Origin: an uncultured Bacteroidia bacterium
GTDB lineage: Bacteria > Bacteroidota > Bacteroidia > Bacteroidales > F082
Direction of reading: 5' to 3'
Length of the DNA: 45,336 bases
Assembly: GCA_902783365.1 (NCBI GenBank)
Contig: CACZQL010000089.1
Coordinates: forward strand, 1 to 45,336
Part shown: positions 1 through 45,336 of the stretch, piece by piece
How positions within the stretch are numbered: the stretch's first letter is position 1
Layout of the letters: each line of letters begins with the position of its first letter
Made by a program: the position numbers and the translations under genes
The notes under the pieces: model-generated
The model's input: only the letters and a program-made list of their open reading frames with translations
Databases searched by the model: none
Told to the model about the DNA's origin: nothing

Positions 1-395
1 CCAACGCCATTGAAATGGTGGCGTTTCACGACGCCCTGGAAGCCTTTACCTTTGCTGATGCCACTGACATCCACAAACTCGCCTTCCATGAATACGTCAA
101 CGGTTAACGTTTCGCCTAATTGTTTTCTGTGGCCTTGCTCGAAACGTGAGAATTCGCGCACCAGCTTCTTGGGAGTCGTGTTGGCCTTGGCAAAGTGACC
201 TTGCTCGGCCTTCGTGGTGTTCTTCATTTTCTTCTCGTCGAAACCCAGCTGGATAGCGTCATAACCGTCCTTTTCTTTTGTTCTGACTTGGGTGACCACG
301 CATGGACCGGCCTCGATGACCGTGACGGGAATCATTCTTCCGCCGTCGTCGTAGATGCTCGTCATCCCAATCTTTTTTCCTAGTAATCCTGACAT
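1..395 (-). CDS. rplC: 50S ribosomal protein L3, 3' part cut by window edge
   Basis: L3 binds 23S rRNA and helps form the peptidyl transferase region. The visible 131 residues begin [19 protein letters not shown], the typical L3 start, and run to [12 protein letters not shown] near the centre of the protein, where the window ends. An ATG at 395 (reverse strand) is the natural start; it lies 36 bp after the rpsJ stop, so the gene is the fifth of a ribosomal operon read leftwards. The remainder of the gene (roughly 70-75 residues for a usual L3 of about 205) lies outside. Identity rests on direct recognition of the translated sequence. Confidence 0.96.
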
Positions 396-431
396 TGCTA
401 CTTAGCTTTAATTTTTTGTACTAGATAGGTT

Positions 432-737
432 TTACAATTTGATTTCTACTTCCACACCGCTGGGGAGCTCCAGCTTCATCAGTGCGTCGATGGTCTGAGA
501 AGTCGAGTTGTAAATGTCGAGCAGACGCTTGTAGGTCGAAAGCTCGAATTGCTCTCTCGATTTCTTGTGAACGAAAGTCGAACGCAGCACGGTGTAGATC
601 TTCTTGTTGGTCGGCAACGGAATGGGACCGCTGACGACAGCTCCCGTCAACTTAATGGTGTTCACGATCTTCTGGGCTGACTTGTCAACCAAGTTGTGGT
701 CGTGTGACTTCAATTTAATTCTAATTCTCTGGCTCAC
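432..737 (-). CDS. rpsJ: 30S ribosomal protein S10
   Basis: S10 is a head protein of the small subunit and, in many bacteria, the NusE partner in antitermination. The 101-residue product begins [17 protein letters not shown] and contains GPIPLPT, both S10 hallmarks, at the normal family length. The start codon is GTG at 737: the ATG that would be expected is absent and the S10 N-terminus aligns from this codon. It sits 29 bp after fusA and 36 bp before rplC on the same strand, so it joins the str block (rpsL-rpsG-fusA) to the S10 block. Confidence 0.96.
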
Positions 738-766
738 AATAATTTATTATTAATAGTTTGTCTTTC

Positions 767-2890
767 TCAATAAATGAAATAAAGTCCCTTTGCTTTTTTG
801 ATCACCACGTCGGCGATGGCCTCCGGCACGGGCGCGTAATGGCTGATTTCCATGTTGAACGTGGCGTGGCCCGAGGTGATGGAGCGCAGCGTGGTGATGT
901 AACCGAACATCTCCGCCAGCGGCACGTCGGCCTTGATGACCTGGTATCCGATGTTGGCTTCGATTTCGCGCAGTATTGATCTTTTCTTGTTCAAATCGCC
1001 CGTGACGTCACCGATGTATTCGTCGGGGCAATGTATTTCGACTCGCATGATAGGTTCCGTCAGCTGGGGGCCGGCTTTGAGGCCTGCCTCTTTGAAGCCG
1101 ATGCGGGCGCACGACTCGAACGAGAGCGCGTCGCTATCGACTGTGTGGAACGAACCGTCGGTAAGGCATATCTTGACGTTCTCGACAGGGAAACCTGCCA
1201 GGACGCCGTTGGTGATGGCTCCACGGAAGCCCTTTTCCGCGGCGGCGATGAACTCGCGCGGGATGGCTCCGTTCTTGACTTCATCGACAAATTGAAGGCC
1301 TGCGACACCATCGTCGGCGGGACCCATTGTGAACTCGATGTCAGCGAATTTACCTTTTCCACCGGTCTGTTTTTTATAGACTTCACGGTGCTGAATAGTG
1401 AGTGTAAAGGTTTCCTTATATGCGACCTGTGGACGACCCTGGTTGACTTCGACGCCAAATTCTCTTCTGAGACGGTCGATAATGATATCAAGGTGCAATT
1501 CGCCCATGCCAGACAGGATGGTCTGACCGGAGTTCTCATCAAGGTGAACGAACAAGGTGGGGTCTTCCTCGACGAGTTTGGCGAGGGAGGTCTCCATCTT
1601 TTCGATGTCGGCAGTGGTCTTGGGCTCGATAGCGACGTTGACCACGGGGTCGGGGAACTGGATGTTCTCGAGCACGAGTGGTTTGTTCTCAACGGTCAGC
1701 GTATCGCCCGTGCGGATGGTCTTGAACCCCACGGCGGCACCAATGTCGCCCGCCGAGATCTCCTCGAGCGGGTTCTGTTTGTTGGCGTGCATTTGGACGA
1801 TCTTGGCGATGCGTTCGCGTTTGCCGGTGGCGGTGTTCAAGACGGTTTCGCCCGACTTGAGGGTGCCTGAATAGACGCGGAAGAAGCAGAGGCGGCCAAC
1901 GAAGGGGTCGGTGGCGATTTTGAACGCCAGCGCGCAGAACGGCCCGTTGGGGTCGCAGGGGCGGGTCTCCTCCTGCCCTGTCTTGGGGTTGACGCCGGTC
2001 ACGTGATCGACGTCGGAGGGGCTGGGCAGGTAGTTGACGATGCCGTCGAGCAGCATCTGGACGCCTTTGTTTTTGAAGGAGGCGCCGCAGAACACGGGGC
2101 AGACTTGGAGACTGAGGGTCTCCTTGCGGATCTCGGCGATCAGCTCTTCCTCGGTGATGCTCTCGGGGTCCTCCATGTATTTCTCGAACAGGGCTTCATT
2201 GTTCTCGGCGGCGTTCTCGAGGATCAGGGTGCGGCATTGGGCCACTTCCTCTTTCATGTCCTCGGGGACTTCCACTTCCCTGAAATGGGAGCCGTTGTCT
2301 TCCTCGTCCCACACGAAAGCTTTGTTTTTCAACAGATCGACGACGCCTACGAAGTCGTCCTCGACGCCGATGGGCAGTTGGAGGGCGAGGGGGTTGGCGT
2401 GCAGGCGGTCGCGGATTTGGTCGATGACCTTGTAGAAGTCCGCGCCGGCGCGATCCATCTTGTTGACGAAGCAGATGCGGGGCACTTTGTATTTGTCGGC
2501 CTGGTGCCACACGGTCTCTGACTGGGGTTCGACGCCTCCCACGGCGCAGAAGATGGCGATGGCGCCGTCGAGGACGCGGAGCGAGCGCTCCACCTCAACG
2601 GTGAAATCGACGTGGCCGGGGGTGTCGATGATGTTGATTTTGTAAGCCTCGTTGTTGAGGTGCCAGAACACCGTGGTGGCGGCGGAAGTGATGGTGATGC
2701 CACGTTCCTGCTCCTGGACCATCCAGTCCATGGTGGCGGCTCCGTCGTGTACCTCACCGATCTTGTGGCTGCGACCCGTGTAATAGAGGATACGCTCGGT
2801 CGTCGTCGTCTTACCGGCGTCGATGTGAGCCATGATGCCGATATTACGCGTGAGGCGGAGGTTGTTCATATTTACGGGTTCGTTAGCCAT
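767..2890 (-). CDS. fusA: Translation elongation factor G
   Basis: EF-G is the GTPase that moves tRNAs and mRNA through the ribosome and, with RRF, splits ribosomes. The 707-residue protein shows the P-loop AHIDAGKT (residues 21-28), the switch-II motif DTPGHVDF and the guanine-specificity motif NKMD, followed by the usual domains II-V; length is normal for the family. ATG at 2890 is preceded by a 31-bp gap to rpsG. Its place in the str operon marks it as the main EF-G; Bacteroidota often carry additional fusA paralogues elsewhere, which cannot be judged from this window. No frameshift or missing motif is seen. Confidence 0.97.
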
Positions 2891-2921
2891 GGTATGCGAT
2901 TCCTTTCTTGTGCTGTCCTAA

Positions 2922-3389
2922 TTAGAATCTGAAGTGCGAGAAGGCCTTGTTGGCGTCAGCCATACGGTGGATCTCCTCCTTCTTCTTGAAAGCGGAACCT
3001 TCTTCCTTGTAGGCCTGCATGATTTCAGAGGCGAGCTTCAGGGCCATCGACTTCTCGTGACGCTTGCGGGCGTAGTTGATGAGGTTTTTCATGCCGATGG
3101 ACTGCTTACGGGCGGGGCGGATCTCCGAGGGGATCTGGAACGTGGCGCCACCGATACGACGGCTGCGGACCTCGACTTGGGGGGTGACGTTGGCCAGGGC
3201 CTTCTTCCACACCTCGACGGGGTTCTCGTTCATCTTGCTCTCAATGATGTCCATGGCTTCGTAGAAAATCTCGTAGGCCAGATTCTTCTTGCCCTTCAGC
3301 ATGATGTTGTTCACGAACTTGGTGACCAACACGTCGTTGTACTTCGGATCGGGAAGAATGATTCTCTTCTTTGGTTTAGCTTTTCTCAT
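2922..3389 (-). CDS. rpsG: 30S ribosomal protein S7
   Basis: S7 nucleates assembly of the 30S head by binding 16S rRNA near the exit site. The 155-residue product starts MRKAKPKKR and includes the conserved [11 protein letters not shown] segment and a helical C-terminus ending [10 protein letters not shown]. The length fits the family. It lies 31 bp after rpsL and 31 bp before fusA on the minus strand, the standard str-operon order. Confidence 0.97.
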
Positions 3390-3420
3390 TTCTAAAAAGT
3401 CTTAAAGTTACTTTTTGCCT

Positions 3421-3810
3421 TTACTTCTTAACGGCTGCTTTTTTCGGTCTCTTGGCACCGTACTTGGATCTGCGCTGGCGGCGTCCGTCAACACCGCTGG
3501 TGTCCAGAGCGCCACGGATAATGTGATAACGAACACCCGGAAGGTCCTTCACGCGGCCTCCTCTGATCATCACGATAGAGTGCTCTTGTAAGTTGTGTCC
3601 TTCACCCGGGATATACGCGTTAACCTCTTTCTGGTTGGTCAAGCGGACCCTGGCCACCTTTCTCATGGCTGAGTTAGGCTTCTTGGGGGTCGTCGTGTAA
3701 ACACGGACACACACGCCACGACGCTGCGGACATGAATCCAACGCCGGAGACTTGCTCTTGTCGATCAATTTTTGGCGCCCTTTGCGCACTAATTGTTGAA
3801 TAGTCGGCAT
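3421..3810 (-). CDS. rpsL: 30S ribosomal protein S12
   Basis: S12 lies at the decoding centre and monitors codon-anticodon pairing. The 129-residue protein carries the two streptomycin-related segments in wild-type form: TPKKPNSA with Lys43 and GGRVKDLPG with Lys88 and Asp89 (numbered with the initiator Met). It has a short basic C-terminal tail ([10 protein letters not shown]). It is the first gene of the ribosomal operon, behind a consensus promoter at 4087-4116 and a leader of about 270 nt. Confidence 0.97.
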
Positions 3811-4080
3811 TTTGTTACGTTTAATTTAATGTGTTTGTTTTTCAATCCTATTTTTTGGACAATATTTTATTCTCTCGTAGCTGAAAACAGCTCAAGATCC
3901 ATGCTTTTCAAGATGTAGTCAGGGGAAACGGTCAGCCACAATAACGGCTTGAAGTCTATAAACCCACGATGCAAACTCATCTTCGGCACTCGCGCCGCGC
4001 ACCGTGCAGAGACCTATAACGGTTTAGTTTTCAGGTCCCCGACCATATCTATACAAAAGGATAAACCTTTCACTAATTCA
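3811..4080 (-). other. Long 5' leader of the rpsL operon
   Basis: The promoter box at 4087-4094 predicts transcription starting near 4080 on the minus strand, leaving about 270 nt before the rpsL ATG. I find no convincing ORF here. A small stem with arms AGCTG and CAGCT and a four-base loop lies at about 3878-3891, and a GC-rich patch around 3985-4010 could pair locally. A leader of this size in front of ribosomal genes could hold an autoregulatory structure, but I do not recognise a known leader class. Confidence 0.45.
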
Positions 4081-4086
4081 GCGGCG

Positions 4087-4116
4087 CAAAAGTACAACAA
4101 ATTCTTTTACCCACAA
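4087..4116 (-). promoter_or_regulatory. Promoter of the rpsL operon (Bacteroidota type)
   Basis: Read on the minus strand there is a TTG (4116-4114) then 19 bp then TACTTTTG (4094-4087). This fits the -33 TTG and -7 TAnnTTTG consensus of the Bacteroidota housekeeping sigma factor with the expected spacing. It is among the best-matching promoters in the window, as expected for a ribosomal operon. Confidence 0.8.
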
Positions 4117-4398
4117 GCTTTTTCAAGAAATTTTTTTCAAAAAAATTAAAGTGCTCTAATTATCTGTAAATCAATAATTTAAATCAACAACACCCCAATT
4201 TCCCACCAAAATAACCCCTCAGAACCCCCTACTCCATCCCAAAAACCTCCAAAAAATGACGCAAAATCCCCCAAAAAACTCTTCCAAACACCACTCAAAA
4301 CCATCAATTTCCTTCTGTCTTCTGTCTTCCGCCTTCTGTCTTCTTACTCCTTACTTCTTCCTCCTTCCTCCCCAAACACCTTAATTAATATATCCCAA
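4117..4398. other. Intergenic region, strongly G-poor on the plus strand
   Basis: No gene is seen between the rpsL promoter and the stop of the 44-codon ORF. From about 4186 to 4312 the plus strand is almost only A, C and T, with about three G in roughly 125 bases. It runs into the heptamer array at 4313-4368. The strand bias may be an eroded older array, but this is inference. Confidence 0.5.
4313..4368. repeat. Heptamer array, word TTCTGTC and variants
   Basis: Eight contiguous 7-bp units can be read on the plus strand: TTCTGTC, TTCTGTC, TTCCGCC, TTCTGTC, TTCTTAC, TCCTTAC, TTCTTCC, TCCTTCC. On the minus strand this is purine-rich and starts about 30 nt downstream of the stop of the minus-strand ORF at 4399. 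It belongs to the dispersed array family described in the findings. Confidence 0.8.
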
Positions 4399-4533
4399 CT
4401 ATTGGAGCTCGGCAGGGTTGAAAAGCATCTCTTTGTCGGCGGGCTTGATGTAATTTCCGTAATCTTCAGCTGCCAAGGCAGGGAAACTACGCTCTTCCAG
4501 TAATGGATAACCTTTCAACCGTGCTGCCAACAT
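4399..4533 (-). CDS. 44-aa ORF, possible microprotein or remnant of a gene 3' end
   Basis: An ATG at 4533 opens 44 codons ending in TAG at 4399. The product (MLAARLKGYPLL...FNPAELQ) is acidic-amphipathic, without signal peptide or membrane segment, and I do not recognise its family. The frame stays open 15 codons upstream of the ATG to a TAA at 4579-4581. A TAATTTTG box at 4574-4581 is well placed to transcribe it. The sequence after that box resembles the leader of the neighbouring transglutaminase gene. It may be a real small gene, or the fusion of a promoter with the tail of a deleted gene; the codon use looks coding. Confidence 0.5.
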   Translation of the reverse strand: MLAARLKGYPLLEERSFPALAAEDYGNYIKPADKEMLFNPAELQ

Positions 4534-4573
4534 CTCGTCTGCACCACCCCTAATATGCTTGTCGCTGAAAAGA

Positions 4574-4581
4574 CAAAATTA
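4574..4581 (-). promoter_or_regulatory. Candidate -7 box for the 44-aa ORF
   Basis: TAATTTTG on the minus strand matches TAnnTTTG; the ATG follows about 40 nt downstream. The bases just before and after the box closely resemble those around the transglutaminase promoter at 5610-5617. Confidence 0.45.
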
Positions 4582-4632
4582 ACACAAATAATCTATTTTC
4601 CTACAAAGATAATCATTTTTGCGAGGCAAAAA

Positions 4633-5571
4633 TCATTTCGTCACCTCATACCTTAAAATCGCATTGCTCTTAAAACCTATGTAAAACACACCTTCAGATT
4701 TCGGACGATAAACCAAAGTGAAAAGATTACCATTTTTTTTCCACATCTCACTATGATGATTTGCATCCCAACTATGGACATCAGCCCATGCTTCAGACGC
4801 AAGGCTTCTGATTTTTAGCGTATAGGTCCTTCCCACCTTCATTTTTCCATTATACGGTATTTGAACCAGCTCAAATTCGCCCAAGTTATCGGAAAATCCC
4901 CCATAAAAATCGGGCGAAGACATTCCCGGATGTTGTAAGTAATAATTCAGCACCTCTTGGCTTTTCCATCCAGCAAATGCAACTGACGGAGGGACATTAG
5001 GCAGTCTTCGATATTGTTCTATTGTGACAGGTTTTTTGAGAAGCTGGTCAGCATCATTATGGGGAAAATGAGTAAAAATCATTAATCGAGGATCCGCATC
5101 GAACCAGAAAGCCTTATACTCAAAAACGAAATGATCATCAAACAGCTCTCCTGCGCCCCAACAAGGGTCGATGAGAATCCATCCTTTTTCAGTGTTGACT
5201 TTAACCCATGCATGCGACAGTGTTCCATCCATATCAATCATAGTTCTTGCTTCGCCAGAAATCACCTTCGCCTCCAAATCACATCCAGCGGCCAACTTGA
5301 CAAACAATTCAGCATAGCCCTGGCAGACTCCTTTTCTTTGACCCCAGCAGTCCTCCGCATTATAAATACTATAACTCATATCGTAGGCAATATTGGCGCA
5401 TTCCCAATCAAAAATGGCCTTGGCTTTCTCGTAACTTGTTGTACAGCCCTCCACAATAGGCCTAACACGTTCTCTCCATATCGGATAGCCAGATTCTTGA
5501 TAATCAAAATCTTTAAAACTTGAAAACAGCGCTATTATCAATCCCAAAGCCAACACTGAAATCTTTTTCAT
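4633..5571 (-). CDS. Secreted transglutaminase-like cysteine peptidase-fold protein
   Basis: The 312-residue product starts with an N-terminal signal peptide (hydrophobic residues 4-18). A transglutaminase-like core follows with an apparent catalytic triad: Cys83 in KGVCQGYAE, His120 in LSHAWVKV and Asp135 in LIDPCWG. The last 120 or so residues look beta-rich and may form an Ig-like domain. Such proteins of the transglutaminase superfamily are common in Bacteroidota and act as proteases or amidases outside the cytoplasm; the substrate is unknown. It has its own -7 box at 5610-5617 and no operon partner on the same strand. The product is full length with no disrupted motif. Confidence 0.8.
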   Translation of the reverse strand: MKKISVLALGLIIALFSSFKDFDYQESGYPIWRERVRPIVEGCTTSYEKAKAIFDWECANIAYDMSYSIYNAEDCWGQRKGVCQGYAELFVKLAAGCDLEAKVISGEARTMIDMDGTLSHAWVKVNTEKGWILIDPCWGAGELFDDHFVFEYKAFWFDADPRLMIFTHFPHNDADQLLKKPVTIEQYRRLPNVPPSVAFAGWKSQEVLNYYLQHPGMSSPDFYGGFSDNLGEFELVQIPYNGKMKVGRTYTLKIRSLASEAWADVHSWDANHHSEMWKKNGNLFTLVYRPKSEGVFYIGFKSNAILRYEVTK

Positions 5572-5609
5572 CTTGTTTTTTTATTAATGATGTGCTTGTC
5601 GTTAAAAAG

Positions 5610-5617
5610 CAAAATTA
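5610..5617 (-). promoter_or_regulatory. -7 box of the transglutaminase-like gene
   Basis: TAATTTTG on the minus strand, 38 bp before the ATG at 5571. The sequence downstream of the box (CGACAAGCA...) recurs at the same distance after the box at 4574-4581. Confidence 0.55.
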
Positions 5618-5621
5618 GCAC

Positions 5622-5651
5622 AAAAAAAGCATACCACCCCAGGTGGTATGC
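5622..5651 (-). terminator. Intrinsic terminator behind the 110-aa gene
   Basis: A perfect 10-bp stem (GCATACCACC at 5629-5638 and its complement at 5642-5651) with a 3-base loop is followed on the minus strand by seven T (5628-5622). It lies about 95 nt downstream of the gene ending at 5745 and just upstream of the transglutaminase promoter, separating the two units. Confidence 0.85.
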
Positions 5652-5744
5652 TGAATTATTTTACCAAATAATCTGAATTATTTTACCAATTCCACTCTCA
5701 CTCCATCGCTTCGACCGATTTCATGAGAAAGGAATCGGGGCTTA

Positions 5745-6077
5745 TTAATACTTCACAAACCGATCCTCTCCGTTGCTGAGGCCAAGCAGCTCGCTGCGTC
5801 CGAAAAGGAGGAATATTTTGTGATCCCAAATGAGTTCCCAAAGGATACGGCTGACCCGAACCTGATCCTCGGCGGAGAGTTCCTCGCTAGTGATGGTGGT
5901 GTTCTCGTCGGCCTTCTTCACCTGATGTTCCTGGAAAGCCACCTGCATGAGTTGGTAGCATAGGTTGACGAAAGTGATGCCTTTGGTATGGTCGCGGCTG
6001 TCCATCACCATGTTGATTCTGACTCTGAGTTCCTCGTCGTTATAGAGGAGCTGCACTGGATTGGTGTCGTAATTCAT
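5745..6077 (-). CDS. Conserved-looking hypothetical protein, 110 aa
   Basis: I do not recognise this family. The product is soluble, acidic and probably mostly helical, with no signal peptide or membrane segment. It contains a run of hydrophobic and aromatic residues (WELIWDHKIFLLFG) near the C-terminus. ATG at 6077 follows a TATGTTTG box at 6109-6116, and an intrinsic terminator at 5622-5651 ends the unit, so it appears monocistronic. Function unknown. Confidence 0.75.
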   Translation of the reverse strand: MNYDTNPVQLLYNDEELRVRINMVMDSRDHTKGITFVNLCYQLMQVAFQEHQVKKADENTTITSEELSAEDQVRVSRILWELIWDHKIFLLFGRSELLGLSNGEDRFVKY

Positions 6078-6108
6078 ATTCTGTGGTGTTTTTAGGTTTA
6101 TTTGGCTA

Positions 6109-6116
6109 CAAACATA
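6109..6116 (-). promoter_or_regulatory. -7 box of the 110-aa gene
   Basis: TATGTTTG on the minus strand, fitting TAnnTTTG, 31 bp before the ATG at 6077. It is divergent from the box at 6170-6177. Confidence 0.55.
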
Positions 6117-6169
6117 AGAAAAAAACTCGGAAATCCAACAAACAAAGTCAAAAAATAATGGATTTTCCC

Positions 6170-6177
6170 TATTTTTG
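6170..6177 (+). promoter_or_regulatory. -7 box of the 51-aa membrane peptide gene
   Basis: TATTTTTG on the plus strand, fitting TAnnTTTG, 22 bp before the ATG at 6200. No clear -33 TTG at the usual spacing was found. Confidence 0.55.
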
Positions 6178-6199
6178 CATCCTATATTAATAAATAGGT

Positions 6200-6355
6200 A
6201 TGGTTGTCAAATTGATAGTTGTCTGGTTTCTCGCCGTGGTGGCATTCTTTGTCCTCTGGGCATTGTTGGTGAAAGTGGTCAAACACATCAGCGAGAAAAA
6301 GAAAGTGCAGGAAGAGACGGAGTCCGAATCAACCCCATCGCAGTCGGAATCTTGA
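6200..6355 (+). CDS. Small single-pass membrane protein, 51 aa
   Basis: ATG at 6200 to TGA at 6353-6355 encodes 51 residues. Residues 3-27 are an unbroken hydrophobic helix (VKLIVVWFLAVVAFFVLWAL). A basic stretch (KHISEKKK) and a Glu/Ser-rich tail follow, which suggests an N-out or cytoplasmic-tail topology. It has its own -7 box at 6170-6177, and a hairpin at 6392-6419 serves as terminator, so the small gene is bounded like a real transcription unit. Family and function are not recognised. Confidence 0.65.
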   Translation: MVVKLIVVWFLAVVAFFVLWALLVKVVKHISEKKKVQEETESESTPSQSES

Positions 6356-6391
6356 CCTACCATCCGAAGACCTGCCAAAGCATTACAATGA

Positions 6392-6419
6392 GAAAAGCCG
6401 ACATTGCTGCCGGCTTTTC
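6392..6419. terminator. Bidirectional terminator hairpin
   Basis: The arms GAAAAGCCG (6392-6400) and CGGCTTTTC (6411-6419) form a 9-bp stem with a 10-base loop, with A/T-rich outer parts giving T-rich 3' sides on both strands. It lies between the convergent 51-aa gene (plus) and the FN3 giant (minus, ends 6445). Confidence 0.65.
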
Positions 6420-6444
6420 CTATCATTGAGGCAAAAACTTCGCC

Positions 6445-9400
6445 TTATTCTCTCACAACAATCTTTTGGGTCTTCACCTCGCTGCCGCTGATGAGGCGGA
6501 GCACATACACACCAACTGTGAAGTTGGGAGTTGGAAGTAGGCAGTTGGCAGTTGACAGTTCTTTGCTGAACAATTGATGACCGAGGACGTCGAAGATTTG
6601 AAGGGTTCCCGTGCCGTTGACGACGATGTGGCCATCGCTGATGAAGGCGAAGTCATCGCCCATGTCGCTGAAGGCGTCGTCGGCATTGAACACCAGCTTG
6701 AACCTCGACGCATAGTCGGTGGTTTTGGCTTCGAAGGTGTAGCTTGGCGTTTGCAACAGATCCACGTCGGCACCGGTGAGATGGTCGATCAGGTGGAGAT
6801 AGTTGGGAGTTGGCAGTTGGGAGTTGGCAGTTTCGGAGACGGTCAGGGTGTAGGTGCCGTTCTTTTCCGCCTTGAAGTTGACGGGCACCTCGCCTTTCCT
6901 ATCGGAATACACTACCGCGTAGTCGTGACGGTCTTGCAAGATATACAGTTTTGTCCCGTCGGGTCTCAAGCTGAACTTGCCCAAGGCGGGGCCTTCGCCG
7001 AAGCGCACTCTGGCGCGGTCAGCCACCCGGTTGCCCGTGACGGATGCGCCATTGAAGACATTGAGGGTGAGTTGTCCACCCTTGCCGTTATTGTCAGGCA
7101 TGACAGTGGTGAAGGTCACGGCATCGTCATTAGCGTCGGCGGCCTGCACGAAGAGGCCTTGCAGCGGGGCGATCGCATCATTTTCGGAGATTTCCAATTC
7201 GTCGTTGGCGGTATTCATCACATAGAAGTCGCGTGGTTCGGTGAGGTAGGCATCGCAGGCGAAGGGGTTGCCCACGAGGTTGAAACCCGGAAATTCGGCG
7301 GAGGCGTCGTAAGTCAGGGGCACTTCGACATCCTCACCTGCCGGACGCAACACGCCTTCCATATCTATTATCACGGAGGGGTTGCTGCCATCGCCGCTGT
7401 TGGCGTAAAGATAACCTTGACCGTTGTGCAGCTTGAAGTAAGGGCTGAGGTAGAAATATTGGTTGTAGTTCTCCCATTCCAACATCGCGCTTTGGTTAAA
7501 GCGGTAGAGGTCAAAGGCGTTGGACAGCATGGTCTCAGAAGGCATAATAGGCTCTTGCATGGGCGAGGCAATGAGGTGCCAGCCGTCGGCTTTCTGGTCA
7601 CCGTCGGTTTGTGCAACTGCATAAGGACTGACGGATTTCCGCGCCTTGGCCTGTACGCCTTCATTGTTGTGTTTCAGCTGTGCTCCGTCGGCAAGGGTGA
7701 GGCTGCCGTTGGAAGTAAGGTAAACCTCATCGACTTGCGCGACACATCCACTCGGAATGACCGCTGCGCCATCGACAATGACCATCTCATCAGCTTCAGG
7801 CAACACGCCTTTCGACCAGTTGGCCGTCTCAGACCAAAGGCCTTGGCTGGTTTGCTTAGCAAAGACATTTCTATTGTACAACGCCACGTCATAGATACTG
7901 AAAGATGTGGCGGTGCCGTAGTTACCGTTGCTGGTGGCACGGTAACCGAACCAAATGCGCACGGTTTGTCCAACATAGTCACTCAACGAAATGGTAGTGA
8001 CGCCATCAGATATGCCATCTGTGTCGGAGCTCCAGACAGTGGTGGAATAATCCGTCATCACCACCACCTCGGCGTGAGCCAGGGTGTTGAGTTCTGTGCT
8101 GTGGTGGAAAACAAGCGCCAATCCAGGCGTCACATAGATCTCGGGGGTAATCAAGTGAGCATTCGTGTTTAGGGTTGTCAAACTTGCGGTGGCATATCCG
8201 TAGGAAATCCTCCACACATTATCTGTTCCAGAGACCAACCAGCATGCTGGCATCTGATTAAAATGATAGACACCTAAGTCATCAAAGCTCTGAATGTAAG
8301 ACTCATCTGGGCCCAAGACGATGGGGGCGCATTCGGTTTCGAAAATTACGAGGTCGCTCCATTCGCTTTCACCGTATTCGTTGTGGGCCTTCAGCTGCAC
8401 CTGGTATCTGTACGAGCTTCTCAGCCCGGTAAGTGGGTAGGGATGCTGGGTGATGGTGCTTATCGTCCAATCGTCATTGACCGAGGTCCGGTAACGCAGT
8501 GTCCACGACGTCTCTCCATGGCTTGTCCAGTCGAGCACGACACTGTTGGTGGTAATGTCAGTAGGCACCACGTTATCGGGTCTGATGCATTTGGTGACAT
8601 TGATTTTGTCGAAGTAAATTGCGCTGTATTGGATGTCGTCATCGCCATAGTCGTTCGCCACGGTTGATTCACCATAGAATGCGAACAGCACTGTCTTGTT
8701 GTTGTAGGCCGACAGGTCGAAGTGCACTTCGGATGGGAAGGTCGGGATGTCGAGATAGACCCCGCCTTGGGTGCCGATGTTGTCCCACAAACCCAGCGTA
8801 GTCCAAGTGGCTCCATCATCATCGGAAACCAGCACGGCAAAGCGGTTGTCATCCAGGCCTGTGGTGGCATTTTCAGGATAACGCAAGAACAAATCTAAAC
8901 TGAGGCTATAATTTTCACCCAAAACGATGCTTGGAGTGACGAACCAATGGTGGTCGTCAGTGTAGGAGACCTCCATGTGATTATAGCCGTCAATATAATA
9001 AGTCATGCCAGTGGCATCATTATAGAAAACCCAGTCAAGGTCGTGATTTCCATTCCAGACATATCGCATTCCCAAGGGGGTACCGCCCAACACGTCGTCT
9101 AATGAGGCATCCGCAGTTTGCCAGCCCCATAACATAAAGGGTTCTTCGGGGTAGTTCCCAAAATCCTCAAAAAAAGGAGCGGTATAGGCCAAGGTGAAAC
9201 AAATCGGTTCGCTCCAGTCGCTGGTCTCAATGTCGGAACAAACCGCCTTCACCCGCACATGGTACATTGTGTTTTCCACGAGTCCGTCAAAGGTGACAGG
9301 GTTTGAGTCACAGGTTTGGAAATCATCAGGCCATTCATCCTCAATGTCCTTCAGCTGCACCTGCCAAGTGGTCTCGTCACCTCCCGGAGTCCATTGTATC

Positions 9401-12400
9401 GTCGCGGAGTGCGTAGTGAATGCAGTGACCGTCAGGTCAGTGGGTTCCAAGCAAGTGGAGATTTGACGCACCACGACATCATCCACAAAGAGATATCTCT
9501 GTTCCATCCCGTCTGTTAGCTCACGACGGATGGCGATATAGGTTCCCTCGCCAGAATATCCCCCAAAGCTCACCCTGCATCGTTGATAGCCATTTGTGGC
9601 AATACTATTTTGAGGTTCGATGGTCAAGGCTTCGACAAGCTCAAACGTCTCGGGATTCGTCGGGTCGGTCATGACACCCACGTCGCAATAGGTATTCTCA
9701 CCATAGCCGGCTGCATAGAACACCAGCTCGACGCCACTGATCGGCTCGGGTATCTCAGGCAATGCGGCAATTGCGGTAGTTCCATCCATATAACTGAAAA
9801 TCAAGCTATGAGGTTCTGTATTGCCGTAGTTAGACACGCTAATAGGAGAACTTTCATCAACACCCTCGCCCGAATAATAGCAGGTCCAGCAGGGCGGGAA
9901 ACCACCATAGGGAGTATCCTCAAAGCCGTAGCTGTATGGCAGGGTGATAGGCGCACATTCGGTGCTGAACCAAGTCTCCGTCCAATCGCTATAAAAGTCA
10001 TTGTCGCAGACGGCTCTCACTCGGACCCAATAGCCTTGAGAGGGTTCCAGACCTTGGAGCGTGCAGGGGTTGGTCACCGTTCCCGGAACCTCAACATAGT
10101 CGGCTTCATGGCCGGGGATGGTATATTGGATTTCCCAAGCTTGAACGCTGCTGTTGGCCGTCCAGCTGACCGTGGCGGAGTTGGCAGTAATGCCGCTCAC
10201 CTCCAAATCGGTGGGACGGTTGCAGGTTTGGGGTATTTCATCGGGAACATAGTAGCGGAAGGTGGTCTTTGGCAGGAAAGAACTATAATAGCTATGAACG
10301 TTAAACCAGCTGCCATCTCTGTACTGGATGACCGACGACCCGTAATTCTCCGAGTTTTCGGTGACAACACCCGCCCAAGTCGAAAAGACCCTATTGACCG
10401 CGCCAGAACGTTCCGATGAAAAACGCACCAAGAGGTTGCCTCCTTCGTAATAATAAGGTTCATCAAAAGTGACGGTCATCTTATTGTCAGTCACGCCAAC
10501 CACCCCGCTGAAAACCTGCTGTCCACCACCATGATTCGTGTTGGTTTCGGTGAAATCGACCTCACTCAAGAACAGATTGTAGTCGAGTTCCCCCCAATTA
10601 ATATTGGCGGGTGTGCTGGTGTAGAAGGTCACCTGCTTGATCATGGTTTGAGCCATGTCCTGCAAATCGTTGGCAGGCATGACGAATTCACCGAAGAAAG
10701 GTTGGTTCACGTAATAGCCAGGCACCGGCACATAATCATGGTAGCCAACAGTGGCATTCGTTCCGTCATACACCGTAAGCAAGTCGGCGATCATGAAGCT
10801 GCAAGGGAGACTCCACTCGCTGACGCTGCCAGAACCTTCGTTAGCGCGGACATACACATAGTAATTGCGTCCAGGCTCAAGGTCTGACAAGACGTAGGGG
10901 TTAGATCCGATGTTGGCGAATTGCGGATGGGTATTTCCTCTCGGCACAAAGTCGGGATTATCAGTGTAAAACACATCCCAGTGATCCTCGTTGCCTTTGG
11001 GATGCCAACTGAGAGTGGCTCCCGACGCGCTGAGGTCGCTCACCGTCAAATCGTATGGACTTGTCACTGTAGCGAAGGCAAATGTGATTTTAGGCAAGAA
11101 CATGACAGTTTGGTTGAAGCCACCTGAATTGCTTTGATACTTGGCGGTATAGCCCGTGGTGGTCACACCAATCCAACTACCATTATCTTCACCACTATAG
11201 TTTCCTATTTGACTCAAATTGAACCCTATGGCCAAATTGCCACCACTATATTGGAATGGTGTGTCGAAAACGATTTCCAACCGGTTGTTACGTCCTGTTA
11301 AAGTCCCTGTGTACACTAGGGTCATGCTATTCGCATTGATCGTGTTTCCAAAAGTGGTCTGTTCGGTTTCAACCATATATATTTTGTAGGTGGCTCCATA
11401 GAAATAGGGCGTGGTAGTGTTACTATAGAAAGTCATCTTGTTGATTTGCGAGTCACGCATCTCGGTGAGCGATGAGGCGGGAATGATGAATTGGCTTTTC
11501 CATCCCGTGTACAATGAAGTATTCAGATGATAGAGACGAGCGGGGACATAGTTATTAATAGCGGTGCCATCGTTCACGGTCAACAACTGCACGGTATAAA
11601 AGCTGCAAACGTCATTGCACCAGTGGCTCACTTCCCCAGCTCCACACTTGGCGCGGACGTAAGCATAATAGGTCAAGCCGCTTCTGAGGCCATTCAGGGT
11701 GAAAGGGTTCTCGGTGACGGTGATTCGGGTACCATAACCGTCAGGGTCAAAGTCGGGGTCGGTGGAATAAGCGATTTCCCAAGTGTCCTCTGAGCCTTGG
11801 GGCGTCCACGCCAAGGTGGCGGAGTTTTGCGTTATACCAGTGAGTGTCAGGTCTTTAGGTTTGAGACAGGTGGGAGCCACCTCCACAGTCACGTCATCCA
11901 AAAGGATCCATTTAAAGCTCGACTCGGTGATTCCCTTGAAAATAAACACCACATTTTCCGCACCTGCATAAGCGTCGGGAATGGCTATTTCCTTTTCAGT
12001 CCAGCCAGTGGTAGTGGGCAGGTTGGTGGCCAAGGCTGTACTGTAGGTTCGTCCTCTGTCGGTGGAGATATAAACGGAGAAACTGGCTCCATTGTCGTTT
12101 TTGTACCAGAATGAGAGCTGCATCGACTCTCCGGAAGGCAAGTTCATGATGGGAGTTTTCAGGAACGAGGTCTGTCCTGAAGGACTGGATTGGGCAATGA
12201 ATCGGACAGCATTGCCGTTATGTCCTTCGTTGGTGTAACTCCATCGGTGCCCTTCGTCAGTCAAAGTGCCATCCGTATTGTTCCAACAGTCGGGAATAGG
12301 TTTCAAAGAAGAAATGGAACTGAAACGCTCCAAAAAGGGGAAACCATCGATGGGTTCGCAAAGGGTGGTAAACGATAAGGCCTCAGACCAAGTGCTTCCA

Positions 12401-14877
12401 CATCCAGCCTGAATCCTCACTTGATAATCTGTGCCAGGTTCCAGTCCACTCAAAGTATAAGGATGAGCATCTATGGTCTCCGTGACATCCGTCCATGCAG
12501 TGGCTTCGGCCAATTTGTATTGCATGTTCCAAGTGGTTTCACTGCCAACAGCGTTCCAGTTAATTTCAGCGTAATCGGTATCGGCAAAAGACAGGGCAAG
12601 GGCCTTGGGGCAAGGACAGTTCAAATAATATACGCTAAAGTTATCAATACTCGCAGGAGGCTGTGTACCACTGCTGCCATCATTTACCCAAGCCAATACC
12701 ACCATATAGTCGCCTCCAGAGGGCACGTTGAGCTCAAGCGATTGCGACTGCCATGAGTTATTTCCTTGCAATTGGCTTCCACCGTCGAGGGCTATCCATC
12801 CCGTAGGCACGTTACTGTAAAAACTACTCACTGGCACCGTTCCCGCAGTAAGGGTTGCCGTTGCCGGGGCCAAGGCAACACGCAGGTAATCGCAGTTTTG
12901 CTCACCGTTGTTCTTCCAATCGAACGACACTGCATGGTAACCGGCATTGAAATGCAAGGGCTTGAAGGCATAGCTTATAGAGTTGCTTGATAAAATGTAT
13001 TGGTTGGAGGCACCCGCATCGTTGGAAACATACAGCGACTTGTTACCACCATTTTGTGTGGCGGTGCCCCAAGCCCAGGCGTTGGTTTGGGTACCGTTGA
13101 TGAAATACCAGTCGAGAGTCTCGTCCTCAAAGCCAGTGCTGTAGGGGTGTTCTTCATCGATAGTGGTAACGACCCACAAAGTCTTGAAGGAGGCCTCTGG
13201 CGACCAATCGCCGTATCCATCACAAACGGGTTTCACTCGGAAAAGATAGTCGGTATAGTCCTCCAGGTTGTCCAAGGAGTATGTGGGGGTTGTCACGCTA
13301 CCTTTGTCGGTCCAAGAGGCATCGGAAACCTTGCGGAGTTGCACGAGCCATTCGGACTCGTCGCCATTGGGTGTCCATGAAGCGACTGCGGAAGAGGTGG
13401 TGATGGAAGCGATGGTGGGCTTGTTGGGCCTTGGGCAATCCACGGTATGGATGTTGAAATTGTCAACAGCCGCAGGAGGTTGTGTCCCTTTACCGTAATC
13501 ATTGTCCCAAGCCAACACCACCATATAGTCGCCCTCCGATGCGATGTTGAACTCATTGATTTGGGTCTGCCATGTAGAACTCAAAGATAGCTGATTCCCT
13601 CCATCCATCGCAATCCATCCCGTAGGCAATGCTTCATAGAACCAGGAACATGGCCTTGTCCCAGGAGTCAGGGTTACATCACCGGGTGCCAAGGCGACGC
13701 GCAGATAATCACTTCCACTCTCACCATAGTTCATCCAGTCGAACGACAGATGATGATAGCCAGCTAAGAGATGGATGGGCTTCACAACAAAACTGACAGA
13801 CTCAATATTTCTATTATAGTAGTAGGAAGAACCTCCATTGTTGGAAACATACAGCGACTTATTACCAACATTTTGGGTGGCGGTACCCCAAGCCCAAGCG
13901 TTGGTTTGGGTTCCGTTGAAAAAGACCCAGTCAAGGTTTTCACCCTCAAAGCCTGTGCTGTAAGGGTGTTCGTCATCAATAGTTACAAACGCCCACAAAG
14001 TCCTAAAGGTAGTCGGGCTAGTCCATTGGGCATCTTCCTCGCAATTGGGCATCACCCTGAATTGGTATTCGGTGTAATCAGCCAAGTTGTCCAAGCTGCA
14101 AGTAGGTGAGGAGAACGTGCCTTTGTCAATCCATTCACTTGCACCCGCCATGCGGTATTGCACGGACCATGTGGTCTCCTCGCCCTGAGGCGTCCATGAC
14201 AGGGTGGCCGACGATGATGTGATGTCCGTAGCCGTAAGGTTTCTCGGTTTGGGGCACGTTGTATTGGCCGATTCGTAAAGGAAGGTGGTCTTGGGAATAA
14301 AGTTGGCCTGGCTTGGGGACACGCTGGTAGTGCTACTATAATTATAGCCATAGATGGATGCACCCGAAACCTGCTGACCATAGAAAGAGACGCTTTGATA
14401 ACCTGGGTTAGTGAGGTTTTCAGCACCAATCAGCAGGTTACCGCCTTCGTAAACGTAAGGCGTGGTAAGGGTGATAGTGGCCACATTGTTAGTGATAGTG
14501 ACTATATCGGAATAAACCAACGTGGCAGATGACTTGGGGATAAAACTCGAAATGGAAGTGTAATCGACTTCCGTGATGTAAATATCCACCTTTGGTTGCG
14601 TAGTATAACTGTTCGTAGAGGAATACCATTGGATAGTGGTAATAGTACCACCCTCCATGTCCTCCAAAGCAGTCGCGGGAATGATGTACTGCGACCTTGT
14701 AAAAGAATCAAAATAAAAAATGTACATAGGAACCGTATTACTCGTATTTGTTCCGTCGTACACTGTCAGTGTTTCCTGTGCGGAAACGGCCAATGTCAAG
14801 AGCATCAGCGCACTCAGGAGGAAATGTTTAGTAATCCTGAGGTGATTTTTTAAATAATTTCGTAAACTTTTCATCAT
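6445..14877 (-). CDS. Giant secreted multidomain FN3/adhesin-like protein, T9SS cargo
   Basis: The 2810-residue product has an N-terminal signal peptide (about residues 1-34). Eight fibronectin type III domains each open with a Cys/Pro-rich start and an ATLSW-type strand; the first begins at Cys208. At least six beta-sandwich domains of the cleaved-adhesin/MAM-like kind (for example HPYSTGF near residue 306) alternate with them. A third module starting TVYDGTN or TVNDGTA occurs three times, the first at residue 38. The C-terminus (GVYVLRLISGSEVKTQKIVV) is a type A T9SS sorting domain, so the protein should cross the outer membrane and be anchored or released. A 273-residue FN3-plus-sandwich unit is duplicated in tandem near the N-terminus, and two heptamer arrays lie in frame near the C-terminus. 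No catalytic domain is recognised; a role in adhesion or glycan/host contact is inference. The start could also be the next ATG at 14874. Confidence 0.9.
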   Translation of the reverse strand: MMKSLRNYLKNHLRITKHFLLSALMLLTLAVSAQETLTVYDGTNTSNTVPMYIFYFDSFTRSQYIIPATALEDMEGGTITTIQWYSSTNSYTTQPKVDIYITEVDYTSISSFIPKSSATLVYSDIVTITNNVATITLTTPYVYEGGNLLIGAENLTNPGYQSVSFYGQQVSGASIYGYNYSSTTSVSPSQANFIPKTTFLYESANTTCPKPRNLTATDITSSSATLSWTPQGEETTWSVQYRMAGASEWIDKGTFSSPTCSLDNLADYTEYQFRVMPNCEEDAQWTSPTTFRTLWAFVTIDDEHPYSTGFEGENLDWVFFNGTQTNAWAWGTATQNVGNKSLYVSNNGGSSYYYNRNIESVSFVVKPIHLLAGYHHLSFDWMNYGESGSDYLRVALAPGDVTLTPGTRPCSWFYEALPTGWIAMDGGNQLSLSSTWQTQINEFNIASEGDYMVVLAWDNDYGKGTQPPAAVDNFNIHTVDCPRPNKPTIASITTSSAVASWTPNGDESEWLVQLRKVSDASWTDKGSVTTPTYSLDNLEDYTDYLFRVKPVCDGYGDWSPEASFKTLWVVTTIDEEHPYSTGFEDETLDWYFINGTQTNAWAWGTATQNGGNKSLYVSNDAGASNQYILSSNSISYAFKPLHFNAGYHAVSFDWKNNGEQNCDYLRVALAPATATLTAGTVPVSSFYSNVPTGWIALDGGSQLQGNNSWQSQSLELNVPSGGDYMVVLAWVNDGSSGTQPPASIDNFSVYYLNCPCPKALALSFADTDYAEINWNAVGSETTWNMQYKLAEATAWTDVTETIDAHPYTLSGLEPGTDYQVRIQAGCGSTWSEALSFTTLCEPIDGFPFLERFSSISSLKPIPDCWNNTDGTLTDEGHRWSYTNEGHNGNAVRFIAQSSPSGQTSFLKTPIMNLPSGESMQLSFWYKNDNGASFSVYISTDRGRTYSTALATNLPTTTGWTEKEIAIPDAYAGAENVVFIFKGITESSFKWILLDDVTVEVAPTCLKPKDLTLTGITQNSATLAWTPQGSEDTWEIAYSTDPDFDPDGYGTRITVTENPFTLNGLRSGLTYYAYVRAKCGAGEVSHWCNDVCSFYTVQLLTVNDGTAINNYVPARLYHLNTSLYTGWKSQFIIPASSLTEMRDSQINKMTFYSNTTTPYFYGATYKIYMVETEQTTFGNTINANSMTLVYTGTLTGRNNRLEIVFDTPFQYSGGNLAIGFNLSQIGNYSGEDNGSWIGVTTTGYTAKYQSNSGGFNQTVMFLPKITFAFATVTSPYDLTVSDLSASGATLSWHPKGNEDHWDVFYTDNPDFVPRGNTHPQFANIGSNPYVLSDLEPGRNYYVYVRANEGSGSVSEWSLPCSFMIADLLTVYDGTNATVGYHDYVPVPGYYVNQPFFGEFVMPANDLQDMAQTMIKQVTFYTSTPANINWGELDYNLFLSEVDFTETNTNHGGGQQVFSGVVGVTDNKMTVTFDEPYYYEGGNLLVRFSSERSGAVNRVFSTWAGVVTENSENYGSSVIQYRDGSWFNVHSYYSSFLPKTTFRYYVPDEIPQTCNRPTDLEVSGITANSATVSWTANSSVQAWEIQYTIPGHEADYVEVPGTVTNPCTLQGLEPSQGYWVRVRAVCDNDFYSDWTETWFSTECAPITLPYSYGFEDTPYGGFPPCWTCYYSGEGVDESSPISVSNYGNTEPHSLIFSYMDGTTAIAALPEIPEPISGVELVFYAAGYGENTYCDVGVMTDPTNPETFELVEALTIEPQNSIATNGYQRCRVSFGGYSGEGTYIAIRRELTDGMEQRYLFVDDVVVRQISTCLEPTDLTVTAFTTHSATIQWTPGGDETTWQVQLKDIEDEWPDDFQTCDSNPVTFDGLVENTMYHVRVKAVCSDIETSDWSEPICFTLAYTAPFFEDFGNYPEEPFMLWGWQTADASLDDVLGGTPLGMRYVWNGNHDLDWVFYNDATGMTYYIDGYNHMEVSYTDDHHWFVTPSIVLGENYSLSLDLFLRYPENATTGLDDNRFAVLVSDDDGATWTTLGLWDNIGTQGGVYLDIPTFPSEVHFDLSAYNNKTVLFAFYGESTVANDYGDDDIQYSAIYFDKINVTKCIRPDNVVPTDITTNSVVLDWTSHGETSWTLRYRTSVNDDWTISTITQHPYPLTGLRSSYRYQVQLKAHNEYGESEWSDLVIFETECAPIVLGPDESYIQSFDDLGVYHFNQMPACWLVSGTDNVWRISYGYATASLTTLNTNAHLITPEIYVTPGLALVFHHSTELNTLAHAEVVVMTDYSTTVWSSDTDGISDGVTTISLSDYVGQTVRIWFGYRATSNGNYGTATSFSIYDVALYNRNVFAKQTSQGLWSETANWSKGVLPEADEMVIVDGAAVIPSGCVAQVDEVYLTSNGSLTLADGAQLKHNNEGVQAKARKSVSPYAVAQTDGDQKADGWHLIASPMQEPIMPSETMLSNAFDLYRFNQSAMLEWENYNQYFYLSPYFKLHNGQGYLYANSGDGSNPSVIIDMEGVLRPAGEDVEVPLTYDASAEFPGFNLVGNPFACDAYLTEPRDFYVMNTANDELEISENDAIAPLQGLFVQAADANDDAVTFTTVMPDNNGKGGQLTLNVFNGASVTGNRVADRARVRFGEGPALGKFSLRPDGTKLYILQDRHDYAVVYSDRKGEVPVNFKAEKNGTYTLTVSETANSQLPTPNYLHLIDHLTGADVDLLQTPSYTFEAKTTDYASRFKLVFNADDAFSDMGDDFAFISDGHIVVNGTGTLQIFDVLGHQLFSKELSTANCLLPTPNFTVGVYVLRLISGSEVKTQKIVVRE
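6523..6560. repeat. Heptamer array inside the FN3 gene (site 1)
   Basis: Five units on the plus strand: GTTGGGA, GTTGGAA, GTAGGCA, GTTGGCA, GTTGACA. On the coding (minus) strand they read as AACTGCC-type words and encode the peptide NCLLPTPN within the T9SS sorting domain, between its conserved strands. The frame is kept. Confidence 0.85.
6802..6832. repeat. Heptamer array inside the FN3 gene (site 2)
   Basis: Four units: GTTGGGA, GTTGGCA, GTTGGGA, GTTGGCA. On the coding strand they give the peptide NSQLPTPNY in the domain just before the sorting signal. Same word family as the array at 44935-45082. Confidence 0.85.
12619..14256 (-). repeat. Tandem 819-bp duplication within the FN3 gene
   Basis: Two head-to-tail copies, about 13438-14256 and 12619-13437, each encode one FN3 plus one adhesin-like sandwich (273 codons). 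Shared DNA words such as the one starting at 13024 and again at 13843 are exactly 819 bp apart, as are the ones at 13081 and 13900. The sandwich part is most alike; boundaries are approximate. Confidence 0.7.
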
Positions 14878-14907
14878 ATAATTGAAATTTAAATTTATTT
14901 TCTATAT

Positions 14908-15060
14908 TCACAGCACCACTTCAAACAAGCGTTTCCCGTTCACTTCCACCCAGCCAGGCTCGGCGACGGTTTTGTTTTTGGAAAAGTCAAAAGTGACCAG
15001 ACAGCCTTCCTCAAGGCCCCGGATGGCAAGGTTGTTTTGCCCTATTGACGCGCACGGTTC
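14908..15060 (-). pseudogene. Remnant of the 3' end of a gene
   Basis: On the minus strand 50 codons are open between TGA (15061-15063) and TGA (14908-14910), with coding-like composition (...LAIRGLEEGCLVTFDFSKNK...GKRLFEVVL) but no ATG. An ATG in another frame at about 15074 (MEVSMRTVRVNRAKQ) could continue into this frame after a single-base shift near 15036, which points to a frameshifted or truncated gene. The family is not recognised. It is upstream of, and on the same strand as, the FN3 giant. Confidence 0.45.
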
Positions 15061-15134
15061 TCATTGAAACCTCCATTCTCCGCTTTTTTGGCGCAAAGAT
15101 AAAACTCTCACCCGAAACATTCAAATTTTTTTCG

Positions 15135-15142
15135 TATTTTCG
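15135..15142 (+). promoter_or_regulatory. Candidate -7 box of lpdA
   Basis: TATTTTCG on the plus strand is one mismatch from TAnnTTTG and lies 32 bp before the lpdA ATG. Confidence 0.4.
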
Positions 15143-15174
15143 CACCTTCAAAAGAAATCAAAAAAAGCATTCAA

Positions 15175-16566
15175 ATGAAATACGACGTTATCGTTATCGG
15201 CAGCGGCCCTGGAGGCTATGTGGCTGCCATCAGAGCATCACAATTAGGGAAGAAAACGGCTGTGGTCGAGAAGGCCGAATTGGGCGGCATCTGCCTCAAC
15301 TGGGGCTGCATCCCCACCAAGGCGCTGTTGAAGAGCGCACAGGTGTATAACTACCTCAAACACGCCGAGAGCTACGGCATCAAGGTGGAAGGTGAAGTGA
15401 AACCCGACATGGAGGCCGTGGTGGCCCGCAGCCGCGGCGTGGCCGAGACCATGAGCAAAGGCGTGCAGTTCCTCCTCAAGAAAAACAACGTGGAGGTCAT
15501 TGCTGGCTATGGTCGCCTCACCGCCGACAAGCAGGTCTCTGTCACCGACGCCGAAGGCAACGTCACCTTGCACGAGGCCGAGCACATCATCCTCGCCACC
15601 GGTTCCCGCGTGCGCGAGCTGCCTGCTCTGCCCATCGACGGCAAGCGCATCATCGGCTACCGCCAAGCATTGGTGTTGGACAAGCTTCCCGAGAGCATGG
15701 TGGTGGTCGGCTCCGGCGCCATCGGCTCTGAGTTCGCCTTCTTCTTCACCTCCATGGGCGTGAAAGTCACCCTCGTGGAGTTCCTGCCCAACGTGGTGCC
15801 TAACGAGGACGAAGAGGTCTCCAAACAGGTGGAACGCTCCTTCAAGAAACTCAAGATGACCGTGATGACCGAAGCCTCGGTGACCCATGTCGATACCACG
15901 GGTGAGAAGTGCGTCTGCACCATCGCCACCAAGAAAGGCGAGAAGACCGTCGAAGCGGACATCGTGCTCTCCGCCGTCGGCGTGCAAACCAACATCGACG
16001 ACCTCGGGCTGGAAGCCCTCGGCATCGCCACCGAGCGCGGCAAGGTCGTCGTTGACGACTACTACCGCACCAACGTTCCGGGTGTGTATGCCATCGGCGA
16101 CATCGTGCACGGTCCCGCCCTGGCTCATAAAGCCGACCACGAAGCCACCATCTGCGTGGAGAAACTCTGCGGCCTCGACCCGAAACCCCTGAACTACGCC
16201 AACATCCCGGGATGCACCTACACCACCCCCGAGATTGCCTCCGTCGGACTGAGCGAGGCCAAGGCCATCGCCGCCGGTTATGAGGTCAAGATCGGCAAGT
16301 TCCCCTTCACCGCCTCGGGAAAAGCCACCGCGGCAGGCAACAAAGATGGTTTCATCAAAGTGGTGTTCGACGCCAAAACCGGTGACTGGCTCGGCTGTCA
16401 CATGGTTGGCGACAACGTCACCGAAATGGTCGCCTCGGCAGTCCTCTGCCGTGAGCTGGGCGCCAAAGGCGAAGACATCATCCACGCCGTGTTCCCCCAC
16501 CCCACCATGTCGGAAGGCATCATGGAGGCAGCTGCCGCGGCCTATAACGAGTGCGTACACCTTTAA
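15175..16566 (+). CDS. lpdA: Dihydrolipoyl dehydrogenase (E3)
   Basis: E3 reoxidises dihydrolipoamide in 2-oxoacid dehydrogenase or glycine cleavage complexes, using FAD and NAD+. The 463-residue protein has the FAD-binding GSGPGGYVAA motif (residues 9-18), the redox-active disulfide Cys40/Cys45 in GGICLNWGCIPTK, a second dinucleotide fold around GSGAIGSEFA, and the C-terminal His-Glu active-site segment FPHPTMSEGI. Length and motif order are normal. No lipoyl-complex partner genes lie beside it, so it is probably shared among complexes. The gene stops at 16566 and a repeat array starts three bases later. Confidence 0.95.
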   Translation: MKYDVIVIGSGPGGYVAAIRASQLGKKTAVVEKAELGGICLNWGCIPTKALLKSAQVYNYLKHAESYGIKVEGEVKPDMEAVVARSRGVAETMSKGVQFLLKKNNVEVIAGYGRLTADKQVSVTDAEGNVTLHEAEHIILATGSRVRELPALPIDGKRIIGYRQALVLDKLPESMVVVGSGAIGSEFAFFFTSMGVKVTLVEFLPNVVPNEDEEVSKQVERSFKKLKMTVMTEASVTHVDTTGEKCVCTIATKKGEKTVEADIVLSAVGVQTNIDDLGLEALGIATERGKVVVDDYYRTNVPGVYAIGDIVHGPALAHKADHEATICVEKLCGLDPKPLNYANIPGCTYTTPEIASVGLSEAKAIAAGYEVKIGKFPFTASGKATAAGNKDGFIKVVFDAKTGDWLGCHMVGDNVTEMVASAVLCRELGAKGEDIIHAVFPHPTMSEGIMEAAAAAYNECVHL

Positions 16567-16569
16567 TTA

Positions 16570-16682
16570 GTTAATAGTTGGTCAGTTAGTCAGTTGGTCA
16601 GTTAGTTTTTCTTGAGATAACCTCATTTAACTATCAACTGACCAACTGATCAACTGATTAACTGAACAACTGATCAACTGAG
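16570..16682. repeat. Paired inverted heptamer/octamer arrays between lpdA and rfbC
   Basis: Arm 1 (16570-16605) reads GTTAATA, GTTGGTCA, GTTAGTCA, GTTGGTCA, GTTAG. Arm 2 (16631-16682) reads CTATCAAC, TGACCAAC, TGATCAAC, TGATTAAC, TGAACAAC, TGATCAAC. The arms are complementary with mismatches and are separated by about 25 bases including TTTTT, so the transcript could form one long imperfect hairpin. The pair starts 3 nt after the lpdA stop and ends 3 nt before the rfbC ATG. Confidence 0.85.
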
Positions 16683-16685
16683 AAA

Positions 16686-17219
16686 ATGGAAATAATAGAA
16701 ACAAAAATAAAGGACCTGTTGATTATCAAGCCGGATGTGTTTCAGGATGACCGGGGGTATTTTTTTGAGAGTTACAACCGACAAAAGTTTCTGGAGCACG
16801 GTTTGGACATGAACTTCGTGCAGGACAACGAGTCACAGTCGATGAAAGGGGTGCTCAGAGGGCTTCATTTCCAAAGGCCTCCTTACGCCCAGGGCAAACT
16901 GGTGCGCGTGGTGAGAGGCGCGGTGATGGACGTAGCCGTTGACCTTCGCGAAGGCTCCAGCACCTACGGGCAATGGGAGTCGGTGGTGCTCACCGGCGAC
17001 AACAAATTCATGTATTGGATTCCCGAAGGCTTCGCCCATGGCTTCGTCTGCCTGGAGGACTACACGGTGTTCACCTACAAATGCACCAACATCTACCACA
17101 AAGCCTCCGAAGGCAGCATCCGCTGGAACGACCCCCACCTCAACATCGACTGGAACATCGAAAACCCCATCCTCTCCGACAAAGACAAAGTAGCTCCGCT
17201 GTGGGGAGGTGAGAGGTGA
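16686..17219 (+). CDS. rfbC: dTDP-4-dehydrorhamnose 3,5-epimerase
   Basis: RmlC/RfbC converts dTDP-4-keto-6-deoxyglucose to its 3,5-epimer on the way to dTDP-L-rhamnose for surface polysaccharide. The 177-residue product shows DDRGYFFESYN near residues 21-31, the catalytic-His segment GVLRGLHFQ (His61), GKLVRVVRG, and YWIPEGFAHGF, and has the usual length. The family C-terminus is reached at PILSDKDKVAPL; the last codons (WGGER then TGA) come from a heptamer array, so the repeat supplies the stop. The other rml genes are not in the window. Confidence 0.94.
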   Translation: MEIIETKIKDLLIIKPDVFQDDRGYFFESYNRQKFLEHGLDMNFVQDNESQSMKGVLRGLHFQRPPYAQGKLVRVVRGAVMDVAVDLREGSSTYGQWESVVLTGDNKFMYWIPEGFAHGFVCLEDYTVFTYKCTNIYHKASEGSIRWNDPHLNIDWNIENPILSDKDKVAPLWGGER

Positions 17220-17255
17220 AAGGTGAAAGGTGAGAGGTGAAAGGTGAGAGGTGTG
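17207..17255. repeat. Heptamer array at the 3' end of rfbC
   Basis: Seven units AGGTGAG, AGGTGAA, AGGTGAA, AGGTGAG, AGGTGAA, AGGTGAG, AGGTGTG. The first four codons and the TGA of rfbC (17217-17219) lie inside it. Confidence 0.9.
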
Positions 17256-17257
17256 AA

Positions 17258-17445
17258 CGCCCGGAGGGCGAAAGATGGTTAGAAAAACGGATTTGATTAT
17301 CGAAGAATCGCCCGGAGGGCGAGAGATGGTTAGAAACACGGAATTGATTATCGTATAATCGCCCGGAGGGCGAAAGATGGTTAGAAAAACGGATTGATTA
17401 TCGAAGAATCGCCCGGAGGGCGAGAGATGGTTAGAATGAATTGAT
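17258..17445. repeat. Tandem 50-51 bp repeats with GC palindrome, 3.7 copies
   Basis: Copies start at 17258, 17309, 17360 and 17410. Each opens with CGCCCGGAGGGCG, a 5-bp stem with a GGA loop, then (A/G)AGATGGTTAGAA, then GATTATCG..GAATC-like sequence that is itself partly palindromic. The fourth copy is cut short before the next ATG (17451). Copies alternate GCGAAAG and GCGAGAG. No spacers separate them, so this is not CRISPR; it fills the whole gap between rfbC and the transglycosylase gene. Confidence 0.9.
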
Positions 17446-17450
17446 AAACG

Positions 17451-18392
17451 ATGAGAAGATTATTGTTATTTATTGGTGCCATAATATTAATAGGTGTCAC
17501 GGCGATGCTGGCGACATGCATCGCGCAGAGCTCAGAAAAAGAGGACAAGGAATTCAAGAGGTCCCTCCACGAGGATGAGCTCCACTTCGAGCAAATCGAC
17601 CAGAACATCCACGACATAGAATTACCCCAAAGCATGGACTTCTGCGGGGAACCTGTGCCGTTGGACCGCTTCTACGTCAGGGAAAGCCTCGAACGGGAAC
17701 TGCTGGTGAACTCCTACCGTCATGCCAGCACCCTCCTGCTCCTGAAACGCACCACCCGCTGGCTCCCCGTCATCACCCCCATCATGGCGAAAAACGGGTT
17801 GCCCGACGACTTCAAATACCTCTGCATGATCGAGAGCGAGCTCACCAACGCCGTCTCCCCCTCCAAGGCGGTCGGCTTCTGGCAGTTCCTCGAAGGCACC
17901 GGCAAACAATACAAGCTGGAAATCGACGGCAAGGAAGTCGATATGCGCTACAACCAGGAGTTGGAGACCGTGGCCGCCTGCCAGTATCTCAAAGACTCGT
18001 ACCGCAAATTCCGCAGCTGGACCTTGGCCGCCGCCGCTTTTAACTGCGGCAACGGCAGAATCAGCAACACCATCGAGGAGCAAAAGGTGGAGTCGTACTA
18101 CGACATGCAGCTGCCCAACGAGACCGAACGCTATATCTACCGCATCCTGGCCTTCAAACTCATCACCGAGAACCCCGAGAAATACGGTTTCCATATCAGC
18201 GACGAAGGATGGTACCAACCCCTGCAATACGAGACCATCACCGTCACCGAAAGCATCCCCTCCCTCGCGGATTTCGCCATCGAACACGGCACCAACTTCA
18301 AGATGCTCAAATACTATAACCCCTGGTTGCGTGGCAAAAGCCTGACCATCTCCACCGGCAACAGCTACCAAATCAAAATCCCACGTTACTGA
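17451..18392 (+). CDS. Membrane-bound lytic transglycosylase (MltD-like)
   Basis: Lytic transglycosylases cleave the MurNAc-GlcNAc bond of peptidoglycan to form 1,6-anhydro ends. The 313-residue product has a signal/anchor segment (residues 3-22; Cys23 follows LAT, an imperfect lipobox). The SLT domain has catalytic Glu128 in MIESELTNAVS, then GFWQF and AAAFNCGNGRI. A short C-terminal part (about 255-313) resembles an atypical LysM-like wall-binding module. The downstream uvrA ATG is 5 bp after its stop, so the two are probably co-transcribed. The upstream region is filled by 51-bp tandem repeats. Confidence 0.86.
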   Translation: MRRLLLFIGAIILIGVTAMLATCIAQSSEKEDKEFKRSLHEDELHFEQIDQNIHDIELPQSMDFCGEPVPLDRFYVRESLERELLVNSYRHASTLLLLKRTTRWLPVITPIMAKNGLPDDFKYLCMIESELTNAVSPSKAVGFWQFLEGTGKQYKLEIDGKEVDMRYNQELETVAACQYLKDSYRKFRSWTLAAAAFNCGNGRISNTIEEQKVESYYDMQLPNETERYIYRILAFKLITENPEKYGFHISDEGWYQPLQYETITVTESIPSLADFAIEHGTNFKMLKYYNPWLRGKSLTISTGNSYQIKIPRY

Positions 18393-18397
18393 CCATC

Positions 18398-21238
18398 ATG
18401 AACGAATTCAGCGAAGACAGTCATCTCGTCATTAAAGGTGCCAGAGAGAACAATCTGAAAAACATCGATTTAACCATTCCCCGAAATGCCTTGGTGGTGG
18501 TCACCGGCATCAGCGGGAGCGGCAAGTCGTCGTTGGCCTTCGATACCATCTACGCCGAAGGTCAACGCCGTTACATGGAGAGTTTCTCCGCCTACGCCCG
18601 GCAGTTCATCGGCAACATGGAGCGTCCCGATGTCGATCAAATCACCGGCCTAAGCCCCGTGGTCTCCATCGAGCAGAAGTCGGTGAACAAGAACCCCCGC
18701 TCCACAGTAGGGACCATCACCGAGATCTACGACTTCTTCAGGCTGCTCTACGCCCGCATTGGCGAGGCTTATTCCTACAACACTGGCGAGAGGATGGTGC
18801 GCTACTCCGAGGAGCAGATCACCGACCTCATCCTGAAGGACTACCAAGGGAAGCGCATCGTCATCCTTGCCCCCAACGTGCGGGGAAGGAAAGGCCATTA
18901 CCGTGAGCTCTTCGAGCACATCCGGCAGGCGGGGTTCACCCGGGTGCGCGTGGACGGCGAGTTGCGGGAGATCGAGTATGGCATGATGCTCGACCGCTAC
19001 AAGACCCACGACATCGAGACCGTGATCGACCGTATCGACGTCAAAGACAGCGACAAGTCGCGCATTGGCAAGTCGGTGCAAACCGCCTTCCGTTACGGCA
19101 AAGGGCTGTTGATGGTAATGGACCACGAGAGCGGACAGGTGCGTTTTTTCAGCCGCCTGCTCATGTGCCCCACCACCGGACTCTCCTACGAAGACCCGGA
19201 ACCCAACACCTTCTCGTTCAACTCCCCCTACGGAGCCTGCCCCAAATGCAGCGGCATGGGCGAGATCACCGTGGTCGATAAGGAGAAGCTCATCCCCAAC
19301 CCCGACTTGAGCATCAAGAAAGGCGGACTCGCCCCCGCGGGAGAATACAAGGCCGGCAGCTGGATCTTCAAACAGCTGGAAGCCATCGGACTCAAATACG
19401 GATTCACCCTTGACACCCCGATGAAAGAGATCTCCGAGGAAGCACTCGACGTCATCCTGTACGGCACCAACGAGAGCTTCGAGGTGAAACGCGAGTACCT
19501 CGGCATCAATTCCGTCTATAAGATCAACTTCGAAGGCATCATCAACTTCATCGAGAGCCAGAACAACGAGGACGCCCCGGCCAGCATATCCCGGTGGGCC
19601 AACTCATTCATGAACCACGTCACCTGTCCCGTCTGCCACGGCACCCGGCTCAAGAAAGAGTCGCAATACTTCCTCATCGACGGCAAGAACATCGCCGAGG
19701 TGGCCGAGATGGACCTCTTCACCCTCAGCCAATGGGTGGAATCGCTGCCCGCGAAGCTCAACGAGCGGCAGAACGAAATCGGCAAGGAGATCCTGCGCGA
19801 GATCCAAAAACGCATCCATTTCCTCCTGGACATCGGCATCGACTACCTCTGTCTGAACCGTCAGGCCGCCTCCCTCTCGGGCGGCGAGTCGCAGCGCATC
19901 CGACTGGCCACCCAGATCGGTTCCCAGCTCACCGGCGTGCTTTACATCCTCGACGAGCCTAGCATCGGACTGCACCAGCGCGACAACCACCGGCTCATCG
20001 AGTCGCTGAAGGAGCTGCGCGACATCGGCAACTCGGTCATCGTGGTGGAACACGACAAGGACACCATGCTCAGCGCCGACTACCTGGTGGACATCGGTCC
20101 CGGTGCTGGCCGCCACGGCGGCGAGGTGGTGTTTGCTGGCACCCCGGCGGAAACCGCCAAAGGACATTCCATCACCTGCGACTATCTCAACGGAACCCGA
20201 AACATCGAAGTTCCCCGGCATCGCCGCCAACCCGAAGAAGGCAATTACCTGAGACTTTTCGGAGCCAAAGGACACAACCTCAAGAATTTGGACGTTAGCT
20301 TTCCCTTGGGGGTCATGATCTGTGTGACAGGCGTCTCCGGGTCGGGAAAATCCACCCTCATCAACGAGACCCTCGCCCCCATCCTCAACCAAAAGTTCTA
20401 CCGTTCGGTGAAGAACCCCCTCCCCTACGACCGCATCGAGGGGCTGGAACTTATCGACAAGATCATCGAGATCGACCAGGCACCCATCGGCAGGACCCCG
20501 CGTTCCAACCCCGCCACTTACACCAAGGTGTTCGACGACATCCGCAAGCTCTTCGGTGAGCTGCCCGAGTCGAAGATCCGCAACTACAAGGCCGGACGCT
20601 TCTCGTTCAACGTGAAAGGCGGACGCTGCGAGGCCTGCAAAGGCGCCGGCGTGAAAGTCATCGAGATGAACTTCCTGCCCGACGTGTCGGTGATGTGCGA
20701 GGAATGCCAGGGCAAACGCTACAACCGCGAGACCTTGGAGGTGCGCTACAAAGGCAAATCCATCAACGATGTGCTGAACATGACCATCAACGAAGCCGTG
20801 GAGTTCTTCGAGAACATCCCGAGCATCATTCAGAAAATCAAGACTTTGCAAGATGTAGGATTGGGTTACCTCACCTTGGGTCAAGCCTCCACCACCATCT
20901 CCGGTGGCGAAGCCCAGCGTGTGAAACTGGCCGCCGAACTGGCCAAACGCGACACCGGAAAGACCCTTTATGTGTTGGACGAACCCACCACCGGACTGCA
21001 TTTCGAGGACATCAAGGTCCTGATGAACGTGTTAAACAAACTTGTCGAAAAAGGCAACACCGTGCTCATCATCGAGCACAACATGGATGTCATCAAGATG
21101 GCGGACTACATCATCGACATGGGACCCGAAGGAGGCAACCGGGGCGGTGAGATCATCTGCCAAGGCACCCCCGAGGAAGTGGCACGATGCGCAAGGAGCT
21201 ATACAGGGAAATACTTGGTTTCGGAATTATTACCGTAA
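18398..21238 (+). CDS. uvrA: UvrABC excinuclease subunit A
   Basis: UvrA recognises helix-distorting DNA lesions and loads UvrB for nucleotide excision repair. The 946-residue protein has two ABC ATPase halves with Walker A motifs GISGSGKSSL (37-46) and GVSGSGKSTL (about 644), matching LSGGESQR and ISGGEAQRV signature motifs, and zinc-binding cysteine pairs such as CPVCHGTR and CEACKGAG...CEECQGK. Length is standard. It starts 5 bp after the transglycosylase stop and its last 9 bp overlap the convergent glucosaminidase gene. Confidence 0.97.
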   Translation: MNEFSEDSHLVIKGARENNLKNIDLTIPRNALVVVTGISGSGKSSLAFDTIYAEGQRRYMESFSAYARQFIGNMERPDVDQITGLSPVVSIEQKSVNKNPRSTVGTITEIYDFFRLLYARIGEAYSYNTGERMVRYSEEQITDLILKDYQGKRIVILAPNVRGRKGHYRELFEHIRQAGFTRVRVDGELREIEYGMMLDRYKTHDIETVIDRIDVKDSDKSRIGKSVQTAFRYGKGLLMVMDHESGQVRFFSRLLMCPTTGLSYEDPEPNTFSFNSPYGACPKCSGMGEITVVDKEKLIPNPDLSIKKGGLAPAGEYKAGSWIFKQLEAIGLKYGFTLDTPMKEISEEALDVILYGTNESFEVKREYLGINSVYKINFEGIINFIESQNNEDAPASISRWANSFMNHVTCPVCHGTRLKKESQYFLIDGKNIAEVAEMDLFTLSQWVESLPAKLNERQNEIGKEILREIQKRIHFLLDIGIDYLCLNRQAASLSGGESQRIRLATQIGSQLTGVLYILDEPSIGLHQRDNHRLIESLKELRDIGNSVIVVEHDKDTMLSADYLVDIGPGAGRHGGEVVFAGTPAETAKGHSITCDYLNGTRNIEVPRHRRQPEEGNYLRLFGAKGHNLKNLDVSFPLGVMICVTGVSGSGKSTLINETLAPILNQKFYRSVKNPLPYDRIEGLELIDKIIEIDQAPIGRTPRSNPATYTKVFDDIRKLFGELPESKIRNYKAGRFSFNVKGGRCEACKGAGVKVIEMNFLPDVSVMCEECQGKRYNRETLEVRYKGKSINDVLNMTINEAVEFFENIPSIIQKIKTLQDVGLGYLTLGQASTTISGGEAQRVKLAAELAKRDTGKTLYVLDEPTTGLHFEDIKVLMNVLNKLVEKGNTVLIIEHNMDVIKMADYIIDMGPEGGNRGGEIICQGTPEEVARCARSYTGKYLVSELLP

Positions 21239-22240
21239 TTTCAGGACCTGTCCCTTACGGATATGGACACCTTCATAGAGCTTGTTGCGTTTGAGAATCT
21301 TCTCAGGCTTCACCGCAAAACGCAAGGCCACATCACGCAAGGTCTCCCCTTCGCCCACAACGTATGGCTTGGCCTTCCAATTTCGGTTCCGTAAAGGTTC
21401 AAGGTAAATCACATCCCCGCTGTGGAACTCCGCATCATCGGGATAGTTGATGAGGTTGTAGGCGCATAACTTCTTGAGTTTCAATCCAAACTCCTTCGCC
21501 ATGCTCTCCGGAGTCTCCCCTTCTTTGGCAAAAACGAAACGCACATGGTTGTTCTCATAAATGAAGCGTCCGTTCGTGGTCATGTCCACCAACTCATACA
21601 CCGAGCGGTCACTGGGGGAATAGGCCAGCTCGAAGCCCGGAATCGGCTCTTCCTCCACCTCCTCCATCATACCGGGATCATCGTCAGGCGTATCCTCCTC
21701 CGTGTCATCGGGCAGCAAGCCCATGGCGATTTTGTCGTATTGATCCAAGTCGTAGAGTTTGATACGGTCGATGAGCAGCTGGGCATACTTGGGATTGGTG
21801 GCATAACCGGCGGCCTTCAAGCCTTTGGCCCAACCCTCGTAGTCCATGATATCCAATTCGAACAGCTTTGCATAACGGTCGCGCGTGGTCAGAAACAGGG
21901 AATGATCCTTGAACGACTCCTCAGGGTTTTCGTATTTGCGGAAGCATTCATTTTTCTCATCGTCGTCCATGGTGTAGGTCTTGCCCGACCAGCCCTTGTG
22001 GCATTTGATGCCGAAATGGTTTTTCGCCTCGCGGGCCAAAGCGCTGTTGCCCGCCCCCGACTCCAAGATGCCTTGGGCCAGGGTGATGGAGGCCGGAATC
22101 TTATAATCGCGCATCTCGCGCATGGCGATATCCTTGTAAGTCTCAATGTATTGCTCCGGAGTAATCTTCTGGCCGGCCATGGCGAGAGGAGCCAGCAACA
22201 GGAGGAGCAGGAAAAAACGGGCGGTGTTGTGCTGCATCAT
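21230..22240 (-). CDS. Secreted glucosaminidase (GH73-type) with LysM domains
   Basis: The 336-residue product has a signal peptide (hydrophobic residues 9-22). A mannosyl-glycoprotein endo-beta-N-acetylglucosaminidase domain follows (about 28-170) with the likely catalytic Glu60 in AQGILESGAGNS. An acidic linker (DDTEEDTPDDDP) comes next, then two LysM-like peptidoglycan-binding modules (about 228-285 and 290-336). Such enzymes cut glycan strands during growth and daughter-cell separation. The stop overlaps the uvrA stop region by 9 bp in convergent orientation. An ATG three bases downstream (22237) is an equally possible start. Confidence 0.88.
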   Translation of the reverse strand: MMQHNTARFFLLLLLLAPLAMAGQKITPEQYIETYKDIAMREMRDYKIPASITLAQGILESGAGNSALAREAKNHFGIKCHKGWSGKTYTMDDDEKNECFRKYENPEESFKDHSLFLTTRDRYAKLFELDIMDYEGWAKGLKAAGYATNPKYAQLLIDRIKLYDLDQYDKIAMGLLPDDTEEDTPDDDPGMMEEVEEEPIPGFELAYSPSDRSVYELVDMTTNGRFIYENNHVRFVFAKEGETPESMAKEFGLKLKKLCAYNLINYPDDAEFHSGDVIYLEPLRNRNWKAKPYVVGEGETLRDVALRFAVKPEKILKRNKLYEGVHIRKGQVLKLR

Positions 22241-22327
22241 AAATGGTATAAGATAAATATAGAACGCAAAATGGCGGGTAAAATTACAAAACTTTCATAA
22301 ATCCACGATTCGTAACCAATAATTTCT

Positions 22328-22335
22328 TATTTTTG
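22328..22335 (+). promoter_or_regulatory. -7 box of rsmG
   Basis: TATTTTTG on the plus strand, perfect TAnnTTTG, 17 bp before the rsmG ATG, implying a very short leader. Confidence 0.6.
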
Positions 22336-22352
22336 TTGGTTAATCTTTTCGC

Positions 22353-22979
22353 ATGGATACAACAAGCATTTTTCACTATTTCAAGTCGTTGACCGACACG
22401 CAGAAGGAGCAGTACAACCAACTGAAAGCCTTGTATTTAGACTGGAACAGCAAGATCAACGTCATTTCCCGCAAGGACATGGAGCATTTTTATGAGCACC
22501 ATGTGTTGCACTCGCTGGCCATTGCGAAGTACTTCGACATCCTGCCTGGCATGAGGGTGATGGACCTCGGCACGGGAGGCGGGTTTCCCGGCATCCCCTT
22601 GGCCATCCTGTTCCCCGAAGCGGAGTTTTACCTCATCGACGGCACCGGAAAGAAAATCAGCGTGGTGAATGCTGTGAAGGACGCTATCGGACTGAAAAAC
22701 GTGGTGGCCGAGCACAAACGCGCCGAAGAGGTGAAAGACAAGTTCGACATCGTCACCGGCCGCGCCGTGATGACCCTTCCCGAAATCGCCAACCTGGCCG
22801 GCAACAAGCTGAGGATCAGAGGCGACATCCAGGCGGGAGGCATCCTTTACCTGAAAGGGGGCGACCTCGATGCCGAATTCAAAGCCCTTTCGAAATACTG
22901 GAGACACAAGAAAGTGGCCGTGTCAAAATATTTTAGAGAAGTATATTTCGAAGAAAAATACATAATACATTTATATTAG
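22353..22979 (+). CDS. rsmG: 16S rRNA (guanine-527-N7)-methyltransferase
   Basis: RsmG (GidB) methylates G527 of 16S rRNA with S-adenosylmethionine. The 208-residue protein carries the N-terminal WNSKINVISRKD segment and the SAM-binding motif DLGTGGGFPGIPLA (residues 71-84), both typical. Length matches the family. It has its own -7 box. A purine-rich heptamer array starts five bases after its stop and leads into the M16 peptidase gene. Confidence 0.94.
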   Translation: MDTTSIFHYFKSLTDTQKEQYNQLKALYLDWNSKINVISRKDMEHFYEHHVLHSLAIAKYFDILPGMRVMDLGTGGGFPGIPLAILFPEAEFYLIDGTGKKISVVNAVKDAIGLKNVVAEHKRAEEVKDKFDIVTGRAVMTLPEIANLAGNKLRIRGDIQAGGILYLKGGDLDAEFKALSKYWRHKKVAVSKYFREVYFEEKYIIHLY

Positions 22980-22984
22980 TTTTT

Positions 22985-23019
22985 AGAATTAAGAATTCAG
23001 AAGAAAGAAGTAAGAAGAT
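22985..23019. repeat. Heptamer array between rsmG and the M16 peptidase gene
   Basis: Units AGAATTA, AGAATTC, AGAAGAA, AGAAGTA, then AGAAG running into the ATG at 23018. It starts 5 nt after the rsmG stop and reaches the start codon of the next gene. Confidence 0.7.
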
Positions 23020-25825
23020 GAAAAAAGTAAGGTTTACATTATCAATGATCCTCATGCTGGGATTCGGCATGACGATGATGGGACAGCAGGCGATGCCTAC
23101 GCCGATGGATCCCAATGTGAGATACGGCAAACTCGACAACGGGATGACCTACTACATCCGGCACAACGAGAAGCCGGCGCAGCGTGCCGACTTTTACATT
23201 GCGCAGAAAGTCGGATCCGTGCTGGAGGAGGAAAACCAGCGTGGCCTCGCCCACTTCCTGGAGCACATGGCCTTCAACGGCACCACAAACCTCCCGGGCA
23301 TGATGCTCCGCGAGTATTTGCAGAGCCGCGGCATCAAGTTCGGTGAGAACCTCAACGCCGGCACTGGCATCGACCAGACCGTGTATATGGTCACCAACGT
23401 CCCCACCAACATTCCCGGTTTGGTGGACACCTGTTTGCTCATCCTCCACGACTGGTCGAGCTTCATCGCCCTCGAAGAGGCCGAGATCGACAACGAGCGC
23501 GGCGTCATCCTGGAAGAGCTCCGCACCCGTGAGGACGCCAGCGAGCGTATCATGAAGGAGATCCTCCCTGTCATGTATCCCAACAGCCCCTACGCCAACC
23601 GTCTTCCCGGCGGTCTCCCCGAAGTGGTGGCCAACTTTAAGTACCAGACGCTCCGCGACTACTACCACAAATGGTACCGTCCCGACCTCCAAGGCCTCAT
23701 CATCGTGGGCGACATCGATGTGGATGCCATCGAAAACCGTATCAAGGAGTTATGCGCCGACATCAAAGCCCCGGTGAACCCCGCTCCGAGAACCCAGTTC
23801 CTCATCGACGACAACGAAGAACCCATCGTGGCCATCGCCTCAGACCCCGAAGAGACCAGCTATCAGGTGAACCTCTACTACAAGACCGACCCCACCCCCG
23901 ACTCGCTCAAAAACGACATCAACTACTGGGCCGGACAATACGTGCTTTCCATCATCACCCAAATGGAAATCAACCGCCTGCGTGAGCTGACCCAAAAAGC
24001 CAATCCTCCCTTCGTGTATGGCTACAGCTACTACTCCGACTACTACATCGCCCCCACCAAGGACGCCTGGTGCAGCATGGCCATGGCCAAAGACGCCAGC
24101 GGCATCGACGAGGCCCTCACCACCCTGGTCCACGAAAACAACCGCATGAAGCAGTTCGGTTTCACCGCCTCGGAATACGAGAGAGCCAAAGCCGACTTCA
24201 TGAAACGCGTTGAGAGCCAATATAATGAAAGAAACAACACTGAGAACGGCCAGTATGTGAACGAATGCCTGGAGCACTTCCTCTCCAACGAACCCATGAT
24301 GGGCATCGAGACGGAATACATGCTCTACCAACAAGTGATCCCGAGCCTGCCGCTCGAAGTCATCAACAGCTTTGCCCAGCAGCTCATCCCCGAAAACAAC
24401 CTCGTCATCACCGTGACCGCTCCCAAGAAAGACGGCGAGACCCTGCCCACCAAAGACGAAATCCTCAAGATCTATGAAACCGCCAACGCCGACGTGGTGG
24501 AACCTTACCAAGAAGAGGTGTTTGAAGGTCCCCTCGTGGAGAACCTGCCCGCCCCTGGCAAGATCAAGAAAGAGGAACTCATGCCCGAGTTCGACGCCAA
24601 CGTGCTGACCCTCAGCAACGGCATGAGAGTCGTCTATAAGAAGACCACCTTCAAGGACGACGAAATCCGGTTCACCGCCAACAGCAAAGGCGGTATCTCC
24701 GCACTCAAGCAGGACGACTTCATCACCCTCCAAGAACTCTCCGACGTCATCACCCTTGGCGGCGTGGGCAACTTCAGCGCCACCGACCTTCCCAAGGCGC
24801 TCGCTGGCAAGAAAGTGCGCGTCAGCCCTTATATCGACAACTACAGCGAAGGCATGAACGGCAACTGCTCACCCAAGGACCTTGAGACCATGATGCAGCT
24901 CATCTACCTGTATTTCACCGCCCCCCGCAGCGACGAAGAGGCCTTCCAATCGTACGCCCAACGTAGCAAGGCTGCCCTTGAGAACCAAGAGCTCAACCCC
25001 ATGATCACCTTCACCGACTCGCTCATCAGCGTGCTCTACAACAACCACCCGCTTCGCATGAGGCTGAAAACCGAAGACATCGACAAAATCGACTACGCCA
25101 AGGCCATGAAGCTCTACAGCGACCGCTTCGCCGACCCGAACAACTTCGTCTTCTACTTCGTGGGCAACATCGACCCCGAGACCTTCAAGCCCCTCGTAGA
25201 ACAGTATCTGGCCTCGCTGAAACCCGTCAATCGCAAGGAAGACTGGAAAGACATCGGACTCAGCATCCCCGAAACCAACAAGAACTGCCATTTCTCCAAG
25301 CAGATGCAGAACCCCAAGGCCAGCATCTACATGATTATGAACGGCAACATGGAATACAACTACCGTAACCAACTGTACATGAAGGCCTTGAGCGATGTCA
25401 TGGACATCTACTTCACCCGCACCATCCGCGAGGAAGAAGGCGGCACCTACGGTGTCGGCGTGATGGGCCAAGTCACCGACAAACCCAAAAACGCCTATAT
25501 GTTCCTCATCGCCTTTGACACCAACAAGGAGATGTACCAGAAACTGATGGGCAAGGTTTACGAAGGCCTCAACGACGTGGCAAAGAACGGTCCGTCGCAA
25601 GAGGATCTCAACAAAGTGGTGGAAAACCTCTATAAGAAACGCACCGAGCAGTTGGAAGAGAACAGTTTCTGGATGAATGCCATCGACACTTTCGAGGAGG
25701 ACCACATCAACGTCGTGGCCGAGTTTGAAAGCATCGTGAAGACCATCACCCCAAAAACCATCGCCGAGTTTGCCAATGAGGTGATGAAGGGATGCAAGAA
25801 AGAGATTGTGCAACTGCCGGAATAA
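23018..25825 (+). CDS. Secreted M16-family zinc metallopeptidase
   Basis: The 935-residue product begins with a signal peptide (about 1-22). The N-terminal M16 domain has the inverted zinc motif HFLEH (His79, Glu82, His83) and a downstream EIDNERGVILEEL segment that supplies the distal Glu ligand. The C-terminal half is a second M16-like fold without the motif, so one chain forms the usual active-plus-inactive clam shell of pitrilysin/PqqL-type enzymes. It should degrade peptides in the periplasm. The MFS transporter gene follows after 36 bp in the same direction, possibly co-transcribed. Confidence 0.92.
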   Translation: MKKVRFTLSMILMLGFGMTMMGQQAMPTPMDPNVRYGKLDNGMTYYIRHNEKPAQRADFYIAQKVGSVLEEENQRGLAHFLEHMAFNGTTNLPGMMLREYLQSRGIKFGENLNAGTGIDQTVYMVTNVPTNIPGLVDTCLLILHDWSSFIALEEAEIDNERGVILEELRTREDASERIMKEILPVMYPNSPYANRLPGGLPEVVANFKYQTLRDYYHKWYRPDLQGLIIVGDIDVDAIENRIKELCADIKAPVNPAPRTQFLIDDNEEPIVAIASDPEETSYQVNLYYKTDPTPDSLKNDINYWAGQYVLSIITQMEINRLRELTQKANPPFVYGYSYYSDYYIAPTKDAWCSMAMAKDASGIDEALTTLVHENNRMKQFGFTASEYERAKADFMKRVESQYNERNNTENGQYVNECLEHFLSNEPMMGIETEYMLYQQVIPSLPLEVINSFAQQLIPENNLVITVTAPKKDGETLPTKDEILKIYETANADVVEPYQEEVFEGPLVENLPAPGKIKKEELMPEFDANVLTLSNGMRVVYKKTTFKDDEIRFTANSKGGISALKQDDFITLQELSDVITLGGVGNFSATDLPKALAGKKVRVSPYIDNYSEGMNGNCSPKDLETMMQLIYLYFTAPRSDEEAFQSYAQRSKAALENQELNPMITFTDSLISVLYNNHPLRMRLKTEDIDKIDYAKAMKLYSDRFADPNNFVFYFVGNIDPETFKPLVEQYLASLKPVNRKEDWKDIGLSIPETNKNCHFSKQMQNPKASIYMIMNGNMEYNYRNQLYMKALSDVMDIYFTRTIREEEGGTYGVGVMGQVTDKPKNAYMFLIAFDTNKEMYQKLMGKVYEGLNDVAKNGPSQEDLNKVVENLYKKRTEQLEENSFWMNAIDTFEEDHINVVAEFESIVKTITPKTIAEFANEVMKGCKKEIVQLPE

Positions 25826-25861
25826 ACGGAAAACTAATAATTCACAAATAAAAAGACAAAA

Positions 25862-27475
25862 ATGACAGAAAAACTGACTTTGAGGGATAATCCGACCATG
25901 CGTTGGGTTGCCTTGTTGCTCTTGGCGTTAGCCATGTTTTGCGCTTACATCTTCATGGACATCCTGTCCCCCATCAAGGACTTGATGCAGACCCAGCGTG
26001 GTTGGGACAGCCTCGCTTTTGGAACCATGCAGGGTTCTGAGACCTTCTTGAATGTGTTTGTGTTCTTCTTGATTTTCGCCGGCATCATCCTCGACAAGAT
26101 GGGGGTGCGTTTCACCGCCGTGCTTTCAGGCGCTGTGATGCTCGTGGGCGGTATCATCAAGTATTACGCCATCAGCGAGTCGTTCATCGGCAGTGGTGCC
26201 TACAACTGGTTCACCAACAATCTGAATTACATTCCTTTGTTCGATGAGCTTGGGGTGTCGCCTTTCTACAGGGGCATGCCCGCCTCGGCCAAGGTGGCTG
26301 CCATCGGCTTTATGATCTTCGGCTGCGGCGCGGAGATGGCCGGCATCACCGTGAGCCGTGGTATCGTGAAGTGGTTCAAGGGTCGTGAGACGGCTTTGGC
26401 CATGGGTTCCGAGATGGCTTTGGCCCGTTTAGGTGTGGCCACCTGCATGATTTTCTCGCCTTTCTTTGCCAGACTCGGCGGCAACGTTAACGTGAGCCGT
26501 TCCGTGGCCTTCGGCGTGGTACTGCTCTGCATCGCCTTAATCATGTTCGTCGTGTATTTCTTCATGGACAAGAAACTCGACGCCCAAACCGGCGAAGCCG
26601 AAGAGAAAGACGACCCGTTCAAAGTCTCCGACATTGGCAAGATCCTTTCCAGCATGGGCTTCTGGCTCGTCGCTTTGCTCTGCGTGCTGTACTATTCGGC
26701 CATCTTCCCGTTCCAGAAGTATGCCGTCAACATGCTGCAGTGCAACCTGACTTTGACCGAGCCCGCCGCCGGTTCGTTCTGGGCGGGTGATGCTGTCACC
26801 ATCGTTCAATATATCATCATGCTGCTGGTGGCGGTTTGCTCTTTCGCCAGCAACTTCTCCAAGAAGAAAGGTCTGAAATACGGTTTGATGGCTGTCGCCA
26901 TCATCGCCTTGGTGGTTTACTGTGTCATGGGCTTCAAGCGTGGCACTGCCGAGACCATCTTCGCCGTGTTCCCGCTGTTGGCGGTGGCCATCACCCCCAT
27001 CTTGGGCAACTACGTCGATCGTAAGGGCAAAGCCGCTTCCATGCTGATGATCGGCTCCCTGCTGCTCATCCTCTGCCACCTCACCTTCGCTTTCATCCTG
27101 CCCATGTTCAAGGGCAATGCCGTCGGCGGTGTGGTGGTGGCCTACGTGACCATCCTCGTGTTGGGTGCCTCCTTCTCGTTGGTGCCTGCCGCCCTGTGGC
27201 CCAGCGTTCCGAAGCTCGTCGATGAAAAGATCATCGGCTCGGCCTACGCCCTCATCTTCTGGATCCAGAACATCGGTTTGTGGCTGTTCCCCTTGCTCAT
27301 CGGCAAGGTGCTGGAGAACACCAATCCCGGTGTCACCGACCCGGTCGCCCTCAACTACACTTGGCCGCTCGTCATGCTGGCTTGCCTCGGCGTGGCCGCC
27401 CTCATCATCGGCATCATCCTGAAACGTGTCGATGCCAAGAAACACCTCGGCCTCGAAGAGCCGAACATCAAATAA
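25862..27475 (+). CDS. MFS transporter, substrate unknown
   Basis: The 537-residue protein has about twelve hydrophobic helices (first at residues 15-34), a charged central cytoplasmic loop (about 236-255, EAEEKDDPFKV) and the MFS-type segment ILDKMGVRF between helices 2 and 3. The fold is the major facilitator superfamily; I cannot assign the substrate. Its position 36 bp after a periplasmic M16 peptidase would fit uptake of a peptide or breakdown product, but this is inference. Its TAA is followed directly by a GGTGAAA-type array. Confidence 0.82.
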   Translation: MTEKLTLRDNPTMRWVALLLLALAMFCAYIFMDILSPIKDLMQTQRGWDSLAFGTMQGSETFLNVFVFFLIFAGIILDKMGVRFTAVLSGAVMLVGGIIKYYAISESFIGSGAYNWFTNNLNYIPLFDELGVSPFYRGMPASAKVAAIGFMIFGCGAEMAGITVSRGIVKWFKGRETALAMGSEMALARLGVATCMIFSPFFARLGGNVNVSRSVAFGVVLLCIALIMFVVYFFMDKKLDAQTGEAEEKDDPFKVSDIGKILSSMGFWLVALLCVLYYSAIFPFQKYAVNMLQCNLTLTEPAAGSFWAGDAVTIVQYIIMLLVAVCSFASNFSKKKGLKYGLMAVAIIALVVYCVMGFKRGTAETIFAVFPLLAVAITPILGNYVDRKGKAASMLMIGSLLLILCHLTFAFILPMFKGNAVGGVVVAYVTILVLGASFSLVPAALWPSVPKLVDEKIIGSAYALIFWIQNIGLWLFPLLIGKVLENTNPGVTDPVALNYTWPLVMLACLGVAALIIGIILKRVDAKKHLGLEEPNIK

Positions 27476-27550
27476 GTTGAAAGGTGAGAGGTGAAAGGTG
27501 AGAGGTGCTGGCGCAGGCCACCTTTCACCTTTCAACTTTCACCTTTCACC
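27476..27550. repeat. Inverted pair of heptamer arrays (GGTGAAA / TTTCACC)
   Basis: Arm 1 reads GTTGAAA, GGTGAGA, GGTGAAA, GGTGAGA, GGTG. After an 11-base loop, arm 2 reads CACC, TTTCACC, TTTCAAC, TTTCACC, TTTCACC. Together they can form a hairpin of about 30 bp with few mismatches. The array starts at the base after the MFS stop codon and ends 13 bp before the ATG of the next gene. Confidence 0.9.
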
Positions 27551-27563
27551 TAAAAAAACTGCC

Positions 27564-29411
27564 ATGAAAAGAATCATTTTGCTATTTGCTGGAATCCTTG
27601 CGATGACAGCCCTTCAGGCCCAATGGGTGGATGACCCTGAAAACAACACTCCCATTGCCAATTGCGACAAAAACTCAGCCGAGCTATATGTCTCCACCGA
27701 CCACAGTACGGGTGACACGTATGTGCAGTGGCATTTCCAAGGCGAAAATGGCTGGTCGCCCTGGTTGCAACGACTTGACATCAACGGGGTTCCGCAATGG
27801 CCTGCCGAAGGCATTCACATCACCACCCCCGACTTCGCCACCTGGTCGCCAGGCTATTCCATGACCGCCGTCAAAGAAGGCGTGGTGAGCGTGTTCCGCA
27901 CCCTCGGTCCCCATCACTGGGCCGTCAAAGTCAATGCCGACGGCACCTTCCCCTGGGGCGATTATGGAATGATCCTCTTCAACGGCGAAGGCGGTGGCCG
28001 CTCCGAGGTACTCGCCGGCGACGACGGTGGTGTGTGGGCCCTGGGCACCGACATGGACAGCACCTTCCTGCAATACGTCAACCCCGACGGTACCCTGAGA
28101 AACTCCGTCACCATCAAGGACCCGGCAAAGAAATGCTCCAACGGCCTCCTGCTGCCGACCGACAACGGGGTATTCGTGGTCTATTCCAAGCACACCCTCC
28201 AAGGTTATACCAGCTACGTCAAGGAGATTTACGTGGCGGGCTATGACAAAGACGGCGTCCAATTCATTCCCGAGACCTTGCTGCTTGGGCAACAAACTGT
28301 GGGTGCCAGCTATGTCCACTATGCGGTTTCCGACGGCATGGGCGGCGGTTACGTGTTCCAATGGCACAACGGCATCGGCGGGGTTTACAACACCTACGTC
28401 ACGCATTTCAACCGTGATGGCCAACCCACTGTCACCGAACTCAACGGCATCCCCGTCCACAGTCCCGACCCAACCCATTTTTACACCAACGCCTACGCCA
28501 CCGTCGATGCCCAAGGCAACATGATCATCGCTTACCGCCAGTCCGATGCCGACTCACAATCGAATCATCGGGTCTATGTGAACTGTATCACCCCCTCGGG
28601 CGACAAGCTGTGGGGCGATGGTATCCTGGTGGCCGACGCCACGGGAAGAAGCTACTCCGACATCCTGGTGGATGTCTTCAACTATGCGGACGGTTTTTCC
28701 GTGATCTACGGCACCAGCGCGAACACCATCGAAGCCACTGGCTACGACCTTGACGCGAATGAGCTGTGGCACACCGACATGAGCACGAGCAGATACACCA
28801 AGACCATCAGCGCCAACAGTCCCGGCTACCATCAAGCACAAAACATCGTAGCTTGGGTCAACGCCAACGATGGAGGCGTCTTTGCGCAAAATATCGGCGA
28901 GCAAGGCGAGATGGGCGAGATTGACATCCCTGTTCCACCCTGCTGCTTTGAACCAACCAACTTCGACGGTGCCTATTACTATGATGATGTGACCGCCACC
29001 TTCGGGGCCATGCTCAGTTGGGAAGCCCCCGCCGACGAAGTATTGCACTACAACCTGTACCGCCAAAACCTCATCAATTCCTCCACCGAAGTCATTGAGA
29101 TTGACGCCAACGCCACCTCTTTCTTCGACGAGACCCTTCCCGGCAGTTACAAGTACCAACTCACCGCCATGTACGAAAGCCAAGAGTCGGGATTCGCCCC
29201 TACCCCCTACGGCGAGGACTACCTGATGATCGAGGTAACCTCCGTTGCCGAGGACAGCGTTAAGGAGATGATTACCGTCACCAAGATTTACACGACCACC
29301 GGACAACTCCTCCGCCAAGCCCACCTAGAGGAGCTCAACCCTGGCGTTTACCTCCTTCAGGGACTGGACACCGACGGAAAACCGGTCACCCGGAAAGCGA
29401 TTGTGTTATAA
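27564..29411 (+). CDS. T9SS cargo protein, first of a tandem pair
   Basis: The start is placed at ATG 27564, which gives a clear signal peptide (MKRIILLFAGILAMTALQAQ). The reading frame upstream consists of repeat array and would hide it. The 615-residue product has a large beta-rich region with motifs such as TGDTYVQW and LAGDDGGVWALG that suggest propeller-like repeats. An FN3-like module (about 460-550) follows, then a type A T9SS sorting domain ending PGVYLLQGLDTDGKPVTRK. No catalytic residues are evident. It is clearly paralogous to the next gene, 32 bp downstream. Confidence 0.85.
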   Translation: MKRIILLFAGILAMTALQAQWVDDPENNTPIANCDKNSAELYVSTDHSTGDTYVQWHFQGENGWSPWLQRLDINGVPQWPAEGIHITTPDFATWSPGYSMTAVKEGVVSVFRTLGPHHWAVKVNADGTFPWGDYGMILFNGEGGGRSEVLAGDDGGVWALGTDMDSTFLQYVNPDGTLRNSVTIKDPAKKCSNGLLLPTDNGVFVVYSKHTLQGYTSYVKEIYVAGYDKDGVQFIPETLLLGQQTVGASYVHYAVSDGMGGGYVFQWHNGIGGVYNTYVTHFNRDGQPTVTELNGIPVHSPDPTHFYTNAYATVDAQGNMIIAYRQSDADSQSNHRVYVNCITPSGDKLWGDGILVADATGRSYSDILVDVFNYADGFSVIYGTSANTIEATGYDLDANELWHTDMSTSRYTKTISANSPGYHQAQNIVAWVNANDGGVFAQNIGEQGEMGEIDIPVPPCCFEPTNFDGAYYYDDVTATFGAMLSWEAPADEVLHYNLYRQNLINSSTEVIEIDANATSFFDETLPGSYKYQLTAMYESQESGFAPTPYGEDYLMIEVTSVAEDSVKEMITVTKIYTTTGQLLRQAHLEELNPGVYLLQGLDTDGKPVTRKAIVL

Positions 29412-29443
29412 ATAAGATATATAACTATTAAAACATTATCAAT

Positions 29444-31321
29444 ATGAAAAAACTATTACCACTTGTTTTGAGCTTATTTGCAGGCGTAGCGTTACACGCC
29501 CAGTGGGTCAACGACCCGATAAACAACACCTTTATCGCCAACACCTCCGCGGATGCCGGAGAGATTTATCTTTCCACCAATGCGGAGACCGGTGACACCT
29601 ACGTGCAATGGAATCAGTTCTTCTCCAACGGATGGTCGCCTACTTTGCAGCGTCTCAACTTCGCTGGCGAGCCGCAATGGGGAGCCCAGGGCATCCACAT
29701 CGGGGCGCATGAGTTTTCATCCTCTTCCGAGGGTGTCGCCATGGCGGCGACTGCCGACGGCGGGGTGGTCAGCTGTTTTGCCATTTATGACGGATACACC
29801 TACGCGGTAAAGATCAACGCCGACGGCACCTTCGCATGGGGCGAGGAAGGCGTTCAGCTTTTTGGCGGACTCGGTTTCTCGCGTGCTGAGGTCATCGCCG
29901 GCGACGACGGCGGCGTGTGGGCCTTGGGCTTCGACTACCACAACCTGTATTTGCAGTATGTCAACGCCGACGGCACCCTGAACCCCACCGTCACCATCCA
30001 AGATGCCGGTGGCCAAAGCTGCATGTACGGACAGCTTACCCTGAGCTACGAAAACCGTGTCTTCTTGACCTACGAGAAATGTGGCAACGGCTTTTACACC
30101 AACAAAGAGATCTACGTGGCGGGTTACACCACCGACGGCACCCCGTTCTGCACCGAGACACGCCTGATGGCCAGCCAGACCTTCCAGGTTACCTATCTGC
30201 ATTACGCCATCCCCGACGGACTGGGCGGCGGTTATGTCTTCATCTGGCATCCGGCCATGGGTGACTTCAACGTTTACGTGTTCCACTACGACATGAACGG
30301 CGTCTCCACCATCGCCGACCCCAACGGCATTCCGGTCCACTCCATTGACCCGGACCACTTATATATCAGCGCCTACGCCACCGTGGATCCTGACAGCCAC
30401 GACATCCTCCTCATTTATGAGCAAACCGACAGCTATTCGCAAAGCCAGTGCAAACTCTACATGAACCGCATCACTGCTACGGGAGAGCGACTTTGGGGAG
30501 AAGGCAAGCTCATCCTTGACAACGGCACCACACCTTGCGGCGGCTTGCGTATCGACGCTTTCGAGGAAGGCGGAGGTTTCACGGTCATCTACCACAGAGG
30601 CACTAGTATGACGGGACCGGAATCCACCGTGGAAGCACAAGGGTTCGACATGGACGGCAACAATTTGTGGAACACCCAACTATGTTCCAACACCTACGGC
30701 AAAACCGGCGACGAAAACACCACCGGATTCCATGGAGGACAAAACATCGTGGCATGGGTGAACAACAACAACGGTGGTCTCTATGGCCAAAACATCGGCA
30801 TCAACGGCGAAATGGGAGAAGTGACTCCCACCCCACCCGAGCCTTGCAATGCTCCCGAGAGTTTCGACGGACGCTATGTCTATGACGATGAGACCGGAAC
30901 CTACGGCGCTTTCGTCACCTGGACGGCACCCGAAGGCCAGCCTTTGCATTACAACCTCTATGTCACCCATCCTAACGGATGCACCACCACCGTTGAGATT
31001 GCCCCTGAAGAAACAGAGTTCTTCGATGAAAGCACGGTCATCGGAACCGTCATCTACCAACTGACCGCCGTTTATGAGCACTGCGAGTCGGAATACGCGC
31101 TCACCGTCGATGGCAGCGACCACCTCGCCATCGAGCTGACTTCAGCCTCCGAAAACACAGAGATGCCCATCGTCACCGTGTTAAAGGTTTATACCTTGAA
31201 CGGGCAAGCCATCCAAAGCGCTCAATGGAAGCACCTGAGCAAAGGCGTTTACATCGTGCAAGGCCTCACCCAAGACGGGACCTTGGTCACACAAAAACGT
31301 TTTGTTGAAAAGGGACTCTAA
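29444..31321 (+). CDS. T9SS cargo protein, second of a tandem pair
   Basis: The 625-residue product shares its whole layout with the preceding gene. It has a signal peptide (MKKLLPLVLSLFAGVALHAQ), then QWVNDPINNTFIAN, TGDTYVQW, IAGDDGGVWALG, KEIYVAGYTTDG, an FN3-like module starting near PESFDGRYVYDD, and a T9SS sorting domain ending SKGVYIVQGLTQDGTLVTQK. It probably arose by tandem duplication and diverged. Function unknown; surface-exposed or released. It ends 17 bp before the stop of the convergent CDF gene. Confidence 0.85.
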   Translation: MKKLLPLVLSLFAGVALHAQWVNDPINNTFIANTSADAGEIYLSTNAETGDTYVQWNQFFSNGWSPTLQRLNFAGEPQWGAQGIHIGAHEFSSSSEGVAMAATADGGVVSCFAIYDGYTYAVKINADGTFAWGEEGVQLFGGLGFSRAEVIAGDDGGVWALGFDYHNLYLQYVNADGTLNPTVTIQDAGGQSCMYGQLTLSYENRVFLTYEKCGNGFYTNKEIYVAGYTTDGTPFCTETRLMASQTFQVTYLHYAIPDGLGGGYVFIWHPAMGDFNVYVFHYDMNGVSTIADPNGIPVHSIDPDHLYISAYATVDPDSHDILLIYEQTDSYSQSQCKLYMNRITATGERLWGEGKLILDNGTTPCGGLRIDAFEEGGGFTVIYHRGTSMTGPESTVEAQGFDMDGNNLWNTQLCSNTYGKTGDENTTGFHGGQNIVAWVNNNNGGLYGQNIGINGEMGEVTPTPPEPCNAPESFDGRYVYDDETGTYGAFVTWTAPEGQPLHYNLYVTHPNGCTTTVEIAPEETEFFDESTVIGTVIYQLTAVYEHCESEYALTVDGSDHLAIELTSASENTEMPIVTVLKVYTLNGQAIQSAQWKHLSKGVYIVQGLTQDGTLVTQKRFVEKGL

Positions 31322-31338
31322 GAAAAACCTATCATAAA

Positions 31339-32229
31339 CTATTCTGACCCAAGGGGTTCCACATGAACCACCACATGGGTCTCTTCACCATAATGGCCTC
31401 GGAGGAGCTCTTCCACCTCCGAGGCCTTATCGTGTGCTTCCTTTAAACTGAGGTTGCCGTCCATGAGGACGTGCAGCTCAATGGCATAATGGTTGCCGAT
31501 GCGTCGGGTACGCAACTCATGAGGATTGCTGACCCCCGGCACTTCCGCCACAAGTCGGAGGATTTCCTCCTCCACCGCGTCGGGAAGCGACTGCTCCATG
31601 AGGTCACCGATGCCATTCTTCAGCAGTTCGAAGGCCACTTTGACGATAAAGGCACCCACCACCACTGAAGCCACAGGATCGAGGATGGTCCAACGCGCCC
31701 CAAGGAAGATGGCGCCGCCGATCCCGACCGCTGTACCAATGGACGACAGCGCGTCGCTGCGGTGATGCCAGGCGTTGGCCTCCACCGCCTTCGAGTTCAA
31801 GCGTTTCGCTTTATGGATGGAATAACGATACACTGCCTCTTTCAGCACAATCGACACGATGGCAGCCCAAAAAGCCAACATCCCAGGGGCCTCCAGCACC
31901 TCGCCATTGAGCCAGTCGGCAATTTTCAAAGCGCCCTTCACAATGATGCTGATGGCCACGCCCAACAAGGCGAGGCCAATCACCGTCATCGCCAACGTCT
32001 CATATTTCCCATGACCATAGTCATGCGACTTGTCCTGCGGCTTGTTGCTGATCTTGACAAATACCAGCACCACGACGTCGGTCACAAAATCGGAAAGCGA
32101 GTGCAAGGCATCCGCCATCATGGCAGCACTGTGTCCCAAGGCCCCTGCCACAAACTTGAAGGTGAGGAGCAACACATTCACCGCACTCCCCACCAGGGTC
32201 ACCTTATAAATCTCTTTCTCCCGGTTCAT
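31339..32229 (-). CDS. Cation diffusion facilitator exporter (zinc type)
   Basis: CDF proteins exchange protons for divalent metals across the inner membrane. The 296-residue protein has six membrane helices and a C-terminal cytoplasmic domain (about 210-296). The metal-site residues are HxxxD in both TM2 (His43/Asp47) and TM5 (His155/Asp159), the pattern associated with zinc-preferring CDFs, whereas FieF-like proteins have DxxxD in TM2. The start is taken at ATG 32229, since the longer frame begins with TTG. It lies 12 bp after the DUF481-like gene and is probably co-transcribed with it. Confidence 0.9.
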   Translation of the reverse strand: MNREKEIYKVTLVGSAVNVLLLTFKFVAGALGHSAAMMADALHSLSDFVTDVVVLVFVKISNKPQDKSHDYGHGKYETLAMTVIGLALLGVAISIIVKGALKIADWLNGEVLEAPGMLAFWAAIVSIVLKEAVYRYSIHKAKRLNSKAVEANAWHHRSDALSSIGTAVGIGGAIFLGARWTILDPVASVVVGAFIVKVAFELLKNGIGDLMEQSLPDAVEEEILRLVAEVPGVSNPHELRTRRIGNHYAIELHVLMDGNLSLKEAHDKASEVEELLRGHYGEETHVVVHVEPLGSE

Positions 32230-32241
32230 GTCCAACCACCA

Positions 32242-32991
32242 CTAAATCTTGAAACGCAGCGAGACCTCCGACAAAATATCGTGCTTCTTGTAACTCTCAG
32301 AGGGAACGCGGCTGCGATACTCATACGTGAACGAGAGGTCGAGAAACAGCATCCTGGTGATCTTGGTCTGGAGTTTCGTCACACTGTTGATGATATAATC
32401 ATGAAAGTCAAGCACCGAAGGCTGATAAAACGTGCAGTGATACAACGAAAGATTCTCCGCGATTTTCTGGGTGAATTTGGGTCGGATGGAGATACGATAG
32501 TTGTTGTGGGGCAGCACCGTCTCGTCGGTAAAGTCGGACCAGTCATAGACAAAGGCCGCACTGATGGAATAGTCACAGACAGAAGGCTTCACATACAACC
32601 GATACTTCATACCAATCAAGCCGCTCAACTTGAGGTCATAACCCTTGAACTGGTTGGTAAGCGCCTCGCAAGCCAAGAAAGGCGAGTATTTCCCATATTG
32701 GTACAAATCCATCTTCACTCCGCCGTTGACCTCGAAGTTGGTTTTCTCCCACTGTTGCCCGACATTAGCCTTGTGGATGAGCGAGCTGTAGAGCAGCTTG
32801 TAATGGAAATCGAGTGCGATAACACTGTCGTTGCGTGTCACCGAGCCGTCGTTGCTAAGATTGCAGTTGTTGACATTGCCCGTGTTGAGCGAGGCTCCAA
32901 GACCCACGCTATAATGCCACTTGTTTTGGGCATCAACACATAAAATACTAAATATCAATAATATAAGTAAAAGAAGACGTGTTTTGCTCAT
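32242..32991 (-). CDS. DUF481-like outer-membrane beta-barrel protein
   Basis: The 249-residue product has a signal peptide (SKTRLLLLILLIFSILCVDAQ). Alternating-hydrophobicity strands follow throughout, with GLGASLNTGNVNN near the N-terminus and an aromatic last strand ending SLRFKI. This matches the DUF481/YdiY-type small outer-membrane barrels; precise family membership is not certain. The start is set at ATG 32991 because the -7 box at 33010-33017 would place the transcript start downstream of the alternative TTG at 33012. It lies upstream of the CDF exporter in the same unit, so a link to envelope metal handling is possible but only inferred. Confidence 0.7.
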   Translation of the reverse strand: MSKTRLLLLILLIFSILCVDAQNKWHYSVGLGASLNTGNVNNCNLSNDGSVTRNDSVIALDFHYKLLYSSLIHKANVGQQWEKTNFEVNGGVKMDLYQYGKYSPFLACEALTNQFKGYDLKLSGLIGMKYRLYVKPSVCDYSISAAFVYDWSDFTDETVLPHNNYRISIRPKFTQKIAENLSLYHCTFYQPSVLDFHDYIINSVTKLQTKITRMLFLDLSFTYEYRSRVPSESYKKHDILSEVSLRFKI

Positions 32992-33009
32992 TTCTTTTCG
33001 ATTTGGATG

Positions 33010-33038
33010 CAAATATACAATAAAAATGTTTATTTTTG
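33010..33038. promoter_or_regulatory. Divergent -7 boxes for the DUF481-like and DUF2147 genes
   Basis: TATATTTG on the minus strand (33010-33017) faces the DUF481-like gene and TATTTTTG on the plus strand (33031-33038) faces the DUF2147 gene, 24 bp before its ATG. Both fit TAnnTTTG. The two promoters are interleaved within about 60 bp, so their upstream regions overlap. Confidence 0.65.
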
Positions 33039-33062
33039 CCTTTTACTTAAACTAATAAAACT

Positions 33063-33545
33063 ATGAGAAAGCGTCTGCTTATCGCCATTCTTGCCTTCCT
33101 CACGATGGGAGCCACGGCACAAGACTGTTGTTCTTCTGCCACTTGTAAAATGAACATGAACGACAAAGCCGAGAACATTGTAGGTATTTACCAGAGCAAG
33201 CAAGGTGACGATGTATTCAAAGCCAACATCACCCTGCAAAAAGACGGCACTTTCAAAGGTCAGATTTTCTGGCTCGAGAAAGACCGTGACGCCAACGGCA
33301 ACAAAATTCTGGACGAGAAAAACCCCAACAAGAGTCTCCGCAACACCCCATGCGATGAGATTGTGCTTTTCACGGGGTTGAAATACAATGCCAAGAAAAA
33401 ACGCTGGGACGACACCAAGATCTATGATCCCCAGCGTGGCATCAACGCCCACATGCATGCCGAATTTACCGATGACGGGCAGCTCAAAATCAAAGGTACC
33501 GTCCTTGGCATCGGCGAAACCGTTTACTGGAAAAAACTGAAATAA
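33063..33545 (+). CDS. DUF2147 family secreted protein
   Basis: The 160-residue product has a signal peptide (MRKRLLIAILAFLTMGATAQ). A Cys-rich linker follows (DCCSSATCKMN), then a DUF2147 domain: GIYQSKQGDD near residue 40, an FKGQIFWLEK strand and a C-terminal LGIGETVYWKK. The family is a small beta-barrel-like periplasmic domain of unknown function common in Bacteroidota and Proteobacteria. It sits 5 bp before the GH97 gene and has its own -7 box, so the two appear to form one operon. Confidence 0.82.
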   Translation: MRKRLLIAILAFLTMGATAQDCCSSATCKMNMNDKAENIVGIYQSKQGDDVFKANITLQKDGTFKGQIFWLEKDRDANGNKILDEKNPNKSLRNTPCDEIVLFTGLKYNAKKKRWDDTKIYDPQRGINAHMHAEFTDDGQLKIKGTVLGIGETVYWKKLK

Positions 33546-33550
33546 CCGCC

Positions 33551-35866
33551 ATGAAACACACACTGACAGCCCTCGTTTTATTGGTCGCCGCGCTCTTTGC
33601 CCAAGCTTACGCATCGGATCCGGTGACATTGCACAGTCCCGACGGAAAATTGGAGCTCCGTTTTGAACTCCGGGACGGTGTACCTTATTATTCCCTCGAC
33701 CGTACCGGCCAGCCGGTGGTATTGCCCTCCAAGATGGGCTTCACCCTGGAATGGCGCGACGACTTGGCCCATGCCTTTGTTTTGAAAGGCACCGACTTCG
33801 ACAGCTTCGACGAGACTTGGGAACCCGTCTGGGGCGAGGAAGCCCGAATCCGCAACCATTACAACGAGCTGTTGGTGACCCTCGAACAGCCCATCGGCTC
33901 CGTGGAGAGCATGGACCACTCCACCGAGAAACGCCCCACCGTGATGCAGATCCGTTTCCGGCTCTACGACGACGGGCTGGGCTTCCGCTACGAGTTCCCC
34001 ATGGAGAACGCCCTGGTCTGCTTCTGGTTCAAGGAAGAGCTGACCGAGTTCGCCATGGCCGGCGACCACACCGCCTGGTGGATTCCGGGCGACTTGGACA
34101 CCCAGGAATACAACTACACCCAATCGCGCCTCTCGGAGATCAGCACCTTGTTCGAGGCCGGCCACAAAGACGGTGGATGGCCTTGGACCGCTTTCTCCAA
34201 CACCGGGGTGCAAACCGCCTTGCAGATGAAGACCGACGAAGGCCTTTACATCAACATCCATGAGGCCGCCACCCTCGATTTCCCGACCATGCACCTTGAT
34301 TTAATAACAGGGAGAGAAGCATCATCCAACAGTTCTCCGTTTACCTTTAGGGCTTGGCTCTGTCCCGACGCCGCGGGCTACAAAGGACGCCTTCAGGCAC
34401 CTTGCCACACCCCCTGGCGCACGGTGATGGTCTGCGAGAGAGCCACCGATGTGCTGGCTTCAAGGCTGATTTTGAACCTCAACGACCCCTGCGCCCTGGA
34501 AGACGTGTCATGGATCCACCCTGTTAAATACATGGGAGTGTGGTGGGAGATGATCTCGGGCAAAAGCACCTGGTCCTATACCGACCAGTTCCCGTCGGTG
34601 AAGCTTGGCGAGACCGATTTCGAACATGCCAAACCCAACGGCACCCATGGCGCCAACAACGCCAACGTGCGCCGTTACATCGACTTTGCCGCCGCCAACG
34701 GCTTCGACGCCCTCCTCATCGAGGGATGGAACGTGGGGTGGGAAGACTGGTACGGCAAACAGAAGGATTTCGTGTTCGACTTCCTCACGCCCTACCCCGA
34801 CTTCGACCTGCCCGCGCTCAACAAATACGCCCATGAGAAAGGCATCCGCCTCATCATGCACCACGAGAGTTCCGCCTCCACCGTCAACTACGAGCGTTGG
34901 ATGGAGAAGGCCTACAACCTGATGAACCAATATGGCTACGACGCCGTCAAGAGCGGCTATGTGGGCACCATCATCCCCTTCGCCGAAGGACATTACAGCC
35001 AGCCCATCAACAACCACTACCATTATGCCATCGTGGAGGCCGCCAAGCACCACATCATGGTGAACGCCCACGAGGCGGTACGCCCCACAGGGTTGTGCCG
35101 CACCTGGCCCAACATGATCGGCAACGAGAGCGCCATGGGCACAGAGTTCCGGGAGCGCATCAACCCCGGCCACACCACCATCCTGCCTTTCACCCGTTTG
35201 CAAGGCGGTCCGATGGACTACACCCCAGGCATTTTTGAGCCCGACATGGGGAAAATCGTCCCTTGGGGCAAGAAGATGCACCACACCATCTGCAACCAGT
35301 TGGGACTCTATGTGACCTTCTACTCGCCTTTGCAGATGGCCGCCGACTTCCCCGAGCATTACGAGCCTTACATGGACGCCTTCCAGTTCATCAAGGACGT
35401 GGCCGTTGACTGGGACACCAGCCTCTACCTCTATGCCGAGCCTGGCGACTACATCGTCACCGCCCGCCATCCGAAGCTCTCCTCGCTGAACAAAGCCGCC
35501 GAGGGGCTCGCCTCCCTGCCCGACGGCAAACAAGGCGTCATCAACAGCGTCACCCGTTTCGTCTATAACCTCTCACCTCTCACCTCTTCCCTTTCCCCTC
35601 TCGCCTCCCCTCACGACGTTTGGTACGTGGGCGGCATCACCGATGAGAACGCCCGTGAAGTGAAGGTGAAACTCGACTTCCTGAAGCCTGGTGTCACCTA
35701 CGACGCCACCATCTACGCCGATGCCAGCGACGCTGACGGGATGCCTGGCGACACCTATAACCCGCAAGCCTACACCATCACCCATAAAAAGGTGACTTCC
35801 AAAACGGTATTGAAACTCAAGATGGCCCGTTGCGGCGGCTTCGCGATCTCCTTAAGATCAAGATAA
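33551..35866 (+). CDS. GH97 alpha-glucosidase, SusB-type (inverting)
   Basis: GH97 enzymes hydrolyse terminal alpha-glucosides, usually in the periplasm. The 771-residue protein has a signal peptide (1-22), an N-terminal beta-sandwich, a catalytic barrel (about 300-640) and a C-terminal beta domain. Glu439 (MHHESSAS), Glu508 (NAHEAVRPTG) and Glu532 (MGTEF) match the base and acid positions I recall for B. thetaiotaomicron SusB, and the barrel lacks the Asp nucleophile of retaining members. A 14-residue Ser/Leu/Pro insertion near residue 675 is encoded by a heptamer array. No susC/susD genes lie nearby; it is 5 bp behind DUF2147. Confidence 0.92.
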   Translation: MKHTLTALVLLVAALFAQAYASDPVTLHSPDGKLELRFELRDGVPYYSLDRTGQPVVLPSKMGFTLEWRDDLAHAFVLKGTDFDSFDETWEPVWGEEARIRNHYNELLVTLEQPIGSVESMDHSTEKRPTVMQIRFRLYDDGLGFRYEFPMENALVCFWFKEELTEFAMAGDHTAWWIPGDLDTQEYNYTQSRLSEISTLFEAGHKDGGWPWTAFSNTGVQTALQMKTDEGLYINIHEAATLDFPTMHLDLITGREASSNSSPFTFRAWLCPDAAGYKGRLQAPCHTPWRTVMVCERATDVLASRLILNLNDPCALEDVSWIHPVKYMGVWWEMISGKSTWSYTDQFPSVKLGETDFEHAKPNGTHGANNANVRRYIDFAAANGFDALLIEGWNVGWEDWYGKQKDFVFDFLTPYPDFDLPALNKYAHEKGIRLIMHHESSASTVNYERWMEKAYNLMNQYGYDAVKSGYVGTIIPFAEGHYSQPINNHYHYAIVEAAKHHIMVNAHEAVRPTGLCRTWPNMIGNESAMGTEFRERINPGHTTILPFTRLQGGPMDYTPGIFEPDMGKIVPWGKKMHHTICNQLGLYVTFYSPLQMAADFPEHYEPYMDAFQFIKDVAVDWDTSLYLYAEPGDYIVTARHPKLSSLNKAAEGLASLPDGKQGVINSVTRFVYNLSPLTSSLSPLASPHDVWYVGGITDENAREVKVKLDFLKPGVTYDATIYADASDADGMPGDTYNPQAYTITHKKVTSKTVLKLKMARCGGFAISLRSR
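35569..35610. repeat. Heptamer array inside the GH97 gene
   Basis: Six units CCTCTCA, CCTCTCA, CCTCTTC, CCTTTCC, CCTCTCG, CCTCCCC, in all 42 bp or 14 codons. They give the peptide LSPLTSSLSPLASP between FVYN and HDVWYVGG, at the joint of the barrel and the C-terminal domain. The frame is intact. Confidence 0.9.
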
Positions 35867-35922
35867 GCGGACATAGGAGTCGCCATCGCGCATCCGACTG
35901 CGTTATGATTTAAGTGGCGGTT

Positions 35923-36165
35923 TTAACGGGTGGTGTTCGCGCAGATATAGTCCAGCACTTCGCCCACCGTATTGAATTTGGGGTTTCCTTCGAATTTGAA
36001 CCCGAACTTCTCCTCGACGGCAAGGCTCATCAGGAGGAGGGTCAGGGAATCGAGGCCCACGTCGCGGACGAGTTGTGAATCGTTGTTGATGGCCGAGAAG
36101 TCGGAGGAAGGTTTGATGAGCTTCAAGATCTCCTTCAGTTCATCGAAAACTTTATCTCTTTGCAT
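35923..36165 (-). CDS. Acyl carrier protein
   Basis: The 80-residue acidic helical protein has the phosphopantetheine attachment motif GLDSLT with Ser40 and the usual ACP spacing. It follows the acyl-adenylating ligase by 7 bp, so the ligase probably loads an acid onto this ACP or the two serve one pathway. It is not next to fab genes and is therefore more likely a dedicated carrier than the main fatty-acid ACP. What acyl group it carries cannot be told from the window. Confidence 0.88.
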   Translation of the reverse strand: MQRDKVFDELKEILKLIKPSSDFSAINNDSQLVRDVGLDSLTLLLMSLAVEEKFGFKFEGNPKFNTVGEVLDYICANTTR

Positions 36166-36172
36166 AGCGTTG

Positions 36173-37663
36173 TTAATTGCGTGATACTTTCATGGCGCCG
36201 GTACGTTTGAAGTCCTCTTTGCGCACGGTGATTTTACTGATTTGATGGGTGGTAGGCAGGGTGGCGTTGATTTCGCCGACGAGGTTTCTGAAGTAGGCTT
36301 CCACTTCTTCCCAGGGGGTGTTGGCGAATTCCTCCATACGGGGCAGAATCTCGATGGCGATCACATTGCGTCCGTCGAGTTCATCCTCTTTGACGAGGCA
36401 GTCGCGGAGTTTGGGGCATTTGTAGAACGGTTCCTCGATGCTCTCGGGGCTGACGTTTTCGCCGTTGGAGAGGATGATGAGGTTCTTGATGCGCCCCACG
36501 ATATAGAGGTAACCGTCTTCGTCGAAACGCGCAAGGTCGCCGGTCTTCACCCAGCCGTCGGGGGTCAGGGTCTCCGCGGTCTTCTCGGGGTCGCCGTAGT
36601 AGCCCAGGAACACGTTATCGCCACGGTACCACAGCTCGCCGTCCACGATTTTCACTTCCTGTTCGGGATAGATTTGTCCGACTGACGTGGGTCTTTCTTT
36701 CACATCGATGTTGCCGGAGGTGAGGTTGGCGCCTTCGGTCATGCCGTAGCCTTCAAAGAGTTGGATACCAAGCTTGTCGAACTCGGCGATGAGTTTCGGG
36801 GGCACGTTGGAAGCGCCGGAGATGATATATTTGAGGTTTCCACCGAGGAAGCCCACGCCATACATCTTGATGAGGCCCATCAGGATTTCGCAGATGCCGG
36901 GAACGGCCACGAGATAGGAGGGCTTGATGGCCGGGAACTTGGAGATGGTTTCCTTGACATTGGGGGCGGCCACCCATTCGGCGCCTTTGTAGAGGGCCGA
37001 CATCGTGCTGCAAATCAAGCCGAACACATGACTCAGCGGCAGCACGCAGGCGTAGCGGTGGCAGCCGAGCTGTTTGCCGGGGGCGTAGCATCCGTTGAGG
37101 GAGCCGCGCATGATGGCCCTATGGGGCAAGACGGCGCCTTTGGGAGTGCCGGTAGTGCCTCCCGTGAAGAAAATCGCCGCCGGATCGTCCTTGTCAACCA
37201 CCGCGACCGGAGCGGCATGGTCGGCACACTCGGTGATGGCGATGGCGGGGCATGGAAGGCCCTTCACCGCCTCGGCGAAGTCCTTGCCAAAGGCGAGCAG
37301 CTTCACGCCGAACTTCATGCAACATCCCACAATGGCCTGGGGCGGCAGCTGCGAAGGCAGGTTGATGGCCACCATGCCGGCAGAAGTGACGGCGAGGAAC
37401 ATCTCCACGGCCTCCACCGTGGTGTTGTCGAGAATAGCCACCTTGTCGCCTTTTTGCAACCCCTTGTCAAGCAAAAGAGCGCGTTTGCGGGCCACTATCT
37501 CACAGACTTCTGTGTAATTGTAACTGTGAACCGTATCAGACAGGCAGGGCAGAGCGCTCCACTTTTGCGCAATCCATGTAACAAACTCGGGGATGGTCGG
37601 GATAAACTTCAGCTGCGCGAGCTCTTCGGCAGGAAGCATACTGGTAAAGTAATCTTTCTTCAT
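36173..37663 (-). CDS. AMP-dependent acyl ligase (acyl-CoA/ACP synthetase family)
   Basis: ANL-family enzymes activate a carboxylic acid as acyl-AMP and transfer it to CoA or a pantetheine thiol. The start is put at ATG 37663 (MKKDYFTSM); the open frame further upstream runs into the tRNA-Val gene. The 496-residue protein has the P-loop FTGGTTGTPKGA (about 167-178), GYGMTEGANL, the TGDLARFDEDG hinge region and the C-terminal catalytic Lys in TGAMKVSR. The ACP gene begins 7 bp after its stop. The acid substrate is unknown: long-chain, hydroxy or aryl acids are possible. Confidence 0.88.
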   Translation of the reverse strand: MKKDYFTSMLPAEELAQLKFIPTIPEFVTWIAQKWSALPCLSDTVHSYNYTEVCEIVARKRALLLDKGLQKGDKVAILDNTTVEAVEMFLAVTSAGMVAINLPSQLPPQAIVGCCMKFGVKLLAFGKDFAEAVKGLPCPAIAITECADHAAPVAVVDKDDPAAIFFTGGTTGTPKGAVLPHRAIMRGSLNGCYAPGKQLGCHRYACVLPLSHVFGLICSTMSALYKGAEWVAAPNVKETISKFPAIKPSYLVAVPGICEILMGLIKMYGVGFLGGNLKYIISGASNVPPKLIAEFDKLGIQLFEGYGMTEGANLTSGNIDVKERPTSVGQIYPEQEVKIVDGELWYRGDNVFLGYYGDPEKTAETLTPDGWVKTGDLARFDEDGYLYIVGRIKNLIILSNGENVSPESIEEPFYKCPKLRDCLVKEDELDGRNVIAIEILPRMEEFANTPWEEVEAYFRNLVGEINATLPTTHQISKITVRKEDFKRTGAMKVSRN

Positions 37664-37717
37664 AACGAATAATGAATTAAAAAAAAGGAGACGTGTTATC
37701 GCCTCCTGGTGTTTGAG

Positions 37718-37792
37718 TGGGAACTGTTGGACTCGAACCAACGACCCCCGCCTTGTAAGGGCGATGCTCTAAACCAACTGAGCTAAGCTCCC
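37718..37792 (-). tRNA. tRNA-Val (anticodon UAC)
   Basis: On the minus strand GGGAGCT pairs with AGTTCCC as acceptor stem. The D-arm (GCTCAGTTGG), an anticodon loop CTTACAA with UAC at the centre, and the T-arm with GGTTCGAGTCC are all present. No CCA is encoded after the discriminator A. A TATCTTTG box lies at 37804-37811 in front. Confidence 0.95.
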
Positions 37793-37803
37793 TATTGCGG
37801 CTG

Positions 37804-37811
37804 CAAAGATA
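37804..37811 (-). promoter_or_regulatory. -7 box of tRNA-Val
   Basis: TATCTTTG on the minus strand fits TAnnTTTG and starts 12 bp before the tRNA 5' end. No obvious TTG at -33 spacing. Confidence 0.55.
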
Positions 37812-37884
37812 AGAATTATTGCGGAACCAGAAACGTCGGACTTGCTTTTTTTTTCAATAATGGCAAGATTATTGTTTTTTTTAT

Positions 37885-37892
37885 TATTTTTG
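37885..37892 (+). promoter_or_regulatory. -7 box of the TIM44-like gene
   Basis: TATTTTTG, 18 bp before the ATG at 37911. It argues against the upstream in-frame ATGs at 37842 and 37860, which lie before the predicted transcript start. Confidence 0.6.
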
Positions 37893-37910
37893 CTCTTCAA
37901 AACATCGAAA

Positions 37911-38819
37911 ATGAACAAGAATCATCTTAGGAAACTCCAACGTTATCTTCCATTTGTTTTATTAATTGCGAGTCTTTTGGCTTGCACTTTCGCTTTTGGT
38001 GACGTAGGCAACCAGAACCGCTACAGCTCCGGCAGCAGCAGTGGCGGGGGCGATGGTGACCTGGGGGCCCTCATCGGCTATCTCATCGGCTTGTTCATCC
38101 AAGACCCGGCCGTAGGCATGGTCGTGCTGGTCATCCTGGTCATTATCATCCTCATCGGGAGGTTCAAATCGAAGAAGCAAGCCTCTGACCCCGGCTACAT
38201 CAACCAGCAGGTGAACGACCAGGCCAACAACGACCGTCCTTACGACAACACTTCGGTGGTGGCCGACAAGATCCGCCAGACTGACCCGGCCTTCTCGTCC
38301 GAGAAATTCATCAGCTGGGCCCAGGAGGTGTTCATGAAGATCCAGCAGGCCTGGACCGACCGCGACTGGAAGCCCATCCGCCCCTTCGAGAGCGAGAGCC
38401 TCTTCTCCACCCACCAGCAACAGCTCAATGAATACATCCGTCTCAACAAGATCAACGTCATCGAGAAGGTGGGCATCAAGCACTGCTCCCTGAAGTCGTT
38501 CTCCGTTGATGGCGACAAGGAGACCATCGTGGTCATTCTCAACGCCGTGATGCGCGATTATGTCATCGACGCGGAGACGAAGAAGGTGCTTGAGAGCGAC
38601 CCGAACCGCGACTGGTACATGAAATACGAGCTGACCTTCATCCGCAAGGCAGGCGTGAAGACCAAGCCCGGCATCAGCAACCTCTCCACCACCAACTGTC
38701 CCTGCTGCGGCGCCCCCACTGAGATCACCTCGGCGGGACAATGCCCCTATTGCGGCAGCATCATCACCACGGGCGAACACGACTGGGTGCTGAATAACCT
38801 GGTGGGAGTGAATGGGTAA
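37911..38819 (+). CDS. TIM44-like domain membrane protein with C-terminal zinc ribbon
   Basis: The 302-residue product has a hydrophobic N-terminus (RYLPFVLLIASLLAC), which could be a lipoprotein signal with Cys25 or a first membrane helix. A Ser/Gly-rich linker follows, then a second long hydrophobic segment (about 55-88). A TIM44-like domain (about 124-265) starts around FSSEKFISWAQEVFMKIQ, and a zinc ribbon CPCCGAPTE...CPYCGS ends the protein. TIM44-like domains in bacteria bind membranes or membrane proteins; here the domain probably faces the cytoplasm. The SPFH gene follows 126 bp downstream and also ends in zinc ribbons. A GGTGAAA array begins immediately after the TAA. Confidence 0.78.
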   Translation: MNKNHLRKLQRYLPFVLLIASLLACTFAFGDVGNQNRYSSGSSSGGGDGDLGALIGYLIGLFIQDPAVGMVVLVILVIIILIGRFKSKKQASDPGYINQQVNDQANNDRPYDNTSVVADKIRQTDPAFSSEKFISWAQEVFMKIQQAWTDRDWKPIRPFESESLFSTHQQQLNEYIRLNKINVIEKVGIKHCSLKSFSVDGDKETIVVILNAVMRDYVIDAETKKVLESDPNRDWYMKYELTFIRKAGVKTKPGISNLSTTNCPCCGAPTEITSAGQCPYCGSIITTGEHDWVLNNLVGVNG

Positions 38820-38852
38820 GGTGAAAGGTGAAAGGTGAAAGGTGAGAGGTTG
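38820..38852. repeat. Heptamer array after the TIM44-like gene
   Basis: Units GGTGAAA, GGTGAAA, GGTGAAA, GGTGAGA, GGTTGAG start at the first base after the stop codon (38817-38819). Confidence 0.85.
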
Positions 38853-38945
38853 AGAAAAGTCATGAGTTTAGATAACAAACAAAACAAGGGAATTTAAATA
38901 AATAAACAAATAAACAAATTATATTAAAAAATTAAAAACAAAACA

Positions 38946-40196
38946 ATGGGACTTATTAAAGCAATAGGCGGTGCCATTGGAGGCACTCTCAAAGACCAGT
39001 GGTTAGACCTCATCAAATGCGATGACATGAACATGGACACCCTGATGGTGAAACAGACCACCAAGACAGGACAGATTTCAAAGGGCAGCCGCATCCTTGT
39101 GGCTCCCGGCCAGGCCGTCGTCATCTACGACAGCGGCGCGATCCTCGACGCTTCCGCAGAGGAAGGCGTCTATACCTTCGACCAATCGTCGTCACCCTCC
39201 TTCTTCGGTGGCCAGTTCGGCCCTGTCTTCAAGGAGATGTGGCAGCGTTTCACATACGGCGGCACTCCCGCCAAGGAGCAGGCCGTGTTCTTCTTCAACC
39301 TGAAAGAGATCATGGGCAACAAGTTCGGCACAGCGGCCCCGTTCATGTTTGAGGACTGGAAGCACCCCGTCCGCAACGAGTTCGGCGAGAAAAACGCCAT
39401 GTACGTTGAGATCCGCTGCTTCGGCAACTACACCTTCAAACTCGACGACCTCGCCCTCTTCATGCGCACCTACGCCGGCACCGGCAACGTGGTGAGGAAA
39501 GAAGACATCACCGAACAGATGCGCGCCGAAGTCATCAGCGTGTTGGAAAGCGTGGTCAACTCCCTGGGCAACGAGCAGAACCCCGTCGGCGCCCTCCAGC
39601 TCCCCGACAAGAAGACCGAGATGTTTGAACTGATGAACCAGCGGGTGTATGACGAGCGCATCCGCGCGAGAGGCATCCGCCTCCTCGGCTTCAACATCGA
39701 GTCCGTCACCCTCTCGCCCCAGAGCCAGGAAGACATGAGGAAATACCAGACGGGTGGCTCCAGCAACCTGTCGAGAGGCAGCATCCTCGAGTCCATCAAC
39801 ACGGCAGCTGGCAACGAAGGCGGTGCTGGCACCGGCTTCATGGGCATCGGCATGGCGGGCATGGGCATCGGCGCGGCGGGCAACATGATGGGCAACATCA
39901 TGCCCAACCAACCCACGCAACCGGCACCCGCCGCTCCGGCACCACAGGCGCAAGGCGTGCCCTGCCCCAAATGCGGCACCCTCATCACCGGCAAGTTCTG
40001 CCCCGAGTGCGGCACACCGGCGCCCGCTCCCAAGACACCCAAGAAGTGCCCGAAGTGCGGTACCGAGACCACTGGCAAGTTCTGCCCCGAATGCGGCACC
40101 CCCATCCCGGCGGACCAAGGCCCGAAAAAATGCCCTAAGTGCGGCACTGAGACCACCGGCAAGTTCTGCCCCGAATGCGGCACCCCCGTCGCCTGA
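38946..40196 (+). CDS. SPFH-domain protein with three C-terminal zinc ribbons (YdjI/virion-core-like)
   Basis: The 416-residue protein starts with an amphipathic Gly-rich segment (MGLIKAIGGAIGGTL) that could touch the membrane. An SPFH/stomatin-type domain follows (about 35-275; VEIRCFGNYTFKL and RGIRLLGFNIESV are characteristic strands). Next come a Gly/Met-rich and Pro/Ala-rich linker and three zinc ribbons of the form CPKCGT...GKFCPECGTP, the last two near-identical at 28-residue spacing. The family resembles B. subtilis YdjI, which works with PspA-type membrane-stress proteins; that comparison is from memory. The partner TIM44-like gene lies just upstream. The AT-rich leader contains no heptamers. 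Confidence 0.8.
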   Translation: MGLIKAIGGAIGGTLKDQWLDLIKCDDMNMDTLMVKQTTKTGQISKGSRILVAPGQAVVIYDSGAILDASAEEGVYTFDQSSSPSFFGGQFGPVFKEMWQRFTYGGTPAKEQAVFFFNLKEIMGNKFGTAAPFMFEDWKHPVRNEFGEKNAMYVEIRCFGNYTFKLDDLALFMRTYAGTGNVVRKEDITEQMRAEVISVLESVVNSLGNEQNPVGALQLPDKKTEMFELMNQRVYDERIRARGIRLLGFNIESVTLSPQSQEDMRKYQTGGSSNLSRGSILESINTAAGNEGGAGTGFMGIGMAGMGIGAAGNMMGNIMPNQPTQPAPAAPAPQAQGVPCPKCGTLITGKFCPECGTPAPAPKTPKKCPKCGTETTGKFCPECGTPIPADQGPKKCPKCGTETTGKFCPECGTPVA

Positions 40197-40204
40197 TAAC
40201 AACA

Positions 40205-40232
40205 ATGGGGTTGCGCCATGGCGCAACCCCAT
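40205..40232. terminator. 28-bp perfect palindrome, likely bidirectional terminator
   Basis: ATGGGGTTGCGC at 40205-40216 is perfectly complementary to 40221-40232 with CATG as the loop. It lies between the convergent SPFH gene (ends 40196) and tRNA-Gly (3' end 40240). T-tracts are weak on both sides, so the terminator role is likely but not certain. Confidence 0.6.
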
Positions 40233-40239
40233 CTAAACG

Positions 40240-40312
40240 AGCGAATAACGGGGTTCGAACCCGCGACCCTCAGCTTGGGAAGCTGATGCTCTACCAACTG
40301 AGCTACATTCGC
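40240..40312 (-). tRNA. tRNA-Gly (anticodon CCC)
   Basis: On the minus strand GCGAATG pairs with TATTCGC as acceptor stem. D-arm GCTCAGTTGG, anticodon stem TCAGC/GCTGA around the loop TTCCCAA (anticodon CCC) and T-arm GGTTCGAACCC are all present. CCA is not encoded. Confidence 0.95.
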
Positions 40313-40322
40313 AATTCAGCCG

Positions 40323-40352
40323 CAAAATTACGGAACTTTTCGTAATTGTCAA
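40323..40352 (-). promoter_or_regulatory. Promoter of tRNA-Gly
   Basis: On the minus strand TTG (40352-40350), a 19-bp spacer, then TAATTTTG (40330-40323); both boxes and spacing fit the Bacteroidota consensus. The tRNA starts 11 bp after the box. Confidence 0.8.
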
Positions 40353-40368
40353 CCCTTTTTAGAAAAAA

Positions 40369-40404
40369 AACTCTCAACTGTTAACTGTCAACTATCAACT
40401 GAAC
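40369..40404. repeat. Heptamer array before the LOG gene
   Basis: Units AACTCTC, AACTGTT, AACTGTC, AACTATC, AACTGAAC end three bases before the ATG at 40408. Confidence 0.85.
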
Positions 40405-40407
40405 ATT

Positions 40408-41130
40408 ATGCCTATCACCAAAAGAGAAGAAGATATCATCCGTCAGAGCTTCCAACCCAAGTCATGGAACGACGTCAAGACCCACGACTCCTGGTCCGTG
40501 TTCAAAATCATGGCGGAATTCGTGGACGGCATGGAGAAGATGTCGAAAATCGGCCCCTGCGTCGCCATCTTCGGCTCCGCCCGAACCAAACCCGAGGACA
40601 AATACTATAGAATCACCGAGGAAATCGCCGCCAAGCTCACCAAACTCGGCTTCGGCGTCCTCACCGGTGGCGGCCCCGGCATCATGGAAGCCGGCAACAA
40701 AGGCGCCAAAGAAGCCGGCGGCAGCAGCGCGGGACTCTCCATCGTACTCCCCTTCGAGGACAAGCCCAACGACTACATCGACCATGACAAAAACATGCGC
40801 TTCAACTACTTCTTCGTCCGCAAAAACATCTTCATGCGCTACGCCCAAGGCTATATCGTCATGCCCGGCGGCTTCGGCACCCTCGACGAACTGTCGGAAG
40901 CCCTCACCCTCATCCAAACCGAGAAACTCTGCGACTTCCCCGTCATCCTCGTCGGAAAAGACTACTGGCAAGGACTCATCGACTGGTTCCACAACACCCT
41001 CGAAAAAGAAAACATGATCTCCTCCCAAGACTTCGACATCTTCCATGTGGTGGACACCGCCGACGAGGCCGTAAAAGTCATCGAGGACTTCTACAGGAGA
41101 TTCAGCGTGAAAACCAACCTCGAACTTTAA
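40408..41130 (+). CDS. LOG-family nucleotide 5'-monophosphate phosphoribohydrolase
   Basis: LOG proteins release the base from (modified) nucleoside 5'-monophosphates; the plant members activate cytokinins. The 240-residue product has the Rossmann-like core with LTGGGPGIMEAGNKG (about 85-99) and the nucleotide-binding signature PGGFGTLDE (153-161). It is longer at the N-terminus (about 45 residues) than the shortest LOGs, as in the larger bacterial class. The bacterial substrate is not known with certainty. The stop overlaps the start of the protease gene (TAATG), so translation is probably coupled. Confidence 0.88.
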   Translation: MPITKREEDIIRQSFQPKSWNDVKTHDSWSVFKIMAEFVDGMEKMSKIGPCVAIFGSARTKPEDKYYRITEEIAAKLTKLGFGVLTGGGPGIMEAGNKGAKEAGGSSAGLSIVLPFEDKPNDYIDHDKNMRFNYFFVRKNIFMRYAQGYIVMPGGFGTLDELSEALTLIQTEKLCDFPVILVGKDYWQGLIDWFHNTLEKENMISSQDFDIFHVVDTADEAVKVIEDFYRRFSVKTNLEL

Positions 41131-41576
41131 TGCAAATCCCCATCCAACTCTTTGATATCGAAGGAGAAGGCTTCCATCTCATGATGCAAGGCAAAATCAA
41201 TGGCATGGAAGCCTTGTTCCTCATCGACACCGGCGCCTCACGCTCCGTGTTCGACCCCACCTCCATCACCAAATTCATCGAAAAGCCCACCTTCAAGAGA
41301 AAAAAAGGCACCGTCTGCGGACTGGGCGGCGACAAACTGAAAAGCGCCACCTTCACCATCGCCTCCTTGACACTCGGCGACATCGAACTCAACAACTATG
41401 AAGCCGTGGCGCTCGACATGCAGATTGTCAACAAAACCTACTCGAAACTGGGCATCCCGCCCATCGACGGCATCATCGGAAGCGACATCCTCTACCGGCT
41501 GAAAGCCACCATCAACTACCGCTTGAGGAAGATACGGTTCACCAAACCGAAATCAAAAGCCAAACCCAACAAATAA
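41130..41576 (+). CDS. Retropepsin-like aspartic protease
   Basis: The 148-residue protein has the catalytic motif FLIDTGASRSVF with Asp33, a flap-like region around VCGLGGDKL, and the conserved IDGIIGSDILYRL segment near residue 110-122. This gives one lobe, so it should act as a dimer, as in retropepsin-type clan AA proteases. No signal peptide, so cytosolic. Its A of ATG is the last base of the LOG stop codon. Its last 61 bp overlap the 3' end of the convergent FG-GAP gene; both C-termini look genuine. Confidence 0.82.
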   Translation: MQIPIQLFDIEGEGFHLMMQGKINGMEALFLIDTGASRSVFDPTSITKFIEKPTFKRKKGTVCGLGGDKLKSATFTIASLTLGDIELNNYEAVALDMQIVNKTYSKLGIPPIDGIIGSDILYRLKATINYRLRKIRFTKPKSKAKPNK

Positions 41577-43690
41577 ACGCCCGGAGGCAGGTCCTGCACC
41601 TCCAAAACCGGCTCTTTGGACGAAACCGCCCGTTCCAACCGCTTCCTGCCAAAGGCGTCCATCACCATCACAGTCTTTATTCCCTCCCCTTTTGTGATGA
41701 TATGGATTTGCGATTGTACAGGATTGGGGAATATCAACACTTCTTCGTCCTCCTGAAACTCGGATATTGCAAGGTTAACGACAGGAATGTCGGCATTAAT
41801 AAGCCGCAATCCTCCCGCGAAGCTACCCGCCATCATCTCAAGAATCCCGTCGCCGTTCAAGTCGGCCACCGCCACCGAAGCGCGTGTCCCGACACGTTGC
41901 GGCACATCCTCGCAGATCTCCGGCCAACGATCCGAGACCTCCTCGAAAACCGTTTGGCCATCGGCGGCAAGCCCTTCAAAAAGAAACAGTTTGCCCGATT
42001 CAGACCCCACCGCCAGCCACACCTTTTCGTCCGACGAAAACAAGGTCGGGACACTGTATCCATAGTAAGAGGTGTGGTAGTCGCGCACATCCACCCCTCC
42101 CCATTCGTCGGTCACCCAATGGAATGCCTCTTCAGGAGCCGAGGCGCCAGAGCCACGGTAAAACGACAGCTTCCCGGTGGCGTTGCCCACCACCAAATCG
42201 GTCCAGCCATCCTGATCCACATCAAAAAGGCAGGGAGCCGACCAAGGTTTGTCATAGTGGAGAAAATCATCCTCCAGCAAGGAGCCGTCATGGGCAAAGA
42301 GCCGCAAACGGCCCTCCGCAGTACCCACCAACAGTTCCGGTAGTCCATCGTTGTCGAAATCGAAAAAAGCCGGCGACAGCCCCATGGCGCAGTCGGTCTT
42401 CACAGGAAAAGATTGCAGCACGAAGGCCGGCTCCGTAGCGTTTCCCACGTTTCTGAGCCAACTCAGCTCCGCCTTGCGGCTCGTCTCCACAACGCCATCC
42501 TGCCCCCAGTCGTTTTCAATGTCGCCGATGGTACCCAGGACCACGTCCAACAGGCCGTCGCCATCCCAGTCCACCACCACGGGAGTCGCCCCCGTACCGA
42601 GGTCAATCATCCCGTTTTGCAGAAACGACTTTGTATAAATTTGAAAATCAGGAATTTCATTGGTACCATGATTCAGATATAGCCAGACGCTCTCTTTTCC
42701 TTTACAGGCCATGGGATCGGGGTCGAAAGGCGAAACCAGCAAGTCGTCCACACCGTCATTATTGACATCGGTGAAGAACGGCACCGGCATGGAAGGAAGA
42801 CGCACAGGGCATTGTTGGGGGAAAGCTTCCGTTTGGCTGACCATCAAAGCCTTTTCGGCATCGCCCCCATTCATTAATAAGGTCAACCCGGGATAATCCA
42901 CATCGGCCAGGAGGAGGTCGGGCAGCGCATCGCCATTCAAGTCCCTGACCGTCACCGTCGCGCCCCGATGCCTCACAGGGTCCACCTTAAGGCCATAACC
43001 GAAGAGGCAGGTATCGAGGTACATCACATTGTTCTCCTCACTCTCCCCCACCCTGCCCCAGCAAAGGTCCACCCGTTCATAGACCAGCGAGTCGCGGGTG
43101 CCATAACGTTCCATCGACAGGTTTCGGTGATGTTCGATGAAAGTGCCCAACACCCCGAAGGTGAGCAGGTCGAGGTCGCCGTCGCCGTCCAGGTCGGTGA
43201 GGGCCGGATAGTCCGCGTTGGTAGCCAGGATGTTCACCTCGCCACCACCTTGAAACGAAGTCAGGTAGGGGGCGACCACCTGGTGAAAGGCCGGATGCCC
43301 CGTAGCGGACACATTGCGATACACCATGATGCCCGCCCATCCGGGGGAATACGTGAAGAGGTCCTCCCTCCCATCCCCGTCGTAATCTGCAAAAACCACC
43401 CAGTCGCTCAGCTCGGGGAAGGCCCCGTCGTAGATGGAAGTATATTGATAGTCAAGCGCTCCCCTTTCTCCTCGATTCAAGAAACAAAGCAGGCGGTTGT
43501 CATGGCGGTCGAACACCAGCAGGTCTTTCATGCCATCCCCGTCGAGGTCCATGCGGCCAAACTGGCAGGCGTTGAGGCCTCCAACCCAAGGAAAGTGGAA
43601 AGTGGAAAGTGGAAAGTGGAAAGTTTCCTTTTCAGCGCCGGGAAGGTAGAGAGAGGCCAATAGTAATATCGTCAGAAAAAGGCGTTTCAT
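41516..43690 (-). CDS. FG-GAP/VCBS repeat T9SS cargo protein
   Basis: The start is set at ATG 43690 (MKRLFLTILLLASLYLPGAE, a signal peptide); the longer frame opens with TTG. The 724-residue product has about nine FG-GAP/VCBS-type calcium-loop repeats of the form DxDGDGxxDLL (for example DLDGDGMKDLL, DWDGDGLLDVV, DVDQDGWTDLV), expected to build a beta-propeller. A T9SS sorting domain ends it (PPGVYLLGLAF). Just behind the signal peptide a GGAAAGT array encodes FHFPLSTFHFP. It is likely surface-anchored or released; ligand unknown. The -7 box at 43697-43704 suggests a nearly leaderless transcript. Confidence 0.88.
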   Translation of the reverse strand: MKRLFLTILLLASLYLPGAEKETFHFPLSTFHFPWVGGLNACQFGRMDLDGDGMKDLLVFDRHDNRLLCFLNRGERGALDYQYTSIYDGAFPELSDWVVFADYDGDGREDLFTYSPGWAGIMVYRNVSATGHPAFHQVVAPYLTSFQGGGEVNILATNADYPALTDLDGDGDLDLLTFGVLGTFIEHHRNLSMERYGTRDSLVYERVDLCWGRVGESEENNVMYLDTCLFGYGLKVDPVRHRGATVTVRDLNGDALPDLLLADVDYPGLTLLMNGGDAEKALMVSQTEAFPQQCPVRLPSMPVPFFTDVNNDGVDDLLVSPFDPDPMACKGKESVWLYLNHGTNEIPDFQIYTKSFLQNGMIDLGTGATPVVVDWDGDGLLDVVLGTIGDIENDWGQDGVVETSRKAELSWLRNVGNATEPAFVLQSFPVKTDCAMGLSPAFFDFDNDGLPELLVGTAEGRLRLFAHDGSLLEDDFLHYDKPWSAPCLFDVDQDGWTDLVVGNATGKLSFYRGSGASAPEEAFHWVTDEWGGVDVRDYHTSYYGYSVPTLFSSDEKVWLAVGSESGKLFLFEGLAADGQTVFEEVSDRWPEICEDVPQRVGTRASVAVADLNGDGILEMMAGSFAGGLRLINADIPVVNLAISEFQEDEEVLIFPNPVQSQIHIITKGEGIKTVMVMDAFGRKRLERAVSSKEPVLEVQDLPPGVYLLGLAFDFGLVNRIFLKR
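43590..43624. repeat. Heptamer array inside the FG-GAP gene
   Basis: Five exact copies of GGAAAGT on the plus strand; on the coding strand they read ACTTTCC and encode residues about 23-34 (TFHFPLSTFHFP), just after the signal peptide. Confidence 0.92.
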
Positions 43691-43696
43691 CAAGTG

Positions 43697-43704
43697 CAAA
43701 TTTA
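43697..43704 (-). promoter_or_regulatory. Candidate -7 box of the FG-GAP gene
   Basis: TAAATTTG on the minus strand fits TAnnTTTG but ends only 6 bp before the ATG at 43690, so the transcript would be leaderless or start at the A of ATG. Confidence 0.4.
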
Positions 43705-43748
43705 ATCATTTTGAAGAGTACAGCGGAAAGTGCTTCATCTTTTTTTAT

Positions 43749-43756
43749 TACTTTTG
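43749..43756 (+). promoter_or_regulatory. -7 box of the response regulator gene
   Basis: TACTTTTG on the plus strand, fitting TAnnTTTG, 18 bp before the ATG at 43775. No TTG at the expected -33 distance. Confidence 0.55.
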
Positions 43757-43774
43757 CGAAAAATTTGAGTTGTT

Positions 43775-44935
43775 ATGTCACGAATTTTAATCATTGACGA
43801 CCAGGACGCCATTCGCAGGGTGCTGCGAGAAATCTTGGAAAACGAAAAATACCAGGTGGATGACGCCGCCAACGGTCCTACCGCCTTGCAGATGATGAAG
43901 GACCAGGAGTATGACGCCATCCTCTGCGACATCAAGATGCCCGACATGGACGGCATCGAAGTGCTGGAACAGGTGAAAACCCTGTACGACACGCCCGTCA
44001 TCATGATTTCGGGCCATGGCACCGTTGACAACGCCGTCGATGCCTTCAAGAAAGGCGCGTTCGACTTCATCTTGAAACCGCCCGATCTGAACCGGCTCCT
44101 CATCACGGTACGCAACGCCTTGGACAAGAGGAAACTAAGCACCGAGAACAAGGCGTTGAAGAAAGCCGTGAGTCGTCAGAACGAGATGGTGGGACAGTCG
44201 GCGGCGATGATGGAGGTGCGTGACATGATTGAGAAGGTGGCCCCCACGGGTGCGAGGGTACTCATCACGGGCGAGAACGGAACTGGCAAAGAGCTGGTCG
44301 CCAAGCAGTTGCACGAGTTAAGTCCACGTCGTTACGGGCCATTCATCGAGGTAAACTGCGCCGCCATCCCCGCGGAGCTCATCGAGAGCCAGCTGTTCGG
44401 TCATGAAAAAGGTTCCTTCACCTCCGCCATTAAACAAAAGAAGGGCGACTTCGAGCTGGCCGACGGAGGCACGTTGTTTTTGGACGAGATCGGCGACATG
44501 AGTCTGGCCGCCCAGGCCAAGGTGCTGCGGGCCTTGCAGGAGAACAAGATTGTGCGCGTGGGTGGAGAGAAGGAGATCCCAGTGGATGTGCGCATCATCG
44601 CCGCCACCAACAAGAATCTGAAGAAGATGATTGAGGAGAATGCCTTCCGTGAAGATTTGTACCATCGTTTGAGCGTCATTGTGATTCATGTTCCTCCCTT
44701 GCGGGAGCGCAAGGATGATATTCCGTTGTTAGTCAACAGCTTCGTGGAGATCATCGCCCAGAACATGGGGAAGGCCACGCCCAGTTTTGACGACGATGCC
44801 ATTGAGGAGTTGAAAAACTACCAGTGGACGGGCAACATCCGCGAGTTGCACAACATTGTGGAGCGTTTGGTGATTCTTTGCGGCAGCACCATCACGAAGG
44901 ATGACGTCATTCATTTCGGGAACCCGCTGAGTTAG
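43775..44935 (+). CDS. Sigma-54 activator response regulator lacking a DNA-binding domain
   Basis: The 386-residue protein has a receiver domain (1-120; phospho-acceptor Asp52 in LCDIKMPDMDG, Asp8/Asp9). An AAA+ sigma-54 interaction domain follows (about 140-375) with Walker A GENGTGKE, Walker B GTLFLDEIG and the sigma-54 contact loop GSFTSA in place of the usual GAFTGA. The chain stops after the AAA+ lid (ITKDDVIHFGNPLS), and no Fis-type HTH follows. From memory, a family of Bacteroidota regulators has this same short form, so it is probably complete. It should activate sigma-54 polymerase from solution or through a partner. No histidine kinase gene is adjacent. The stop codon TAG (44933-44935) abuts the repeat array. 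Confidence 0.9.
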   Translation: MSRILIIDDQDAIRRVLREILENEKYQVDDAANGPTALQMMKDQEYDAILCDIKMPDMDGIEVLEQVKTLYDTPVIMISGHGTVDNAVDAFKKGAFDFILKPPDLNRLLITVRNALDKRKLSTENKALKKAVSRQNEMVGQSAAMMEVRDMIEKVAPTGARVLITGENGTGKELVAKQLHELSPRRYGPFIEVNCAAIPAELIESQLFGHEKGSFTSAIKQKKGDFELADGGTLFLDEIGDMSLAAQAKVLRALQENKIVRVGGEKEIPVDVRIIAATNKNLKKMIEENAFREDLYHRLSVIVIHVPPLRERKDDIPLLVNSFVEIIAQNMGKATPSFDDDAIEELKNYQWTGNIRELHNIVERLVILCGSTITKDDVIHFGNPLS

Positions 44936-45082
44936 TTGGCAGTTGTTCAGTTGTTCAGTTGTTCAGTTGGCAGTTGTTCAGTTGTTCAGTTGTTCAGTTG
45001 GCAGTTGGCAGTTGGCAGTTGTTCAGTTGGCAGTTGTTCAGTTGGCGGTTGGCAGTTGGCGGTTAGCAGTTGGGAGTTGAAA
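44935..45082. repeat. Long heptamer/octamer array after the response regulator
   Basis: About twenty units mixing GTTGGCA and GTTGTTCA, with GTTGGCG, GTTAGCA, GTTGGGA and GTTGAAA variants at the far end. It starts at the last base of the stop codon. It is the longest array of the window and is mirrored by the AAC-type array at 45178-45237. Confidence 0.95.
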
Positions 45083-45123
45083 GAATAGATTAACCTTATT
45101 CAGAAGTTTTTTTCAGCAAGCCC

Positions 45124-45154
45124 TTGCGGGGCATTGTGATTTGTTGTATTTTTG
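45124..45154 (+). promoter_or_regulatory. Promoter of ssrA
   Basis: TTG (45124-45126), 20-bp spacer, then TATTTTTG (45147-45154). Both boxes and spacing fit the consensus. Transcription should start near 45161, about 80 nt before the mature tmRNA 5' end. Confidence 0.75.
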
Positions 45155-45177
45155 CGGCCTGTTCTTTGAGAGGTGAC

Positions 45178-45237
45178 AACTCTAAACTCTAAACTGAACA
45201 ACTGAACAACTGAACAACTGAACAACTATCAACTGAT
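45178..45237. repeat. Heptamer/octamer array directly before tmRNA
   Basis: Units AACTCTA, AACTCTA, AACTGAAC (four times), AACTATC, AACTGAT. It ends two bases before the predicted 5' end of tmRNA and lies inside its predicted precursor leader. Confidence 0.92.
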
Positions 45238-45239
45238 TT

Positions 45240-45336
45240 GGGGGTGACCGGTTTTGACAGCAAGATGAATTGTCACGGAAGCATGCCGAGCCTTGCAGCG
45301 AAGCTCGTAAATCTTAACTGCAAAAAAGTAATTGGC
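45240..45336 (+). ncRNA. ssrA: Transfer-messenger RNA, 5' part
   Basis: tmRNA rescues stalled ribosomes and tags the nascent protein for degradation. The 5' end GGGGGTGACCGGTTTTGAC is the tRNA-like acceptor and D-loop analogue. GCATGCCGAG and CTCGTAAATC form the conserved helix that precedes the tag frame, followed by AACTGCAAAAAAGTAATTG. By comparison with E. coli the resume codon (GCN) should start at the last two bases of the window, so the tag sequence and 3' half lie outside. Confidence 0.88.

Follow-up and report, generated by a model that had tools for sequence, protein, structure and literature searches.

Outward-facing heptamer arrays in a Bacteroidales genome and the association of such arrays with S23 protein genes

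Short tandem arrays with a period of 7 or 8 bp lie between and within the genes of an uncultured Bacteroidia bacterium (Bacteroidales F082), and they raise the question of why arrays built of different words should face their neighboring genes in the same way. We analyzed the 45,336-nt contig CACZQL010000089.1 (GCA_902783365.1), hereafter the window, whose host genome is that of a rumen bacterium. Arrays of period 7 or 8 were called at a stricter (score of at least 11) or a looser threshold (score of at least 8), and genes were called with a home-made gene caller. The window holds 14 arrays at the stricter threshold, versus a mean of 0.017 and a maximum of 1 in 60 Markov-sampled sequences, and 18 at the looser one, versus a mean of 1.1 and a maximum of 4. 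Arrays are present at every site named in a preliminary description of this DNA, those at 22985 and 40369 being weak (scores 8 and 10), and the tmRNA gene that it placed beside the last array is confirmed as a partial ssrA (Table 1). Its expectation that arrays exceed the rate set by base composition is borne out in the genome as well: a 589-kb sample (the window and 40 other stretches, largely taken from every third contig) contains 67 intergenic and 17 coding segments of period 7 and 9 intergenic segments of period 8, versus approximately none in ten Markov samples.

Table 1. Arrays and associated features in the window. For arrays, the strand given is the G-rich one.
Feature	Position	Strand	Evidence
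Period-7 array, CTGTCTT on +	4312..4371	-	
AGTTGGC array in the long minus-strand ORF 6445-14877, near the ORF's 3' end	6522..6560	+	
AGTTGGG/AGTTGGC array in minus-strand ORF 6445-14877	6801..6832	+	
G-arm AGTTGGTC past the lpdA stop; first arm of pair	16576..16603	+	
C-arm AACTGATC ahead of the rfbC start; second arm of pair	16635..16681	-	
AAGGTGA-type array, overlaps the rfbC stop codon	17206..17253	+	
Weak AGAAGTA/AAGAATT array past rsmG	22985..23017	+	
G-arm GGTGARA past the MFS gene	27482..27507	+	
Core CTGGCGCAGGC separating G-arm and C-arm	27508..27518	.	
C-arm CACCTTT ahead of the 27564 gene	27519..27551	-	
In-gene array ACCTCTC, gene 33551-35866 (+)	35568..35587	-	
AAGGTGA array, begins within the Tim44-domain gene's stop codon	38818..38850	+	
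AACTGTT/AACTGTC array ahead of the LOG-like gene	40376..40400	-	
Perfect GGAAAGT x5 within a minus-strand ORF	43590..43624	+	
G-arm AGTTGGC/AGTTGTTC past the sigma-54 response regulator	44934..45079	+	
C-arm AACTCTA/AACTGAAC, end 3 nt ahead of ssrA	45178..45236	-	
ssrA (tmRNA), truncated by the contig end	45240..45336	+	RF00023, 46.4 bits (gathering 47), E 2e-17

The preliminary description held that the sense strand is G-rich after a gene and C-rich before it, which amounts to the G-rich strand pointing away from the nearest ORF edge, on either strand. The polarity count started from 101 arrays, with 18 set aside as lying in genes, 17 as missing one flanking gene, 1 as having equal G and C, 12 as ties and 4 as more than 60 nt away. 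At stop edges of the source genome, 34 of 36 unambiguous arrays have a G-rich sense strand (22/23 in co-directional and 12/13 in convergent spacers). Pooling five samples, the same holds for 88 of 100 stop-edge arrays and for 27 of 30 arrays in convergent spacers. Array-free sequence past stops is close to 50:50 (42 with G > C, 53 with G < C), which rules out base composition as the source of the polarity, and the orientation is, as had been suspected, far from random. The suggested link to transcription is not shown: because co-directional and convergent spacers behave alike, the rule is geometric and independent of the direction of transcription, which we reject as its cause. At start codons the rule stands in the source genome, where the G-rich strand points outward in 11 of 13 unambiguous arrays, and in the farthest relatives (2/2), but not in more distant named relatives (2/7) or in other families (1/5, one miss having G = C and some of these loci being mutually related). 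Array-free sequence ahead of starts itself has a mild outward G skew (116 versus 63). The C-rich sense strand claimed for arrays inside genes is a weak tendency (interior C 13 : G 7 in five samples).

Arrays also form opposed pairs, of which 31 run G-then-C and 2 run C-then-G; for AAGGTGA pairs in the whole genome the numbers are 11 sites versus 0. Six paired elements have predicted RNA folds with z-scores of -6.6 to -9.8, and the pair between the MFS and 27564 genes is predicted to form a strong stem in RNA (z -8.6). A 13-bp core, TAGCCTGCGGTAGC, recurs at 10 sites, flanked by arms of four words; these sites are L175, which is the source genome's own S23 locus and where the core begins with the S23 stop codon, and 9 others. 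Among 59 other same-genus genomes searched, the core AGCCTGCGGTAGC occurs once in each of three, and by eye none of these copies lies between arrays, so that as an array core it is seen in the source genome only. The idea that single arrays are half stems is rejected or at least weakened, given that 40 of them had no hidden complement nearby (mean z 0.1). Unit variants are not mirrored between arms (13/24 versus a permuted 0.53, 8 pairs), which rejects or at least weakens recent exact inverted copying of the arms.

Our strongest lead goes beyond the original finding and concerns S23, the 23S-rRNA-intervening-sequence protein (PF05635). We assembled all 25 plasmid records with a protein match, taking one place from each by protein match alone and leaving out two further S23 places on these records, and joined to them five Bacteroidales loci, of which L175 was reached via the core pattern and the other four via unrelated proteins. 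Dropping 5 of 31 rows as duplicates (60-base identity) gave 26 S23 genes, including two orthologous Bacteroidales loci that were both counted (L223 and L239) and two genes counted unmended (L335, split across two frames, and L313, with in-frame stops); 178 ORFs of at least 200 nt from the same loci served as controls. Arrays flank 18 of the 26 S23 genes on both sides and none of the 178 neighbors (plasmids alone, 14/21), while an inverted-repeat score of at least 14 is found at 20 of 26 versus 2 of 178 (plasmids alone, 16/21). Both features coincide at 15 S23 genes, 11 from Cyanobacteria and 4 from Bacteroidales, and at no neighbor. In 24 of the 26 rows we compared the pairing of flanks, which averages -70.5 kcal/mol within a locus versus -43.0 kcal/mol between loci, the own flank being the best partner in 13/24. 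The ORF lies inside the stem at most of the S23 loci from relatives and plasmids, and the Bacteroidales and plasmid loci are found beside protein genes or ssrA, not in rRNA helices. A profile scan of virus contigs yielded 19 S23 loci (16 after removal of two duplicates and one with a missing flank), with an inverted repeat at 9 of 16 genes versus 2 of 80 controls; a scan of virus contigs that used just one S23 protein detected no relative, and in a phage collection 2 records matched. S23 may resemble the Avd protein of diversity-generating retroelements; a structure model made without an alignment was poor (mean pLDDT 41). Among the matches listed in the open-licence literature that we searched, none links S23 to heptamer arrays.

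At two spacers where the window has array pairs, relatives possess an S23 gene. Between lpdA and rfbC, an S23 ORF lies between similar arms in L223 and L239 and is absent from L215, L218 and L225; between the regulator and ssrA, L037 has an S23 ORF between arrays and the window has none. Array length does change between relatives, as an arm differs by one unit between the closely related L218 and L225, and a single spacer can hold different words in different species. The LOG-gene spacer has a C-type array above threshold in 7 of 30 same-genus genomes (source genome included) and an AT-rich G-type array in 1 of 30. Orthologues of the L109 gene occur in 6 of 60 genomes, source genome included.

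We propose, as a reading with about an even chance of being right, that the arrays form the arms of stem-loop elements that lie between genes and resemble the intervening sequences (IVS) found in 23S rRNA. In its complete form a copy would consist of a G-rich heptamer array, an S23 ORF and the reverse-complement array; short copies, their ORF lost or never present, would keep two arms round a small core, and single arrays would be lone arms. Short pairs and single arrays may descend from the same element, its stems would be cut by RNase III as in the rRNA IVS, and the word of an array could be replaced through slippage and copying between sites. The polarity would come from a fixed G-arm-first geometry combined with low harm beside stop codons. 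We infer this descent, movement and function, and several observations weigh against the proposal. An array is missing on one or both sides of 8 of the 26 S23 genes, and the inverted-repeat score is below 14 at 6 (L220, L306, L311, L312, L335 and L343). The loci from Spirochaetota and Bacillota (one each) and Chloroflexota (two) each lack the two-sided arrays, the inverted repeat or both; the association is clear in Cyanobacteria and Bacteroidales, and we withdraw a wider claim of many phyla, which slightly lowers our odds. Both-sided arrays separate viral S23 genes less well (7/16 versus 8/80). Only 10 of 19 S23 loci with both-sided arrays have G upstream and C downstream (L335 treated as one span), and the arms of L037 run C-then-G. 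Arrays abound in the source genome, yet L175, reached via the core, is the one S23 gene seen in it: there is none in the window or the 589-kb sample, and a further 298 kb of stretches, chosen on array-bearing contigs and used for this look only, contained S23 only at L175's own locus. The missing complements near single arrays and the unmirrored unit variants of paired arms also count against it. For the element we identified neither a transposase nor a boundary or target duplication.

Several known systems resemble these arrays. The cyanobacterial STRR, which the preliminary description took as the nearest precedent, are heptamer tandem repeats in spacers with several words, for which we know of no polarity rule or S23 link. 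REP/BIME elements, which occur with Y1 (RAYT) transposases, share the placement of extragenic hairpins past genes but are not heptamer arrays. Y1_Tnp genes are present in 42 of 60 same-genus genomes, with 3 in the source genome. Nearer precedents are the intergenic period-7 repeats GGGAATC / GGGGA(C/T)T of Xanthomonas and Nostoc (Rehm et al. 2015, PMC4692102) and next the TAACTGA repeats (MacGregor 2015, PMC4679880). The former describes a G-rich strand pointing away from the nearest ORF (on the sense strand near a stop, on the antisense strand near a start), opposed pairs (70 and 75 cases) and rarity between divergent genes, all of which recur here with 7-nt units in spacers; it focuses on G4 structures, reports one word type per species with a preference for four units, and in its main passages on the repeats makes no mention of S23. 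G-quadruplex tracts are not shared, as the words of 56 of our 100 stop-edge arrays contain no GG, and in place of one word per species we find many words, word turnover at one site and a shared core. In PMC4679880, TAACTGA repeats are arrays of one heptamer found mainly ahead of start codons in Cyanobacteria, Beggiatoaceae and Bacteroidetes; Flexibacter litoralis has 12 of 14 forward ahead of a start and one reversed past a stop, and in Microcystis, where 24 sets were mapped, orientation is mixed (6 are forward and 8 reverse relative to a start, and 8 lie between stops). Words containing AACTGA are also found here. The 23S rRNA IVS, according to PMC4990558, has complementary borders around an S23 ORF and is excised by RNase III, and an S23p structure is available from Xanthomonas campestris, a species with GGGAATC repeats. 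An S23 ORF inside a stem of complementary borders and a sporadic distribution are common to both, whereas our elements lie in intergenic spacers with period-7/8 arrays as stem arms, and their RNase III step is predicted by analogy.

Other explanations must be weighed against the proposed element. The arrays may arise independently by slippage and copying, with S23 elements preferring to insert into ready-made array stems as they do into rRNA helices, so that the link reflects target choice. We consider this possible, if tentative: arrays greatly outnumber S23 genes, the L175 gene seems to split a G-array (G-array on both sides, core and C-array behind), and S23 flank words also stand alone in the same locus, such as AATTACG in L307. 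However, the two flanks of an S23 gene match, in very different words, and the core is common to several sites, both of which speak for a unit over a target hit at random. It is quite unlikely that no element exists and that heptamers slip both ways while selection on RNA sorts them, G-rich leaders hindering initiation, C-rich G-poor trailers inviting Rho or decay, and pairs being kept as terminators or stabilizers. Such selection would fit the crowding of arrays at stop codons (18/18 stop-nearest arrays of the source genome lie at -14 to +9, counting those within 60 nt of the edge in spacers with more than 60 free bases), their scarcity in divergent spacers (3/66 arrays, versus 58 of 269 spacers of at least 20 bp), the length difference of one unit that separates L218 from L225, and the terminator-like hairpins seen by eye in the MFS-27564 spacer of other species. 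Against it, the S23 association is not predicted, the words form a common vocabulary and not a set of local seeds, and neither of its arguments applies in convergent spacers, where polarity is equally strong.

Very improbable, in our judgment, are G-quadruplexes or regulator-binding sites of the kind proposed for the GGGAATC and TAACTGA repeats, although the geometry equals that of PMC4692102 and the pre-start AACTGA-type arrays match those of PMC4679880. Polarity is kept in 48 of the 56 stop-edge arrays without GG, which rejects a quadruplex requirement, and the two articles report that neighboring genes fall into no clear functional class. Barely credible is an artefact of gene calling or composition, in which the array supplies the stop codon and ORFs end in G-type but run through C-type arrays. 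TAG stops are indeed commoner at array junctions (40/118 versus 200/1437), and arrays just within ORF 3' ends are C 8 : G 7, so the stop-edge figure is somewhat inflated by ORF read-through. Against this, arrays 1-10 nt past an intact stop are G 26 : C 4, array-free spacer past stops is unskewed, and words that are stop-free in both senses point G-out in 23 of 26 arrays, which rejects or at least weakens stop-codon supply as the cause.

The outward geometry is already published for Xanthomonas and Nostoc in PMC4692102. New here are its persistence across many words that contain neither G tracts nor stop codons, the replacement of words by species within one spacer, and the 13-bp core between arms of four words. 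The published polarity is thereby shown to be independent of G tracts and of any single word. More speculatively, and on balance doubtfully, heptamer arrays throughout bacteria (STRR, TAACTGA, GGGAATC and the words here) might be the arms and debris of one class of mobile stem-loops that in complete form encode the S23 four-helix-bundle protein; this protein would recognize the duplex of an array, in RNA or DNA form, and drive its copying. If true, this would explain the word-independent geometry, the vocabulary within a genome, the matched arms and shared cores, and the fact that Cyanobacteria and Bacteroidota have both S23 and heptamers. Neither the heptamer repeats nor the S23/IVS protein has a known function, and both have long been puzzling. 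Their association supplies a candidate protein partner for the arrays, lifts S23 beyond the status of an rRNA curiosity, and renders the question of why 7 bases, and why in this orientation, testable on existing genomes.

Genes for the 23S-rRNA-intervening-sequence protein (S23, PF05635) provided a link between the heptamer arrays and a protein family. In two relatives of the window genome (L223, L239), the lpdA-rfbC spacer holds an ORF, flanked by AGTTGTTC and AACAACTG arms, that matches 23S_rRNA_IVP, PF05635 (Pfam; 98 bits, cut-off 33.8). Five S23 genes occur in our 3.28 Mb sequence set, four with arrays on both sides. For instance, at L175 in the window's own genome a G-rich array lies 5' of the S23 ORF, whose TAG stop leads into the recurrent 13-bp core described below and then a C-rich array. 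In a second example (L037, from a MAG labelled Lentimicrobiaceae), an S23 ORF with arms in C-then-G order lies between a response-regulator gene and tmRNA, the spacer that in the window carries its longest array pair.

We then compared plasmid S23 genes, collected by a protein search blind to arrays (25 records, one place of each read; mostly Nostoc and other Cyanobacteria, also Bernardetia, Treponema, Monoglobus and Chlorohelix). When these are pooled with the five genes above, arrays within 150 bp on both sides flank 18 of 26 non-duplicate S23 genes versus 0 of 178 other ORFs from the plasmid loci (Fisher p 6e-20), and a strong inverted repeat joins the flanks in 20/26 versus 2/178 (Fisher p 2e-20). 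Both features coincide in 15 of the 26 (11 cyanobacterial, 4 Bacteroidales), and Treponema L312, Monoglobus L313, Chlorohelix L339 and L343 and Bernardetia L302 have just one. On virus contigs, the inverted repeat is found at 9/16 S23 genes versus 2/80 and both-sided arrays at 7/16 versus 8/80. The association of S23 with inverted arrays is shown statistically. Among 19 S23 loci with both-sided arrays (L335 taken as one span), the G-arm is upstream and the C-arm downstream in 10, the reverse holds in 3 and neither in 6. Several plasmid S23 ORFs (L303, L306, L311, L313, L339-L343, L345) lie amid defence-like genes, flanked by cas2/cas1, csx2/cas1, drmD and a methylase or MmeI gene, hsdS/hsdR or DUF1156/Swt1-family genes.

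Arrays are abundant in the genome containing the window, a metagenome genome of 2.75 Mb in 154 contigs; among named relatives, Bacteroidales MAGs stand closest to it, and many of these are labelled rumen. In 589 kb we find 67 intergenic and 17 coding period-7 segments (Markov samples, about 0), with some period-8 arrays; other common intergenic periods are multiples of 7 and 8. The word vocabulary is small (101 arrays: AAAGGTG/AGAGGTG 23, AATGCGG 15, AAGACAG 9, AGTTGGC 6, AAGAAGT 6, AAAGTGG 5), and AAGGTGA is present in 17 of 394 other genomes of a phylum sample. Other repeats include a tandem repeat (50-51 bp) that carries a small palindrome, CGCCCGGAGGGCG / CACCCGTAGGGTG, then AAGATGGTTAGAAAAACGG or similar (window 17258-17436; locus L112 near 12480-12633), related pieces of which adjoin AATGCGG arrays, and an 84-bp tandem repeat (window 39963-40187) coding zinc-ribbon units of an SPFH/Band-7 gene.

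The preliminary description held that intergenic arrays are G-rich in sense after genes and C-rich before them. An equivalent statement is that the G-rich strand reads outward from the nearest ORF edge. In the window genome sample this holds well at stops (34/36) and less firmly at starts (11/13). Stop-edge polarity recurs in two further genomes (G033 20/25, G020 7/8) and in named relatives (closest loci 7/7, others 20/26, far ones 3/4), reaching 88/100 over the first five samples with a 40-nt distance limit. AAGGTGA arrays nearest a stop read outward in 14/15 (18 loci from the phylum sample, some related to each other), and systematic stretches gave 7/7 (G383) and 0/1 (G246). Start-edge values are 3/4, 4/4 and 4/4 in the nearest samples, 2/7 and 2/2 farther off and 1/5 in other families. 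Stop-edge polarity is similar for co-directional and convergent gene pairs, and polarity is kept by arrays lacking an opposed partner (17/19, window genome), by words without GG (48/56) and by words free of stop codons in either sense (23/26); in array-free sequence 3' of stops we found no skew. Arrays closely adjoin the stop codon and often include its last bases (among 118 contacts, the gap is -2 in 20 and -1 in 11). TAG stops are over-represented at these junctions (40/118 versus 200/1437, five samples). PMC4692102 already describes the polarity, the opposed pairs and the scarcity of arrays in divergent spacers, and PMC4679880 describes heptamers before starts.

Opposed arrays at most 70 bp apart are ordered G-then-C in 31/33 cases (15/15 in the window genome), and AAGGTGA pairs with a 4-30-base gap across that whole genome show this order at 11 sites and the reverse at 0. 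The two arms mostly share a word, and six paired elements gave folding z of -6.6 to -9.8. A 13-bp core, AGCCTGCGGTAGC, occurs with at most one mismatch at 11 genomic places, in 10 of which it exactly separates two arms (AAGGTGA 5, AAAGTGG 3, AGTTGGC 1, AAGACAG 1). Nine of these ten lie on the + strand of their contig, where arbitrary orientation was expected. A second core occurs at 12 places, and 8 of the 9 read adjoin AATGCGG arrays. For single arrays, a search for a nearby complement found none. In the window genome, one array pair has a SAM-II riboswitch (L172:25-84, 63 bits) about 1.4 kb away.

The content of the lpdA-rfbC spacer turns over among same-genus genomes.

Content of the lpdA-rfbC spacer in 30 same-genus genomes (classes assigned by eye)
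Spacer class	Genomes
Paired AGTTGATC-type octamers	3
Single AAAACGG array	3
Single AAGACAG-like array	3
Paired AATGCGG	1
Paired AATGCTG	2
Degenerate AGGAGTG pair	1
AACAACTG arrays before start	2
Ordinary palindromes, three kinds	11
Other sequence or nearly nothing	4

Each of the six single arrays is G-type on the sense strand and takes up the whole of a short spacer; it thereby follows the stop rule, yet also extends to the rfbC start. L218 and L225 have flanks 92-94% identical, and their G-arms differ in length by a single 8-bp unit. The palindromes, present instead of arrays in L221, L227, L228, L231, L233, L234, L236, L238 and L242-L244, belong to three families (GTAGAGACGCG..., GATTGCGGGTCAAGCCCGCAATGA, CACTGCGAGGAACGAAGCAGTCC...).

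In rRNA, S23 ORFs lie in intervening sequences (IVS), stems with complementary borders that are excised by RNase III (PMC4990558). The intergenic S23 units look like such IVS with arms built of heptamers, and based on this layout we therefore propose IVS-like intergenic elements. Most paired arrays, and perhaps single arrays too, would stem from such elements in complete or reduced form. Two shared sites and one core support a possible descent of S23-free arrays from S23 units. We infer that the elements may move and may be processed by RNase III; any cause of the G-first order is likewise conjectural. Among the matches listed in open-licence full text, we found no paper linking heptamer arrays to S23, and the association merits a proper census.
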